Positions 1-44,068 of a DNA stretch of 44,068 nt are shown piece by piece. Location: the IMG/VR virus record IMGVR_UViG_3300034102_003027, positions 1 to 44,068 of that record. One strand, 5' to 3'. Both the position numbers and the translations under genes were made by a program. The notes under the pieces are model-generated. The model made no database searches and had not been told where the DNA came from. It saw only the letters and a list, made by a program, of their open reading frames with translations. Origin of the DNA: a virus. Position 1 is the first letter of the stretch, and every line of letters starts with the position of its first letter.

Positions 1-96
1 AAGAAACAAACTGCACTGCAGGAGAACGAATCAACTAACTATGTTATCGGCGTCATGAGTGATCAACTAGATTACGACGAATTGCCAGATTTATAA
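1..96 (+). CDS. C-terminal end of an unidentified protein (partial)
   Basis: The window opens inside a reading frame that runs from the first base and stops at TAA 94-96. Only 31 residues are visible, with an acidic end (Asp-Glu-Leu-Pro-Asp-Leu). The next gene starts 10 bases later with AAAGGAAAAAT before its ATG, which supports this as a genuine gene end. Too short to assign a function. Confidence 0.6.
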   Translation, partial: KKQTALQENESTNYVIGVMSDQLDYDELPDL

Positions 97-106
97 AAGG
101 AAAAAT

Positions 107-334
107 ATGTACAAACCCAATCCTGCAATACGAGAGTCTGAAGACTTTCAAAACATTCGCAACGTGATGAGCAAGTTTGAAAAGATTCAAGAAAAGAATC
201 GCTGCCTGAGAGTGCAATTTTTAGACTGGTTGTCGGTGAAAATGCATTTGTGGGCAGATAGTGTCAAAGCCATGTCAGATCGCATTGATTCACCATGCAT
301 TATTAAAGTAGAACCCAAAAGGAAAACCAAATGA
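107..334 (+). CDS. Hypothetical small protein
   Basis: A 75-residue charged, mostly helical-looking protein with no signal peptide or membrane segment and a basic C-terminus. The start has an AAAGGA ribosome site. Its stop overlaps the glutaredoxin start by 4 bases, so the two are probably translationally coupled. No family recognised. Confidence 0.7.
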   Translation: MYKPNPAIRESEDFQNIRNVMSKFEKIQEKNRCLRVQFLDWLSVKMHLWADSVKAMSDRIDSPCIIKVEPKRKTK

Positions 335-552
335 AAGCCATAGTATGGTCTAAGGACCAATGCGCCTTCTGCGAACAAGCCAAAGGCCTGTTGGAAATGA
401 AAGGCATTGAATATGAAGTACGCAACATCAGTCAAGACTGGACACGTGAACAACTGTTGGAGTCTGTGCCTACTGCTAGATCAGTGCCACAGATTTTCTT
501 GGATAATGAGTATGTGGGCGGATTTCAGGAACTGCGTCAAAGGTTGATGTAA
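331..552 (+). CDS. Glutaredoxin
   Basis: A 73-residue glutaredoxin-fold protein. The redox motif is Cys-Ala-Phe-Cys at residues 12-15 near the N-terminus, followed by the family's cis-Pro segment (Ser-Val-Pro-Gln-Ile-Phe) and the Gly-Gly-Phe glutathione-binding turn before the last helix. Such proteins use glutathione to reduce disulfides; in many T4-like phages a glutaredoxin or thioredoxin supplies electrons to phage ribonucleotide reductase, though no reductase gene is in this window. It overlaps its neighbours by 4 bases (ATGA) upstream and 1 base (TAATG) downstream. The CAFC active site differs from the classical CPYC. Fold assignment is firm; the partner is inferred. Confidence 0.9.
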   Translation: MKAIVWSKDQCAFCEQAKGLLEMKGIEYEVRNISQDWTREQLLESVPTARSVPQIFLDNEYVGGFQELRQRLM

Positions 553-1157
553 TGCCACAATTTTCATCTGACTGGTTCAGCAATGCACTGGTCAACTTTG
601 ATTACATCACCAACTACTTACAAAAACAAAAAACAGTTGACAGCATATTGGAAATAGGCAGCCACGAAGGCCGCAGTACCTGCTGGATGTTAGAGAACAT
701 GCTGAGTGATACCGGTACTATTACTTGTATAGATCCTTTTGCTGACCGTCCTGTGACAGCATTTGCGCAAGACGCTATTCCAGAAGACCGTAGCATCGAA
801 CAAATCTTTCGTTCCAATACTGCAGAAGTTTGCAAGCCTGGACAAACTGTGGAAGTCTATGCTAACATGAGTTTCCCTGCACTGGCACAACTAATTGTGG
901 ACAAAAGACAATACGACTTTATCTATGTGGATGGCAGTCACAACGCAGATGATGCCTTGGCAGATGCTGTGATGTGTTTTGGATTGTTACGCCCAGGTGG
1001 CGTCATGTTGTTTGACGACTACCTGTGGGAAGATGACCAACACTACTTGGGTCGTTGCAAGCAAAGTATTGATGCCTTTGTGAACATGTTTTATCACAGG
1101 CTCAAGTTGGGGTTGGTAAATTATCAGTTGGCAATAGTTAAAAAGGAAATAGAATGA
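552..1157 (+). CDS. Class I SAM-dependent methyltransferase
   Basis: A 201-residue protein resembling the Methyltransf_24 group. Motif I is the Glu-Ile-Gly-Ser-His-Glu-Gly-Arg-Ser stretch near residues 36-44, the acidic residue ending strand 2 is in Cys-Ile-Asp-Pro-Phe-Ala-Asp, and motif IV is Phe-Ile-Tyr-Val-Asp-Gly-Ser-His with the following Asp-Asp typical of this group. The substrate cannot be read from sequence; relatives act on sugars, small molecules or peptides. The start overlaps the glutaredoxin stop and the stop overlaps the next start, so it belongs to the same operon. Confidence 0.85.
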   Translation: MPQFSSDWFSNALVNFDYITNYLQKQKTVDSILEIGSHEGRSTCWMLENMLSDTGTITCIDPFADRPVTAFAQDAIPEDRSIEQIFRSNTAEVCKPGQTVEVYANMSFPALAQLIVDKRQYDFIYVDGSHNADDALADAVMCFGLLRPGGVMLFDDYLWEDDQHYLGRCKQSIDAFVNMFYHRLKLGLVNYQLAIVKKEIE

Positions 1158-1453
1158 GCGTTGAAGTAGGAAAAACATACACCATGCGTATGGGCTATGG
1201 TGAAGAGATTGTGGCCAAGGTCACAGCATTTGACAGCAGTACTTACACGCTGAGCAAGCCTGTGGCAGTGGTGCCTGGACAGCAAGGCATACAGTTGATG
1301 AATTCATTGTTTACCGCAGACCCTGAAGCAGAAGTCACGGTAAATATATCCAGCGTGGCCATGATTGCCCCTGTGCGTGAAGACGTTGGGGACAGTTATT
1401 TGGAAGCCACAACAGGTATCAAACCTGTTCGTAGTAAAATCTTAATGGGATAA
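1154..1453 (+). CDS. Sm-like (LSM/SH3-type barrel) phage protein
   Basis: A 99-residue protein with the pattern of the small Sm-like barrel found in many T4-like marine phages: an N-terminal Val-Gly-Lys-Thr-Tyr strand, a Gly-Glu-Glu-Ile-Val-Ala-Lys-Val strand, then hydrophobic beta strands and a conserved-looking Ala-Thr-Thr-Gly-Ile tail. Function is unknown; the fold is used for RNA or protein binding. It lies at the head of the virion block and overlaps the methyltransferase stop by 4 bases. Fold assignment rests on pattern only. Confidence 0.7.
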   Translation: MSVEVGKTYTMRMGYGEEIVAKVTAFDSSTYTLSKPVAVVPGQQGIQLMNSLFTADPEAEVTVNISSVAMIAPVREDVGDSYLEATTGIKPVRSKILMG

Positions 1454-1454
1454 C

Positions 1455-1739
1455 ATGCCAGCAGTACAACGACAAGGTGATCCAAATGGTGCAGGCGGTG
1501 TCAACACTTCAGGTGTGGCTTCTGTACGAGTAAACGGTCGTCCCATTGTTGTGCCTGGCATTGGCGTTACACCACATCCTTGTTGTGGACAGAGTGGTTG
1601 CGGCATACACTGTTCAGCAGTGACCTCGGGTGGTTCAGGCACAGTACGTGCTGGCGGTCGACCGGTGATACGTGATGGTGATTCAGACACCTGCGGACAC
1701 AGTCGTACAGCAGGTTCTAGCACAGTGAGAGCAGCATAA
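1455..1739 (+). CDS. PAAR-type spike tip protein
   Basis: A 94-residue Gly-rich protein built of short repeated strands, with two clusters of metal-ligand candidates (His-Pro-Cys-Cys, Cys-Gly-Ile-His-Cys, and Thr-Cys-Gly-His near the C-terminus). This is the layout of PAAR proteins, which form a sharp zinc- or iron-bound cone on the central spike of contractile phage tails and type VI secretion systems. It precedes two large structural-looking genes with a TAATG overlap, as expected for a baseplate operon. Its presence implies a contractile (myovirus) tail. It is richer in cysteine than many PAAR proteins, so the exact ligand set is uncertain. Confidence 0.85.
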   Translation: MPAVQRQGDPNGAGGVNTSGVASVRVNGRPIVVPGIGVTPHPCCGQSGCGIHCSAVTSGGSGTVRAGGRPVIRDGDSDTCGHSRTAGSSTVRAA

Positions 1740-2893
1740 TGGCAGAGTCAACAGCAACACCACTACAACTCACAGCAGGTGTGGGTTTTTATGCAGGCAA
1801 TGCCATCACAGCCAACACACAATTGGCCAACAACATTGCCGCATACAATTCCCTTGCACCCATAGCCAATTTGATCTACACCATTGGGCAGGCCGCCGGC
1901 AATGTGTCATTGGGTATTGGTGTAGGCACACTGGCCAATTTGAAAACATTGGGTGCCAATGTAGCAGGTAATTATTGTCCTGCCCTGGGAGACTCAGTGC
2001 CCAGCAATGTGTCATGGACTGTGGGCAATGCAGGCTATGCCACAACTATAACCACAGCAGCCAGCACGTATCTAGGTTCAGGAGACTTTGGCAAGTTTGC
2101 ACAGGCATTTGGTGCCGCACAAGGTTATATCAGTTTGACCAACAACATTATCAACAGTGCGGTCAACGCCAACAGCACAGATTATCTCGGTCCCACATTT
2201 ACCAACATGAACAACTTGATCACAGGTGACATAGCACAGGTCAATTTGGCATTTCCAGCATTTGGAGCAGACTTAGCCAATATTGGGTGTGCAATTAAGT
2301 TCTCTAGACCAGACATGATTGGCACACCTGCAGGGCTGCTTCAGAATGTAGCCGAGTGCGGCAATATATTAAATGGATCAACTCCGTGTGTGACCACTGC
2401 ATTAAAAACACAAGGACTAACTGATCAAAACATTTCTGACCTTGTGAACAACAATGTGCAAAGTTTGTTCAATCCCGAAGGACTTACACAAAATCAATTT
2501 GATATATTGCAAAAACGTGCATATCCTGCATTGCTCAATGTGACTGGGGACTGTTTGACAGATGTGTTGTCCATATTAGATACCACCACACCTGGTATTG
2601 AAACCATGGCAGACCTGTTGAATCCTGTGAAATTGTTCCCCGCCAGTTTTAGCAGTTTGACCCTGCCTACCCCAGATGGGCCTGTGCTAATATATGACCC
2701 AACTGGTGCAGTGAATTCTGTTATAGTACCTATTTTAAATTCAGGTGCTGTCAGTCCCACAGGATGTGACGAGTTGGCTAAGATTATTCCACAGGCCAAT
2801 GCTGCCGCAAGTCGTGCATTGCAAATTGCATTTCAACAAGTCAAAGGCATCACAGGGACGACCACACAACAACTGGCGGCAATACTACAATGA
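1739..2893 (+). CDS. Putative virion structural protein (384 aa)
   Basis: A 384-residue protein of low sequence complexity, rich in Ala, Asn, Gly and Thr and poor in charge, with no signal peptide. Residue pairs such as Ala-Asn, Gly-Asn and Gly-Thr recur, which is common in phage virion proteins. It is wedged between the PAAR tip gene and a compositionally similar gene, overlapping both (TAATG, ATGA). I infer a tail or baseplate-associated component, or a large protein delivered with the tail spike; no family is recognised. Confidence 0.7.
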   Translation: MAESTATPLQLTAGVGFYAGNAITANTQLANNIAAYNSLAPIANLIYTIGQAAGNVSLGIGVGTLANLKTLGANVAGNYCPALGDSVPSNVSWTVGNAGYATTITTAASTYLGSGDFGKFAQAFGAAQGYISLTNNIINSAVNANSTDYLGPTFTNMNNLITGDIAQVNLAFPAFGADLANIGCAIKFSRPDMIGTPAGLLQNVAECGNILNGSTPCVTTALKTQGLTDQNISDLVNNNVQSLFNPEGLTQNQFDILQKRAYPALLNVTGDCLTDVLSILDTTTPGIETMADLLNPVKLFPASFSSLTLPTPDGPVLIYDPTGAVNSVIVPILNSGAVSPTGCDELAKIIPQANAAASRALQIAFQQVKGITGTTTQQLAAILQ

Positions 2894-3738
2894 CCACATT
2901 GACACAAACAGCAGCCGAGACAGCGGCATATTCACAAAAACTAGGTACACTCAAGGGCTTGGATCTTGTGGCCAACACCACCACACCCATACCGGCCGCA
3001 GTGGCCACATATTATCAAAACAGTTTGGCCAAAGGATCAGGACCCAATGGCACATATTTGACCACAGACTTTTTTGGATCAGCCGCTGGTATTCCTTACA
3101 ACAATTACTTGACCTCTGTGACCAGTACCATATCAGCACAACTCACCGCTGGAACACTGACCACACTCAACACCATATATTCTTATATGAAAAATCTCAT
3201 TACTGATGTGTACGGGTTGCCGGGTGCAATCGCTCTTCCAGCACCTTACAACACAGGAAATCCTTATGCATCTTACGATGCGGCGTTGGCAGTGTTGATA
3301 ACTGCCGCAGATGCTGCCATTGGAACAGCCATTTCAGCCATGGACACTGCAACCACAACATTGAATACAGCCTGGACAGCAATGACCACGCACAGTGCCA
3401 ACGAGGCCACATTTCAAACACAGGCGTCGATTGATTTTTCAACACTCACAGCCGGTGCTCAGTTGCCTATCACTGCGTTTATTCCTGCACTGGCTGGCTA
3501 TGGACAAGAAACACAAGAAGGCATGGCAGCACAGTTTTTAGAAAGCATTGCTAACACTGCTAACCAATATGGACAAGCCATGGTGGGTGCATTGCGTGAG
3601 GGTCGCAACACTGCTGGTATCAATGCTGTTGGACTCAAAGCAGACAATGATGTGCCACAACTGCCCAATGCTGTGCCACCACAGGCTACGCTGAGTAGCA
3701 GTGAATACACACCTGCTGAAGCACGGGCACTGGTATAA
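2890..3738 (+). CDS. Putative virion structural protein (282 aa)
   Basis: A 282-residue protein with the same Ala/Thr/Asn-rich, low-charge character as the preceding gene. The central half reads as long Ala-rich helices (Ala-Ala-Asp-Ala-Ala-Ile-Gly-Thr-Ala-Ile type). The ATGA overlap couples it to the gene before it, and it ends the operon: a promoter follows 20 bases after its stop. Probably a tail or baseplate-associated virion protein, inferred from context only. Confidence 0.7.
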   Translation: MTTLTQTAAETAAYSQKLGTLKGLDLVANTTTPIPAAVATYYQNSLAKGSGPNGTYLTTDFFGSAAGIPYNNYLTSVTSTISAQLTAGTLTTLNTIYSYMKNLITDVYGLPGAIALPAPYNTGNPYASYDAALAVLITAADAAIGTAISAMDTATTTLNTAWTAMTTHSANEATFQTQASIDFSTLTAGAQLPITAFIPALAGYGQETQEGMAAQFLESIANTANQYGQAMVGALREGRNTAGINAVGLKADNDVPQLPNAVPPQATLSSSEYTPAEARALV

Positions 3739-3758
3739 AAAGTAGTACTTTCTACTGC

Positions 3759-3787
3759 TTGACCAAAAATGCCCGAAGTGCTATAAT
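3759..3787 (+). promoter_or_regulatory. Early-type sigma70 promoter
   Basis: TTGACC at 3759-3764, a 17-base spacer ending TGC, and TATAAT at 3782-3787. The ATG of the next small gene is 7 bases after the -10, where transcription should start. Confidence 0.85.
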
Positions 3788-3793
3788 AACAGC

Positions 3794-3937
3794 ATGAACC
3801 GGGTAAACCAATTTAAACAAAAAGTATTACTGGCATACTATCGTACTAAGTTCACGGTAGCAGAATTGCTGGTGATTGCAGTGATTGTATTTTGGTTGAC
3901 CAAAAATTCCGTTTTGTATATAATAGAGTTATTGTAG
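3794..3937 (+). CDS. Small single-pass membrane protein (leaderless)
   Basis: A 47-residue reading frame with a basic N-terminal helix (Arg, Lys, Lys) and a hydrophobic segment at about residues 22-34 (Leu-Leu-Val-Ile-Ala-Val-Ile-Val-Phe-Trp). Its ATG falls at the expected +1 of a consensus promoter and has no ribosome site, suggesting a leaderless message. The next promoter is embedded in its last 14 codons. Function unknown; reality rests on the promoter geometry and membrane-like composition. Confidence 0.55.
   Translation: MNRVNQFKQKVLLAYYRTKFTVAELLVIAVIVFWLTKNSVLYIIELL
3896..3924 (+). promoter_or_regulatory. Early-type sigma70 promoter inside a coding region
   Basis: TTGACC 3896-3901, exactly 17 bases, TATAAT 3919-3924. 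It lies within the 3' end of the small membrane-protein frame and drives the gene at 3954, which has an AAGGAG ribosome site. Confidence 0.8.
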
Positions 3938-3953
3938 TAAAAAAGGAGCCAAG

Positions 3954-4229
3954 ATGTATTACATTGTTTCTAAAGGTACTGGACTTATTGTAACAGATGG
4001 TCCCAACAGAACCCGTGCTTACAAAACTTTTGGTGCGGCCCGTGCAACACGCACTCGCTTGTGCAACAAAGCAGGCTGGAGTGTGGACCAACTCAGCATC
4101 ATTGCTACCAAGTACTACAAACCCAAAATGGTTGAACGTACCAACATCATGACTGGCGAGAAGTTCGAGGAAGATGTTAACACACCGCACTTCTGCTCAC
4201 CCAGCTCAGAAGCATTCTGGAGCATGTAA
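3954..4229 (+). CDS. Hypothetical protein (91 aa)
   Basis: A 91-residue protein, basic in its first two thirds with an Arg-rich helix (Arg-Ala-Thr-Arg-Thr-Arg) and acidic toward the end. It has its own promoter and a strong AAGGAG site, and its stop codon is part of a hairpin followed by a T run. Compact early phage gene of unknown role. Confidence 0.75.
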   Translation: MYYIVSKGTGLIVTDGPNRTRAYKTFGAARATRTRLCNKAGWSVDQLSIIATKYYKPKMVERTNIMTGEKFEEDVNTPHFCSPSSEAFWSM

Positions 4230-4249
4230 TACTAGAGTATTACATTTTT
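4226..4249 (+). terminator. Probable weak intrinsic terminator
   Basis: GTAATACT at 4226-4233 and AGTATTAC at 4236-4243 are reverse complements, followed by ATTTTT. The stop codon of the preceding gene sits in the stem. The stem is AT-rich, so efficiency is doubtful. Confidence 0.5.
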
Positions 4250-4254
4250 GGCGG

Positions 4255-4283
4255 TTGACCAATAATTGCCAAAATGCTATAAT
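4255..4283 (+). promoter_or_regulatory. Early-type sigma70 promoter
   Basis: TTGACC 4255-4260, 17-base spacer ending TGC, TATAAT 4278-4283, then a leader ending in AAAGGAG. The whole 55-base promoter plus leader recurs at 34980-35034 with about five differences. Confidence 0.88.
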
Positions 4284-4313
4284 ATGAACATATTGTAACA
4301 AAAGGAGCCTGAG

Positions 4314-4595
4314 ATGACATACGCAACAATCCAAGAAGTCAACACTTCTATCATGTTCAGCAATTTTACAAACGAACAACTCAACAGCATCAATGATGCG
4401 GTGAACTATGCACGGGCACAACTTCGTGCGGTGAAGATTCGCACATTCACCAAAGGTGACACTGTGAAGTTTCACAGCACCAAACGTGGTGTCACAGTAA
4501 CTGGCACAGTGACCAAGGTTGCTATCAAGTATGTCACAGTCAAAGACGGTGTCATGCTGTGGAAAGTTCCTGCTAACATGTTGGAGGCTGCATAA
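4314..4595 (+). CDS. Hypothetical protein with C-terminal KOW/SH3-like barrel
   Basis: A 93-residue protein. Residues 1-40 look helical; residues about 45-90 alternate Val/Thr strands with a Lys-Gly-Asp-Thr-Val-Lys-Phe start, the pattern of KOW or SH3-like small barrels that bind nucleic acid. It has a strong promoter and an AAAGGAG ribosome site, and its stop overlaps the next start by one base. Role unknown. Confidence 0.75.
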   Translation: MTYATIQEVNTSIMFSNFTNEQLNSINDAVNYARAQLRAVKIRTFTKGDTVKFHSTKRGVTVTGTVTKVAIKYVTVKDGVMLWKVPANMLEAA

Positions 4596-4813
4596 TGAAT
4601 GAATGGATTTTACTGGTTTCCTTTATCAGCCCTGGTGGCAACTTCATAGACAAAGTGCCAGTGACCATGCCCACCAAAACTGCATGTGAACGGGCAATCA
4701 AAACACTGCCCAAAAAAGGCGAGCACCCAATGGGTGTACAGTACCGAGGCGTATGTGTCACACAGGCACACTGGAATGGTACCGAACCAATGAAAAATGT
4801 TCCACTTGATTAA
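4595..4813 (+). CDS. Hypothetical protein (72 aa)
   Basis: A 72-residue protein starting in a TAATG overlap with the gene before it. The N-terminal 15 residues are hydrophobic but include Ser, Pro and Gly and lack a lysine-rich lead, so this reads as a beta strand more than a signal peptide. Two cysteines are present. No family recognised; operon with 4314. Confidence 0.65.
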   Translation: MNEWILLVSFISPGGNFIDKVPVTMPTKTACERAIKTLPKKGEHPMGVQYRGVCVTQAHWNGTEPMKNVPLD

Positions 4814-4824
4814 CGGAGACAAAC

Positions 4825-5250
4825 ATGGGACTTGATATGTACGCATACGTGGCCGCTCGGGCAGGCCAGCAAGCAGAATTTTACGAAGGCTCTGAATGGG
4901 ATCCTGATCATAAAGAGCATCGCAACCCCAATGTCAACAAGCCACGTGAACTGGCTTACTGGCGTAAGCATCCTAACCTGCATGGCTGGATGGCTCAACG
5001 CTGGTTGGCACGTGAAGGCAATGCATTACGAGAAACAGACAACTTCAACGGCATTGAATTCGAACTCACGTATGATGATTTGGATGACTTGGAGTATGCA
5101 GTACAAAACGATCGACTGCCCGCAACGTCAGGATTCTTCTTTGGCGATGGTGCTGATGATTACTACAAGCCCAGTGATCTAAAATTTATTCAGGAAGCCC
5201 GAGCAGAAATGTTCTTGGGTTTGAAAGTATTCTATAACAGTTCATGGTAA
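4825..5250 (+). CDS. Conserved phage protein of the MGLDMY type
   Basis: A 141-residue protein starting Met-Gly-Leu-Asp-Met-Tyr, a signature of a family found in many phages and some bacteria, rich in Trp, Tyr, Asp and His with a Ser-Gly-Phe-Phe-Phe-Gly-Asp motif near residue 103. Family members have sometimes carried doubtful enzyme names; no catalytic motif is evident here, so I leave the function open. A GGAG site precedes the ATG. Its stop is followed by a TAAATA element and the DNA ligase. Confidence 0.8.
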   Translation: MGLDMYAYVAARAGQQAEFYEGSEWDPDHKEHRNPNVNKPRELAYWRKHPNLHGWMAQRWLAREGNALRETDNFNGIEFELTYDDLDDLEYAVQNDRLPATSGFFFGDGADDYYKPSDLKFIQEARAEMFLGLKVFYNSSW

Positions 5251-5255
5251 CCACG

Positions 5256-5261
5256 TAAATA
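5256..5261 (+). promoter_or_regulatory. TAAATA late-type promoter element
   Basis: GTAAATAT directly before the ligase ATG; one of about fifteen intergenic TAAATA sites in this window that all point at the downstream gene. The same GTAAATATATG arrangement occurs at 37364. Confidence 0.4.
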
Positions 5262-5262
5262 T

Positions 5263-6639
5263 ATGAATGGCATTGATTTCTCACACAAACAATTCAACGG
5301 TATCACTGTGGCAGCCGATTGGATAAGAGACTTAGAAGCATCCGACAGCCGATTGCACAAAGAGCGGGTGATCGAAAAAGCACTAATGGCCGCAAAACTG
5401 GGCAGTGCCAACGCCCAGTGTTTTTTGTTCAACTGCTACCAAGCATACAATCCCTACTACACATTTCATGTCAAGCAGGTGCCTGAGAGCGAAGGGATTG
5501 AACATGCGGAAAATCCTTGGCCTGTGTTTTGGGGACTGTTGGAAGGCCTACGCACACGGTCATTCTCAGGACATCGTGCCCGAGATGCTATCCTGGAAAC
5601 AATGAAACGCTTTGACAGTTTGGAGTGGAACAATCTCTGCAGACGTGTTATCACCAAAGATCTGCGATGCGGCATATCTGAAAAGACCCTAAACAAAGTG
5701 CTGGGCAAAACAGAGTGGAAGATTCCTGTGTTCAGTTGCCAACTGGCACAAGACTCAACAGACCAGCCCAAGAAGTTGAAAGGTATCAAACGCCTGGAAT
5801 GCAAACTGGATGGTGTGCGTGTGTTGGCTGTGGTGTCGGGCAATTCGTGTTCGTTGTTTAGCCGTAATGGTAAAGAGTTCCTGAACTTTCCGCACATTGC
5901 AGAAGCAATCTTGGAACAGCGTCGAGCATTCCAGTATGGTCGAGGCACAGGTGGGCATTTTGTACTAGACGGCGAGATTGTGGGCGAGAGTTTTCAGAAG
6001 TTGATGAAACAAGCACACCGCAAATCAGATGCTGTCACTGATGGCATGGTGTATCATATCTTTGACATTATCCCGCTAGATGCACTGAAAGAAGGTCACT
6101 GCAACTTGCAACAGTACAAACGTATTGAGTGGTTAGAGTCAGCTCGAAGCCAGTTGATGGAAACTGATTGTTTGCGTATCATGAACGGTTTGGATGTGGA
6201 TTTGGACACAGCCGAAGGACATGATATCATGAACCGCTATGCCCAAGATTGTGTTGCTGAAGGATTTGAAGGCATCATGATCAAGAGCATGGATGCACCC
6301 TACCTGTGCAAACGCACTGATTACTGGATGAAATGGAAACCCACCATCACAGTTGATTTGAAAATTGTGGGTTTCGAACAAGGTACTGGTCGCAATGCTG
6401 ACCGGTTGGGTGCTATAATCTGTGAAGGAGATGACAATGGAAGACATATCTGTGTTAATGTTGGTAGCGGCCTGTCTGATGGCGACAGGGATGAGTATTG
6501 GCGTAGCCGGGATCTTCTTCTTGGTCACTTGGTTGAGATCCAAGCTGACGCAGTCACACAAAATCAAGACGGATCATACAGCCTGAGATTCCCAAGATTT
6601 TTACGATTCAGAGATTTTGAAGCTGGAGAAAAAGTTTGA
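5263..6639 (+). CDS. ATP-dependent DNA ligase
   Basis: A 458-residue ligase similar in length to the T4 enzyme. After an N-terminal alpha-helical DNA-binding region (1-170) the nucleotidyltransferase core shows motif I Lys181-Leu-Asp-Gly, whose lysine is adenylated, motif III Leu-Asp-Gly-Glu-Ile-Val, motif IV Glu-Gly-Phe-Glu-Gly-Ile-Met-Ile-Lys and motif V Trp-Met-Lys-Trp-Lys-Pro; an OB-fold follows. It seals nicks during phage replication and repair using ATP. No Shine-Dalgarno is obvious; a TAAATAT element abuts the ATG. The stop overlaps the TTG start of the next gene. Confidence 0.95.
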   Translation: MNGIDFSHKQFNGITVAADWIRDLEASDSRLHKERVIEKALMAAKLGSANAQCFLFNCYQAYNPYYTFHVKQVPESEGIEHAENPWPVFWGLLEGLRTRSFSGHRARDAILETMKRFDSLEWNNLCRRVITKDLRCGISEKTLNKVLGKTEWKIPVFSCQLAQDSTDQPKKLKGIKRLECKLDGVRVLAVVSGNSCSLFSRNGKEFLNFPHIAEAILEQRRAFQYGRGTGGHFVLDGEIVGESFQKLMKQAHRKSDAVTDGMVYHIFDIIPLDALKEGHCNLQQYKRIEWLESARSQLMETDCLRIMNGLDVDLDTAEGHDIMNRYAQDCVAEGFEGIMIKSMDAPYLCKRTDYWMKWKPTITVDLKIVGFEQGTGRNADRLGAIICEGDDNGRHICVNVGSGLSDGDRDEYWRSRDLLLGHLVEIQADAVTQNQDGSYSLRFPRFLRFRDFEAGEKV

Positions 6640-7043
6640 AATATTTTGCCTATGGCATGAACACTAACCTAGATCAAATGGCTGCCCGATGTCCGGGTGC
6701 TGTTTGTCTGGGTCCAGCATGGATCATGGACTATGCTTTAGTATTCCGCCATTATGCAGATATTGAGCCTGTGGCAGGCGACTGGTGTGATGGTGTGCTG
6801 TGGGAAATCACAGAAGACAACCTAGTGGCTCTAGATGCCTTGGAAGGATATCCTTGGCACTACACACGTTTTTCAGTCATAGTGCATACTGACCGCGGAT
6901 CAGATATTGCCTTGGTATATCAAATGGTGGACCAATCCTTTGAGGAAGCCCCCAGCACATACTACTACAACATGGTAGCAGAAGGCTATGTGCAAAACAA
7001 TGTGCCTGTGGATCAATTAATTGCCACAATGGAGTTATCATGA
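6636..7043 (+). CDS. Gamma-glutamylcyclotransferase-like (AIG2 family) protein
   Basis: A 135-residue protein with the family's N-terminal Tyr-Gly-Met-Asn-Thr-Asn loop (usual form YGSN) and the Leu-Asp-Ala-Leu-Glu-Gly-Tyr segment near residue 71 carrying the expected catalytic glutamate. Family enzymes cyclise gamma-glutamyl groups, releasing 5-oxoproline from glutathione or gamma-glutamylamines. The start is TTG in a TTGA overlap with the ligase stop, implying coupled translation. The fold is clear; the substrate is not, and the Met in the substrate loop is a variation. Confidence 0.8.
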   Translation: MKYFAYGMNTNLDQMAARCPGAVCLGPAWIMDYALVFRHYADIEPVAGDWCDGVLWEITEDNLVALDALEGYPWHYTRFSVIVHTDRGSDIALVYQMVDQSFEEAPSTYYYNMVAEGYVQNNVPVDQLIATMELS

Positions 7044-7321
7044 TCAATTTAAAATTTGCAATTGAGTATCCTTTTACTAGGTTGTCATTCAACAATATTT
7101 TAAATCGTGATTGGAGTACTCCATTCAAACACAAACATTTTGAAATTGAAGTGTTGCAGGATTGTGAGTATCTGTTGCATTTTAATTTTGATTGGACAAC
7201 CAGATGCGACCATGCAGGCGTTAGACTTGAATTGGGCTTGTTTGGATATGAACTGATGTTTCACTTGTATGACAGTAGACATTGGGATTATCATGCAAAC
7301 ACCTGGGCAGCCAGTGACTAA
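7040..7321 (+). CDS. Hypothetical protein (93 aa)
   Basis: A 93-residue protein rich in Phe, His, Trp and Tyr, probably all beta (alternating hydrophobic strands with Leu-Glu-Leu-Gly-Leu-Phe-Gly-Tyr-Glu-Leu). It starts in an ATGA overlap with the cyclotransferase. Its last 29 bases overlap the next gene in another frame. No family recognised. Confidence 0.65.
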   Translation: MINLKFAIEYPFTRLSFNNILNRDWSTPFKHKHFEIEVLQDCEYLLHFNFDWTTRCDHAGVRLELGLFGYELMFHLYDSRHWDYHANTWAASD

Positions 7322-7781
7322 GAAAATCTACTACGAAAAAAAGGGACGCAGGTATGTGCCTGTGAGTGAATACGACAGTGAGTACCTGGACAGTTTCTCC
7401 AAGGGCACACACATTGTGATGTGCTACCCAGGCGGCCAAAGCCGCCGGTACAATATCGATCCCAACTACGCCGCTATGATTGCGGCAGGCCGTGTGGCCG
7501 AAGATGCCATCTGCGACGCCATGCGTAAGGCCAGCGAAATGCGTCCACAGCGAACTCCGATTACTGCCGGACAGAAAAAGGCTTGGGAAAAGTTGGCCCG
7601 AGAGTTTGGTGATGACTTGGCCACACTGAGTCTGGGCAGTGCCAGAGATCATGCCGAAGCCGGCGTACAGGCCATGCAAGTGGAAGCGGACAAACTCATG
7701 ACCAATCCTGCTGTGCGACTGGCCTACGAGCAGTTTCTCCTAGTGTGTGAATTAACCAAGAAAAACATTGACAACGCCTGA
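7293..7781 (+). CDS. Hypothetical protein (162 aa)
   Basis: I place the start at ATG 7293, preceded by GGGA; an upstream ATG-less extension from 7269 would overlap the previous gene further. The protein has an N-terminal beta region, then a long Ala-rich, charged helical region. The last 14 bases contain the -35 of a perfect promoter. Conserved-looking phage protein without a recognised function. Confidence 0.7.
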   Translation: MQTPGQPVTKKIYYEKKGRRYVPVSEYDSEYLDSFSKGTHIVMCYPGGQSRRYNIDPNYAAMIAAGRVAEDAICDAMRKASEMRPQRTPITAGQKKAWEKLAREFGDDLATLSLGSARDHAEAGVQAMQVEADKLMTNPAVRLAYEQFLLVCELTKKNIDNA

Positions 7782-7796
7782 TCCGCATAGTATAAT
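7768..7796 (+). promoter_or_regulatory. Perfect-consensus sigma70 promoter
   Basis: TTGACA 7768-7773, exactly 17 bases, TATAAT 7791-7796. This is the only promoter in the window that matches the consensus at all twelve positions. It would start RNA near 7803, at the head of the possible structured RNA. Confidence 0.88.
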
Positions 7797-7800
7797 TGCT

Positions 7801-7964
7801 GTGCATGACCAAGGAGATTGGGTGGTCTAATGGTTACAATGGGGGAGATCTTGAACCGGTTCCGTTGTAGTCCGTGGCAAGTAGACTTAAAAAACCCGTA
7901 GGATTGAGACACTGACTAGATCTGGCAACAGATCAAAACCGGGCTGGAACCCCGGGGTATGCAC
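7801..7964 (+). ncRNA. Candidate structured RNA or structured 5' leader
   Basis: Between two genes, a perfect promoter is followed by about 190 bases without a convincing gene. GTGCATG at 7801-7807 can pair with TATGCAC at 7958-7964 (one G-T pair), closing the region like an acceptor stem. Inside are a GATCT/AGATC hairpin with a GGCAAC loop and, near the 3' end, a CCGGG/CCCGG hairpin whose loop, CTGGAAC, resembles a tRNA T-loop. The distances do not fit a standard tRNA or tmRNA. A 21-codon frame (7805-7870) would start almost at +1, so a leader peptide is the main alternative. It may regulate the gene at 7994. Confidence 0.4.
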
Positions 7965-7993
7965 AGTAGTATAAAACAGTGAAAAGGATAGCA

Positions 7994-8311
7994 ATGTCTG
8001 TTAAAATTGAAACCTCTGCGTTGAGTACGTTTGAATCCCTTGACTCTCTTAGAGAAACGCCCTTGGTCATGCACCGTATTCAACTGGAACTGCATGATGT
8101 CAAAACATGGTATGCAGTTATTCGCGAACTCAATCAAGTGTATGGTGTAGGCAACTGGAAGGGACAAAGCCATGTCAAACGCAGGCTAGAAAACATGATA
8201 TGGAACCCCAGCCAGGCTGTGCGGGTGTGGTTTGATGTACCTGATCCTGCCATTGCCACTTGGTTGGCCGTTAAACTAGCCGTCCAAGTCAAACTGGTAC
8301 CCAATAAATAA
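7994..8311 (+). CDS. Hypothetical protein (105 aa)
   Basis: A 105-residue protein; I choose ATG 7994 because AAAGGA lies just before it, rather than the in-frame GTG at 7979. The sequence is mixed alpha/beta with Trp-rich stretches and no membrane segment. It is the first clear gene after the strong promoter at 7768. A TAAATA element overlaps its stop region. Confidence 0.7.
   Translation: MSVKIETSALSTFESLDSLRETPLVMHRIQLELHDVKTWYAVIRELNQVYGVGNWKGQSHVKRRLENMIWNPSQAVRVWFDVPDPAIATWLAVKLAVQVKLVPNK
8305..8310 (+). promoter_or_regulatory. TAAATA late-type promoter element
   Basis: TAAATA 6 bases before the ATG of the membrane protein at 8316, which lacks a Shine-Dalgarno sequence. Confidence 0.35.
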
Positions 8312-8315
8312 ATCT

Positions 8316-9896
8316 ATGTTCCTCAGTTATTTCACATTGTTAACCGCTCTTTCATTGAGCGTGGTTGCGGCCTGGTACAGTATACTGGGCCTTACTGCTA
8401 TTTTTGCCAGTGCAGTTATACCCATTATCATCATGGGTGGTATCCTGGAAGTGGCCAAGGTCACTGTGACAGTATGGTTGCATGAATACTGGCATCGTTG
8501 TAGACTGCTGATGAAGTTCTATTTGGTGCCAGCAGTGTTCATGCTCATGGTGATTACAAGCATGGGCATCTTTGGGTTCCTGTCAAAAGCACACAGTGAT
8601 CAAAGCCTGGTGTCAGGCGATGTCTTGGCCAAGATTGCTGTGTATGATGAAAAAATCAAACTCTCAAAGGACAACATAGATGCCAACCGCAAAGCACTTA
8701 AACAAATGGATGAGGCTGTGGACCAAGTTATGGGCCGAAGCAGTGATGAAAAAGGTGCTGACAAAGCAGTTTCGCTACGCAGAGCACAAACCAAAGAACG
8801 CAATCGACTGCTTGCCGAGATTGCAGCCGAACAGAAAAAGATTACTGTCATTAGTGAAGAACGAGCCCCTATTGCTGCCGAGGTACGCAAGGTGGAGGCA
8901 GAAGTCGGTCCGATAAAATACATTGCGGCCCTGGTCTATGGTGACAATCCTGATACCAACTTACTAGAACGTGCTGTGCGTTGGGTTATTATCATATTGG
9001 TCGTGGTGTTTGATCCGCTAGCCATCATGATGGTGTTGGCTGCCACAGAGAGCATGAAGTGGGAACGTGAGCGTAGATTGCAACCTGCCTACGAACCTGA
9101 TGATGGGCCATTGACTGATCAGCAAATTGAACAACTACGTGCCACAGTGGAACCAGAACTGCCCACAGGAGAGGTAGTTGCTACCAGCAAGTTATTCAAT
9201 GATCCCGGCGAACATCCTGCGGACACTTTTGATCACGAACAAGAACTACCGCAAGACCCGCATCCACCAGGTTGGATGTACGGCGATTTACAATCAAATC
9301 CTCTCAATGAACAACAGGTAGAAGAAGTTGTAGCAGAATTTGATCGTGCTAGACATGCATACTTGGACCGGTTTGATCATTTTAAAGATCTCAAACCTAT
9401 GGTGGCACCGGTGGTGTTTGATCAAGATTATCTAAACGCAGTGGCACAAGATGTTGAACCGGAAGATCATGAAAATCCTGGCATCAAGGCTGCAATCAAA
9501 CAGTGGAAAACAGAAAACCCCAATGGCACAATCAAAGAAGAACGTGCCAAGTTGGCCACTGGCAAGATTCAAGAGTTACCTTGGATGGGGCTAGTGGCAG
9601 ACAATGACTTGGGTAGAGAGCCCACATCAGGCTTTGGTATCTCTTTCCCTGTTAACCCTATTCCAGTCAAAGGCGATACGTTCATGCGTGTGGATCAAAT
9701 GCCCAATGTGCTGTACAAGTTCAACGGACATCACTGGATTATTGTAGACAAAAATTTAACCGATAACTACACATACGACGATGCATATATTGAGCACCTA
9801 ATTGCCAAACTCACCAGCGGTGAATACGACCCAGACATGTTGAGTGACGCAGAAGCAGATGCCATTGCTCGTCGTGTACGACCCATCAACACATGA
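8316..9896 (+). CDS. Large multi-pass membrane protein with coiled coil
   Basis: A 526-residue protein with four likely membrane segments (about residues 4-22, 25-45, 69-89 and 222-244). Residues 105-198 between the third and fourth are rich in Lys, Glu, Ala and Arg and look like a coiled coil. The C-terminal half (250-526) is hydrophilic with many Asp-His and Pro motifs and is presumably cytoplasmic. The layout resembles DUF4407-type phage or bacterial membrane proteins but I cannot confirm a family. No signal peptide is cleaved; no enzyme motif is visible. It overlaps the epimerase start by 4 bases. An inner-membrane role in infection is an inference. Confidence 0.75.
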   Translation: MFLSYFTLLTALSLSVVAAWYSILGLTAIFASAVIPIIIMGGILEVAKVTVTVWLHEYWHRCRLLMKFYLVPAVFMLMVITSMGIFGFLSKAHSDQSLVSGDVLAKIAVYDEKIKLSKDNIDANRKALKQMDEAVDQVMGRSSDEKGADKAVSLRRAQTKERNRLLAEIAAEQKKITVISEERAPIAAEVRKVEAEVGPIKYIAALVYGDNPDTNLLERAVRWVIIILVVVFDPLAIMMVLAATESMKWERERRLQPAYEPDDGPLTDQQIEQLRATVEPELPTGEVVATSKLFNDPGEHPADTFDHEQELPQDPHPPGWMYGDLQSNPLNEQQVEEVVAEFDRARHAYLDRFDHFKDLKPMVAPVVFDQDYLNAVAQDVEPEDHENPGIKAAIKQWKTENPNGTIKEERAKLATGKIQELPWMGLVADNDLGREPTSGFGISFPVNPIPVKGDTFMRVDQMPNVLYKFNGHHWIIVDKNLTDNYTYDDAYIEHLIAKLTSGEYDPDMLSDAEADAIARRVRPINT

Positions 9897-10750
9897 TCCT
9901 AGTAACCGGCGACCGCGGCTTTATCGGCAGCGAACTCAAACAATATCTTATCAGCCAAGGACACGATGTACACGGCCTTGACTGGGACACACGTGGAAAA
10001 ACATACACAGCCCACACACCCATAGAATGGATATTCCACATGGGTGCCATCAGCGAAACCAATGCCGACAACTGGGAGGACATTGTTCGCAAGAATATTC
10101 AAGACACACAGGACTGGATAACAACTGCTGAACGTTGGGGCTGTGGTATCACCTATGCTTCGAGTGCCAGTGTGTATGGTCCTTGGTCAAACAGTCCCGA
10201 ATGGGGTCCGGTACAGCCGCAACATTACTATGCTGTCAGCAAACTCACTGTTGACAACTGGGTGGCTTCACGATACTTCTCAGTGCCTGTACAAGGCATG
10301 CGGTTCTTCAATGTGTACGGACGCAACGAAGGTCACAAAGCACAGCCCAGTCCCATACGCACATACATGCGGCAGGCAATAGCAGGTGAACCACTTAGAG
10401 TGTGGCATCACAACGGCCGCTTGGGCACAAGAGATTTTGTCAGTGTAGACGACTGTATCAGTGCTATGATGCAGTTGAAAGATGTCAGCATCAGTGGCGT
10501 ATACAACGTTGGCACTGGTACCCAACTCACGTTTGAAGACATTGCACACAGCATACAACGTAGATTTGACAATTTACAAGTGATATCAGAACCCATGCCC
10601 GAGCACATGGTAGAGAAATATCAATGGGAAAGCCGTGCGGATTTAAATAAACTGCAATCTACAATATCGTGGAATCCACAATCGGTGGATCAATGGCTAG
10701 ACAAAAACTTTGACAACCTATACAATAAGATCATAAATGAAAACACCTGA
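9893..10750 (+). CDS. NAD(P)-dependent sugar epimerase, HldD-like
   Basis: A 285-residue extended short-chain dehydrogenase. The Rossmann motif Thr-Gly-Asp-Arg-Gly-Phe-Ile-Gly is at residues 5-12, and the catalytic Tyr-x-x-x-Lys at Tyr113-Lys117 with the preceding Ser. Met-Gly-Ala-Ile-Ser-Glu-Thr and Phe-Phe-Asn-Val-Tyr-Gly-Arg-Asn-Glu-Gly-His-Lys match ADP-glycero-manno-heptose 6-epimerase (HldD), which makes the heptose of lipopolysaccharide inner core; the substrate-binding Arg region is less certain, so another nucleotide sugar is possible. It is the first of several sugar-nucleotide genes, suggesting surface or capsid glycan synthesis. ATGA overlap upstream. Confidence 0.87.
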   Translation: MILVTGDRGFIGSELKQYLISQGHDVHGLDWDTRGKTYTAHTPIEWIFHMGAISETNADNWEDIVRKNIQDTQDWITTAERWGCGITYASSASVYGPWSNSPEWGPVQPQHYYAVSKLTVDNWVASRYFSVPVQGMRFFNVYGRNEGHKAQPSPIRTYMRQAIAGEPLRVWHHNGRLGTRDFVSVDDCISAMMQLKDVSISGVYNVGTGTQLTFEDIAHSIQRRFDNLQVISEPMPEHMVEKYQWESRADLNKLQSTISWNPQSVDQWLDKNFDNLYNKIINENT

Positions 10751-11948
10751 AACCCTAGACAACTGTAGTTTCTGCGGCAAGCACAAAGATAGTGTAGCTA
10801 AACTTATTGTGGGCAGTGAAGTGAGTATTTGTAACGAATGCGTGGACTTGTGCCAAACCTTGCTCAAAGAAGAACTTCCCGAAAAATCAAAAGAGATAAC
10901 AGAAGATACTTTGGATCCTAGAGCCATCAAAGATCACTTGGACCAGTATGTGATTGGGCAAGATCATGCCAAGATGGTGTTGAGTGTGGCCATTGCCAAT
11001 CACTACAAACGCATTGCCAACGCAGACCCTGACACTGAAATTGAAAAAGCCAACATTCTTATGTTGGGCCCGACTGGATCAGGCAAAACATTGTTGGCAC
11101 GTACAGTAGCACGTTATTTGGATGTGCCTTTTGTGATTGCTGATGCTACCAGTCTGACAGAAGCAGGTTATGTGGGCGATGATGTGGAAAGTTTGATCAC
11201 ACGTTTGTACACAGCCGCAGGCGGTGATGTAGACCGAACTCAGCGTGGCATTGTGTTTGTGGATGAAATTGACAAGATCAGCCGTCGTAGCGAGAGTGCC
11301 AGTATCACCCGAGATGTGTCAGGAGAGGGTGTACAACAGGCCTTGCTCAAACTGGTAGAAGGTACCAAGTGCCGTATCACTCCACAAGGTGGCCGCAAGC
11401 ATCCAGCAGGTGAAACTGTGGAAATTGACACAGCCAACATATTGTTCATTGCCGGTGGTGCATTTGTAGGCCTGGACAACATTGTCAAAAGCCGTGTAAA
11501 AGGTACCAGTATTGGATTCTCAGCACAGGTTGTGGCAGACAACACTAGTGTGACCTTGGATAAAACCACACCAGAAGACCTGATCAAGTTTGGTATGATT
11601 CCAGAATTTGTGGGACGTTTTCCAAGTTGGGTTGCCTTGGCAGAACTCAGCAAAACTGACTTGGTACGCATTTTGCAAGATGTCAAACACAGTTATGTTA
11701 GCCAATATCAATGGATATTTAGACGTGATCAAGTTGACTTGGAATTCAGTGCAGACAGTTTGGATCTTATTGCTGAACGCACTATTGCCAACAAAACTGG
11801 TGCCCGTGGCTTGCACAGTGAACTTGAACGTGTGCTGTTGCCACACATGTACAATTTAACACGTTATCGCAAGGGCGGAATCCAGACCTTGAATATCAAC
11901 ACTGACCTGGTAAATAATCCTGAATCACTTCGGGAAATAAATGAATAA
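10737..11948 (+). CDS. clpX: ClpX, AAA+ unfoldase of the ClpXP protease
   Basis: A 403-residue full-length ClpX (bacterial ClpX is about 420). The N-terminal zinc domain has Cys10, Cys13, Cys32 and Cys35. The AAA+ core has Walker A Gly-Pro-Thr-Gly-Ser-Gly-Lys-Thr (111-118), pore loop Gly-Tyr-Val-Gly (144-147), Walker B ending Val-Asp-Glu-Ile-Asp, the Arg-Lys-His loop (220-222) and, importantly, the Ile-Gly-Phe tripeptide (259-261) that docks on ClpP; a Gly-Ala-Arg-Gly sensor 2 follows. It recognises and unfolds substrates for ClpP. It overlaps the epimerase by 14 bases and bS21 by 8. Every key motif is intact, so it should be an active unfoldase. Confidence 0.96.
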   Translation: MKTPETLDNCSFCGKHKDSVAKLIVGSEVSICNECVDLCQTLLKEELPEKSKEITEDTLDPRAIKDHLDQYVIGQDHAKMVLSVAIANHYKRIANADPDTEIEKANILMLGPTGSGKTLLARTVARYLDVPFVIADATSLTEAGYVGDDVESLITRLYTAAGGDVDRTQRGIVFVDEIDKISRRSESASITRDVSGEGVQQALLKLVEGTKCRITPQGGRKHPAGETVEIDTANILFIAGGAFVGLDNIVKSRVKGTSIGFSAQVVADNTSVTLDKTTPEDLIKFGMIPEFVGRFPSWVALAELSKTDLVRILQDVKHSYVSQYQWIFRRDQVDLEFSADSLDLIAERTIANKTGARGLHSELERVLLPHMYNLTRYRKGGIQTLNINTDLVNNPESLREINE

Positions 11949-12165
11949 ACCACACGCCAGATCAGTATTAGTACAAGACAACAACATTGAAAAAGCCCTT
12001 CGCAAGTTCAAGAAAAAAGTGCAAAATTCGGGCATACTAAATGATCTTAGAGAACGTGAATTTTACATCAAACCTACCACAGCACGTAAACTCAAACGCA
12101 GTGCAGCCAAAAATCGTTGGCGTAAGTATCTTGAGAGCCAACAACTGCCTCCCCGTACACATTAA
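11941..12165 (+). CDS. rpsU: Ribosomal protein bS21
   Basis: A 74-residue bS21 homologue with the family's core: Ala-Leu-Arg-Lys-Phe-Lys-Lys near residue 19, a Leu-Arg-Glu-Arg-Glu-Phe-Tyr-Ile-Lys-Pro-Thr segment and a Lys/Arg-rich C-terminal helix. bS21 sits near the anti-Shine-Dalgarno end of 16S rRNA in the 30S subunit and affects initiation; phage copies are known from marine and huge phages and are thought to exchange onto host ribosomes. It overlaps clpX and is followed by a promoter. Confidence 0.93.
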   Translation: MNKPHARSVLVQDNNIEKALRKFKKKVQNSGILNDLREREFYIKPTTARKLKRSAAKNRWRKYLESQQLPPRTH

Positions 12166-12179
12166 TTTTTCCAAATATT

Positions 12180-12210
12180 TTGACACAAAATGAAATTTGT
12201 GTTATAAATA
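12180..12210 (+). promoter_or_regulatory. Composite promoter before hsp20
   Basis: TTGACA at 12180-12185 and TATAAA at 12203-12208 are 17 bases apart, a good sigma70 promoter. The -10 is also the first six bases of TATAAATA (12203-12210), the exact T4-type late promoter octamer. The site could therefore serve both early and late transcription. Confidence 0.65.
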
Positions 12211-12276
12211 TACATGTAGTGCCCATAGTGGGGCTACAATTCAAAACGTCATCTTGCTTAATAAAGGAGAAAACAA

Positions 12277-12729
12277 ATGACAAAAACTCTAACCCTTCGC
12301 AGTTTCGATCTTCCCGCAATTCACAAATTTGGTATCGGTTTCGACAACCTGTTTGATGATCTCATGCGTGTCAACGCTCAACAAAGCAACAACAACTATC
12401 CACCTTACAACATTGTGCAAATCAATGATGATGAGTACATGATTGCTGTGGCTGTTGCAGGCTTTGGAGCTGACAATCTGTCAGTGATTAAGGACAAAAA
12501 GACCTTGGTCATTGAAGGCAAGCACGCCACAGAGACTGTGGAAACATCTGAAATCAATTACTTGCACAAAGGCATCAGCGAAAGAAGTTTCCGACGGGAA
12601 TTTCAATTGGCTGACTATGTAGAAATCAGCAATGCACATCTTGAACTTGGTATCCTCAGCGTTCACTTGAAACGTGAAGTGCCTGAAGAAGCCAAACCAA
12701 AGACCATTGCAATTACCTACAAAGAGTAA
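12277..12729 (+). CDS. Small heat-shock protein, Hsp20/IbpA family
   Basis: A 150-residue alpha-crystallin-domain protein. The N-terminal part carries the Phe-Asp-Asn-Leu-Phe-Asp segment typical of IbpA-like proteins, the crystallin domain spans about 40-135 (Pro-Pro-Tyr-Asn-Ile to Leu-Ser-Val-His-Leu-Lys-Arg), and the C-terminal Ile-x-Ile anchor is at Ile-Ala-Ile near residue 145. It binds unfolding proteins as oligomers without ATP. Phage copies are common in cyanophages. AAAGGAG site 6 bases before ATG. It lies between bS21 and ClpS in a proteostasis cluster. Confidence 0.94.
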   Translation: MTKTLTLRSFDLPAIHKFGIGFDNLFDDLMRVNAQQSNNNYPPYNIVQINDDEYMIAVAVAGFGADNLSVIKDKKTLVIEGKHATETVETSEINYLHKGISERSFRREFQLADYVEISNAHLELGILSVHLKREVPEEAKPKTIAITYKE

Positions 12730-12736
12730 TATAATG

Positions 12737-12742
12737 TAAATA
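12737..12742 (+). promoter_or_regulatory. TAAATA late-type promoter element
   Basis: GTAAATAC just after the hsp20 stop and immediately before the strong hairpin, upstream of clpS. Confidence 0.4.
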
Positions 12743-12768
12743 CAGTGACAGCAATCCTGCTGTCACTG
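12743..12768 (+). promoter_or_regulatory. Perfect 11-bp hairpin between hsp20 and clpS
   Basis: CAGTGACAGCA at 12743-12753 and TGCTGTCACTG at 12758-12768 are exact reverse complements around the loop ATCC. No T run follows on either strand, so it is not a standard intrinsic terminator; it may stabilise an mRNA end, mark a processing site or bind a protein. Confidence 0.65.
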
Positions 12769-12791
12769 ATTGTATAACGCAAGGAATAGAA

Positions 12792-13103
12792 ATGGCACAG
12801 AGCGATACCCGCACACGAATCAAACCATCAGAGGCTGTAAAAGAGCCGCCCATGTTCAAAGTTATCTATTTGAATGACAATCAAACCACAATGGATTTTG
12901 TTGTAGACAGTTTGATTGAATATTTTGATTACACTGCCGAAACAGCCGAACAAATCACTGTGGATATCCATCAAGCCGGCCAGGCCACTGTGGCAGTGTT
13001 GCCTTATGAAATTGCCGAACAAAAAGGCATTGAAGTAACACTCAGTGCAAGATCGCAGAGTTATCCACTGCAAATCAAATTAGAACCCGAAACTGTAAAT
13101 TAA
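12792..13103 (+). CDS. clpS: ClpS, N-degron adaptor
   Basis: A 103-residue ClpS, near the usual 106. After a disordered N-terminal tail comes Pro-Pro-Met-Phe-Lys-Val-Ile, then Asn28-Asp29-Asn30 and Met34, which align with E. coli Asn34, Asp35, Asp36 and Met40, and His60, which aligns with His66; these form the pocket for the destabilising N-terminal residue. ClpS delivers N-degron substrates to ClpA. No clpA is in this window, so it would work with the host ClpA or steer it. The second Asp of the pocket is Asn here. It has an AAGGAA site and shares a TTAA with the convergent phosphoesterase. Confidence 0.9.
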   Translation: MAQSDTRTRIKPSEAVKEPPMFKVIYLNDNQTTMDFVVDSLIEYFDYTAETAEQITVDIHQAGQATVAVLPYEIAEQKGIEVTLSARSQSYPLQIKLEPETVN

Positions 13104-13888
13104 TCGTCTACAACAATACGCAAGGGATGGTACACATATTGACGCCACTCAGTATCTCCCCGACCCCTGCAGTTGTTGACAAACCGTACACCTTGGCGTA
13201 TTTGATCCACTGATCCATGATAGTGACCAAAGCACCAGGTATGCAACTTCTTTTCTAAATCTGCACTCAATGCTCGCATCATGAATCCATTGCCCATTGT
13301 GTTAAATCGCAAAGTATCAGCAAGACCAATGTCATGTGCAATCAAACTAGAATTGGGCACAGTGTGTGTTACACAAACAATTTTTCGAACATCATGATGA
13401 GTTTGCAGTCGTTTGATACTGGTAGTCATATAAGTGGCATCTGTGGTGGCCAATCGTCCCACAGTTTTGGCCACAGTGCCGTTGACTTTGCACTGGTCTT
13501 GGAACCATAATGATGTTTGTTCTGCATCAATCGAAGGATCAAGATCGTAGGTCCACCAACCGTTGGTACCTACAATTGCAACTCCATCAACCACTACAAC
13601 ATTGTCTTGCAAAAATACCACGTTGGGTATTTTTTTTAATCGGCGAGCAAGATCAGCATAACTGGCATTCAAATCGTCGTAATGATATCGATGTTCGTCA
13701 TTGCCGTCAACATAAAACACTGCCTGATAACATTGACCAAGATGTTTCAGTGTGTTTACTACTACTTCTCGATCTCGTGCAAGGTCGCCGGCCACAATAC
13801 AATAAGGACTTGTGGCCAATCCAGTCCAATCAAATTCCGCCCAGGTTTCTGCATGTAAATCAGAAATTAAATCAAACGCAATACTCAT
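13100..13888 (-). CDS. Calcineurin-like metallophosphoesterase (first copy)
   Basis: A 262-residue protein with the metallophosphoesterase motifs in order: Ser-Asp-Leu-His near residue 9, Gly-Asp-Leu near 34, Gly-Asn-Asp-Glu-His near 62 (family form GNH[DE], here with an inserted Asp), His in Thr-His-Thr near 174 and Gly-His-Tyr-His near 220. It should bind two metal ions and hydrolyse phosphoesters; the substrate (nucleotide, nucleic acid or protein) is unknown. A similar enzyme lies at 37757. The stop codon shares TTAA with clpS. Confidence 0.87.
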   Translation of the reverse strand: MSIAFDLISDLHAETWAEFDWTGLATSPYCIVAGDLARDREVVVNTLKHLGQCYQAVFYVDGNDEHRYHYDDLNASYADLARRLKKIPNVVFLQDNVVVVDGVAIVGTNGWWTYDLDPSIDAEQTSLWFQDQCKVNGTVAKTVGRLATTDATYMTTSIKRLQTHHDVRKIVCVTHTVPNSSLIAHDIGLADTLRFNTMGNGFMMRALSADLEKKLHTWCFGHYHGSVDQIRQGVRFVNNCRGRGDTEWRQYVYHPLRIVVDD

Positions 13889-13894
13889 GATACA

Positions 13895-13900
13895 TATTTA
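13895..13900 (-). promoter_or_regulatory. TAAATA late-type promoter element (minus strand)
   Basis: TTTAAATATG on the minus strand, 6 bases before the ATG of the phosphoesterase at 13888. Confidence 0.35.
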
Positions 13901-13912
13901 AAAGGATTACAC

Positions 13913-14266
13913 ATGAACATTATATTTGGAGACGCATTAGACACACTGCCGGACAATTATACCGTGCTGGAATTAGATACATTTGTATTTCCTCCTGACA
14001 GTAATAAACGAACCAGTTATTGTGTGGTTGAAAAGGTACCATTAGGAGATTTTCCGTTATTGGAACCATATCTCAAGGTGCATGCTGACATGATGCAGGC
14101 CTATAGAGATCAGAACTGGGATTATTGCTTGCATGCCATCAAAGGGCTCACAGGACGGTGGAACGGCGAGTTAGACAGTTTCTATGCCAACTTGTTGAAA
14201 CGTGTGGAAAACTATCAAGCCAATCCACCTGGTGAATATTTCACTGGTTACATTGACCGACGTTAA
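13913..14266 (+). CDS. Hypothetical protein (117 aa)
   Basis: A 117-residue acidic, mostly helical protein beginning with Met-Asn-Ile-Ile-Phe-Gly-Asp-Ala. An AAAAGGA site lies before the ATG. No family recognised. Its stop shares a TTAA with the convergent aminotransferase gene. Confidence 0.7.
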   Translation: MNIIFGDALDTLPDNYTVLELDTFVFPPDSNKRTSYCVVEKVPLGDFPLLEPYLKVHADMMQAYRDQNWDYCLHAIKGLTGRWNGELDSFYANLLKRVENYQANPPGEYFTGYIDRR

Positions 14267-15432
14267 TTTCTACTGTCTTTAAGTTTTTTAAGACCAGTTT
14301 TTAGTCGATCAAAGTACTCTGTATCTGCACCCAGTGGTGCAAATACTTTTACTCCAGTCCAGTCAGGTAGACTGGCAGCAAATTGTGCCACAGTTGACAA
14401 CTCAGACAACATGACCATGCTGCCAAAATCATAGCTCATGTATGTGTTGGAGCCGCGACAGTTGAGATCTAATTCTTGTGCTATTTTACGCAGCTCTGAC
14501 TCAATTCGTTTGGCATCAGGCAACAACTGTTTGATCAATGGTAATGCTGCCATTGCAGCCGCAACGCCGGACATGTTGGGTTGCCATGTGTGTCCGTGAC
14601 TCCATGTTTGTTTGTTCAATTGCACATTGACCTTTTCATTGCAAACAGCAGCACCCAATGGACTATATCCAGCAGTGAGTGATTTGCCAATGGCACATAT
14701 ATCTGGTTGTACATCATAAGGCTCGTAACCAAACATTGTTCCGTTTGTGCCCCAACAAAAAGCCACATCATCTACAATCATCAGTATCTCATGTTCGGTA
14801 CAGAGTTTTCTAACAGCCTGCCAGAAGTCTTGACTGTAAGGAGCCATGGTAGACGACCAACTCACAGTTTCCATGATTAGACACCCAATTTTTTGATTGG
14901 TAGCAAGGTGTTGTTTGATCTTGGTCAAAGTCAATTGTTCTTGACCTTTTTGTTGATATGCATATTGCCATTGAGGTTCATGCACAATTACTGCACGACC
15001 CAATGCAGGATATTCTCCACGCAAGTGTTTGGCCAACATAGTGGTACCGTGATAACTGTGGTCGAAACTTAAAATTTGTGGTCGATCCGCACCTTGTGCA
15101 TGCCAGTATGAGTCATTCATGGCAATGGCTGCTTCCACAGCATCTGAACCGCTCACAGCCCAGGTCAATGCTGACCAATTGCCCAATTCACAAATTTGAT
15201 CAACCAATGCACTGTTGGCCTGGGAACTTTCGCCGGTGTTGCCACGAATAAAGTTAACAGTGTTTTGTGCAACAGCGTCAACTATTTCTTGTCTACCATA
15301 ACCTAATATGTAGGCCATGTTGCCACATTGGATATCCATGTGTGTCTCACCATTGGAATATTCAACCAGGTATCCGTGTGTGCGAGTTACTGTTTTTTCC
15401 TGCTCGCCAGGTGACCAATATTTTATTTCCAT
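14263..15432 (-). CDS. Class III PLP-dependent aminotransferase
   Basis: A 389-residue fold-type I aminotransferase resembling the ornithine, acetylornithine and glutamate-semialdehyde group. The phosphate-cup segment Ser-Gly-Ser-Asp-Ala-Val-Glu is at residues 94-100, Ser-Tyr-His-Gly at 126-129, the pyridine-binding Asp-Asp at 221-222 and the Schiff-base lysine at Lys250 in Ile-Gly-Lys-Ser. It moves an amino group between an omega-amino compound or amino sugar and a keto acid. Near by are amidotransferase-like and sugar-nucleotide genes, so an amino-sugar or modified-nucleoside pathway is possible. The substrate is not decidable from sequence. Confidence 0.9.
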   Translation of the reverse strand: MEIKYWSPGEQEKTVTRTHGYLVEYSNGETHMDIQCGNMAYILGYGRQEIVDAVAQNTVNFIRGNTGESSQANSALVDQICELGNWSALTWAVSGSDAVEAAIAMNDSYWHAQGADRPQILSFDHSYHGTTMLAKHLRGEYPALGRAVIVHEPQWQYAYQQKGQEQLTLTKIKQHLATNQKIGCLIMETVSWSSTMAPYSQDFWQAVRKLCTEHEILMIVDDVAFCWGTNGTMFGYEPYDVQPDICAIGKSLTAGYSPLGAAVCNEKVNVQLNKQTWSHGHTWQPNMSGVAAAMAALPLIKQLLPDAKRIESELRKIAQELDLNCRGSNTYMSYDFGSMVMLSELSTVAQFAASLPDWTGVKVFAPLGADTEYFDRLKTGLKKLKDSRN

Positions 15433-15462
15433 GCAAATATATAGCAGGGAAAACTGGGCAGT

Positions 15463-15759
15463 TTAAATTTCAGGATTACTACTTGACTTGTCCTCACCAG
15501 CACCCAATACACAGGCTATTCTAGTGTCATATTCTATCATGGTCCATGAACGAGTTTGTTTGTTCATCATCAATGTTATATGAGTGTTGTGTACTGATTT
15601 CCCAACCCAGACTGGTGTTTCTTTGTGAGTATCTACAAAATAGTTCATCACACTCTGTGCATCTGAACATTTCATTGGCTTAGTTAGATCGATAATCTCT
15701 TGGGCGTGGGCTATAGAGCTGATTAGGCAGAATAACAACGCCACTGCTGTATTTTTCAT
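15463..15759 (-). CDS. Exported small periplasmic protein
   Basis: A 98-residue protein with a clear signal peptide (Lys at 2, hydrophobic Ala/Leu core, cleavage expected after Ala-His-Ala near residue 19). The mature part has two cysteines, which may form a disulfide, and a Trp-Thr-Met-Ile strand. A GGAGAAG site precedes the ATG, and TAAATA lies upstream on the same strand. Resembles small secreted proteins seen in marine T4-like phages; function unknown. Confidence 0.75.
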   Translation of the reverse strand: MKNTAVALLFCLISSIAHAQEIIDLTKPMKCSDAQSVMNYFVDTHKETPVWVGKSVHNTHITLMMNKQTRSWTMIEYDTRIACVLGAGEDKSSSNPEI

Positions 15760-15778
15760 AGTGGCTTCTCCTGTGCGT

Positions 15779-15794
15779 TATTTAGCGGTAAATA
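15779..15794. promoter_or_regulatory. Divergent pair of TAAATA late-type elements
   Basis: The intergenic space holds TATTTA (15779-15784; TAAATA on the minus strand, facing 15759) and TAAATA (15789-15794, facing 15799) separated by 4 bases. Both orientations fit the two flanking genes. Confidence 0.5.
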
Positions 15795-15798
15795 CCCC

Positions 15799-16440
15799 GT
15801 GAAACCCACTATAGCCCTATTCATCCATGATCCCAAATGCTCTGTGCAAAGTGGGAATGGAATTATGCGAGCCCTGGGCAACAACTACAACTTCAAACTG
15901 TTCAGCAAAAACAAAGTAGAAGATGTTTTCTTCGATGGAGTAGACATGATTGCAGTGCCCGGTGGGTTTGGTGATGCTGACAGTTACGACACCTTGTTTA
16001 AAAACAACTCAAAAGCCGTGCGTCAATTTGTGCGTCAAGGCGGAAGATACCTAGGCATTTGCATGGGCGCATACTGGGCAGGGCCACACTATCTCAATAT
16101 CTTGGATTCAGTAGATGCTGTGCAGTATCTGAAACGACCTAGTGCAGACACACGTAGACCACATGCCAAATACATGCCAGTGACTTGGCAGGGTAGACCT
16201 GACAGTATGTACTGGTACGATGGATGTGCGCTGGTGGGTGATCGCACTCGGTTTGAAACTGTGGCAACTTACAACAATGGCGATGCCATGGCTATTATAC
16301 AGAACAGAATTGGATTGATTGGTTGCCACCCTGAAGCCGAGCAGTTCTGGTATGACAGTTACTCATGGATGCGCCGACACTGGGCCGGCGGACATCATCA
16401 CAAACTCTTAGAGTTTGCCGACCGACTCATGCGGTTGTAA
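15799..16440 (+). CDS. Class I glutamine amidotransferase-like protein (BPL_N type)
   Basis: A 213-residue protein resembling the N-terminal amidotransferase-like domain of eukaryotic-type biotin protein ligases. The nucleophile elbow is Gly-Ile-Cys-Met-Gly-Ala-Tyr near residue 96 and the His-x-Glu pair is in Gly-Cys-His-Pro-Glu-Ala-Glu near residue 176, so a Cys-His-Glu triad is present. The Pro-Gly-Gly-Phe oxyanion region is at about 54-57. It could hydrolyse an amide or form one with a partner synthetase, which is not seen. The start is GTG with no strong ribosome site; TAAATA lies 5 bases upstream. Confidence 0.82.
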   Translation: MKPTIALFIHDPKCSVQSGNGIMRALGNNYNFKLFSKNKVEDVFFDGVDMIAVPGGFGDADSYDTLFKNNSKAVRQFVRQGGRYLGICMGAYWAGPHYLNILDSVDAVQYLKRPSADTRRPHAKYMPVTWQGRPDSMYWYDGCALVGDRTRFETVATYNNGDAMAIIQNRIGLIGCHPEAEQFWYDSYSWMRRHWAGGHHHKLLEFADRLMRL

Positions 16441-16442
16441 AA

Positions 16443-16462
16443 AAAGGTCCTTTCGGACCTTT
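16443..16462. terminator. Intrinsic terminator between convergent genes
   Basis: AAAGGTCC (16443-16450) pairs with GGACCTTT (16455-16462) around TTTC. On the minus strand the stem runs into seven Ts, a strong terminator for the outer-membrane protein gene; on the plus strand the T run is shorter. Confidence 0.85.
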
Positions 16463-16520
16463 AGTACTGGTTACGAGTTCCAGCGCCGCTCAATCGTTGC
16501 GGTCGGTTTAAAAACGCCGA

Positions 16521-17078
16521 TTAGAAACTACGTGTGTAACTCAAACGCCAGGCGTCTTTTTCTTCGTCACCGTAACTGCGTGAAAAACGCACAGCAACTG
16601 CGTCTTGCTTGGTCAATGCATAGCCCACTGTGGCATGCACACGACGAGTTTCGTAGGTGCTATTGACATCGCTGTCAATAGCATTGCGATAACGACCGCC
16701 TACATCACCAGTAAACCCAGCAAACAACGGGAATTTCACACCTGCGTCAATTGCATAGTAACTGAAATGAGTCGTACTCTTGATGCTTTCGCCCAGGCGT
16801 CCGCCCAAGTAGAATGCACCCAGAGATTTTCTAGCACGAGCTTCCAAGCCTGAACTGATTGTGCCTGATCCCAGTGCAGTTTGGCTGGTGTTGCTTTTGA
16901 GACTGTAGTCCCAACCTTCAGCAGCTTTGATACCAACTACCACTGCGTTGGCAATGTTGTCAGCGCTGGTTGCGCGGTTTTCTTCTTCGCTGTACTCATA
17001 GGTGGCATAGCCTGTGGCAAATGCTGTACTGGTTGCGGCCACCAAAAGTGCGGCTGCGATTGCTTTGGTAAATTTCAT
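16521..17078 (-). CDS. Phage-encoded outer-membrane beta-barrel protein
   Basis: A 185-residue protein with a signal peptide (Lys-Phe-Thr-Lys, then an Ala-rich core, cleavage near Ala-Phe-Ala at 19-21). The mature part is built of alternating strands with Tyr/Phe girdles and ends in Arg-Ser-Phe; a C-terminal Phe is the BAM insertion signal. The length suits an eight-strand barrel such as an OmpX/OmpW-like protein. It has its own TTGACA promoter and GGAG site. Expressing a new barrel in the infected cell could alter adsorption of other phages or uptake; that is inference. Confidence 0.8.
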   Translation of the reverse strand: MKFTKAIAAALLVAATSTAFATGYATYEYSEEENRATSADNIANAVVVGIKAAEGWDYSLKSNTSQTALGSGTISSGLEARARKSLGAFYLGGRLGESIKSTTHFSYYAIDAGVKFPLFAGFTGDVGGRYRNAIDSDVNSTYETRRVHATVGYALTKQDAVAVRFSRSYGDEEKDAWRLSYTRSF

Positions 17079-17106
17079 AGTTTCTCCTTTGTTAATTTAC
17101 TTTATC

Positions 17107-17135
17107 ATTGTAGATGTTTTATATAGCGTTGTCAA
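17107..17135 (-). promoter_or_regulatory. Sigma70 promoter for the outer-membrane protein gene
   Basis: On the minus strand TTGACA (17135-17130), 17 bases, TACAAT (17112-17107), followed by a leader with AAAGGAG before the ATG at 17078. Confidence 0.8.
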
Positions 17136-17146
17136 GTCTATACAAG

Positions 17147-18166
17147 TTATTTCTTGATCTGTGTCCAAACATCACTACGGATGCGATCGGTCACTGCTTT
17201 TGGCAGCGGTACATAATCAAGTTCTGTGGCTAATTTCCCGCCATTTACAAATGCCCAGTCAAAGAACTTGATGGTTTCTTGACTGGCTTTTGCATTCTTT
17301 GGTTCACGGTACATGAGAATAAATGTTGCACCGGTGATGGGCCATGACTGTGCGCCCTTTTGATTTACCAAACTGATGCCCATGCCTGGTGTTGAGAACC
17401 AATCAGCACCTGCGGCTGCGGCTGCAAATGTCAGGTCATCTGGTCCTACCACATTGCCGTCGCGATTCTGCAATTTTACATAGGTCATTTTGTTTTTCTT
17501 GGCATAGGCATATTCCACATAGCCAATTGAATTTTTAACACGGCCCACATTGGCTGCAACACCTTCATTGCCTTTGCCACCTACACTACTGGCAGCTGGC
17601 CATTTCACGGCAGCACCTTTGCCCATTTTTTCAGCCCATGGTTTGCTGACTTCATTCAAATAGTCAGTGAAGATAAATGTTGTACCAGAACCATCTGCAC
17701 GATGCACAACTGTGATAGACTCTGCAGGCAACTTGACTTTGGGGTTTAACGCTGCAATCTTGGCATCGTTCCAGTGTGTGACTGTGCCCAAGTATATATC
17801 TGCCAGCACTTCACCAGTTAACTGCAACTCACCAGGTCGGATGCCTTCTACATTGATGATTGGCACAACACCGCCCAACACTGTGGGGAACTGAACCAAT
17901 CCGCTTGCTGTTAACTCGTCACCTTTTAGCGGTGCGTCTGTGGCACCAAAGTCCACTGTGGCTGCTTTGATCTGTTTGATACCACCTGAACTGCCAATGC
18001 TTTGATAGTTCAACTGAACGTCAGTTTTGACTTGATATGCTTCACTCCACTTGCTATAAACAGGATAAGGGAAAGTTGCCCCTGCCCCTGTGATTGAAGT
18101 TTGTGCATTTGCTGATGGTGACATCAAGTACACGGATGCCGCAATGACTGCTAAGATTTTTTTCAT
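17147..18166 (-). CDS. pstS: PstS, periplasmic phosphate-binding protein
   Basis: A 339-residue PstS. I choose ATG 18166, preceded by AAAGGA and starting a clean signal peptide (Met-Lys-Lys-Ile-Leu, cleavage after Ala-Asn-Ala). The mature N-terminus has Thr-Gly-Ala-Gly-Ala-Thr-Phe-Pro, and the phosphate-binding segments include Ser-Ile-Gly-Ser-Ser-Gly-Gly and Arg-Ala-Asp-Gly-Ser-Gly-Thr-Thr. It captures phosphate in the periplasm for the host PstABC transporter. Phage pstS is well known in marine cyanophages and boosts phosphate supply during infection. A PhoB-like box lies upstream, so host phosphate sensing probably controls it. Confidence 0.95.
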   Translation of the reverse strand: MKKILAVIAASVYLMSPSANAQTSITGAGATFPYPVYSKWSEAYQVKTDVQLNYQSIGSSGGIKQIKAATVDFGATDAPLKGDELTASGLVQFPTVLGGVVPIINVEGIRPGELQLTGEVLADIYLGTVTHWNDAKIAALNPKVKLPAESITVVHRADGSGTTFIFTDYLNEVSKPWAEKMGKGAAVKWPAASSVGGKGNEGVAANVGRVKNSIGYVEYAYAKKNKMTYVKLQNRDGNVVGPDDLTFAAAAAGADWFSTPGMGISLVNQKGAQSWPITGATFILMYREPKNAKASQETIKFFDWAFVNGGKLATELDYVPLPKAVTDRIRSDVWTQIKK

Positions 18167-18204
18167 GTGTTTTTTCCTTTGTGAATTTGTGCGGTGCACA
18201 GAAT

Positions 18205-18210
18205 TATTTA
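18205..18210 (-). promoter_or_regulatory. Probable -10 / TAAATA element upstream of pstS
   Basis: TTAAATAATT on the minus strand lies about 10 bases after the PhoB-like box, the usual distance of a -10 element in Pho promoters. It also matches the phage TAAATA motif, so it may serve either polymerase form. Confidence 0.5.
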
Positions 18211-18221
18211 AACACAAAGAT

Positions 18222-18239
18222 GTTACAGTAATGTTACAA
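18222..18239 (-). promoter_or_regulatory. PhoB-like box upstream of pstS
   Basis: The minus strand reads TTGTAAC-ATTA-CTGTAAC: two 7-base half-sites in direct repeat with a 4-base AT-rich spacer, the architecture of a PhoB box (CTGTCAT-N4-CTGTCAT). A -10-like TAAATA follows at the right distance. The box overlaps the stop codon of the small upstream gene. Confidence 0.7.
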
Positions 18240-18386
18240 TGGCTTGACTTTTTTGTTCTTTTTGAGCGGACCTGTTGCCTTGGCTTCTTCTAGCATGCGT
18301 TCTGCAGCAGGTGTTGTTTGGGGAGGATGGTATACGTGGTGTTTTTGGGGTTCGTGTCGTCTTGGGGCTCGTTTAAACCAACTCAT
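18234..18386 (-). CDS. Small basic phage protein (50 aa)
   Basis: A 50-residue frame starting Met-Ser-Trp-Phe-Lys-Arg, with a Pro/His-rich middle and a Lys-rich end. AAAGGAACC precedes the ATG at the right distance. Short Trp-Phe-Lys-Arg starts followed by Pro-rich middles are seen in small proteins of T4-like marine phages. Its end overlaps the PhoB-like box of pstS. Function unknown. Confidence 0.6.
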   Translation of the reverse strand: MSWFKRAPRRHEPQKHHVYHPPQTTPAAERMLEEAKATGPLKKNKKVKPL

Positions 18387-18445
18387 AGGCGGTTCCTTTG
18401 CAGGTTAAAATACTTATTGTGTGTGTTTGAAATATAAACTCCTGG

Positions 18446-19714
18446 TTATTGCATTAAAGCACGTATATTACGATCATGCTTTCCAGTTTTGTGTTGATTC
18501 ATTGTAGTTATTGCATGATCTATATTGCTGATATATTCTTGTTTGACCCGATCAAAAAACCCATTGAAAAAATGATGTTTGTTGTGCTCGGCAATTTGAT
18601 TTAGTTTAACAAACAATTGAATTTTTTCTTGTTGCGGCAAGTTGGCCACACGAGACATTTCGGTTATTACTGCTTGAAGTCGTTGCCTGGGATCTTGAAT
18701 AGTATCATAACTCTCATCCAGCAGTCCTGAAAATGTTTTAAATCCGTAGTGACGCAGATATTGCAAACTGCCTGCTGTTGCCACAAGCATGAATGGGCGG
18801 CCGCAGGCTATGGGACGTAACGTTTTTTCAGTCAGGTGCCAACGTGTGTCATCAAACAAAGTTTCAAGCACAACTTCAATGCTGGAACTTGCATAATCTG
18901 TGTTGCAATAGTCTGCACTGGCATTGGAATTGTGATTGTTTTTTGGGAAAAATTTTTCTAACTCAAAATTTGAAATTTGGAATGCAGAGTTAACAAACTG
19001 ATGTTGTCCATACTGCATGTTATCCCAGGAATTAAATGTCATTTTGCAATGCTGACTCAACCCATTTTTTACTATTTGTTCAGCAAAACACAGTCGATAT
19101 TCTCTAGTTCCAGACCATGCACGATTGTAAACTAAAAAATCATGGGTAATCTGATTTGGATTAAATTTTAAAATTGGGTCGTGGTCAGCGTATCTAAACC
19201 AATCGTGTGCAATCATGCCATGGCTCCAGTAGTACACTGGTACATATCCTTGCTGTTCAAAGTTATTCACGTGTGAACTGTGTAGTTCTGAATGTAGTAA
19301 AAGTGTGCTGTCATAATAATTTGTAGGAGTAGCCAGGCCTCTCCAACCTAATTTTGCACAGTAGTCCACGACCGATTCTCTGTCAATGTTGTTGATTGGC
19401 AGTATTTCTTGATCCTTTTGGTGCCTGTGTCTGATTATAGATTGAAAATCCATAAACGAATATCGGTCAAAATCCAACGGTTCTTGATCATGACAAATCA
19501 TCACTGCATGGTCACTACGTGCAATGGCTAGACTGAATTGTTGTTCAGTTGATTTGGATCTTAAAGATATCCAATCTTCGGGAGTCATTGAATCGAATAA
19601 CAGTCCAAAGTCTTCTAGTTTTCTTGAGCCATGCAGTGTCCAGCCATAAATTAGTAGATCGTGGTTGACACAGTCATCCAAGTAATGATATAATCTGTCT
19701 AAAGGAACACTCAT
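18446..19714 (-). CDS. Glycosyltransferase-like protein (first of two related)
   Basis: A 422-residue protein if started at ATG 19714; an upstream extension to 19786 would overlap the divergent gene and has no better ribosome site. The recognisable part is near residues 310-360: Leu-Thr-Glu-Lys-Thr-Leu-Arg-Pro-Ile-Ala-Cys-Gly-Arg-Pro-Phe, then Gly-Phe-Lys-Thr-Phe and Asp-Glu-Ser-Tyr-Asp. That Thr-Glu-Lys plus Gly-x-Pro-Phe pattern occurs in phage and bacterial fucosyltransferase-like (GT-B) proteins. A weaker copy is in the gene at 24726. Donor and acceptor are unknown; the neighbouring UDP-sugar dehydrogenase suggests a glycan pathway. Confidence 0.65.
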   Translation of the reverse strand: MSVPLDRLYHYLDDCVNHDLLIYGWTLHGSRKLEDFGLLFDSMTPEDWISLRSKSTEQQFSLAIARSDHAVMICHDQEPLDFDRYSFMDFQSIIRHRHQKDQEILPINNIDRESVVDYCAKLGWRGLATPTNYYDSTLLLHSELHSSHVNNFEQQGYVPVYYWSHGMIAHDWFRYADHDPILKFNPNQITHDFLVYNRAWSGTREYRLCFAEQIVKNGLSQHCKMTFNSWDNMQYGQHQFVNSAFQISNFELEKFFPKNNHNSNASADYCNTDYASSSIEVVLETLFDDTRWHLTEKTLRPIACGRPFMLVATAGSLQYLRHYGFKTFSGLLDESYDTIQDPRQRLQAVITEMSRVANLPQQEKIQLFVKLNQIAEHNKHHFFNGFFDRVKQEYISNIDHAITTMNQHKTGKHDRNIRALMQ

Positions 19715-20956
19715 ATGAAAAAAATTGGTTTTATTGGGATTGGCAAACTGGGTCTCGATTGTGCAGAAGTCATGGCTGAAAAGCATGAAGTACGCGGTTA
19801 CGATATTTACCCACGGTCAAGCGACTCAGTAAAAGTTTGCGATATTGACGAATTGGTGAACGAAAGCGAATGGATTTTTATTGCTGTGCCTACACCACAT
19901 GCTGAAGGCTACGATGGAAGTGTGCCGTCAAGCCATATGGAGCCTAGAGACTTTGGACATGACGCTGTGATTGATGCCATTAAGAATGTGAACAAGTATG
20001 CAACCACACCTAAAAAGGTTGTGTTGATCAGCACAGTATTGCCTGGTACCACACGCAAGCACTTCTATCCATTGCTGGACAGCAAGCACCAATTCCTGTA
20101 CAACCCATACCTGATTGCCATGGGTTCAGTGAAGTGGGACATGGTCAATCCTGAAATGGTCATGATCGGCACCGAAGATGGCAACCCCAATGCACTAGCA
20201 GGTGAGTTAATTGACCTGTACAAAACTATCATGGTGAACGATCCACGCTATGAGATTGGCACCTGGGATGAGTGCGAAGCCATCAAGATCTTCTACAACA
20301 CATTTATCTCAGCCAAGGTTGGCCTAGTGAACATGATTCAAGACTTCGCCCTGCGTATTGGCAATATCAATGTTGACGTAGTTACAGATGCACTAGCACG
20401 TAGCACCATGCGTATCATGGGACCAAAATACATGACAGCCGGCATGGGCGATGCAGGTGCTTGTCATCCCCGAGACAACATCGCCTTGCGTTGGTTGGCC
20501 AAGGAATACAACATTGGTTACGACTTGTTTGACACTGTGATGCATGCACGTGAAGTGCAGGCCAAGAACCTGGCCATGTACCTGTTGGACCTGAGTGTGA
20601 TGCATGACAACTTGCCCATTGTAATACACGGCAAAGCCTACAAGCCTGATGTGGAGTATTGCATTGGCAGTTACTCAACCTTGGTAGGACACTACATTGA
20701 ACAAGAAGGCCGCCGGGTAGTGTATGTTGATCCACTTGCAGATGATCCTACCAACGTAGTTGCCACAGTGGATACTCCTGCAATCTTTTTGTGGGCACAC
20801 AACCGCAAGATCACTTATGAGTACACAGGTGATCAATTAGACACACTGCCTTACTGCGACATCAAGCCAGGCAGCATTATTGTTGATCCATGGCGTAAAC
20901 TCAAGTCAACCCCTGAGGTGGAAGTTGTCCACTACGGTAACACCAGAGTTCATTAA
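19715..20956 (+). CDS. UDP-glucose/GDP-mannose 6-dehydrogenase family protein
   Basis: A 413-residue protein. The NAD-binding motif Gly-Ile-Gly-Lys-Leu-Gly is at residues 8-13, Val-Pro-Thr-Pro at 58-61, Ser-Thr-Val-Leu-Pro-Gly at 106-111, and the catalytic Cys250 is in Gly-Ala-Cys-His-Pro-Arg-Asp, matching the family's GxCxPKD. It oxidises a UDP- or GDP-hexose to its uronic acid by two NAD-linked steps. Its ATG directly abuts the opposite-strand start (CATATG), and AAAGGA precedes it. It overlaps the hydroxylase gene. Confidence 0.92.
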   Translation: MKKIGFIGIGKLGLDCAEVMAEKHEVRGYDIYPRSSDSVKVCDIDELVNESEWIFIAVPTPHAEGYDGSVPSSHMEPRDFGHDAVIDAIKNVNKYATTPKKVVLISTVLPGTTRKHFYPLLDSKHQFLYNPYLIAMGSVKWDMVNPEMVMIGTEDGNPNALAGELIDLYKTIMVNDPRYEIGTWDECEAIKIFYNTFISAKVGLVNMIQDFALRIGNINVDVVTDALARSTMRIMGPKYMTAGMGDAGACHPRDNIALRWLAKEYNIGYDLFDTVMHAREVQAKNLAMYLLDLSVMHDNLPIVIHGKAYKPDVEYCIGSYSTLVGHYIEQEGRRVVYVDPLADDPTNVVATVDTPAIFLWAHNRKITYEYTGDQLDTLPYCDIKPGSIIVDPWRKLKSTPEVEVVHYGNTRVH

Positions 20957-21452
20957 GTATCGTATCCCAGTGTTCTGGGACGATGAATACAAACGGCTTG
21001 ACTACATCAACGAGCCGTTTAATGATTCAGTCAGTTTGAATCGTTGGACCAGCCAAGGGTATGCTAACAAATTCACTGGCGACATGTGCGACATGCGTGG
21101 TCAGCAACCCAGTTGGAACAAAACTTTCATCGACATCTACACAGAAATGGGATGGAAAGACATAGGCACCAGTTATTACAGAATGACCACTGGCACTATA
21201 TTACCGGTGCACGGTGATTTATATGTTCGTTATATTGACTTGTTCAATTTAAAAGGTCAAGAACATCGCATACATAGAGCAGTGGTGTTTCTTGAAGATT
21301 GGCAATCAGGGCACTACTTTGAAGGTGCAGGCCAAGCTGTGACCGGCTGGCATGCTGGCAGTGTGGTTGAATGGGTGTATGATTTGCCACACATGGCAGC
21401 AAACGTAGGGCTAGATCCCCGATACACATTGCAAATAACAGGATGGGTATGA
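20925..21452 (+). CDS. 2-oxoglutarate/Fe(II)-type hydroxylase-like protein
   Basis: A 175-residue double-stranded beta-helix protein. His-Gly-Asp near residue 80 fits the HxD iron ligands; the distal His is in Pro-His-Met-Ala-Ala-Asn-Val, and an Arg in Pro-Arg-Tyr-Thr-Leu-Gln follows where 2OG is usually bound. I choose TTG 20925, 5 bases after GAGGTG; no ATG is available upstream. It overlaps the dehydrogenase by 32 bases and the amidinotransferase by 4. Related phage proteins are annotated as 2OG oxygenases; the substrate is unknown. Confidence 0.75.
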   Translation: MSTTVTPEFIKYRIPVFWDDEYKRLDYINEPFNDSVSLNRWTSQGYANKFTGDMCDMRGQQPSWNKTFIDIYTEMGWKDIGTSYYRMTTGTILPVHGDLYVRYIDLFNLKGQEHRIHRAVVFLEDWQSGHYFEGAGQAVTGWHAGSVVEWVYDLPHMAANVGLDPRYTLQITGWV

Positions 21453-22366
21453 TATCAACATACAATGAATGGGATCCACTCAAACGAGTAGTAGTGGGTC
21501 GTGCTGACACAGCCAACTGGCCCATCAACGATCCGGTGTTCAAGAATGAAGGTGAAAAGACCACCTGGAAAGAAACTCCTGTGCCTAGCGGTGCTGTACC
21601 ACAGTGGATTATAGACGAAGCTAACGAAGACCTTGACATATTAACCCAAACATTGGAAAGCCTAGATGTTCAAGTAGAACGGCCTGATCCTTGCCTAAAC
21701 TTTCAAACACATGATGGACTCAGTGCCTACTGCCCCAGAGATAGATTGTTGGTGTACGGCTCAACCATTGTGAATCCTGTGATGATGTATCCATGCCGGG
21801 ATATGGAAGCACAGTGTTACTACGGCATCATTGATGAAGCCGAGCACTACCTGCACATGCCCAGAAACGAAGGCATGGTGCTGGAAGCGGCCAATGTGTG
21901 CAGACTCAATGACTCCTGGTTGGTGCTGGAATCCGCCGGAGGCAACAGAGCCGCTTTAGATTGGTTGCGTGAGCAGTTTCCCGCGGTCAAGATCGAAATG
22001 TGCAACTTCTATGCAGGTGTGCATATTGACTCAACTATTGTGCCCATACGTGAAGGCTTGGTGTTGTTGAATGGCACCAGAGTAAACGATACCAATTGCC
22101 CCCGAGTGTTTGAGAATTGGGACAAGATTTGGGTGGACGATGTGGTGGCACAGGGATTTTACCAATATCCTTATGCGTCAAAATGGGTGGGCATGAACAT
22201 GCTGGCCGTGAATCCCAATACTGTGATCATGGACAAAAATCAGCCCAAGTTAATTGCTGAATTAGAGCAACGTAACTTCACTGTGATTCCGCTGGAACTG
22301 CGTCATAGCCGCACCTTGGGTGGCGGGTTTCATTGCGTCACATTGGATTTGCAACGTCAGTGTTAA
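21449..22366 (+). CDS. Amidinotransferase (glycine/inosamine amidinotransferase family)
   Basis: A 305-residue protein (307 if started at the in-frame ATG 21443) of the guanidino-group-modifying superfamily. The catalytic Cys is in Gly-Gly-Gly-Phe-His-Cys-Val-Thr near the C-terminus, the His-Asp region is Gly-Val-His-Ile-Asp-Ser-Thr, and Tyr-Cys-Pro-Arg-Asp is the N-terminal binding segment. Such enzymes transfer an amidino group from arginine to an amine, giving a guanidino product and ornithine. In a cluster with sugar genes this suggests guanidino decoration of a sugar or lipid, but glycine-type use is possible. ATGA overlap upstream; shared TTAA stop downstream. Confidence 0.87.
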   Translation: MISTYNEWDPLKRVVVGRADTANWPINDPVFKNEGEKTTWKETPVPSGAVPQWIIDEANEDLDILTQTLESLDVQVERPDPCLNFQTHDGLSAYCPRDRLLVYGSTIVNPVMMYPCRDMEAQCYYGIIDEAEHYLHMPRNEGMVLEAANVCRLNDSWLVLESAGGNRAALDWLREQFPAVKIEMCNFYAGVHIDSTIVPIREGLVLLNGTRVNDTNCPRVFENWDKIWVDDVVAQGFYQYPYASKWVGMNMLAVNPNTVIMDKNQPKLIAELEQRNFTVIPLELRHSRTLGGGFHCVTLDLQRQC

Positions 22367-22659
22367 TCTTCAATTACAGTGATTGAAATAAGACCACTGC
22401 TTTCATTGCTTACCCACTGTGCCCATTTTTCAGCACCTTCGCGAGTGACAAATTGTGTTGTGATTATGGTACGATCCGCTTCCCAAATGACGCTACTTTC
22501 ATCATCACAATACCTGGGTATTTCACCAGTTTCGATTAATTCAGTAAGTATGGCCCATAATGAAGGATATTCTTGAGCTGATGGATTCAATCGGTCATAG
22601 GTTGGTTCCGAAGAAATTTCTACGGTGTTATCCAAAATGTGTATGGTTTTAACAGTCAT
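22363..22659 (-). CDS. Hypothetical protein (98 aa)
   Basis: A 98-residue acidic protein with an alpha/beta look; the C-terminal half (Thr-Gln-Phe-Val-Thr-Arg-Glu-Gly-Ala-Glu-Lys-Trp) suggests a small ferredoxin-like fold. I use ATG 22659 rather than the ORF end at 22674. The stop shares a TTAA with the amidinotransferase gene. Confidence 0.65.
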   Translation of the reverse strand: MTVKTIHILDNTVEISSEPTYDRLNPSAQEYPSLWAILTELIETGEIPRYCDDESSVIWEADRTIITTQFVTREGAEKWAQWVSNESSGLISITVIED

Positions 22660-22664
22660 AACAA

Positions 22665-22670
22665 TATTTA
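22665..22670 (-). promoter_or_regulatory. TAAATA late-type promoter element (minus strand)
   Basis: GATAAATATT on the minus strand, 5 bases before the ATG at 22659. Confidence 0.4.
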
Positions 22671-22674
22671 TCAC

Positions 22675-22703
22675 TTGACCAATATTAAATATTCGTGTAT
22701 ACT
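22675..22703 (+). promoter_or_regulatory. Sigma70 promoter for the UvdE gene
   Basis: TTGACC 22675-22680, 17 bases, TATACT 22698-22703. The ATG at 22710 is at the expected +1. Confidence 0.8.
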
Positions 22704-22709
22704 ACACAC

Positions 22710-23738
22710 ATGAACACATCTAAAATTGGCTTTGCTTGCAAATGGCTCAATGACCCCAGCGAATGTGGCGGCATGAAAGTCAATGCAAAGGACCGTGACT
22801 TAAACGGCAGATCAACTACCATGCGATGGCTGCGCGAACATGCAGATGAAGCAGAGCAACGTCAGTGGGACATCATGAACCACAATGCTGCCGCGGCTGT
22901 GCGGCTGATTGAACGTGTGGGCACACTGCCACCCGAACGCAGAATGGTACGTTTAGGCAGTGAAATGCTACAAGGCTACACTGAACCGTCATGGATTGAC
23001 TGGTGGCAACGTGCCGAAATACAAGAACACTGTGCTCGAATCTTTGCACCTGTGGGTGAAACTGCTCGCAGACTGGGTGTGCGTTTGTCATTTCACCCTG
23101 GGCAGTTCTGTGTGCTGGCGTCAGAGTCAGACGAGATTGTAGAACGCAGTATCTTGGAGTTTGAGTATCATGCAGACATGGCACGGTGGATGGGCTACGG
23201 TGCTGCCTGGCATGATCATGGTTTTAAAATTAATGTGCATTTGTCGGGCAAAGGCGGGCCTGCCAAGTTCCTGAAAACTCTGGGTAGACTCACTCCCGAG
23301 GCCAGGAATCTAATCGCTATTGAAAATGATGAGATGTCAAATGGTTTGGACGTTACTCTTGCTGTGGCTGATAGTGTGGCTCTTACTTTGGATATTCATC
23401 ACCATTGGATCAACACCGGTGAATACATTGAACCTATGGATCCACGTGCTCAACGGGTTGTTGAGTCTTGGCGTGGTACTCGCCCTGTTTGTCACTACAG
23501 TGTTAGCCGTGAAGATGTTGTTGTGGGACACCCTACCTTTGTTAGACCAGACCTCTCAGCATTACTCAGTCAAGGCTACAAAAAGCAAAAACTGCGAGCA
23601 CACTCGGACTTTATGTGGAATGTGGCTGTGAATGAATGGGCATTGACATTCTCCGACCAGTGGGACATCATGGTCGAAGCCAAAGGCAAGAACTTGGCCA
23701 GCGAAATACTATACAATCAATGGCGGGCCAATGCCTAA
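22710..23738 (+). CDS. UV damage endonuclease UvdE/UvsE (leaderless)
   Basis: A 342-residue TIM-barrel endonuclease. The start Ile-Gly-Phe-Ala-Cys-Lys-Trp and the Arg-Leu-Ser-Phe-His-Pro-Gly-Gln-Phe segment near residue 135 are signatures of UvdE, followed by metal-ligand candidates Glu in Ile-Glu-Asn-Asp-Glu and His-His-His near 230. The enzyme nicks DNA 5' to UV photoproducts and other lesions and starts an excision pathway independent of UvrABC. The ATG lies at the promoter's expected transcription start and has no ribosome site, so translation is probably leaderless. An overlap of 8 bases joins it to the next gene. Confidence 0.9.
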   Translation: MNTSKIGFACKWLNDPSECGGMKVNAKDRDLNGRSTTMRWLREHADEAEQRQWDIMNHNAAAAVRLIERVGTLPPERRMVRLGSEMLQGYTEPSWIDWWQRAEIQEHCARIFAPVGETARRLGVRLSFHPGQFCVLASESDEIVERSILEFEYHADMARWMGYGAAWHDHGFKINVHLSGKGGPAKFLKTLGRLTPEARNLIAIENDEMSNGLDVTLAVADSVALTLDIHHHWINTGEYIEPMDPRAQRVVESWRGTRPVCHYSVSREDVVVGHPTFVRPDLSALLSQGYKKQKLRAHSDFMWNVAVNEWALTFSDQWDIMVEAKGKNLASEILYNQWRANA

Positions 23739-24021
23739 CATCTTGACAGGAATTTTTGATTGGATACAAAGTGATTACAAAACTAACAAATTTAGATTTT
23801 GTGTGGAAGTGCTGGCTTGGGGCATTAGCATTGGGTGTAGTATCACCATGGCTGCAACTGTTCCATATCCACCTTTACTGGTTATGTATCCTATTTGGAT
23901 TACAGGGTGTGCTATGTATGCTTGGGCTAGTTATACTCGCCGATCGTTTGGTATGCTGGCCAACTACATCTTGCTCACGACGATAGATAGCGTTGGCCTG
24001 GCCCGGATGCTGTTAAATTAA
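23731..24021 (+). CDS. Small multi-pass membrane protein
   Basis: A 96-residue protein with two or three membrane segments (about residues 24-42, 48-66 and a less hydrophobic 73-92). Pro-Pro-Leu-Leu-Val-Met-Tyr-Pro and Ser-Phe-Gly-Met-Leu-Ala-Asn-Tyr look conserved, and similar proteins occur in cyanophages. Function unknown; a small transporter or channel cannot be excluded. Its 3' end overlaps the opposite-strand gene by 9 bases. Confidence 0.75.
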   Translation: MPNILTGIFDWIQSDYKTNKFRFCVEVLAWGISIGCSITMAATVPYPPLLVMYPIWITGCAMYAWASYTRRSFGMLANYILLTTIDSVGLARMLLN

Positions 24022-24729
24022 TTTTTTCAATACAACATCATTGACCCAAGAACTGTGGGCTTGGGTTACTGGATGATTGTTTACAATATCAAATTTTCGA
24101 TCCTTTGCAAAACTCAAAAATCCACAATTGGTTTGATAAAATACAAATCTGTTCCAATCAATGCAATCGAATATCCAACTGAAATTGCCACTGTTTTGTG
24201 TTTGATTGTATGATTGTTCTACTAGATTATCTCTATCATAGGCCGTGCTAAAATAGTATGGTATGTTTTTAATTTTAAAAAAATTTTCTAAACTATAAAC
24301 AGCAGTCCAGTAATTCAACAATGCAGATGTTTCGCTGTAGTAATACTTGAACCAATGTTGTTTGTGCCCACGTATTTCTCCGCCAGACAAAGAATATCCT
24401 TCAACATTGCTCAGTTGTCCATCCAAGGTTACCAATGAAGCGTTCAGGCCATTTTGCCAACTGGCAATTGATATGCCGTTGTCTTTGAGCGGATGATGTT
24501 GATCCAAGTACCAATCAAATCTGTCCACACTGGGCAACATCACAACAATCAAATCTGTGGCATTGCGACTACAGTGATACATTATTCGTTTGGCAACAAA
24601 ATCAATGCCAGCACCACGAGCCCCAAGATTTGTTAGTTTGTAATCGAGTCGTTGTGCCAAATAATCAGCCCAGGTTTCTTGATAGTTGTCCAAGGTAAAA
24701 CTGCATCCAGCAGTGACTAAATTCTTCAA
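24013..24729 (-). CDS. SGNH/GDSL-type hydrolase-like protein
   Basis: A 238-residue protein. Block I is Val-Thr-Ala-Gly-Cys-Ser-Phe-Thr near residue 4-11 with Ser as the likely nucleophile, block II is Asn-Leu-Gly-Ala-Arg-Gly-Ala-Gly, and an Asn-His-Pro-x-x-x-x-His near the C-terminus provides the His. Such proteins remove or add acyl groups on glycans or lipids. I choose TTG 24729: it overlaps the upstream stop as TTGA and has GGAG 8 bases before it. Next to glycosyltransferase-like genes, it may modify a glycan. The Asp of the usual DxxH is not obvious. Confidence 0.7.
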   Translation of the reverse strand: MKNLVTAGCSFTLDNYQETWADYLAQRLDYKLTNLGARGAGIDFVAKRIMYHCSRNATDLIVVMLPSVDRFDWYLDQHHPLKDNGISIASWQNGLNASLVTLDGQLSNVEGYSLSGGEIRGHKQHWFKYYYSETSALLNYWTAVYSLENFFKIKNIPYYFSTAYDRDNLVEQSYNQTQNSGNFSWIFDCIDWNRFVFYQTNCGFLSFAKDRKFDIVNNHPVTQAHSSWVNDVVLKKLI

Positions 24730-25844
24730 GGAATCAACTCCAACTGAGAAACAAAAAATTTGTACAAGTTTTTGCCCAGTGTCCACCGTGCCGACTCCAA
24801 TGCAGGCTGTAATTTTAAATATATGTCTTTGGCATTTTTGATCAAGTCTTGATTGTCATGGATCATTTTGTATAATCGAATTCGGTCATAGTCATCGCTG
24901 AGACCAGTGTGCTCATCAACTGCATCATATGTTGTGTTGGCAAATGTTGTTATATCAACATCGTAAAATCTTTGCACCCAGGCCATGGAACCTGGTCTGC
25001 CATAAATCAAAAACAGTTTGCCTAACAGCACAGGCCAAATACTTTTTTCTGTACTTTTAAAATGAAAAGTAGTGGTTTCGGGATTTATAGCCAGCGGTAT
25101 GCTGTGGTATTTTTGATCTATGTGTATATAATTTTCAACATTCTTAGACACCCATACACCGTTGATATTTGTTTGTCTTGCTATTGTTGGATAATTGGGA
25201 TCTGTGGGAATGTATATGTCTTCTTGGTTGACCTGGCAAAATTCCAATAGATCTGGGGAAAAAGACCAGTGGCGGTTCACTGTGATTAACCCGTAACTGC
25301 TTAACTGTTTTTTATGTAACTCTCGAGCCAGATCAGTTTTATGATTATTTGCGGTATTACCAATCAAACACAAAAAGTTATGGTCATTATCATTTGTGGC
25401 AAAGTCAGAGGCTGTGTTGGCTACCTGATAATAAGTCAAACATTCGTTCAACAACAACCATGGTAACTCTAACATTTTAATGCGAAACTGATGAAGTTCT
25501 CTATAAACCTGTTGTGCCACATGATCCAACATGGTGATCCAATAAACTGGACTGTCTACATAATTGTTAAGTATCTTGGTTAATTGTGCATTCACCACAA
25601 ATGCCACATGCTCATCTTCGGGTATGATCACTACTGACCTACCTTGACCGAGACCTTGTTGTATTTTGGGTTCTAGCCAATCATAGTTGGCCTGATCGTG
25701 AGAGCAAGTCCACGATCGATTGCTTAACCTAATGTCAATGATAAAAAGGTCTGATCGATGATGTTGTATATAACCCAGGGTATAGTAACCAAAAAGAGTG
25801 TTGTACTCGTTTAGGTTTATATTTTCATACCCCGGATACATCAA
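24726..25844 (-). CDS. Glycosyltransferase-like protein (second of two related)
   Basis: A 372-residue protein whose middle carries Phe-Lys-Ser-Thr-Glu-Lys-Ser-Ile-Trp-Pro-Val-Leu-Leu-Gly-Lys-Leu-Phe, matching the Thr-Glu-Lys...Gly-Lys pattern of the protein at 18446, followed by a Val-Asp-Ile-Thr-Thr-Phe segment and an aspartate-rich helix. I infer the same GT-B-like family with a different specificity. It precedes the SGNH protein in the same transcript with a 4-base overlap. No good ribosome site is visible at the tandem ATG-ATG start. Confidence 0.6.
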   Translation of the reverse strand: MMYPGYENINLNEYNTLFGYYTLGYIQHHRSDLFIIDIRLSNRSWTCSHDQANYDWLEPKIQQGLGQGRSVVIIPEDEHVAFVVNAQLTKILNNYVDSPVYWITMLDHVAQQVYRELHQFRIKMLELPWLLLNECLTYYQVANTASDFATNDNDHNFLCLIGNTANNHKTDLARELHKKQLSSYGLITVNRHWSFSPDLLEFCQVNQEDIYIPTDPNYPTIARQTNINGVWVSKNVENYIHIDQKYHSIPLAINPETTTFHFKSTEKSIWPVLLGKLFLIYGRPGSMAWVQRFYDVDITTFANTTYDAVDEHTGLSDDYDRIRLYKMIHDNQDLIKNAKDIYLKLQPALESARWTLGKNLYKFFVSQLELIP

Positions 25845-25853
25845 CTGCCGCTG

Positions 25854-26207
25854 TTAAACTGATTTCTTTTTGGCAGATGTTTTTTTAGCGGCCACTGGTT
25901 TGGCTGCTGTTTTTTTGGCAGGTGCTTTTTTAACTTTGGCCACCGCCGCTGCTTTGTTGTCAGCAGTGGCTTCGGCCACTGTGGGTGCAGGTGTTTCTAC
26001 CCGATTCTCACTGCCTGAAACATCAGTAGTTTTGACATGAATCTTGCCTTCGGGCAACTTCTCACCATAGGGCCAAGGTTTGTCCTCTGCCTTGGGCGGC
26101 TGCCAATTGTCGATAATCTGGTCAGAATCTGCTTTTTTGGTTTTTACATAACCATTCCACAACAGGGCCGCACCCACAACAACTGCTATAAAAATAATAA
26201 TTTCCAT
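25854..26207 (-). CDS. Membrane-anchored protein with Lys/Ala-rich tail
   Basis: A 117-residue protein. Residues 2-18 are a hydrophobic anchor (Ile-Ile-Ile-Phe-Ile-Ala-Val-Val-Val), followed by a Pro-rich acidic stretch and a C-terminal run from about residue 90 of Lys-Ala-Pro-Ala-Lys-Lys-Thr-Ala type repeats, like histone H1 or bacterial H1-like tails. With a short N-terminus outside, the basic tail would face the cytoplasm and could bind DNA or RNA. AGGAGA precedes the ATG. Composition is unlike its neighbours. Function unknown. Confidence 0.7.
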   Translation of the reverse strand: MEIIIFIAVVVGAALLWNGYVKTKKADSDQIIDNWQPPKAEDKPWPYGEKLPEGKIHVKTTDVSGSENRVETPAPTVAEATADNKAAAVAKVKKAPAKKTAAKPVAAKKTSAKKKSV

Positions 26208-26225
26208 TTTAAATCTCCTATGAAA

Positions 26226-26231
26226 TATTTA
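26226..26231 (-). promoter_or_regulatory. TAAATA late-type promoter element (minus strand)
   Basis: CTAAATATTT on the minus strand, 18 bases before the ATG of the Lys/Ala-tail gene; AGGAGA lies between. Confidence 0.45.
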
Positions 26232-26264
26232 GTAGTCGTTTACTAAAAAAGAATAAAAAAAATG

Positions 26265-26293
26265 TTGCACTGCCAGGTAAATAGTGTTACAAT
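26265..26293 (+). promoter_or_regulatory. Sigma70-like promoter for the phasin-like gene
   Basis: TTGCAC 26265-26270, 17 bases, TACAAT 26288-26293; a TAAATA at 26278-26283 lies in the spacer. Confidence 0.65.
26278..26283 (+). promoter_or_regulatory. TAAATA late-type promoter element
   Basis: GGTAAATAG within the intergenic region before the phasin-like gene; overlaps the spacer of a sigma70-like promoter. Confidence 0.35.
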
Positions 26294-26360
26294 AGATCAA
26301 CAAGACGCTGAATGGTTCGGGTCTTGTGTTCTAGAACTTGCTTAATTCAAGGAGAAAAAC

Positions 26361-26618
26361 ATGTTCAATTCCGTAATCGAAGCTGTGCAAACTGCACAAA
26401 AAACTTTTGTCAACACTGTTGTGACAAACGAGGAAATCGCCAAGCCCATGATCAAGATGATCGACAGCCAATGCGATGCTGCCAAACTCACTGCCAAGGC
26501 TGTGTTGGATATCACCACAACTTTGGCCAGTGCTACCACTGAAAAAGTGCAGGAAGCAATGAAGTTTGACTTTACCAAATACACTGAAGCATTCAAGCCA
26601 GCTACTGCTAAAAAGTAA
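26361..26618 (+). CDS. Phasin-like protein
   Basis: An 85-residue, almost wholly helical, amphipathic protein with Ala/Thr/Val spacing and a C-terminal Phe-Asp-Phe-Thr-Lys-Tyr-Thr-Glu-Ala-Phe-Lys-Pro, resembling the phasin family that coats polyhydroxyalkanoate granules (those are usually 120-190 residues, so this is short). A strong AAGGAG site and a two-part terminator flank it, suggesting high expression. In a phage it could bind granules, membranes or proteins. The family call is a pattern judgement; a generic small helical protein is the alternative. Confidence 0.55.
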   Translation: MFNSVIEAVQTAQKTFVNTVVTNEEIAKPMIKMIDSQCDAAKLTAKAVLDITTTLASATTEKVQEAMKFDFTKYTEAFKPATAKK

Positions 26619-26670
26619 TACTCTAGTAGTACTTTTTGAAGACCCTGCTGAGTGCAGGGTTTTTCTTGAC
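26616..26670 (+). repeat. Terminator-promoter cassette, copy 1
   Basis: This 55-base block begins exactly at the stop codon of the phasin-like gene and recurs at 27277-27332 with few changes. It holds an AGTACT-containing imperfect hairpin with a T run, then a GC-rich terminator, then the -35 of a new promoter. Confidence 0.8.
26643..26664 (+). terminator. Intrinsic terminator
   Basis: CCCTGC (26643-26648) pairs with GCAGGG (26654-26659) around TGAGT, followed by TTTTT. Confidence 0.88.
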
Positions 26671-26693
26671 AAGATATCATCCATAAGTATAAT
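26666..26693 (+). promoter_or_regulatory. Sigma70 promoter for the SDR gene
   Basis: TTGACA 26666-26671, 16 bases, TATAAT 26688-26693. It follows the terminator directly. It differs from the others in having a 16-base spacer. Confidence 0.8.
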
Positions 26694-26721
26694 CATGATA
26701 CTTAACTCAAAAAGAAAAATT

Positions 26722-27279
26722 ATGAAAGTGGCAATTACCGGTCATACCAATGGCATTGGTCAAGGACTTTACAATTATTTTCAAAAACGCGGCCATGATG
26801 TTTGTGGGTTCAGCAGAAGCAATGGATTTGTTTTACCCGACGCTGAATCTCAGGTGTTGGACCAAATCAAAGAATGTGATATTTTTATCAACAATGCATT
26901 ACCAGTTAGCAGTCAAATATTTCTTTTAAAAGAATTATGGCCTCAGTGGGAGTGTAAAGACAAAAAAATAATCGTGATTAGTAGCGTAGCATCACATTTG
27001 CCGTATGTGTGGGAAGAATTAAAAGATTATCAACAAGAAAAAAAAGAACTTGATAATCTTTGCAGAAACTTGCGTTACAAGTTGTCTGATTCTGGTCCGG
27101 AGCCTCAATGTTCGTTGATTTCTATACATCCTGGATTTGTTGCAACCAATATTTTTGCAGATCTTAAAAAACAACATCCTCCAGCAGATTGGTGTTTGTC
27201 TGTTGCACAAGTAGTTGATGTGGTAGATTATGTGTTGTCGTCTAATATAAAAATAGATGATATTGTTTTTAGAAGGTAA
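26722..27279 (+). CDS. Short-chain dehydrogenase/reductase
   Basis: A 185-residue classical SDR. Thr-Gly-His-Thr-Asn-Gly-Ile-Gly at residues 6-13 binds NAD(P), Asn-Asn-Ala is at 57-59, the catalytic Ser is in Ile-Ser-Ser near 87, and Tyr103-x-x-x-Lys107 completes the triad. It is shorter than the typical 250 residues, with a reduced C-terminal substrate lid. I choose ATG 26722: the in-frame ATG at 26695 lies before the transcription start. The codon use looks more AT-rich than in the neighbours, a hint of recent transfer. Substrate unknown. Confidence 0.85.
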   Translation: MKVAITGHTNGIGQGLYNYFQKRGHDVCGFSRSNGFVLPDAESQVLDQIKECDIFINNALPVSSQIFLLKELWPQWECKDKKIIVISSVASHLPYVWEELKDYQQEKKELDNLCRNLRYKLSDSGPEPQCSLISIHPGFVATNIFADLKKQHPPADWCLSVAQVVDVVDYVLSSNIKIDDIVFRR

Positions 27280-27332
27280 TACTCTAGTAGTACTTTTTGA
27301 TAACCCTGCTGACGGCAGGGTTTTTCTTGACC
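27277..27332 (+). repeat. Terminator-promoter cassette, copy 2
   Basis: Near-identical to 26616-26670: it also starts at a stop codon (of the SDR gene) and runs through an AGTACT hairpin and GC-rich terminator into a TTGACC promoter. The two copies flank the SDR gene as direct repeats. Confidence 0.8.
27304..27325 (+). terminator. Intrinsic terminator
   Basis: CCCTGC (27304-27309) and GCAGGG (27315-27320) around TGACG, followed by TTTTT. Confidence 0.88.
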
Positions 27333-27355
27333 AAAATTTGCCGATCTGCTATAAT
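27327..27355 (+). promoter_or_regulatory. Early-type sigma70 promoter
   Basis: TTGACC 27327-27332, 17 bases ending TGC, TATAAT 27350-27355, then a leader with AAAGGAG for the gene at 27386. Confidence 0.88.
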
Positions 27356-27385
27356 TTGGACATACAAAGAAAAAAGGAGAAAGAT

Positions 27386-27598
27386 ATGGAAGCATCAATT
27401 ACAGTAGCAGACATGATGGCGGCATTGAGTGCATTGCCCCCAGACGCACAACTGGTGGTGACCGAAAGCGGTTATTACAGTTATGGTGAGTTGGCTCGTG
27501 TGGGCTTGCCCGAAGCATACACTATAGACGGCGACGAGGACGACATCCCCCGTGGCACCGTGGTGTATCGCATTGGTCACAGTCACCAAAGTTATTGA
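27386..27598 (+). CDS. Hypothetical small acidic protein (70 aa)
   Basis: A 70-residue acidic protein; the ATG 27386 has AAAGGAG at the right distance. It starts with Thr-Val-Ala-Asp-Met-Met-Ala-Ala-Leu, typical of small phage proteins that begin with a helix. No family recognised. A promoter follows its stop within 7 bases. Confidence 0.65.
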   Translation: MEASITVADMMAALSALPPDAQLVVTESGYYSYGELARVGLPEAYTIDGDEDDIPRGTVVYRIGHSHQSY

Positions 27599-27604
27599 TC
27601 AAGG

Positions 27605-27633
27605 TTGACCAATAATTCCCAATCTGCTATAAT
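27605..27633 (+). promoter_or_regulatory. Early-type sigma70 promoter
   Basis: TTGACC 27605-27610, 17 bases ending TGC, TATAAT 27628-27633. The ATG at 27640 is at +1. Confidence 0.88.
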
Positions 27634-27639
27634 TACAAC

Positions 27640-27789
27640 ATGAAAACACTGTCTTTCACCTTACAACTTCCTCGCCAACGCCGTCGTGCAGTGGAGTTGT
27701 ACAGTCGCGACACTCCGTTCAAGCCAAAGATTGAACAGAATAAAACAGTGTACAACCGCAAAGTCAAACATCGGAATCGTGATGAATAA
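27640..27789 (+). CDS. Small very basic protein (49 aa, leaderless)
   Basis: A 49-residue frame of which about a third is Arg or Lys, with a Thr-Pro-Phe-Lys-Pro-Lys segment. Its ATG is exactly 7 bases after the -10, with no ribosome site. Such basic short proteins occur in T4-like marine phages. It may bind nucleic acid. The 3' end overlaps the next lipoprotein gene by 8 bases. Confidence 0.6.
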   Translation: MKTLSFTLQLPRQRRRAVELYSRDTPFKPKIEQNKTVYNRKVKHRNRDE

Positions 27790-28030
27790 ACTGTTAGCAG
27801 TGTTATTGACCGTGGCTGTGGTAGGCTGTGCAAGTCAGCCTTACCGTCCACCTCTGGACATCAGCACCATACCCAATGACTGTGCAAACAAAAATTCTCT
27901 TATCGTTTGGCTTGACCGCCAAGCTTCAATCCCCCAGCAAACCTTGGAATCAAAGGAAGACTATGTTAGAAGCCGTGGACAAATTCGCTCGCGTATTTGG
28001 AGCCTGCGTTATTACTGTCAGCCTGTGTAG
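27782..28030 (+). CDS. Small lipoprotein
   Basis: An 82-residue protein with a lipoprotein signal: Asn-Lys after Met, a Leu/Val core, and Val-Val-Gly-Cys at residues 13-16. The mature part has one more pair of cysteines. It overlaps the next lipoprotein gene by 68 bases in another frame. Two overlapping lipoproteins recall spanin arrangements but neither has the expected membrane-plus-coiled-coil partner, so I do not call them spanins. Confidence 0.65.
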   Translation: MNKLLAVLLTVAVVGCASQPYRPPLDISTIPNDCANKNSLIVWLDRQASIPQQTLESKEDYVRSRGQIRSRIWSLRYYCQPV

Positions 28031-28265
28031 TGGATGTGCCACAGGCACGCCAACTGCACAACCACATGCACAAGATTTGAATCGATTCCAGCCCGACTGC
28101 AAAATTGTAGGCCAACAACGTGCTCTGTTGGAGAGCATGCGACCTACCAATGAAGAAATTGCCTGGAACAAGTTGAATCCATTTGCAGAAAAGTTTGGTG
28201 ACATCAACACACAAATCAATTTCAATCTTCATCAACTGTCTTATTGTGATAAACCATACTCATGA
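27963..28265 (+). CDS. Small lipoprotein overlapping the previous gene
   Basis: A 100-residue frame. After a short polar start the Val-Phe-Gly-Ala-Cys-Val-Ile-Thr-Val segment leads to Leu-Cys-Ser-Gly-Cys, a fit to the lipobox. Two further cysteines are in the mature part. It begins inside the previous gene and ends in an ATGA overlap with the next. The N-terminus before the hydrophobic part is longer than usual, so the start could be downstream. Confidence 0.6.
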   Translation: MLEAVDKFARVFGACVITVSLCSGCATGTPTAQPHAQDLNRFQPDCKIVGQQRALLESMRPTNEEIAWNKLNPFAEKFGDINTQINFNLHQLSYCDKPYS

Positions 28266-28822
28266 AAAAACTACTTGCCCTTGCACTAATCCCTGCCACA
28301 GTACTGGCCAGTGAGTGTGTGCTACAAGATCGCACTGTGAGCCGCTCAACTGTGACCATTGCTGAACGTAGCAAGATCAAACCTGAGGTTGTGCCCTCAA
28401 TCAACAACGGTAAAAAATGCATGGTCACTTTTCGTGTGCGTATTGGCACAGATTGGCACAGTGCCCATGGTGAGTACGAGTGGGCCGGAGACCGACCCAG
28501 GGAAGAAGCCTGCACTGTGGCAGTAAAACGTGCCGAAGATGAAGTACGTGAACGGGTGGGTCGACTGCAAACTGTGAGTGAAAAGACAATGATATGTTCG
28601 GACCGTCCAGACTTGGATGCACTACGTAGCACCAATCCGGGAACTGTGGCAGAACTGCACCAGTTCAGACCTCATCCAGACTTTCCTCGAGAATTTTGGC
28701 ATAATGGTGCACCTTGCAGGTACTTTTTGGACAGTGCTTATGTTCGACAAGATGTTCGCACCTTTCAAGGAGTGATTTGCAAGATCCATGACTCAAAATG
28801 GGTAGTGGTGGACAAATGGTAG
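28262..28822 (+). CDS. Exported periplasmic protein (186 aa)
   Basis: A 186-residue protein with a signal peptide (Lys-Lys, Leu-Ala-Leu core, cleavage after Val-Leu-Ala near residue 16). The mature part starts with Ser-Glu-Cys and has at least five Cys in all, which fits periplasmic disulfides. A short ATGA overlap couples it to the lipoprotein before. A weak Trp-Val-Val-Val-Asp-Lys-Trp end is noted. Family not recognised. Confidence 0.7.
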   Translation: MKKLLALALIPATVLASECVLQDRTVSRSTVTIAERSKIKPEVVPSINNGKKCMVTFRVRIGTDWHSAHGEYEWAGDRPREEACTVAVKRAEDEVRERVGRLQTVSEKTMICSDRPDLDALRSTNPGTVAELHQFRPHPDFPREFWHNGAPCRYFLDSAYVRQDVRTFQGVICKIHDSKWVVVDKW

Positions 28823-28851
28823 TTGACCAGAAATTCACAATCATGTACAAT
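28823..28851 (+). promoter_or_regulatory. Early-type sigma70 promoter
   Basis: TTGACC 28823-28828, 17 bases, TACAAT 28846-28851; a TTGGAGG site leads to ATG 28881. The -35 follows the previous stop codon directly. Confidence 0.85.
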
Positions 28852-28880
28852 CTAGCTATGTTTACAAATTGGAGGCAAAG

Positions 28881-29003
28881 ATGAAAATGACACTAATTGT
28901 GTTGGTGGCCGCTGTCATAACAGGCTGTGGCACATTGGGTGGAGCAGTTGGCGGTGCTGGCAAAGATCTCAGCAAAGTCGGCGATTGGATTCAAAGCAAA
29001 TAA
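28881..29003 (+). CDS. Entericidin-like small lipoprotein
   Basis: A 40-residue protein: Met-Lys-Met, an Ile-Val-Leu-Val-Ala-Ala-Val core, lipobox Ile-Thr-Gly-Cys at 13-16, then Gly-rich mature part with Asp-Leu-Ser-Lys-Val-Gly-Asp-Trp. This matches entericidin-type peptides, small membrane lipoproteins linked to bacteriolysis and antidote pairs in enterobacteria. A strong GGAGG site precedes it. In a phage it may act on the envelope during infection or lysis; role unproven. Confidence 0.7.
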   Translation: MKMTLIVLVAAVITGCGTLGGAVGGAGKDLSKVGDWIQSK

Positions 29004-29011
29004 GGACAAAC

Positions 29012-29578
29012 ATGAAAAAATATTTTGTAATTTTACCCCTGGTGGCCTTGGTCACTGCTTGTGGCACAACCAAAGACGACTACCAAAAACGAGCTGAGGC
29101 TGCTGAGGAAAAACGCGAGACACAGGTCAACAAGTCCATTTCCCAGGCTCCTAAATGGATGACTGAGTTGCCTGTCAGCAACAATGCTGTTTATGCCAAT
29201 GGATCTGCTGTGAGCACAGACATGAGCATGGCAGACTACAAGTCCAAACTGTTTGCATATGGCAAGATCTGTATGGCCGCAGGTGGCAAGGTCAGTCAAC
29301 AAGCCAAGGTGTTCATGCAAGACACTGCTGTAGCCAGTACTGAGATTTCAGAATTGGCCATCAAGAGCATGTGCCCTAGTGTGGACATCACAGGCACTGA
29401 GATCAAGGAAGTCAAACGTGTGAGCGAAGGTGGACGTTTTCGCACTTATGTGCTGTTGGCCCTGCCCACTGGTGATGCCAATGCTTTGCAAAAACGCAAA
29501 GATCAGTTGAAACTCAATGAAGGTGCCGTAAAACGCAGTACAGAGGCATTTTTAGAGTTGGACAAAAACGCCCAATAA
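29012..29578 (+). CDS. LPP20-like lipoprotein
   Basis: A 188-residue lipoprotein (ATG 29012, AAGGACA site) with lipobox Leu-Val-Thr-Ala-Cys near residue 17, an acidic coiled segment, then a domain resembling the LPP20 family (Trp near residue 50, Val-Tyr-Ala-Asn-Gly-Ser-Ala-Val, helical stretch, Val-Lys-Arg-Val strand). LPP20 proteins are outer-membrane lipoproteins of Gram-negative bacteria. It is the last of a run of exported proteins and ends just before a terminator. Confidence 0.7.
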   Translation: MKKYFVILPLVALVTACGTTKDDYQKRAEAAEEKRETQVNKSISQAPKWMTELPVSNNAVYANGSAVSTDMSMADYKSKLFAYGKICMAAGGKVSQQAKVFMQDTAVASTEISELAIKSMCPSVDITGTEIKEVKRVSEGGRFRTYVLLALPTGDANALQKRKDQLKLNEGAVKRSTEAFLELDKNAQ

Positions 29579-29591
29579 CCCAAAAACGGCG

Positions 29592-29622
29592 TATAAATAA
29601 AAGCGGCTTTCGGGCCGCTTTT
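29592..29622 (+). terminator. Intrinsic terminator with adjacent TATAAATA
   Basis: AAAAGCGGC (29599-29607) pairs with GCCGCTTTT (29614-29622) around TTTCGG, a strong terminator. TATAAATA at 29592-29599 touches its 5' arm and points toward clpP-like 29633; transcription from it would enter the hairpin, so promoter use is doubtful. Confidence 0.8.
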
Positions 29623-29632
29623 CTCACTTTAT

Positions 29633-30202
29633 ATGACCACAGAAAACGAAACAGTTCAAACCCACAGTCAAGCTCTGCAAGAAAATGGCATGTATGTTTT
29701 CATGGGCGAAGTCAATGACGAAAACATTTGCCCTATTGTGGAATGGATTTTGCATGAAAACTTTGTGGTCAAGAAAAAACGCAAAGAACTGCTGTTGATG
29801 ATTTGCTCGGAAGGTGGGGACATGGGTGCTGCCTTTGCACTAATAGATGTCATGCGGAGCAGTGTGATACCAATCAAAACTGTGGGCCTGGGCATGATAG
29901 CCAGTGCAGGGCTACTAATCTTCATTTCCGGCACCCCCGGGCGTCGATACCTCACACCCAATACTTCTATCCTTAGCCACCAATTCTCCTGGAGCAATGA
30001 AGGCAAGGCACATGAACTGTTTGCCACCATGCGTGAGTTTGAACTCACACAACAACGCATGTCATCGCACTATCAATTGTGTACAGGGTTGAGTGAGGAA
30101 GCAATTAAAAAGCACTTGTTGCCACCACATGACATTTGGCTCAGTGCCGCAGAGGCCTTGAGTCTGCATGTGTGTGATCACATTTCAGAACTTGTACGTT
30201 AA
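29633..30202 (+). CDS. ClpP-like serine protease (divergent)
   Basis: A 189-residue S14-family protease. The triad aligns as Ser91 (Ile-Ala-Ser-Ala-Gly), His116 (Leu-Ser-His-Gln) and Asp167 (His-Asp-Ile), and the Glu-Gly-Gly-Asp at 60-63 replaces the usual Pro-Gly-Gly-Ser oxyanion loop. It is shorter and more divergent than the ClpP at 32295, so it may form mixed rings, be a partner in a separate complex or be a phage maturation protease. The start has no ribosome site after the terminator. Its stop shares TTAA with the lysozyme gene. Confidence 0.85.
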   Translation: MTTENETVQTHSQALQENGMYVFMGEVNDENICPIVEWILHENFVVKKKRKELLLMICSEGGDMGAAFALIDVMRSSVIPIKTVGLGMIASAGLLIFISGTPGRRYLTPNTSILSHQFSWSNEGKAHELFATMREFELTQQRMSSHYQLCTGLSEEAIKKHLLPPHDIWLSAAEALSLHVCDHISELVR

Positions 30203-31056
30203 TCTCGTTTGCTTTTGAATTTGTCAAGATATTTTTGTGTTTCTGCTGGCAACATTTCTTTCCAGTTGCGGCCAGTTTCTTTTGCCTTTTGCAGAATACG
30301 GTCAACACGCCCAGGGCCAGCATTGTAAGCGGCAGCAGCCAATTCAGAATTGCCATACTTGTTTTTCATTGCTGCAAAATAATCTTTACCCACGCGGTTG
30401 GATTCTTCAGCACTGGAATCAGCAGCAGGCTTTACACCATAACCAGGATCTTTGTTTGTAGTGGGCATTACTTGTGCGGCAAATTTTGCACCTTTGGATG
30501 ATGTAACAGGGCGACCAAACTCATCGTAATCTCTATTGCCACTTTCGATATCAAGTATCTTTTTAAACTCACCGTCATAGGAACCAGTGCCTGCTGGAGG
30601 TTTTGGTGTTTTGTTTGGCTTTGGTCGCTGCGATACTGGTGGTCGAAACGTTGGCAATTTTTGTTTTTCCCGATCCAATTTTTGTATTTGCTTCAGTATG
30701 GCCTGATCCTTGGTAGCATCATACTTGTAACTGGGAATAGGTTGGTCGGCACCAATTCTCTTTTTTATTTCTTCGTCGCTGACCGGACCAGCAATTGGTT
30801 TCAACGGTCCTCCTTGTGCTGGTTTATCAATTGAAGATGTTGTGTCAGGAACTTGACCTCTTTGAATATTTTTTGCAATGCCACTCAGGGTATCGCCGGG
30901 CTTGACTGTGTAGGTTGTGCCTTTGGGCATGACAACACCATCACCAATGTCAAGCACTTGACCGGGCATGATCAAATCAGGATTGGCCAGTTTATTGCGA
31001 GCCGCAATGGTTCTCCAATTGGCCACAGTGTTGTTGGTGAATTCTTTTAATCTCAT
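30199..31056 (-). CDS. LysM-transglycosylase lysozyme
   Basis: A 285-residue protein with one and a half LysM modules (a partial one at about 14-38 with Leu-Ile-Met-Pro-Gly-Gln-Val-Leu, and a full one with Thr-Tyr-Thr-Val-Lys-Pro-Gly-Asp-Thr-Leu near 49), a Pro/Lys linker, and a C-terminal SLT domain with Ile-Glu-Ser-Gly-Asn (catalytic Glu) and Ala-Ala-Tyr-Asn-Ala-Gly-Pro-Gly. LysM binds peptidoglycan; the SLT domain cleaves its glycan strands to anhydro ends. There is no signal peptide, so it may be a tail-associated lysin or need a holin. It overlaps the upstream gene. Confidence 0.88.
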   Translation of the reverse strand: MRLKEFTNNTVANWRTIAARNKLANPDLIMPGQVLDIGDGVVMPKGTTYTVKPGDTLSGIAKNIQRGQVPDTTSSIDKPAQGGPLKPIAGPVSDEEIKKRIGADQPIPSYKYDATKDQAILKQIQKLDREKQKLPTFRPPVSQRPKPNKTPKPPAGTGSYDGEFKKILDIESGNRDYDEFGRPVTSSKGAKFAAQVMPTTNKDPGYGVKPAADSSAEESNRVGKDYFAAMKNKYGNSELAAAAYNAGPGRVDRILQKAKETGRNWKEMLPAETQKYLDKFKSKRD

Positions 31057-32243
31057 TATCGTTTCCTTTTTTCTCTACCCAAAGTGCCCACATCGGTACG
31101 GGGTTCATTTTTCTTTCTGGCAGCCTTGGCACCAGGCCCAGTGAGTCGTCGATCAGCCACAGCATCTAAATCATCTGTGTCTAGTTCAGCATCAGGGTCA
31201 ACTTCATCGGCTTTTTTGCGTTCCACAACATTGCCGTCTTTGTCTACCAGGATCACATCCTTAGTGCCTTTTTTGCCGATGCCGCGTGTGAGCGTGGCAC
31301 CCATCACACGTATACCAGGTATGCCCAAGGCTGTGCTGTTGCGTCCAGGGTCGTTGCGTAACAGCCAAACCATCAAATGACTTTCGGGAATGTCTGCTTT
31401 GCTGGCAATCACAGCATGTGCTTCAATTGTGACATCTTGCCCAGTTTGTACAAAATGCTCGGGTCGGAATGTTTGAATAATGATACCACCTCGGGGATTC
31501 AAGTCGCTGCCAAAGATGGCACTCATGGTTTCTTCTTCGGTGGGCTCTATCACAATTTCTTTGCTGAGTGCAAACACTGGTGCACCGTCGCGAGTCTTTT
31601 CCAATTTGTTTAACTTGACTTGTTTTTCTCGAACCAGTTGATCAATAATGCTGCGAGCCTTTTTACCAAACAAGTTGTCGGCACTTTCCCATGCTTCGGC
31701 GTTGAGTTTCTTAATGCTTATGGGCAAACTGCGTTCAGGACTTTGCAATACCACGTCGGCTTTTTTGCGTCCACCTGTGTCACGTCCGGCAACATCCACT
31801 GCATTGCAATCATTGATGGTCAAAGTTTTGCCACGTGGATCAACAAATGTCACATTCACACTGCCATAACGATCAATCACACTTTGCAACAAACTGGCCA
31901 TTTCAATTTCGTTGGCCACTCCTGCACTTTGATCTCCCTGTCCCCCAGAGTCTTTGACTAGTATTTTGACTGGACTATCGGCAAATTCAATACCGCCAAT
32001 GCTGCTGAGTCTGGCATCCATGCTCAGATTAGGGCCACTTTTGGGAAAATTTTGTTTCATCAACGCCAAAATTTGTTTGAGTATTTCTGATCTAAACAGT
32101 TCTTTTTTCTCACCATCGGGAATCTGCACCAACACGCCTATTTTGTTGCCGGACACTTTGAGATCTCCGTACCCAGCCTTTTTTAGCACTGACTCAATGT
32201 CAGGTTTACTCAAGTTTTCGATTAAATTGATCAAGTCGCGCAT
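31056..32243 (-). CDS. Phage protein with possible PD-(D/E)XK nuclease fold
   Basis: A 395-residue protein. Asn-Glu-Ile-Glu-Met-Ala near residue 130, Lys-Lys-Ala-Asp-Val-Val-Leu near 181 and Ser-Ile-Lys-Lys near 199 fit the Glu, Asp and (E/D)xK layout of restriction-like nucleases, although the last motif reads Ile-Lys-Lys. The C-terminus (350-395) is charged and disordered-looking. A Gly-Lys-Lys-Gly segment and acidic repeats are near it. It is followed by the lysozyme with TAATG overlap. The nuclease reading is tentative; it could be a structural protein. Confidence 0.5.
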
Positions 32244-32271
32244 TGGTTTTCCGTGAGAAGTATGTTATACT
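32243..32271 (+). promoter_or_regulatory. Weak sigma70-like promoter before clpP
   Basis: TTGGTT 32243-32248, 17 bases, TATACT 32266-32271; AAGGAG and the GTG of clpP follow. The -35 is poor. Confidence 0.4.
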
Positions 32272-32294
32272 TATGCAACCAACAAGGAGACCGT

Positions 32295-32888
32295 GTGCCA
32301 AATTTAGTACCCATAGTTTTAGAAAACACCGCCAAAGGCGAACGCAGTTACGACATTTACAGCCGATTGCTGAAAGATCGCGTGATCATGCTGGACACAG
32401 AAGTTTCTGAGCATTCAGCCAGTTTGATTGTGGCACAACTGCTGTTTTTAGAAGCAGACAATCCTGACAAAGACATCAGTTTGTACATCAACAGCCCGGG
32501 TGGAAGTGTAACAGCAGGCATGGCCATCTACGATACCATGCAGTTTATCCGGCCAGATGTACACACCATTGTGATGGGACAAGCCTGCTCCATGGGGTCA
32601 CTGCTGGCACAGGCAGGTAGTCCGGGCAAACGTTTTATTCTGCCCAATGCTAGACACATGATCCATCAACCTTCAGGCGGTGCTCGTGGGCAGGCCACAG
32701 ACATGTTGATTCAAGTGGAAGAGATTCTTGCCATGAAGAAAAATTTAACAGGTATATATGTTAAACACAATTCGGCAGGCCGGACATTTGAACAACTCAC
32801 AGCAGACATGGAACGTGACAATTTCATGAGCGCACAAGAAGCAGTTGACTATGGACTTGCTGACAAGATCATAGAAAACCGTACATGA
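32295..32888 (+). CDS. clpP: ClpP, canonical proteolytic subunit
   Basis: A 197-residue ClpP starting at GTG 32295 (AAGGAG 5 bases before); the N-terminus Leu-Val-Pro-Ile-Val-Leu-Glu-Asn-Thr matches processed bacterial ClpP closely. Ser99 (Ala-Cys-Ser-Met-Gly), His124 (Met-Ile-His-Gln-Pro) and Asp175 (Glu-Arg-Asp) form the triad; Asn-Ser-Pro-Gly-Gly-Ser is the oxyanion loop. Fourteen subunits form the chamber fed by ClpX or ClpA. With the phage ClpX carrying an IGF loop, a phage-made ClpXP is plausible; mixing with host ClpP is also likely given the similarity. Overlaps the radical SAM gene by 4 bases. Confidence 0.95.
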
Positions 32889-34153
32889 CATTAAAAGACT
32901 CATTCTGCCCCAGCCCTTGGTTCCACATGCGGATCAACAACAGCGGGCATTATGAGTATTGTCGCTGGGCTGATAAAACCCACAGAAATGCTGGCCCTAG
33001 CATAAGTGACACAACTCCTGCTGAATTTTTTAATCAGGGCTTGATTGCTATTCGCCAACAATTTTTAAATGGCGAACGCCCAACTGGCTGTGCTGAATGT
33101 TATCAAATGGAGGCACACAACAAAATAAGCGGTCGACAAAAACAACTGCTTAAAATAGGTGTGCAATTGCCAAATTTTGAAAAGATGTTGGCCAGTTCCA
33201 CATGGATGCCTGTGTTTGCCAATCACACGCCACAGATGCCACAAGACTGGCAAATTGACCTGGGCAACTATTGCAATTCGGCTTGTGTGTTTTGCGATCC
33301 AAGTTTGAGTTCACGACTGGCCACAGAATGGAAACACCTTGGTTTCATTGACAAAATACCACCAGCAAATTGGTGCGATGACCCTGTGTATCTACAAAGT
33401 TTTATTGATACATTGATCAAAAGTCCGCACATACAGTATCTACATTTCATTGGCGGAGAAACACTGATCACTCCAGCATTTAAAAAGATACTTCAGGCCT
33501 TGATTGATGCTGGTCTAAACAAAACTGCCACCATTGGTTTTACTACCAATCTCATCAGTTGGGATGATCATACCATATCATTGTTGACACAATTTGTTGG
33601 AGTAAATCTTGGTGTCAGTATAGAAGCATTTGATCCTGTGAACGAATATGCAAGATGGCCGGCAAAACAACAGCAAGTCAACAACATACTATCACAGTGG
33701 GCGGCACTCTGCCAGCAACACCGCTGGTTGATGCAGATTAGAACCACTCCTACCTTACTTACAATTCATAAATTGCTCACAGTGTACGACTATGCATGGC
33801 AGCATGGTATTCCTGTAGAAAGTTGCAATTTTTTAGCCGAGCCTGCTTGTTTGCGACCAGCAGTGTTGCCACAAAAATATCGTCAGCCCATTATAGATCA
33901 AATGCAAGACTGGATTGATCAACGACCCAGCAGTGGAGAAACGGTAGTAAACACCCGCCACCCAGATCTAGTGTACACGCAAATTGTTCAAGATTTGCAA
34001 AGTTATGTGAATTATTTGAAAACTGAAACAGATCAAAGTGATCAATTGCCAACATTGGTGCAATTTTTAAAACGCATTGAACACAATCGAAAAAACAGTA
34101 TCCTAGACCATGTACCTGAATATGAAGAACTTTTTAGATCTGCTGGCTACTGA
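32885..34153 (+). CDS. Radical SAM protein (twitch-type)
   Basis: A 422-residue protein. The 4Fe-4S motif is Cys130-x3-Cys134-x2-Cys137 (Cys-Asn-Ser-Ala-Cys-Val-Phe-Cys), preceded by an extra N-terminal set of Cys (near 8, 26, 69 and 72) that could hold an auxiliary cluster, and the Gly-Gly-Glu SAM segment is near residue 195 (Phe-Ile-Gly-Gly-Glu-Thr-Leu). Twitch-type radical SAM proteins are often annotated in phages; reactions include peptide modification or sugar rearrangement. No substrate can be named. The 3' end overlaps the next gene. Confidence 0.87.
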
Positions 34154-34430
34154 TTTAAAATTGCATGTGGTTGTGAATGGCAATCAGTACGAGAGTGAGT
34201 TGAACACTCCACTCTCATTCAACGCTGACGATTTGGTCACAGTTGATGATATTGAAGTTTTACCTAGATATCAATATTTGGCCAACAGCAACTCATTGCA
34301 GATTTCTGAACCATTTTATCAATGGTATCATCGAGTGTCCGAGCAAGGATGGTTGTTGACCCCGCAGATCAGTAGTAGTAACGATAGCCACGACGATACG
34401 CATCAGCCTGACGCTCACGATTGGCAATAA
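34122..34430 (+). CDS. Hypothetical protein (102 aa)
   Basis: A 102-residue frame from ATG 34122, inside the end of the radical SAM gene by 32 bases; the beta-rich start (Leu-His-Val-Val-Val-Asn-Gly) and acidic end are visible. The last part lies antisense to the 30-codon frame at 34369-34461. Real by context, role unknown. Confidence 0.55.
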   Translation: MKNFLDLLATDLKLHVVVNGNQYESELNTPLSFNADDLVTVDDIEVLPRYQYLANSNSLQISEPFYQWYHRVSEQGWLLTPQISSSNDSHDDTHQPDAHDWQ

Positions 34431-34461
34431 GTGCTTCAACCAATTGTTTCAAATATTTCAT
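34369..34461 (-). CDS. Very small basic protein (30 aa)
   Basis: A 30-codon frame starting in an ATGA overlap with the upstream gene on the same strand, with a Leu/Ala amphipathic helix then Arg-Arg-Gly-Tyr-Arg-Tyr-Tyr-Tyr. Similar tiny frames occur in marine phage genomes. It is antisense to the end of 34122. Low length means weak support. Confidence 0.35.
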   Translation of the reverse strand: MKYLKQLVEALIANRERQADAYRRGYRYYY

Positions 34462-34622
34462 ACCACACCTTGTCGTTGTTGTTCATAATGATATTGGCGT
34501 TCCCAATGTTCGATATCGCCGGCATTTTGTGGATGTCGGTTGGCAATGTACTGTTCCAGTCTGCTTTGATAGTTGTTGCCAGGGAACATGTCTGCCAAGC
34601 GTTCTAGTAGATTTGCTAACAT
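34458..34622 (-). CDS. Small phage protein (54 aa)
   Basis: A 54-residue protein (Phe-Pro-Gly-Asn-Asn-Tyr-Gln-Ser-Arg-Leu-Glu-Gln-Tyr) with an AGAGGAA site before ATG and a TAAATA element upstream on the same strand. Similar Phe-Pro-x-x-Tyr-x-Ser-x-Leu-Glu proteins appear in T4-like marine phages. It was missed by length-filtered gene finding. Function unknown. Confidence 0.6.
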   Translation of the reverse strand: MLANLLERLADMFPGNNYQSRLEQYIANRHPQNAGDIEHWERQYHYEQQRQGVV

Positions 34623-34647
34623 AATTTTTCCTCTGTATTTGCACTGA

Positions 34648-34653
34648 TATTTA
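34648..34653 (-). promoter_or_regulatory. TAAATA late-type promoter element (minus strand)
   Basis: GATAAATATC on the minus strand, 25 bases before the ATG of the 54-residue gene. Confidence 0.45.
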
Positions 34654-34700
34654 TCTCATGGTTTCTACTGAGTACTACTTTGGTACTACTTTTTGACCGG

Positions 34701-34729
34701 TTGACCAATAATTCGCCAAATGCTATAAT
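34701..34729 (+). promoter_or_regulatory. Early-type sigma70 promoter with tandem -35
   Basis: TTGACC 34701-34706, 17 bases ending TGC, TATAAT 34724-34729. A second TTGACC at 34693-34698 sits 8 bases upstream, and AGTACT/AGTAC repeats lie before it. Confidence 0.87.
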
Positions 34730-34760
34730 TATGGCATACAAACAAACAAAGGAGTATTGT

Positions 34761-34985
34761 ATGAATCTCAAAGTCAAAGCAGCCGCAATCATGGCAGGTA
34801 TTTTTGCAGGCACCATTGCAGTGCAAGGTGTGTTGGTACTGGCCGCAGAAAAATATGGCCCCCAAGCGATTGTTAATACTTTTGTAGGTGGTATACTGGT
34901 GTTTTTGATCTACCAAATGTATACTTTAATACTAGCAAACTTGGAAAGCAAAGAAGCAATCAGAAAGATGTCTGAACGCGGTTGA
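34761..34985 (+). CDS. Small two-pass membrane protein
   Basis: A 74-residue protein with two hydrophobic segments (about 8-30 and 41-61) and a Lys/Arg end. AAAGGAG precedes ATG 34761. Its stop codon TGA is part of the TTGACC -35 of the next promoter. Function unknown. Confidence 0.7.
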   Translation: MNLKVKAAAIMAGIFAGTIAVQGVLVLAAEKYGPQAIVNTFVGGILVFLIYQMYTLILANLESKEAIRKMSERG

Positions 34986-35010
34986 CCAGATATTGCCCAA
35001 ATGCTATAAT
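34982..35010 (+). promoter_or_regulatory. Early-type sigma70 promoter
   Basis: TTGACC 34982-34987, 17 bases ending TGC, TATAAT 35005-35010. Nearly the same as the promoter plus leader at 4254-4308. Confidence 0.88.
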
Positions 35011-35040
35011 ATGGACATATTGTAACAAAAGGAGTTCGAA

Positions 35041-35310
35041 ATGCGTAAACAGCGACTGATTCAAGGCATGAACAACAGCCAAAAAATCCGTTTCATTGTG
35101 GACGGTGTTGGCATGTACTGTCGTATCGCAGACGTGGAAAACTTTGCCACCTACTCCGCCCAGCAGGCTGTGATCACAGCCCTGCAGAACTTACAATACA
35201 GTCGTGAAATGGCCTTTGCGACCTGCAAGGCACAGCCCACTGGCTGGGGCACCAACAGCGTGTTCGCTGGTGTTCAACACAATGTTCAAGTTGATTTACT
35301 CAAGGACTAA
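35041..35310 (+). CDS. Conserved-looking small protein (89 aa)
   Basis: An 89-residue alpha/beta protein (Ile-Arg-Phe-Ile-Val-Asp-Gly-Val-Gly-Met-Tyr-Cys) with an AAAGGAG site. This pattern is familiar from small proteins of T4-like cyanophages. First gene of a five-gene early operon to 36110. Function unknown. Confidence 0.72.
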   Translation: MRKQRLIQGMNNSQKIRFIVDGVGMYCRIADVENFATYSAQQAVITALQNLQYSREMAFATCKAQPTGWGTNSVFAGVQHNVQVDLLKD

Positions 35311-35311
35311 C

Positions 35312-35425
35312 ATGAACTACACCATTCGTTGGACTCAACCCCTGCTGGGTTGGGAACCCTTGGAATTTGAAATCCGAGACTTCACTGAGGCTCGTGAAGT
35401 ATTAGCAAGGATTATGTCAAAATGA
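35312..35425 (+). CDS. Very small protein (37 aa)
   Basis: A 37-residue frame between two genes: it starts 2 bases after a stop and ends in an ATGA overlap with the SWIM gene, so the operon spacing supports it. Aromatic-rich N-terminus. Function unknown. Confidence 0.5.
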   Translation: MNYTIRWTQPLLGWEPLEFEIRDFTEAREVLARIMSK

Positions 35426-35772
35426 AATGGTTTGCTGAAACTACAGAATGGCCTGACGCCAAGTCGGATAACCACATCTACTTGTTGGACGACAGCAAGA
35501 GCAAGATGTTTGCCTACGTAAAGCATGGCAAGGGCTTGCCCGAAAAGTTCAGCAAACCCATTCGCATTGACATCCGTGGACGCAAGTTTAAACTCAACCC
35601 CGAACAGTTTAGCATTGACGTTGAGGCCGAAGTGCCAGAAGGACGTGTGATTGAAGTGCAAGGCAGCAAAGGTGATGTGTACCGAGTAACCGAATTGCGT
35701 GGCGAATGGTCATGCACCTGTTCAGGATTCAAATTCCGCGGTGACTGCAAGCATATCAAAGGCGTACAATGA
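35422..35772 (+). CDS. SWIM zinc-finger protein
   Basis: A 116-residue protein whose C-terminus reads Trp-Ser-Cys-Thr-Cys-Ser, then about 7 residues, Gly-Asp-Cys-Lys-His: the CxCxnCxH SWIM motif that binds zinc and contacts DNA or proteins. The N-terminal part is alpha/beta and basic. SWIM domains occur with recombination and transposase factors; as a small stand-alone protein its partner is unknown. ATGA overlaps on both sides. Confidence 0.8.
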   Translation: MKWFAETTEWPDAKSDNHIYLLDDSKSKMFAYVKHGKGLPEKFSKPIRIDIRGRKFKLNPEQFSIDVEAEVPEGRVIEVQGSKGDVYRVTELRGEWSCTCSGFKFRGDCKHIKGVQ

Positions 35773-36110
35773 TAGATTGGCGAACCAAAGATCTGCGAAA
35801 CATAGGCATGGAGTTGTCCTTGGAAACGCAAGAGAGCATTGAGAACTATGTGCTACGTGGCTGGGCTCCAGGCGGCTATTTAGAAAGTATGTTTGCACAC
35901 GATTACGAACGTGCGTTTGCCTGTGCAGACACTGCCAACCGACAAACAATCTGGTTACTATGGCGTTGGATCAGAGAAGGTGCACCACCACTGTGTCACG
36001 GCAGTTACGAGGCTGTTGGCATGTGGCGTGATGATCTTGGTTATCGCAGAACCAATTATATACGCGAAATTGAGCAAGCGGCAATTTGGCAAAAGTTGAG
36101 CACTGTATAA
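35769..36110 (+). CDS. Hypothetical conserved phage protein (113 aa)
   Basis: A 113-residue helical protein (Leu-Arg-Gly-Trp-Ala-Pro-Gly-Gly-Tyr-Leu-Glu-Ser-Met, and Ala-Asp-Thr-Ala-Asn-Arg-Gln) with several Trp. The Ala-Asp-Thr-Ala-Asn-Arg-Gln segment is common in a T4-like marine phage family. It ends the operon at a terminator. Function unknown. Confidence 0.7.
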   Translation: MIDWRTKDLRNIGMELSLETQESIENYVLRGWAPGGYLESMFAHDYERAFACADTANRQTIWLLWRWIREGAPPLCHGSYEAVGMWRDDLGYRRTNYIREIEQAAIWQKLSTV

Positions 36111-36113
36111 CAA

Positions 36114-36135
36114 GAAAGTCCCTTTCGGGACTTTC
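36114..36135 (+). terminator. Intrinsic terminator between convergent genes
   Basis: GAAAGTCCC (36114-36122) pairs with GGGACTTTC (36127-36135) around TTTC, followed by ATTTTTT on the plus strand. It may also stop minus-strand transcription. Confidence 0.85.
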
Positions 36136-36140
36136 ATTTT

Positions 36141-36368
36141 TTACGCCTGGTCTACGAACTTTTTCAGTTCTTCGGCCTTGCTGACTATGTCCGTACTAGA
36201 CGGAAAATCGGGCAAGGTTGGATATGGAATAGTTCCACGGTTGGCGTCGGTCAACTTGGAATGGTACTCATCACTCATTGCTTGACGTTTTTGGAAGATA
36301 GGCGTAACTAGAATTTCGTTAGCCATTTTGAGAAGTTCGAGACGGATCTCGTAAGGTGTTTTGCTCAT
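36141..36368 (-). CDS. Conserved-looking small phage protein (75 aa)
   Basis: A 75-residue helical protein starting Met-Ser-Lys-Thr-Pro-Tyr-Glu-Ile-Arg-Leu-Glu-Leu-Leu-Lys-Met-Ala, a pattern shared by small proteins of T4-like marine phages. GGAGAAA precedes the ATG; TAAATA lies upstream. Function unknown. Confidence 0.72.
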   Translation of the reverse strand: MSKTPYEIRLELLKMANEILVTPIFQKRQAMSDEYHSKLTDANRGTIPYPTLPDFPSSTDIVSKAEELKKFVDQA

Positions 36369-36426
36369 ATTTTTCTCCTTTGTGTGTATGTGTGTTAAAC
36401 ACGAGCTGTGATTTTCATCACGCAAA

Positions 36427-36432
36427 TATTTA
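36427..36432 (-). promoter_or_regulatory. TAAATA late-type promoter element (minus strand)
   Basis: CTAAATATTT on the minus strand, about 58 bases before the ATG at 36368. Confidence 0.35.
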
Positions 36433-36460
36433 GTTTGGCAAAACTTGTGCTCAAAATTTG

Positions 36461-36489
36461 TTGCATTGTAATACAAACCCGTGTATACT
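36461..36489 (+). promoter_or_regulatory. Sigma70-like promoter
   Basis: TTGCAT 36461-36466, 17 bases, TATACT 36484-36489, then AAAAGGAA before ATG 36535. Confidence 0.7.
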
Positions 36490-36534
36490 TGTGGAATGCT
36501 GTATGTCACAGCTATTTTTTAAAAGGAACTTTTT

Positions 36535-36801
36535 ATGACAATCAATCCAGGAACTAAAACCTACAAGTTGTTCTCCGCTCTCAGCAACGGCGAACGTGTC
36601 TCCGCCAGCCAAGCCGCCAAGCGTTTTGGCATCAAGAACATTTCGGCTGAAGTCAGCCGTGTTCGCCAAGCAGGTTTTGCTGTGTACGCAAACACACGCA
36701 AGGCTGGCAATGGTGTTCAAGTAACCGAGTACCGCATTGGCGCTCCAAGCCGCAAATTGGTTGCCGCTGGTTACCGAGCCATGGCACTTGGTTTGGTCTA
36801 A
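36535..36801 (+). CDS. Winged-helix DNA-binding protein
   Basis: An 88-residue basic protein whose first 50 residues fit a winged helix-turn-helix (Leu-Phe-Ser-Ala-Leu-Ser-Asn-Gly, Ser-Ala-Ser-Gln-Ala-Ala-Lys-Arg-Phe-Gly-Ile, then a recognition helix Ile-Ser-Ala-Glu-Val-Ser-Arg-Val-Arg, then a wing). Such short wHTH proteins are frequent in T4-like marine phages and probably regulate phage or host genes. Its own promoter and a terminator bracket it as a single-gene unit. Confidence 0.75.
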   Translation: MTINPGTKTYKLFSALSNGERVSASQAAKRFGIKNISAEVSRVRQAGFAVYANTRKAGNGVQVTEYRIGAPSRKLVAAGYRAMALGLV

Positions 36802-36844
36802 ACCAACTCGCTGTCCAATTCACACTGGACACACATGACAAAAG

Positions 36845-36867
36845 CCCTGCAACTTGCAGGGTTTTTT
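36845..36867 (+). terminator. Intrinsic terminator
   Basis: CCCTGC (36845-36850) and GCAGGG (36856-36861) around AACTT, then TTTTTT. The same stem as at 26643 and 27304, again abutting a TTGACC promoter. Confidence 0.85.
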
Positions 36868-36868
36868 C

Positions 36869-36897
36869 TTGACCGTTTATTCAATTCAGTGTATAAT
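36869..36897 (+). promoter_or_regulatory. Early-type sigma70 promoter
   Basis: TTGACC 36869-36874, 17 bases, TATAAT 36892-36897. ATG 36903 is 6 bases after the -10. Confidence 0.88.
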
Positions 36898-36902
36898 ACA
36901 CT

Positions 36903-37361
36903 ATGATTAAAAAACTCTTTCAACGTTGGAATCGACACCGTGTGATCATGGACCGTGTGAATGGCGAACCGTACCTGGAACGCTACTATGTGTTTCTAAA
37001 AGATCGCAAACGATTCCCATTCAACATCTTTGTGCATAAGTTTTTGAAGTCTGACCCAGACGACGTGCATGATCATCCTTGGCCTTACTTGACAATTATA
37101 TTGAAGGGCGGCTACTATGAGTGGACGCCACAGTTCAATGCACAGGGACAAAAAGTTGGCGAAATTGCTCGCTGGTGCAGTGCTGGATCGTTTCGCTGGG
37201 CAGGTGCCAACACCTATCACAGAATTGAACTGGATCCAGATGTGGAATGTTGGACCTTGTTCATGCCCGGCATCAAACAACGTGACTGGGGATTCCTAGT
37301 CAAAGATCAATGGGTGCAGTGGCAGGAATATCTGTCAATGCGTAAAAGTCAATCAACCTGA
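36903..37361 (+). CDS. Cupin-fold protein (leaderless)
   Basis: A 152-residue protein with a cupin core: Asp-Asp-Val-His-Asp-His-Pro-Trp near residue 53-60 supplies metal ligands and Thr-Tyr-His-Arg-Ile-Glu-Leu near 104 the third His. It could be a small dioxygenase or sugar-binding enzyme; the family is widespread in phages as cysteine-dioxygenase-like proteins without proven function. The ATG is at the expected transcription start, with no ribosome site. Confidence 0.75.
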   Translation: MIKKLFQRWNRHRVIMDRVNGEPYLERYYVFLKDRKRFPFNIFVHKFLKSDPDDVHDHPWPYLTIILKGGYYEWTPQFNAQGQKVGEIARWCSAGSFRWAGANTYHRIELDPDVECWTLFMPGIKQRDWGFLVKDQWVQWQEYLSMRKSQST

Positions 37362-37364
37362 AAG

Positions 37365-37370
37365 TAAATA
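37365..37370 (+). promoter_or_regulatory. TAAATA late-type promoter element
   Basis: AGTAAATATATG: the element abuts the ATG at 37372, the same arrangement as at the ligase gene. Confidence 0.4.
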
Positions 37371-37371
37371 T

Positions 37372-37779
37372 ATGACAGACATAGGACAGTTTATCATGGA
37401 ATTTGGCGACTTTTTGATTTGGTTTGGCATTGGTTGGGTAATCACCAATTTGGTATTGAGCCTGCTGGCATTCTTGTTGCGTCGGCACATTGAACAGTCA
37501 ATGGAGTCGGAACTTACAGGGGTAGGTCAGGCCTTGGATGAAGAACGGTTGATTGCACTCACAGTAGAAGTTGACCAGAATCAGTATTTCTGTTATAATA
37601 GTATCACAAAAGATTTTGTGTGTCAGGGTTCGGACTTGACAGAAATACGTGAACGATTTCGTGCCAGATATCCTGACAAGGATGCAGCCATTTACGATGG
37701 TGATCAAACAGCAGTGGCCACGCTGAAATCACAACTCAAAGAATTAAAGAAACAAAATGAAAATAGCATTGGTATCTGA
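37372..37779 (+). CDS. Single-pass membrane protein
   Basis: A 135-residue protein with a hydrophobic segment at about residues 13-36 (Phe-Leu-Ile-Trp-Phe-Gly-Ile-Gly-Trp-Val) and a mixed alpha/beta soluble C-terminus. It lacks a Shine-Dalgarno sequence but has TAAATAT immediately before its ATG. It overlaps the second phosphoesterase gene by 23 bases. Function unknown. Confidence 0.65.
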   Translation: MTDIGQFIMEFGDFLIWFGIGWVITNLVLSLLAFLLRRHIEQSMESELTGVGQALDEERLIALTVEVDQNQYFCYNSITKDFVCQGSDLTEIRERFRARYPDKDAAIYDGDQTAVATLKSQLKELKKQNENSIGI

Positions 37780-38590
37780 CGTACACCTGGAATTTGGTGA
37801 CCTGGATTTTGACAACACAGACTCGGCAGATGTGTTAATCTTGGGTGGCGACATCTGTGTGGGTGCGGACATGGCACAACGTGATCCCTACAACACCATG
37901 GGTGAAGAGTATCGTAGCAACAGATTCCATGACTTCTTTCAACGATGCAGTGCCAGATTCCCGCATGTGATTTTCATTGTGGGCAATCACGAACACTATC
38001 ACGGTGACTTTGCCAAGACTGTGCCGCACTTTAAAGATGTGTTGGGATATTTAAAAAACTTGCACATCCTGGAAAAAGAAACCTTTGTGTTGGATGACAT
38101 CACATTCATTGGCGGCACATTGTGGACTGACATGAACAAACGCGATAACAGAACCTTGCATGATATCTCACGCATGATGAACGATTTCCGTTGTGTGGAC
38201 AACAGTGCCAAAACTGAAGATCATCGCGGTTGGCCTGGTCGTTTTACCACCGTAGATGCAGCCAATGATCATGACGCCATGGTGGCATTTATTGACCAAA
38301 CCATTGCAGCCAATCCTGCAGGACGCTATGTTGTGGTGGGGCATCATGCACCTAGCAAACTGAGTACCCATCCAAGATATCAAGACCAGTTCATCATGAA
38401 TGGTGGCTACAGTAGTGAACTGGATGACTTTATTCAGGATCACCCGCAGATCAAATTGTGGACACATGGTCATACACATGAGGATTTTGACTATATGATC
38501 GCTGGTTGCCGAATCTTGTGCAACCCAAGAGGCTACATCAACTATGAAGAAAGGGCAGACACATGGCGACTGAAAACAGTGGAAGTATAA
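37757..38590 (+). CDS. Calcineurin-like metallophosphoesterase (second copy)
   Basis: A 277-residue enzyme with a complete motif set: Ser-Asp-Val-His near 7, Gly-Gly-Asp-Ile near 31, Gly-Asn-His-Glu near 75, Gly-His-His-Ala near 195 and His-Gly-His-Thr-His near 237. It is closer to the canonical form than the copy at 13100. Substrate unknown; phage members are often proposed to remove phosphates from nucleic acids or nucleotides. The stop region overlaps the next gene by 28 bases. Confidence 0.9.
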   Translation: MKIALVSDVHLEFGDLDFDNTDSADVLILGGDICVGADMAQRDPYNTMGEEYRSNRFHDFFQRCSARFPHVIFIVGNHEHYHGDFAKTVPHFKDVLGYLKNLHILEKETFVLDDITFIGGTLWTDMNKRDNRTLHDISRMMNDFRCVDNSAKTEDHRGWPGRFTTVDAANDHDAMVAFIDQTIAANPAGRYVVVGHHAPSKLSTHPRYQDQFIMNGGYSSELDDFIQDHPQIKLWTHGHTHEDFDYMIAGCRILCNPRGYINYEERADTWRLKTVEV

Positions 38591-38772
38591 AAAACTGGTT
38601 GCGTTATTCGGGATTCAGTGTTATAATCATAGGTAACCCCTGTCATTGGAGTGTTCTGCCCTGGGCACGACAGGAAGCCAATGATGGATGGCCCAGTCCC
38701 AACAGTCGCACATGGTGTGTGGGTTGGATCTTTTTAACTTTGAGAATGTGGATTGATGATGGAAGCTGGTAA
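38563..38772 (+). CDS. Hypothetical Trp-rich protein (69 aa)
   Basis: A 69-residue protein unusual for its eight tryptophans, with a hydrophobic stretch at about 18-24 and 52-60. It overlaps both neighbours. Could be membrane-associated; no family recognised. Confidence 0.55.
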   Translation: MATENSGSIKNWLRYSGFSVIIIGNPCHWSVLPWARQEANDGWPSPNSRTWCVGWIFLTLRMWIDDGSW

Positions 38773-38965
38773 AACAAAAACTCGTTTTGACATGGAACAA
38801 GAAATCATGACAGCATGGCAAGTGCTGGATGACATCAAAATGTTGAGTGCCCGTGAAGGCACCACAAAGGAAGATTGGGACGCAGTGTATCGACTGTATC
38901 AAATCCGTTTTGAAACCTTGTTTGAAACATTTGAAAACTTGATCCACGACGGCAAGATACTGTGA
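38756..38965 (+). CDS. Hypothetical small helical protein (69 aa)
   Basis: A 69-residue acidic helical protein (Tyr-Arg-Leu-Tyr-Gln-Ile-Arg-Phe-Glu-Thr-Leu-Phe-Glu). It overlaps the previous gene by 17 bases and the next by one; the start may be ATG 38756 or 38759. Typical small phage protein. Confidence 0.6.
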   Translation: MMEAGKTKTRFDMEQEIMTAWQVLDDIKMLSAREGTTKEDWDAVYRLYQIRFETLFETFENLIHDGKIL

Positions 38966-39159
38966 TGCGCAGAATGGCCCTGACCCGCCGCCAGTGGGAA
39001 CAGGTAAGTGTGTGGCTGGCATTGAATCAACAAGTGAACGAAGTAGAGATTGTGGAGTCAAAGACCACAGGCATTGGACTGGATCACACTGCAAAGTTCT
39101 TTCACAAAGAACATATATTGTTGAGTGAGATGGACATAACCGATACATCAACTTGGTAA
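38965..39159 (+). CDS. Hypothetical small protein (64 aa)
   Basis: A 64-residue protein starting in a TGATG overlap with the previous stop. Helical N-terminus then a beta-rich part with His-Thr-Ala-Lys-Phe-Phe. No family recognised. Confidence 0.55.
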   Translation: MRRMALTRRQWEQVSVWLALNQQVNEVEIVESKTTGIGLDHTAKFFHKEHILLSEMDITDTSTW

Positions 39160-39164
39160 ATGAA

Positions 39165-39707
39165 ATGTTTGTAGAATCTATTGACACTAGTCGATTTATT
39201 TTGAGAGTGCCACAATCTACGGATGGTGTAGCAGTGCATGACGCTATAGCAGATGTGATTGAACAACTTCGTACATGGCCAGAATCATGGCCTTGGGCCG
39301 GGCAGGAACAAAGCGTGGCGGTTTCCACAGCACATTGTGAACGAGCACGTGGTCGTTTTGAGCATAAACAGAAATGGAACTTGTTTGTGTTTGATCGAAA
39401 AACTGAACAGGTGGTTGGCAATGCAGAGTTTCATACCATACACGCAGAGTTGAACATGTGGGAACTGGGATTTTGGACACGCACATCACAGCAACGTCAA
39501 GGCACAATGACGGAAGCGTTGACTGCATTGGTTGGTTGGATGAAGCAAAACAACCCTGGTATTGAGATATTGACCAAGCATGATATCAACAATGTTGCCA
39601 GTATGAAGTTGGTAGAAAAACTGGGGTTCAAGCCAGTAGATGAATATCAGTTCAATGGTATCATATACAAAATGTATTCCAGCAATCCACAGGGAGTCGA
39701 AGCGTGA
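39165..39707 (+). CDS. GNAT-family acetyltransferase (RimJ/RimL type)
   Basis: A 180-residue protein from ATG 39165. The acetyl-CoA loop is Gln-Gln-Arg-Gln-Gly-Thr-Met-Thr-Glu-Ala-Leu (Q/R-x-x-G-x-A variant) near residue 104-114, followed by Asn-Asn-Val-Ala-Ser-Met-Lys-Leu-Val-Glu-Lys-Leu-Gly-Phe, the hallmark of RimJ/RimL-type N-acetyltransferases. It may acetylate a protein N-terminus or small amine. Start choice between ATG 39165 and TTG 39153 is open; no ribosome site is clear. Confidence 0.85.
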   Translation: MFVESIDTSRFILRVPQSTDGVAVHDAIADVIEQLRTWPESWPWAGQEQSVAVSTAHCERARGRFEHKQKWNLFVFDRKTEQVVGNAEFHTIHAELNMWELGFWTRTSQQRQGTMTEALTALVGWMKQNNPGIEILTKHDINNVASMKLVEKLGFKPVDEYQFNGIIYKMYSSNPQGVEA

Positions 39708-39946
39708 ACCAGATTAGTCAGTATCTACTCAGCATTGATCGGCCACCTTATGTGAATGGTAGGCGGATAGGAGAAGCCAGGCCGTGTCAAAGTTATGGTC
39801 AGTCCTCTTGGTTCATCTCATTCCGTGATGGCTATACTCATGCAAGCAATCCTGTGTTCACAGACGAAGACGGATTGAACGGGGCATCATCTGTTCAAGA
39901 ATACGCAACGAATTTAGGATTTGGAGTTGATCATGTGGGCTCGTGA
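39704..39946 (+). CDS. Hypothetical protein (80 aa)
   Basis: An 80-residue protein starting with GTG 39704 in a GTGA overlap with the GNAT stop. Acidic and polar, with aromatic residues in the middle. No family recognised. Confidence 0.55.
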   Translation: MNQISQYLLSIDRPPYVNGRRIGEARPCQSYGQSSWFISFRDGYTHASNPVFTDEDGLNGASSVQEYATNLGFGVDHVGS

Positions 39947-40145
39947 ACAAAGTGTGCGTTATCTCCAGCAGTATATCCATGCTAGAAATGAAACACCTTG
40001 GGTGACAAAGATGTGCCCTGACATTGAAGATCGTGCTAGATCTGCATTGCAATATCTAGGCGGCATGGCAGGAGATTGGTACGGTCAACGGAGCAACTGC
40101 ACCTACTACTATCCACAAAGGAATACAAATGAACGAAAAGTTTAA
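39933..40145 (+). CDS. Hypothetical protein (70 aa)
   Basis: A 70-residue frame from ATG 39933 with GGAG before it; helical with several Arg, Trp and Tyr. It overlaps both neighbours by 14 and 17 bases. Function unknown. Confidence 0.55.
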   Translation: MWAREQSVRYLQQYIHARNETPWVTKMCPDIEDRARSALQYLGGMAGDWYGQRSNCTYYYPQRNTNERKV

Positions 40146-40374
40146 ACTGTTGGCCCTGGAGGCCCAAATGGGCACTGCTGACTTTGATGCAGGATCATAC
40201 TATGTGGCCACGCCAGACAAGATGCAGAAACTCTGCGAATTGATTGTGCGGAAATGTGTCAGTGTTGCGGATGATTATGTAAAGGACTGTACCTGTGAGG
40301 AACACATAAACTGTAAACACCCTCGAAGCGCAATTGGTAGAAAAATACGAGAACATTTCGGAGTTGAACAATGA
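40129..40374 (+). CDS. Small conserved-looking phage protein (81 aa)
   Basis: An 81-residue protein starting Met-Asn-Glu-Lys-Phe-Lys-Leu-Leu-Ala, ending Ile-Arg-Glu-His-Phe-Gly-Val-Glu, both common in a family of small T4-like cyanophage proteins. Cys-Thr-Cys and Cys-Lys-His residues in the middle are unusual and could bind a metal. AAAGGAA site before ATG. Function unknown. Confidence 0.7.
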   Translation: MNEKFKLLALEAQMGTADFDAGSYYVATPDKMQKLCELIVRKCVSVADDYVKDCTCEEHINCKHPRSAIGRKIREHFGVEQ

Positions 40375-41108
40375 AGATTTACATCAGCGGATATCGAGAT
40401 CACTGGATCTCACCTTACACCATGTTGGACTATGTGTTCTTCTGGACTGACTGGTCACGATGCAGTCGTTGGACCTTGGAACAAAGTCTTGAAGATTCAG
40501 CCCGAATCACTCGTGGCGAAAAAAGTCAATATGTTGAACATCCAGCCTGGGTAGAGCGTTGGTCAGACTGGCTGACTCCAGTGAGCCGGGCGATCATGTG
40601 GATCTTGGATCGTGTGCATCCTGCCATCAAGTATGTGAAGATTGACCGGTATGATACCTGGAGCATGGATCATACTCTTGCTGACATTGTGTTGCCCATG
40701 CTGAAACAACTGAAAAAAGACAAGCATGGCGCACCGTTTGTGGATGACGAGGATGTGCCCGAACACCTGCGTAGCACTGCCGCACCTCCCAAAGAAAACG
40801 AATATGACACTGATGCTCACCACTTTGCACGTTGGGACTGGGTCATGGATGAAATGATCTTTGCGTTTGAGTGCAAGGTAGATGACTCCTGGGAAGATGC
40901 TTTCCGTGAAGGTGAACATGACCTGCTTTGGATACCAGTGGACCGAGAAGGCAATGAAGTGCCCAAAGGTGAGCACACGTACTATCAAATGGCACACGGT
41001 CCCAAAGACACCTACAAGTGCGACTATGAAGGAATGAAAGTGGTACAAACACGTATCAGCAATGGTTTCCGACTGTTTGGCAAGTACTACGAAGGCCTGT
41101 GGGATTGA
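40371..41108 (+). CDS. Conserved-looking phage protein (245 aa)
   Basis: A 245-residue protein starting Met-Lys-Ile-Tyr-Ile-Ser-Gly-Tyr and containing His-Gly-Ala-Pro-Phe-Val-Asp-Asp-Glu-Asp-Val-Pro-Glu-His-Leu-Arg near residue 120 and Arg-Trp-Asp-Trp-Val-Met-Asp-Glu-Met-Ile near 155. Phage relatives share these two blocks; none has a proven function that I know. It is acidic and Trp-rich. ATGA overlap upstream. Confidence 0.78.
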   Translation: MKIYISGYRDHWISPYTMLDYVFFWTDWSRCSRWTLEQSLEDSARITRGEKSQYVEHPAWVERWSDWLTPVSRAIMWILDRVHPAIKYVKIDRYDTWSMDHTLADIVLPMLKQLKKDKHGAPFVDDEDVPEHLRSTAAPPKENEYDTDAHHFARWDWVMDEMIFAFECKVDDSWEDAFREGEHDLLWIPVDREGNEVPKGEHTYYQMAHGPKDTYKCDYEGMKVVQTRISNGFRLFGKYYEGLWD

Positions 41109-41383
41109 TGTTTGGACAAAACTACAACGACCATAGAACCAGTCTGGGATACTCAGTTAGAAGCACGGAAGAAATGGACCGCGCATTTTACGGCCGTGCT
41201 GAGTGGTCAATGACATTTGCTATGTTGCCGCATAGGTGTAGCATAACTAAAAAAATTATTTGGTTACAATATGCCTATCGTGGCCAGGCTGTATGGACCG
41301 GCCCTGGTGACGATGCAGTAGAAGTTCGTTGGCACGATCGCCATGAACATTTGATTTGGACACTAAAAGGACCATATGGGTGA
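41108..41383 (+). CDS. Hypothetical protein (91 aa)
   Basis: A 91-residue beta-rich protein starting in a TGATG overlap. Ile-Ile-Trp-Leu-Gln-Tyr-Ala-Tyr and a C-terminal Leu-Ile-Trp-Thr-Leu-Lys resemble the Trp- and Tyr-rich strands of the next genes. Function unknown. Confidence 0.6.
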   Translation: MFGQNYNDHRTSLGYSVRSTEEMDRAFYGRAEWSMTFAMLPHRCSITKKIIWLQYAYRGQAVWTGPGDDAVEVRWHDRHEHLIWTLKGPYG

Positions 41384-41630
41384 TAATGCATTTGAAAACA
41401 TGACTGCGGACTTGATGGCCATGGACGCCAGAGTAGAACGTAAGAACAGTATCCCACCAGCAGAATATGAGGCCTGGAAACGAGAGTTTACATTTGAAGG
41501 TATCAAAGGTCAACGATACGGACAGAGTTTTTGCAATCATTTTGGCATCACAGACTATGTGCTGTTTTACAAAGTGGATTGGGAAAGTGCTGACCAACAC
41601 ATAAGGACAGTGTATCTTGTACAGCCCTGA
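41376..41630 (+). CDS. Hypothetical protein (84 aa)
   Basis: An 84-residue alpha/beta protein overlapping both neighbours by 8 and 14 bases. Asp-Tyr-Val-Leu-Phe-Tyr-Lys-Val-Asp-Trp-Glu resembles the beta segments of the following genes. Function unknown. Confidence 0.6.
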   Translation: MGDNAFENMTADLMAMDARVERKNSIPPAEYEAWKREFTFEGIKGQRYGQSFCNHFGITDYVLFYKVDWESADQHIRTVYLVQP

Positions 41631-41844
41631 ACACACACATGGCCTAACCCTGCACTGGGCTCGGGACGACTACATGGAACTGTGGAACATGCGCATGGCT
41701 CGAGTAGTAGAACTGTTTGGCCTGCCAGGTGACAGATACATCACAGAAATCACCCAAGATTACATGACCTTTTGGTTCCGCGACCCCAACGATGCACTGC
41801 TGTTTCGATTATGCCATGGACACAGTAGATTACATACGGCTTGA
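41617..41844 (+). CDS. Small Trp-rich protein, family A (75 aa)
   Basis: A 75-residue frame with TTG start overlapping the previous gene. Residues 47-64 (Tyr-Met-Thr-Phe-Trp-Phe-Arg-Asp-Pro-Asn-Asp-Ala-Leu-Leu-Phe-Arg-Leu) match an aromatic-strand plus Asp-x-x-x-Ala-x-x-Phe-x-Leu pattern shared with 41816 and 43778. It overlaps the next frame by 29 bases. Confidence 0.5.
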   Translation: MYSPEHTHGLTLHWARDDYMELWNMRMARVVELFGLPGDRYITEITQDYMTFWFRDPNDALLFRLCHGHSRLHTA

Positions 41845-42040
41845 TTGTGGTGCTCAACAGGCCTTGGCCTACAAGCATCAGTTGGATCTTGACGGACTCA
41901 TAGTGAACCAAGACTACACCTGGCGCTATCAAAAGCCTGTGTATGACAACTTTGCCTGGACAGAAAGTGAAGTCAACCATGTGACATTTACTTTTCGTAA
42001 TCCTGCACTGGCTACGTTCTATAAACTCAAATGGTCATAA
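41816..42040 (+). CDS. Small Trp-rich protein, family A (74 aa)
   Basis: A 74-residue frame from ATG 41816. It ends [19 protein letters not shown], the same C-terminal pattern as 41617 and 43778, suggesting duplicated genes. Function unknown. Confidence 0.55.
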
Positions 42041-42048
42041 CTAATAAT

Positions 42049-42984
42049 ATGACAATCACAAGCCAAGACAATTTTGAACACAAAATCCACAACAATAAAA
42101 TGATTGAGCCTAGAGACTGGATGCCCGATCAGTATCGACGTACCCTAATCAGACAAATTAGCCAACACGCACACAGTGAGGTTGTGGGCATGTTGCCCGA
42201 AGGAGACTGGATAGCACGGGCGCCCAGTTTAAAACGCAAAGAAGTGCTGTTGGCCAAGGTACAGGATGAAGGCGGCCATGGTTTGTATCTTTATTCAGCC
42301 GCAGAAACTCTGGGTGTCAGCAGAGATAGTTTAATTCAAGACCTTCATGCAGGCCTGGCCAAGTACTCAAGTATATTCAACTATCCTACCCTTACCTGGG
42401 CAGATGTAGGTGTGATAGGGTGGTTGGTAGATGGTGCTGCCATCATGAATCAAATACCCTTGTGCCGTTGCAGTTATGGACCTTATGCTAGAGCCATGAT
42501 TCGCATTTGCAAGGAAGAAAGTTTTCATCAACGTCAAGGCTATGACTTGTTGCTGACCATGATGACAGGAACCGACGAACAGCGTGAGATGGTACAAGAT
42601 GCTGTGAACCGTTGGTGGTGGAAAACTCTAGCCATGTTTGGTCCACCTGATGCAGAGAGCACCAACAGTGAACAAGGTATGGCCTGGGGCATTAAACGTC
42701 ATACCAACGATGACTTACGACAAAAGTTTGTAGATGCCACTGTGCCACAGGCTGATTATCTTGGTGTCAAATTACCAGATCCAGATCTCAAATGGAATGA
42801 CACTCGCAGTCATTATGATTTTGGTGAAATAGACTGGGCAGAATTTTGGCAAAATGTCAACGGGGATGGCCCATTAAATAAACAACGACTACAGGCTCGC
42901 AGTCAAGCCTATGAGTCAGGTGCTTGGGTGCGTGAAGCAGCCATGGCCTATGCCCAAAAACAAAATGAAAAACAACAACAATGA
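42049..42984 (+). CDS. paaA: PaaA, 1,2-phenylacetyl-CoA epoxidase catalytic subunit homologue
   Basis: A 311-residue protein very similar to bacterial PaaA over its whole length (family about 309). Carboxylate-bridged di-iron ligands appear as Glu in His-Ser-Glu-Val-Val, Asp-Glu-x-x-His in Val-Gln-Asp-Glu-Gly-Gly-His, and Glu-Glu-x-x-His in Lys-Glu-Glu-Ser-Phe-His. Other signatures include Trp-Met-Pro-Asp, Met-Leu-Pro-Glu-Gly, Tyr-Ser-Ser-Ile-Phe-Asn-Tyr-Pro-Thr and Arg-Phe/His-Thr-Asn-Asp. In hosts PaaA works with PaaC and the reductase PaaE to epoxidise phenylacetyl-CoA. No other paa gene is in the window, so it would need host partners. Start is ATG 42049 or 42031. Confidence 0.92.
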
Positions 42985-43772
42985 AATACCTGGCATTGAT
43001 TTTTTTATTTGTGGCCACCACTGTGGTGGCTAGAGAACCCAGTATTTACGTGTACAACGAAACCACGGACCGAATTGAACACCAACGCAACTCAACAGAG
43101 TTTCGCAGCATTGCCAGCATTACCAAACTGATGACTGCCATGGTGGCCCTGGATCACAGCAAGGACCTGTTTCGTCGACTGCCACTGAACACCACTGTCA
43201 AAAGCAACTTGCCACGTGGCACATATACCAGGCAAGAACTGCTGGATGCCATGCTGGTGCGAAGTGACAACGCAGCCGCAGAAACCTTGGCCGCAGACTA
43301 TCCTGGTGGTAGGAAAGAGTTCATATGGAAGATGAACCAACAGGCCAAGGACTGGGGTATCAATGCTGTGTTTCGTGACCCCACTGGCCTGCATCCGGGC
43401 AACATGGCCACTGCTGGCGATGTGGGTCACTTGGCCATATATGCCGCTGGCTACTGGGTCATACGTGATGCCAGTGTGAAAAAGACCGTGGCCTTTGAAC
43501 GCAAGTTCAAAAAGAAACTACGTAAAATCCAACTCAACAACACCAACCGTCCGCTGTTGATGGAGTTTGACGAGATCATTGCCTCAAAAACTGGGTTTAC
43601 CAACTCAGCAAGATATTGTGTTGTGTTAGTGGTAGAGCATGAAAAACAACGGCGAGTGATAGTTGTGTTAGGTGAGCGCAACAAAGCACGTAGAACGGAC
43701 ACAGTACAAGACATCATGTACAATCATGTGCTGGATCAAAATTTGCAGGACCCCAAGTACATCAATAACTAA
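42981..43772 (+). CDS. S11 D-alanyl-D-alanine carboxy/endopeptidase (PBP7/PbpG-like)
   Basis: A 263-residue penicillin-binding-type peptidase. A signal peptide (hydrophobic core, cleavage near Val-Val-Ala at 15-17) sends it to the periplasm. The catalytic motifs are Ser46-Ile-Thr-Lys49, Ser95-Asp-Asn97 and Lys203-Thr-Gly205, complete and in order. Such enzymes trim or cut peptide crosslinks in peptidoglycan. In a phage it could remodel the host wall during infection or help lysis. It begins in an ATGA overlap with paaA and lacks the C-terminal amphipathic anchor of PBP5, fitting the PBP7 type. Confidence 0.93.
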
Positions 43773-43777
43773 AGTTG

Positions 43778-44014
43778 ATGCAACTGCAACAACCCCATGG
43801 CACCATACGTCTTGGCGAAAGTTTCCACCACGCCCAGGAGATTGCCAGACCTTTTGGACAAATTGATCGAATCATAGAGTGGTGCAAGACCGAACTTGTG
43901 GGTGACTGGCGTTGGCAGGTGGTCACCACCAGCAGTGACCGTGCCCCAGGCCGCTATATCTTCTACTTTGACTCAGACCGAGACGCTGCCGCGTTTGCAC
44001 TGTTCTGGTCCTAA
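43778..44014 (+). CDS. Small protein, family A (78 aa)
   Basis: A 78-residue frame from ATG 43778 that ends Arg-Tyr-Ile-Phe-Tyr-Phe-Asp-Ser-Asp-Arg-Asp-Ala-Ala-Ala-Phe-Ala-Leu-Phe-Trp-Ser, the family A pattern found at 41617 and 41816. Two or three copies over 2.4 kb suggest a multiplied phage family. Function unknown. Confidence 0.6.
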   Translation: MQLQQPHGTIRLGESFHHAQEIARPFGQIDRIIEWCKTELVGDWRWQVVTTSSDRAPGRYIFYFDSDRDAAAFALFWS

Positions 44015-44035
44015 AAACCTAATACTTTCTACTAC

Positions 44036-44064
44036 TTGACCAAAAATTCCCCGTTTGCTATAAT
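44036..44064 (+). promoter_or_regulatory. Early-type sigma70 promoter at the window edge
   Basis: TTGACC 44036-44041, 17 bases ending TGC, TATAAT 44059-44064. It drives genes beyond the window; an ACTACTT block precedes the -35 as at other copies. Confidence 0.85.
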
Positions 44065-44068
44065 ATAG

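Follow-up and report, generated by a model that had tools for sequence, protein, structure and literature searches.

Linked clpX, clpS and two unequal clpP genes point to a phage-encoded Clp proteolysis network

A virus fragment from IMG/VR and its relatives carry Clp motor, adaptor and peptidase genes in a conserved arrangement, and we conclude that these phages probably encode a Clp proteolysis network of their own rather than a stray clp gene, with a divergent second ClpP as its undocked partner. The fragment (44,068 bases, hereafter the window) is not a whole genome and is best explained as a piece of a T4-like jumbo phage genome. Since it is a fragment, absences from it, notably that of ClpA, are uninformative. 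ORF calls and profile matches recovered six genes, encoding ClpX, bS21, Hsp20, ClpS, and two ClpPs, where a first-pass annotation had placed them, with bS21 and Hsp20 between clpX and clpS. All six are under purifying selection, with median dN/dS values against relatives of 0.03–0.16 (5 to 16 pairs each). Our main record set comprises 46 IMG/VR records, namely the window and 45 records of at least 86 kb picked for holding one of the genes; among these 45, G025, G026, and G028 look near-identical in their coordinates and are not independent.

Motors and adaptor

The cluster opens with a full-length ClpX unfoldase of 403 aa (10737..11948, + strand; NCBIfam clpX TIGR00382, 514 bits, cut-off 370.75). 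The end of clpX is overlapped by the start of the gene for ribosomal protein bS21 (74 aa; 11941..12165, +; PF01165, 70.2 bits), which is followed by the small heat-shock protein Hsp20 (150 aa; 12277..12729, +; PF00011, 56.8 bits; PHROG 432 Hsp20, 136 bits) and the N-degron adaptor ClpS (103 aa; 12792..13103, +; PF02617, 85.8 bits). ClpX had been described as retaining every working motif, and it indeed matches the E. coli protein at 22/22 checked positions, which cover the zinc cysteines, Walker A/B, the pore loops, the RKH motif, the IGF loop, the arginine finger, and sensor 2. Across 83 distinct phage ClpX sequences, 20 of the 22 positions are invariant and the other two are kept in 82/83; in the IGF docking loop, I is present in 82/83, while G and F are present in 83/83. 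Phage ClpX is predicted to act as an ATP-driven, ClpP-docking hexamer.

In ClpS, the degron-pocket residues N34, D35, T38, and H66 are kept in 79/79 phage sequences. M62 is replaced by T in all 79, and position M40 is M in 53 and Y in 21. ClpS scores below the NCBIfam equivalog cut-off (best 76, 149 needed). ClpS is an adaptor of ClpA, not of ClpX. The proposed set of unfoldase, adaptor, and peptidases is present as genes, but ClpA, the natural partner of ClpS, is encoded beyond the window. Of the 46 records, 21 encode a ClpA-like protein that is full-length and has an IGF docking loop, as do 17 of the 22 records of at least 200 kb; it is absent from 4 of these 22, which may be incomplete, and in a fifth of the 22 it is split into two frames. 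These proteins contain a Clp_N domain, two AAA modules, and an IGL/IGF loop, with the IGF loop kept in 21/21. ClpA is their best NCBIfam model (799 versus 654 for ClpB), at scores under the ClpA cut-off (765–818 bits versus 993 in the 21 IMG/VR records). DnaJ adjoins ClpA in the four clade loci inspected, as well as in the phages PA5oct and Phosso. Leucyl/phenylalanyl transferase (Aat, PF03588) was found in 0/55 records and in 4/14 control rings, and we therefore rejected phage-made N-degrons; with no phage Aat, N-degrons would need the host or cleavage as their source.

Two unequal ClpPs

The window holds both a canonical and a divergent ClpP, as first annotated, but the two are not equivalent, as the divergent one has lost the docking pocket. 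The canonical ClpP frame (32253..32888, +; PF00574, 268.4 bits) probably starts at GTG 32295 rather than at 32253: AAGGAG, the canonical clpP ribosome site, lies directly upstream of this GTG, and the N-terminus read from it aligns with the mature E. coli sequence ALVPMVIE. A start at this position would yield a canonical ClpP without propeptide. The Ser-His-Asp triad is kept in 61/61 canonical sequences, the ClpP residue counts including one Acinetobacter record of the phage collection, L240, which looks chromosomal from its gene order tig-clpP-clpX. At the docking pocket, L48, Y62, L114, and R192 are found in 61/61, F82 in 60/61, and I90 in 58/61, while Y60 is found in 0/61 and F112 is variable. 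With most docking residues kept, canonical ClpP is predicted to be docking-competent. It scores 307.1 on NF001368 (cut-off 249) and 290.9 on TIGR00493 (cut-off 308.6).

The divergent ClpP (189 aa; 29633..30202, +; PF00574, 93.2 bits) is 25% identical to the canonical phage ClpP and evolves at a dN/dS of 0.078. Its Ser-His-Asp triad is kept in 67/67 sequences, and its docking pocket is replaced (Y62M in 64/67, F82S in 66/67, L114T in 67/67, R192 lost). Moreover, its N-terminal stretch has a median of 10 residues versus 18 in E. coli. The protein lacks both the axial N-terminal loop and the docking pocket, with the active-site triad retained. An AlphaFold single-chain model reached a pLDDT of 87.1 from 101 sequences, 34 of which are canonical ClpPs on which the predicted fold may lean; an earlier model from 21 sequences (pLDDT 67.7) was not used. 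In a Foldseek search of the PDB with this model, 50/50 among the matches listed are ClpP entries (TMq 0.85–0.91). On sequence and model, we class the divergent ClpP as a ClpP-fold S14 peptidase and not as a docking ClpP. Canonical ClpP lies downstream of it in 74/74 testable loci (of 80; 6/80 loci with neither 6 kb downstream nor a partner were dropped). Our literature search found no published account of a phage-type second ClpP, with triad kept and both pocket and axial loop lost, that is always beside a docking-competent ClpP.

Alternatively, the divergent ClpP might be a head-maturation or other virion-processing protease unrelated to ClpX and ClpA, which we consider unlikely. The loss of the docking pocket would suit such a protease, and its best PHROG is the head maturation protease phrog_94 (1.5e-18), the canonical ClpP of the window likewise having a head maturation protease family as its best PHROGs match; on the NCBIfam head-maturation model, however, the divergent ClpP scores 45.7 where 120 are needed. 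S14 proteases act as prohead proteases in other phages, and H128, H158, and H159 bear that name, but a separate prohead protease of the T4 type, S77, is present in 21/55 records (20 over cut-off). Thirteen IMG/VR records with S77 also hold two ClpPs, and S77 adjoins the capsid gene in G019, whereas the divergent clpP adjoins canonical clpP, not capsid genes, at all 74 loci. The low model score, the clpP linkage, and the separate S77 together weaken the prohead-protease assignment.

Linkage, proposed assembly, and shared leader RNA

Downstream of ClpX, Hsp20 and then ClpS follow in 62/62 testable loci (at least 5 kb downstream; 18/80 loci with less were dropped), and bS21 is present at 55 of these 62. 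In L228, ClpX, Hsp20, ClpS, and both ClpPs all lie inside ~8 kb, and in L237, two clpP matches are separated by 10 bases. Gene order is kept among phages whose ClpX proteins are ~42–50% identical, and one ClpX clade of 23 rows has a support of 100/100. Of the 46 IMG/VR records, 45 hold ClpX over cut-off, 45 ClpS, 43 two ClpPs, and 21 a full-length ClpA-like protein; all of these occur together in 20. Co-occurrence in related phages, by which the first-pass annotation proposed to check its reading, was borne out: The genes travel together at every testable locus of either type, with the full set in 20/46 records. An independent set of 23 records of at least 81 kb, picked by capsid or S77 genes and sharing 4 with the first set, contains 6 records with ClpX-size matches, all 6 of which also have ClpS; two ClpPs occur in 4 records and full-length ClpA in 4, ClpX here being read from weak ClpA-model matches in ORFs of 400–413 aa, not from the ClpX model. 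Fifteen of the 23 show no Clp gene whatever, G028 has two ClpPs but no ClpX, and the capsid-selected G052 (303 kb) has a single, canonical ClpP. Coming from fragments, these counts speak weakly on co-occurrence in either direction.

The phage had been suggested to build or redirect a degradation machine. Given the gene linkage and the retention of docking residues by ClpX, ClpA, and canonical ClpP, a phage-built machine is the best reading, and it rests on observed gene content, conservation, linkage, and residues. A single docking-competent ClpP ring most likely serves both ClpXP and ClpAPS of the phage. Phage ClpX and phage ClpA, the latter encoded elsewhere in the genome, would dock via their IGF loops on the canonical ClpP ring and feed unfolded protein into it, while ClpS would supply ClpA with N-degron substrates. 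Misfolded protein may be held or delivered by Hsp20 together with DnaJ and, in certain relatives, DnaK. We infer that the second ClpP is an undocked partner ring of the docking-competent one or contributes undocked subunits to a mixed ClpP particle; as an undocked part, it would restrict the motors to the canonical face alone. Assembly, partnership, and substrates of this kind would serve protein turnover in the infected cell, and the machine may be used against host defence or for the timing of phage proteins.

It is possible, but improbable in our judgement, that the phage motors and ClpS instead redirect host ClpP (or host ClpA), the phage ClpPs being extra. The IGF loops of ClpX and ClpA are of a general bacterial type, but the clade has its own docking-competent ClpP in 43/46 records, and the other 3 end within ~10 kb past ClpS. 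Certain named jumbo phages carry ClpX without ClpS, and a review of jumbo phages proposes host ClpAP as the machine fed by phage ClpS; against this, the clade provides its own ClpA in 21/46 records. That the clp genes are hitch-hiking host genes without a role in infection is highly improbable, for although every family except the divergent ClpP is common in bacteria, the low dN/dS values, the order kept at ~42–50% ClpX identity, and the single ClpX clade argue against it.

The phage-built network may extend to chaperone regulation. A leader RNA precedes hsp20 (12211..12275, +; model R1, 75.7 bits, E 1.6e-16, the window being a training sequence), and a second copy (26297..26360, +; R1, 22.6 bits, E 0.0048) lies in front of an 85-aa phasin-like ORF (26361..26618, +), a name that reflects an impression with no Pfam support. 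Model matches precede a related ORF in 29 relatives, and this covarying leader is shared by hsp20, dnaK, and the small phasin-like gene, an arrangement for which our literature search found no published account. The hsp20 leader consists of a covarying hairpin followed by CUUGCUU...AAGGAG, and pairing of GUCAU with AUGAC would mask the ribosome site. L077, with no hairpin 5′ of its hsp20, was dropped before leader set A2, and L008, L048, L072, and L087 (4/46 of A2) before set A4. The Rfam ROSE model did not match the hsp20 leader up to E 10; the best Rfam match is RF02980 freshwater-2 (27.2 bits, 49.9 needed). From 5 to 42°C, predicted accessibility goes from 0.36 to 0.36 for the ribosome site and from 0.05 to 0.27 for the start codon.

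TATAAATA, the T4 late-promoter box, occurs twice in the window, 5′ of hsp20 and 5′ of the divergent clpP (chance mean 0.88; two reached in 27/100 shuffles). Among distinct upstream stretches of relatives, it is found before hsp20 in 24/77 and before divergent clpP in 16/44, but before clpX in 0/77, S21 in 0/68, clpS in 0/81, and canonical clpP in 0/62. As it also precedes 0/70 capsid and 0/52 prohead-protease genes, it is no marker of late genes, and we rejected it as evidence of timing. Upstream of hsp20, TTGAC, 15–19 bases, and TATAWW occur in 22/76 (strict pattern 0/76), and the motif there bears a closer resemblance to a sigma-70 −10 box.

More tentatively, and less likely than not, these elements could form a dedicated infection proteostasis system, in which the docking ClpP mixes with a docking-blind ClpP invented by the phage; one face would then serve ClpX or ClpA/ClpS of the phage, while host motors would be shut out of the other, with Hsp20, DnaK, and the phasin-like protein co-regulated by one shared leader RNA. 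The usual view of a phage clp gene is that of one enzyme stolen on its own, but in this clade motors, adaptor, and peptidase stay together with chaperones, and the shared leader suggests a phage-owned chaperone regulon. Whether a virus runs its own protein-degradation pathway thereby becomes testable on cultured phages (Phosso, PA5oct), and a ClpP paralog with catalysis kept and docking lost would be a natural experiment on the division of labour in ClpP rings.

Comparison with known Clp systems

Two ClpP paralogs also make up ClpP1P2 of mycobacteria and Listeria, and in M. tuberculosis, the motor docks one ring only. The phage pair would be similar in this respect, but its divergent ClpP lacks the axial loop, and mixed assembly is a prediction.

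The combination had been thought much less common than lone clpP genes; it is not so rare, as cultured jumbo phages carry it, and both the ClpX-S21-Hsp20-ClpS order and the Clp combination are already known from Atu_ph07, PA5oct, and Phosso and are not new. Sinorhizobium phage Phosso has ClpX, S21, Hsp20, and ClpS in this order over ~17 kb; its ClpA follows DnaJ, and it encodes two ClpPs, the second of which is 45.7% identical to the divergent ClpP of the window, with triad kept and pocket lost; unlike in the window, its two clpP genes lie ~85 kb apart in record coordinates. Pseudomonas phage PA5oct agrees with the window in order and strand, its ClpX-S21-two genes-Hsp20-ClpS being followed by ClpP, DnaJ, and ClpA within ~26 kb. 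It differs from the window in having one ClpP, FtsH in that region, and a ClpX that is 42% identical. Its relative Paride likewise has a ClpX-size ORF, S21, Hsp20, and a ClpS-type gene in order. Agrobacterium phage Atu_ph07 shares the ClpX, S21, Hsp20, ClpS order on one strand of a circular record but, unlike the window, has a single PF00574 match; its paper in addition terms gp128 "prophage Clp protease-like". This paper, published in 2018, also names ClpX, ClpA, ClpB, ClpP, and ClpS together. For published bS21 phages, Chen et al (2022, PMC9723584) report that the ten-gene neighbourhood of bS21 includes two Clp protease pVOGs (50 and 47) as well as Hsp20 (127), while their own bS21 clades have predicted Bacteroidetes hosts and bS21 near capsid genes. 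The window shares Hsp20 and Clp genes near bS21 with the published bS21 phages, whereas capsid-proximal bS21 belongs to the clades of Chen et al (PMC9723584).

Clp genes of the window and their co-occurrence in relatives

All six genes reported in the first-pass annotation at 10737-32888 are real and lie on the + strand: clpX, bS21, hsp20, and clpS (10737-13103), a divergent clpP (29633-30202), and a canonical clpP (32253-32888), whose true start is probably the GTG at 32295. While this observation is confirmed, its interpretation as a joint phage Clp system holds only in part. Phage-type genes (DNA ligase, PAAR, Hsp20, endonuclease, nucleotide-sugar enzymes, and PstS) flank the Clp genes in this IMG/VR virus record of 44,068 bases, over which neither a tRNA nor an Rfam match at gathering score was found. 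The PstS-type phosphate-binding protein is encoded at 17147-18217 (PHROG phosphate transporter subunit, 227 bits). A cluster at 14263-25844 comprises class III aminotransferase, GATase-like, UDP-glucose dehydrogenase-type, and further sugar or small-molecule genes, and a PaaA/PaaC phenylacetate-oxygenase-type protein lies within the phage fragment at 42031-42984 (PF05138, 321.6 bits).

Scans of IMG/VR returned 491 relatives of ClpX, at least 593 of ClpS, and 422 of divergent ClpP; for each protein, analysis continued with the best 80 loci. Among the best 80 ClpX loci, 62 have 5 kb downstream; there, ClpX is followed by Hsp20 (62/62), ClpS (62/62), and S21 (55/62), and the order ClpX-Hsp20-ClpS is kept on one strand in all 62. 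Canonical ClpP lies downstream of divergent ClpP on the same strand in 74/74 testable loci from the best 80, with a gap of 10-4917 bases. One relative (L228) holds the whole set within about 8 kb.

Whole records (n = 55) comprised the window, 45 IMG/VR records of at least 86 kb that contain one of these genes, and nine named jumbo or huge phages. ClpX was detected over the cut-off in 53 of them, ClpP in 52, ClpS in 50, Hsp20 in 49, and S21 in 38. Exactly two ClpPs occur in 43 of the 46 IMG/VR records; in the other three (G004, G014, and G024), the sequence ends within about 10 kb past ClpS. In a weaker, capsid-selected control of 23 fragments, 15 show no Clp gene, ClpX is seen in six, and ClpS in the same six; one control fragment of 303 kb (G052) has a single ClpP of the canonical type.

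Conserved residues and the divergent ClpP

All 22 ClpX motif residues checked are present in the window, and across 83 distinct phage ClpX proteins 20 of these positions are invariant and the remaining two are kept in 82. Pocket and contact positions follow the literature. Canonical ClpP keeps the triad in 61/61 rows, as well as the docking residues L48, Y62, L114, and R192 (61/61 each), F82 (60/61), and I90 (58/61), while Y60 occurs in none and F112 is variable. In ClpS, N34, D35, T38, H66, E79, and K84 are kept in 79/79 rows; M62 is replaced by T in all 79, and position 40 carries M in 53 rows but Y in 21. Median dN/dS (5-16 pairs each) is 0.075 for ClpX, 0.07 for S21, 0.156 for Hsp20, 0.031 for ClpS, 0.078 for divergent ClpP, and 0.07 for canonical ClpP.

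Divergent ClpP keeps the triad in 67/67 rows, while its docking pocket is lost: Y62 is changed to M in 64, F82 to S in 66, L114 to T in 67, and L189 to S or A in 66; R192 is missing as well. Its median N-terminal length is 10 residues compared to 18 in E. coli, which leaves no room for an axial loop. The predicted model has a ClpP fold with a long handle helix (pLDDT 87.1, pTM 0.83), and ClpP entries make up 50/50 of the PDB matches listed. We take divergent ClpP as an undocked partner of canonical ClpP. It could instead act as a separate virion peptidase or a free peptidase. PHROGs assigns both ClpPs to a head-maturation family; however, a T4-type S77 prohead protease, which adjoins the capsid gene in G019, is found in 21/55 records, and 13 IMG/VR records hold S77 together with two ClpPs.

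Close named relatives of this presumed undocked partner occur only in Phosso (45.7% identical) and Synechococcus phage BUCT-ZZ01 (46.4%). A search of 84,980 bacterial and archaeal genomes with two peptide patterns only found three relatives (55-57% identical); they lie on short MAG contigs and may be of phage origin. At 29592-29632, the window carries TATAAATA, 34-41 bases upstream of divergent clpP, with a GC-rich hairpin plus a T run directly after it; the arrangement is similar in many relatives.

A leader RNA shared by three gene families

The hsp20 leader (12211-12275) consists of a hairpin followed by YUYGCUU...AGGAG. Two-sided changes occur in 7/8 hairpin pairs (46 sequences), and covariation is 0.254 compared to 0.108 when shuffled (0/500 reach it) and at most 0.048 when slid. 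A second pairing, GUCAU/AUGAC, would mask the hsp20 start codon; it has no covariation support because it is invariant. Folding predictions show the ribosome site opening little as the temperature rises, and an RNA thermometer is therefore only a guess.

Model R1 of this leader, built from 42 sequences, also matches in the window at 26297-26360 (E 0.0048), before a small, tentatively phasin-like ORF. Such a match precedes a small ORF in 30/50 divergent-ClpP loci, and 29 of these 30 ORFs are related to that of the window. A full-length phage DnaK is encoded between ClpX/S21 and Hsp20 in seven of the best 80 ClpX loci; it is seen in L008 (11540-13429, HSP70 853 bits) and likewise in L005, L048, L072, L074, L077, L078, and L125. 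R1 matches before DnaK in 8/8 DnaK loci searched (the seven and L125). The covarying hairpin with YUYGCUU...AGGAG precedes all three gene families: hsp20, dnaK, and the phasin-like ORF. R1 was found neither before ClpA (0/16 loci) nor at head loci (0/3), nor at E 0.1 in stretches of PA5oct, Paride, Phosso, Atu_ph07, and E. coli; a PA5oct look-alike was recognized by eye and pattern only. No Rfam family matched the leader over threshold.

ClpA, origin of ClpX, and comparison with known phages

A full-length ClpA-like protein (765-818 bits versus 993 needed) is present in 21/46 IMG/VR records, including the window's near relatives G001, G003, and G020, and in 17 of the 22 records of at least 200 kb. 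Among the 46 searched, no ClpA was found in G012, G024, G040, and G043, and the ClpA-like gene of G044 (C1:10981-13070) is broken up over two reading frames, one of which contains a stop. The best NCBIfam model is ClpA (799 bits versus 654 for ClpB), and a Clp_N domain was found. Both ATPase sites are intact in all 21 proteins, and their ClpP-docking loop reads IGF. The presumed ClpS contacts in the N-domain, E28, T81, and R86, are also kept in 21/21, while not all are kept in Phosso, Atu_ph07, and PA5oct. DnaJ lies directly upstream of ClpA in 4/4 loci looked at (Pfam support for one). A phage leucyl/phenylalanyl transferase (Aat) was found in 0/55 records.

The 43-row ClpX tree unites the 23 environmental rows in a single group (support 100/100) next to PA5oct, Phosso, and Atu_ph07 (91/90, below the program's mark for firm support); PA5oct is a long branch. 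Phage G groups with Paenibacillus and Lak-B2 with Parabacteroides. With only 12 bacterial rows in the tree, and no betaproteobacterium among them, ClpX may still have a host source.

In the open papers searched, we found neither a paired divergent phage ClpP nor the ClpX-S21-Hsp20-ClpS gene order. Seven Clp proteins are listed for Atu_ph07 (PMC6102473), a jumbo-phage review names ClpP, ClpS, ClpA, and ClpX in subsets (PMC7824862), six Clp ORFs are reported for AP-J-162 (PMC11242549), and Hsp20 and Clp proteases are described near bS21 (PMC9723584), while the examined portions of PMC6892783, PMC13282480, and PMC10761892 contain no Clp term. Paride, which is reported to replicate on dormant cells, carries a block of a ClpX-size ORF, S21, Hsp20, and a ClpS-type gene (L458, 3121-6282); Clp is not mentioned in the examined portions of its paper.

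PA5oct, whose ClpP has a mass-spectrometry note in its database record, encodes ClpX-S21-Hsp20-ClpS, FtsH, ClpP, DnaJ, and ClpA within about 26 kb. SCTP-2 has ClpX, S21, and ClpS, but Hsp20 elsewhere. In Atu_ph07 and Phosso, the order ClpX, S21, Hsp20, ClpS is kept as in the window.

Follow-up and report, generated by a model that had tools for sequence, protein, structure and literature searches.

The window, a 44-kb virus record from IMG/VR, carries on its minus strand an intact pstS gene preceded by a compact, promoter-like arrangement of motifs (Table 1). On that strand, positions 18239–18205 read TTGTAAC-ATTA-CTGTAAC-N10-TTAAATA, and the longer stretch leading into the gene reads TTGTAAC-ATTA-CTGTAAC-ATCTTTGTGT-TTAAATA-ATTC-TGTGCACCGCACA-...-AAGGAA-...-ATG. 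There is a single zero-mismatch occurrence of TGTAACNNNNNTGTAAC in the window. An earlier, sequence-only reading of this DNA had described two 7-base half-sites in direct repeat with a 4-nt spacer, a −10-like element about 10 bases further on and a position ahead of pstS. The coordinates and spacings of the half-sites prove correct, on the minus strand and with a period of 11 bp; the distance from the second half-site is 10 nt to TTAAATA, or 11 nt to TAAATA; and the gene that follows is intact, with its ATG at 18166. In the window and in close relatives, a 50-aa open reading frame ends within half-site 1.

Table 1. Features at the predicted pstS promoter and related genes in the window
Feature	Position	Strand	Basis
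Metallophosphoesterase gene	13100..13888		phrog_1649
pstS, intact, 339-aa periplasmic phosphate-binding protein, N terminus signal-peptide-like	17147..18166	-	phrog_5385 E 1.2e-66; PDB PstS chains E 3e-112
AAGGAA, Shine-Dalgarno-like, preceding pstS ATG	18174..18179	-	sequence
Short inverted repeat TGTGC-ACC-GCACA at predicted mRNA 5′ end	18188..18200	-	sequence; leader comparison
TTAAATA, late-promoter-like −10 element	18205..18211	-	sequence; scans; relatives
Predicted PhoB half-site 2, CTGTAAC	18222..18228	-	sequence; matrix
Predicted PhoB half-site 1, TTGTAAC	18233..18239	-	sequence; matrix
ORF, 50 aa (MSWFKRAPRRHEP...KPL*), TAA stop inside half-site 1	18234..18386	-	close relatives
Metallophosphoesterase gene	37757..38590		phrog_1649

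Scoring against a PhoB matrix, which had been proposed as a check on the site, gives a borderline result for the half-sites alone. With a matrix built on TGTCATAAAANTGTCATA, a motif that emerged de novo from the regions upstream of 75 pstS genes of freshwater Burkholderiales, the half-sites score 13.4 bits and rank third in the window, and 1.2 equal matches are expected in shuffled sequence. The whole layout fares far better: a 34-bp matrix trained exclusively on phage sites ahead of genes other than pstS assigns the window site 35.5 bits, a score reached by none of 100 dinucleotide shuffles, and the runner-up position 14.1 bits. The half-sites alone are only moderately convincing, and the whole layout is the decisive evidence, arguing that the predicted promoter is not a chance match.

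The layout closely resembles that of proteobacterial Pho promoters such as those of pstS and phoB, in which two half-sites with an 11-bp period stand in place of the −35 element and the −10 element lies exactly 10 nt downstream. Of 78 pstS promoters from bacteria, 75 have TAnnnT starting exactly 10 nt past half-site 2, which is also where the phage TTAAATA starts. The phage sites differ from these promoters in having TTAAATA where the bacteria have TAnnnT, and in their TGTAAY half-sites; the bacteria with the closest PstS have TGTCAT half-sites, whereas those of the window are of the TGTAAY type. When 399 genomes of the order Burkholderiales were scanned blind for the pattern TGTAAY-N5-TGTAAY-N10-TANNNT, 36 sites were recovered, compared with 5 for the reversed pattern used as a control, and the TGTAAY type proved to be a minority, present in 29 of the 399 genomes sampled. 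Half of the 30 sites that were read precede pstS (13 matched by the window PstS and 2 of another type), and the genes behind some of the others resemble phoB regulators, pstC (one case) and porins, as called by eye from N termini. At one more of these sites, the TGTAAY Pho box stands ahead of a bacterial homologue of the phage phosphoesterase described below.

The spacing is also strict in viral sequences. We scanned IMG/VR for TGTAAYNNNNNTGTAAY with TTAAATA after it at any distance of 7–13 nt; counts from the TGTAAY scans are samples, drawn from the matches listed. The gap is 10 nt, exactly as in the window, at 103 of these 124 TGTAAY sites (7 nt, 7 sites; 8 nt, 2; 9 nt, 2; 11 nt, 8; 12 nt, 1; 13 nt, 1) and, after near-copies are collapsed, at 69 of 81. 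With TGTCAY half-sites, 26 of 27 IMG/VR matches have a 10-nt gap. Replacing TTAAATA with TATAAT gives a weak peak at the same gap (31/121, or 23/85 with near-copies collapsed, among the matches listed), and almost every pstS relative with a forward box has a complete TAAATA. Upstream of pstS at eight other loci, Pho-like 11-bp repeats read better in the reverse direction, perhaps serving a divergent gene.

Genes related to phosphate follow the element at most of the 185 distinct sites among the matches listed: the next gene encodes PstS at 78 sites, a calcineurin-like metallophosphoesterase ('YRSIFISDVHLGTKD') at 55 and a Na/Pi cotransporter (PF02690, E 2e-16) at 3. Together with the strict spacing and the occurrence of the same half-sites before bacterial pstS, phoB-like, pstC-like and porin-like genes, these downstream genes support the earlier proposal of a Pho-regulon promoter layout. 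Also among the 185 sites are 9 ahead of a coiled repeat protein (MRFEDLAARL...), each with a strong 5′ hairpin, and 8 ahead of a 319-aa membrane protein. For the latter, sequence searches of Pfam, PHROGs and the PDB returned zero matches, so that the label 'PiT-like' is an impression only. Phage phosphoesterase genes behind the element mostly have their ATG 4–5 nt past TAAATA, which predicts a leaderless mRNA. At five related phosphoesterase sites the form is unfused: the box is followed at gap 10 by TATAAT, and TGTAAATA stands apart, a little further downstream and just ahead of the ATG. The window itself contains two more metallophosphoesterase genes (Table 1), the first of which has TTAAATA immediately ahead of its ATG and no Pho box.

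The PstS proteins behind the element belong to more than one lineage. That of the window is of the betaproteobacterial type, matching a Betaproteobacteria genome at 68% and cyanophages at no more than 37%. In a rough FastTree tree, phage PstS sequences are spread over several clades among bacterial ones, with at least three separate phage groups carrying the element; six changes between phage and bacterial rows are required, at least four of them forced by well-supported branches. With several PstS lineages and varied phosphate genes lying behind it, the element is a module joined to phosphate genes. In a DNA comparison with isolated phages, the window matched them in a UDP-glucose dehydrogenase and an endonuclease only.

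The sequence-only reading had also held that the −10 element fits the phage late motif. Here the support comes from relatives and not from the window, in which TTAAATA (7 occurrences, compared with 5.3 in shuffles) and TATAAATA with one mismatch (31, compared with 28) show no enrichment. Among the words enriched upstream of genes in the closest two long contigs, of 148 and 225 kb, 7-mers containing TAAATA are top or near-top, and some TAAATA sites in related contigs precede structural genes. Sigma genes of the gp55 family occur in 5 of the 13 records searched, each of the five being a long relative that bears the element; none turned up in the window, nor in the closest two long contigs, which are possibly fragments. 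The gp23 gene was discarded as a late-promoter anchor, there being no TAAATA within the 56–220 nt directly upstream in the three relatives with a readable start. Late promoters have the consensus TATAAATA in T4 and NATAAATA in cyanophage S-PM2 (PMC2984593). The phage pstS sites share with T4-type late promoters a TAAATA core upstream of genes, but add an upstream activator box and prefer T over A before TAAATA: the preceding base is A at 58 of 135 generic late-like sites, whereas at the pstS-linked Pho sites, whose sequences are related to one another, so that p-values for the contrast come out too strong, it is T in 21 of 30 and never A. A T that suits the sigma-70 −12 position, with the remainder suiting the late element, fits the look expected of a compromise promoter.

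We conclude that the window site joins a predicted PhoB box to a late-promoter element of the phage, within a phage-borne Pho regulon. In the mechanism that we propose, phosphorylated host PhoB would bind the two 11-bp-spaced TGTAAC half-sites, which would replace a −35 element, and the bound PhoB would recruit RNA polymerase to TTAAATA, 10 nt downstream, so that phosphate shortage in the infected cell would turn on phage pstS. The TTAAATA would double as a T4-type late element, used by the late polymerase, and since its register is that of the host −10, a single start site probably receives both signals. We assign a probability of roughly 0.75 to this reading, that is, to a Pho promoter that is PhoB-dependent under phosphate stress and also gives gp55-type late expression from the same element; PhoB binding, promoter output, the start site, the sigma factor used and the time course are what we infer from the sequence.

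The alternative that host polymerase alone reads TTAAAT, as a plain sigma-70 −10 element behind a PhoB box, with the likeness to the late motif having no function, seems to us somewhat unlikely. It would account for the T before TAAATA at pstS-linked sites, which resembles the sigma-70 −12 base where generic late-like sites favour A, and for the phage sites that have TATAAT at gap 10. It sits poorly, however, with the T that the phage element places at −11 in the host register, where 75 of 78 host promoters keep an A, and with the near-complete retention of TAAATA, the late-like motif of these phages, in forward-box pstS relatives. The opposite simplification, a late promoter alone with half-sites that are inert leftovers of a host pstS promoter captured with its gene, is consistent with the general occurrence of TAAATA in these phages as a late-like element ahead of genes, structural ones included. 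Yet the box turns up with its exact gap ahead of unrelated phosphate genes as well as in distinct PstS lineages, and inert leftovers would be expected to decay rather than recur, which makes such a history very unlikely.

Hardly credible is an origin of the repeat by chance or by coding constraint, in which half-site 1 would be conserved because the 50-aa ORF has its stop codon there. TTG TAA does close that small ORF in the window, and a CTG or TTG TAA ending is also found at five related loci, but the alignment contains relatives that keep the box without the overlap, including one with a TAG stop before the box, and the statistics of the 10-nt gap would be left unexplained; the relatives and the gap counts already contradict this account.

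The compromise promoter that we favour poses the question of how a host activator that normally partners sigma-70 works at a promoter based on a phage late element. PhoB contacts region 4 of sigma-70, and gp55 is without that region, so that PhoB may be unable to help the late polymerase. It is possible, though we think it unlikely, that host PhoB acts directly on the gp55-type late polymerase and that the phage Pho regulon (pstS, phosphoesterase and phosphate transporters) is thereby phosphate-tuned throughout infection; if so, a host stress regulator would be an activator of phage late transcription.

Control of cyanophage pstS by host PhoBR has already been reported for P-SSM2 and S-SM1, as cited in PMC10976474, and the parallel with these genes drawn by the sequence-only reading holds in function but not in sequence. 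In both cases, a T4-like aquatic phage carries pstS, with expression through the host phosphate sensor reported there and predicted here. Cyanobacterial Pho boxes, however, have the form CTTA-N7-CTTA (PMC3037559), whereas the window combines half-sites of the proteobacterial type with a betaproteobacterial PstS, and within the few hundred bases upstream of seven cyanophage or marine-virus pstS genes we found neither TAAATA nor a TGTAAY pair. Predictions of Pho boxes can fail: the computed box ATTCAAACTCGCTTAAATA at hsp20 of S-PM2d, which contains TTAAATA, is not bound by PhoB and the gene is unresponsive (PMC10976474). No fusion of a Pho box with a late promoter is described in the phage paper PMC3037559, and text matches to 'PhoB' in two coliphage papers turned out to be the program Phobius.

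What appears to be new here is the predicted fusion of proteobacterial half-sites with a late element at the spacing used by the host, common to several phosphate genes. Control of phage genes by the host phosphate sensor would thereby extend past cyanophages and take in a wide range of aquatic phages with proteobacterial-type PstS, and the signature TGTAAY-N5-TGTAAY-N11-TAAATA would single out the phage Pho regulon. The same arrangement, a predicted switch that joins the phosphate-starvation signal of the host to the late-gene signal of the phage, recurs in many aquatic viruses upstream of genes related to phosphate.

Another close analogue is found in the promoters of cyanomyoviral psbA, for which excerpts of PMC5931967 propose that one motif serves both sigma-70 and Gp55. 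As at the window site, a single motif is thought to serve the early and late polymerases and the leader has a 5′ hairpin; the features described in those excerpts differ in not including a phosphate activator box. In the pstS relatives, an inverted repeat past TAAATA is present in about half of the leaders, with stem bases that vary in some. The window hairpin is TGTGCACCGCACA, relatives have the alternative stems GAAGC/GCTTC and GTACC/GGTAC, and CGCAATGTTGCG occupies a comparable position in the pstS leaders of Polynucleobacter.
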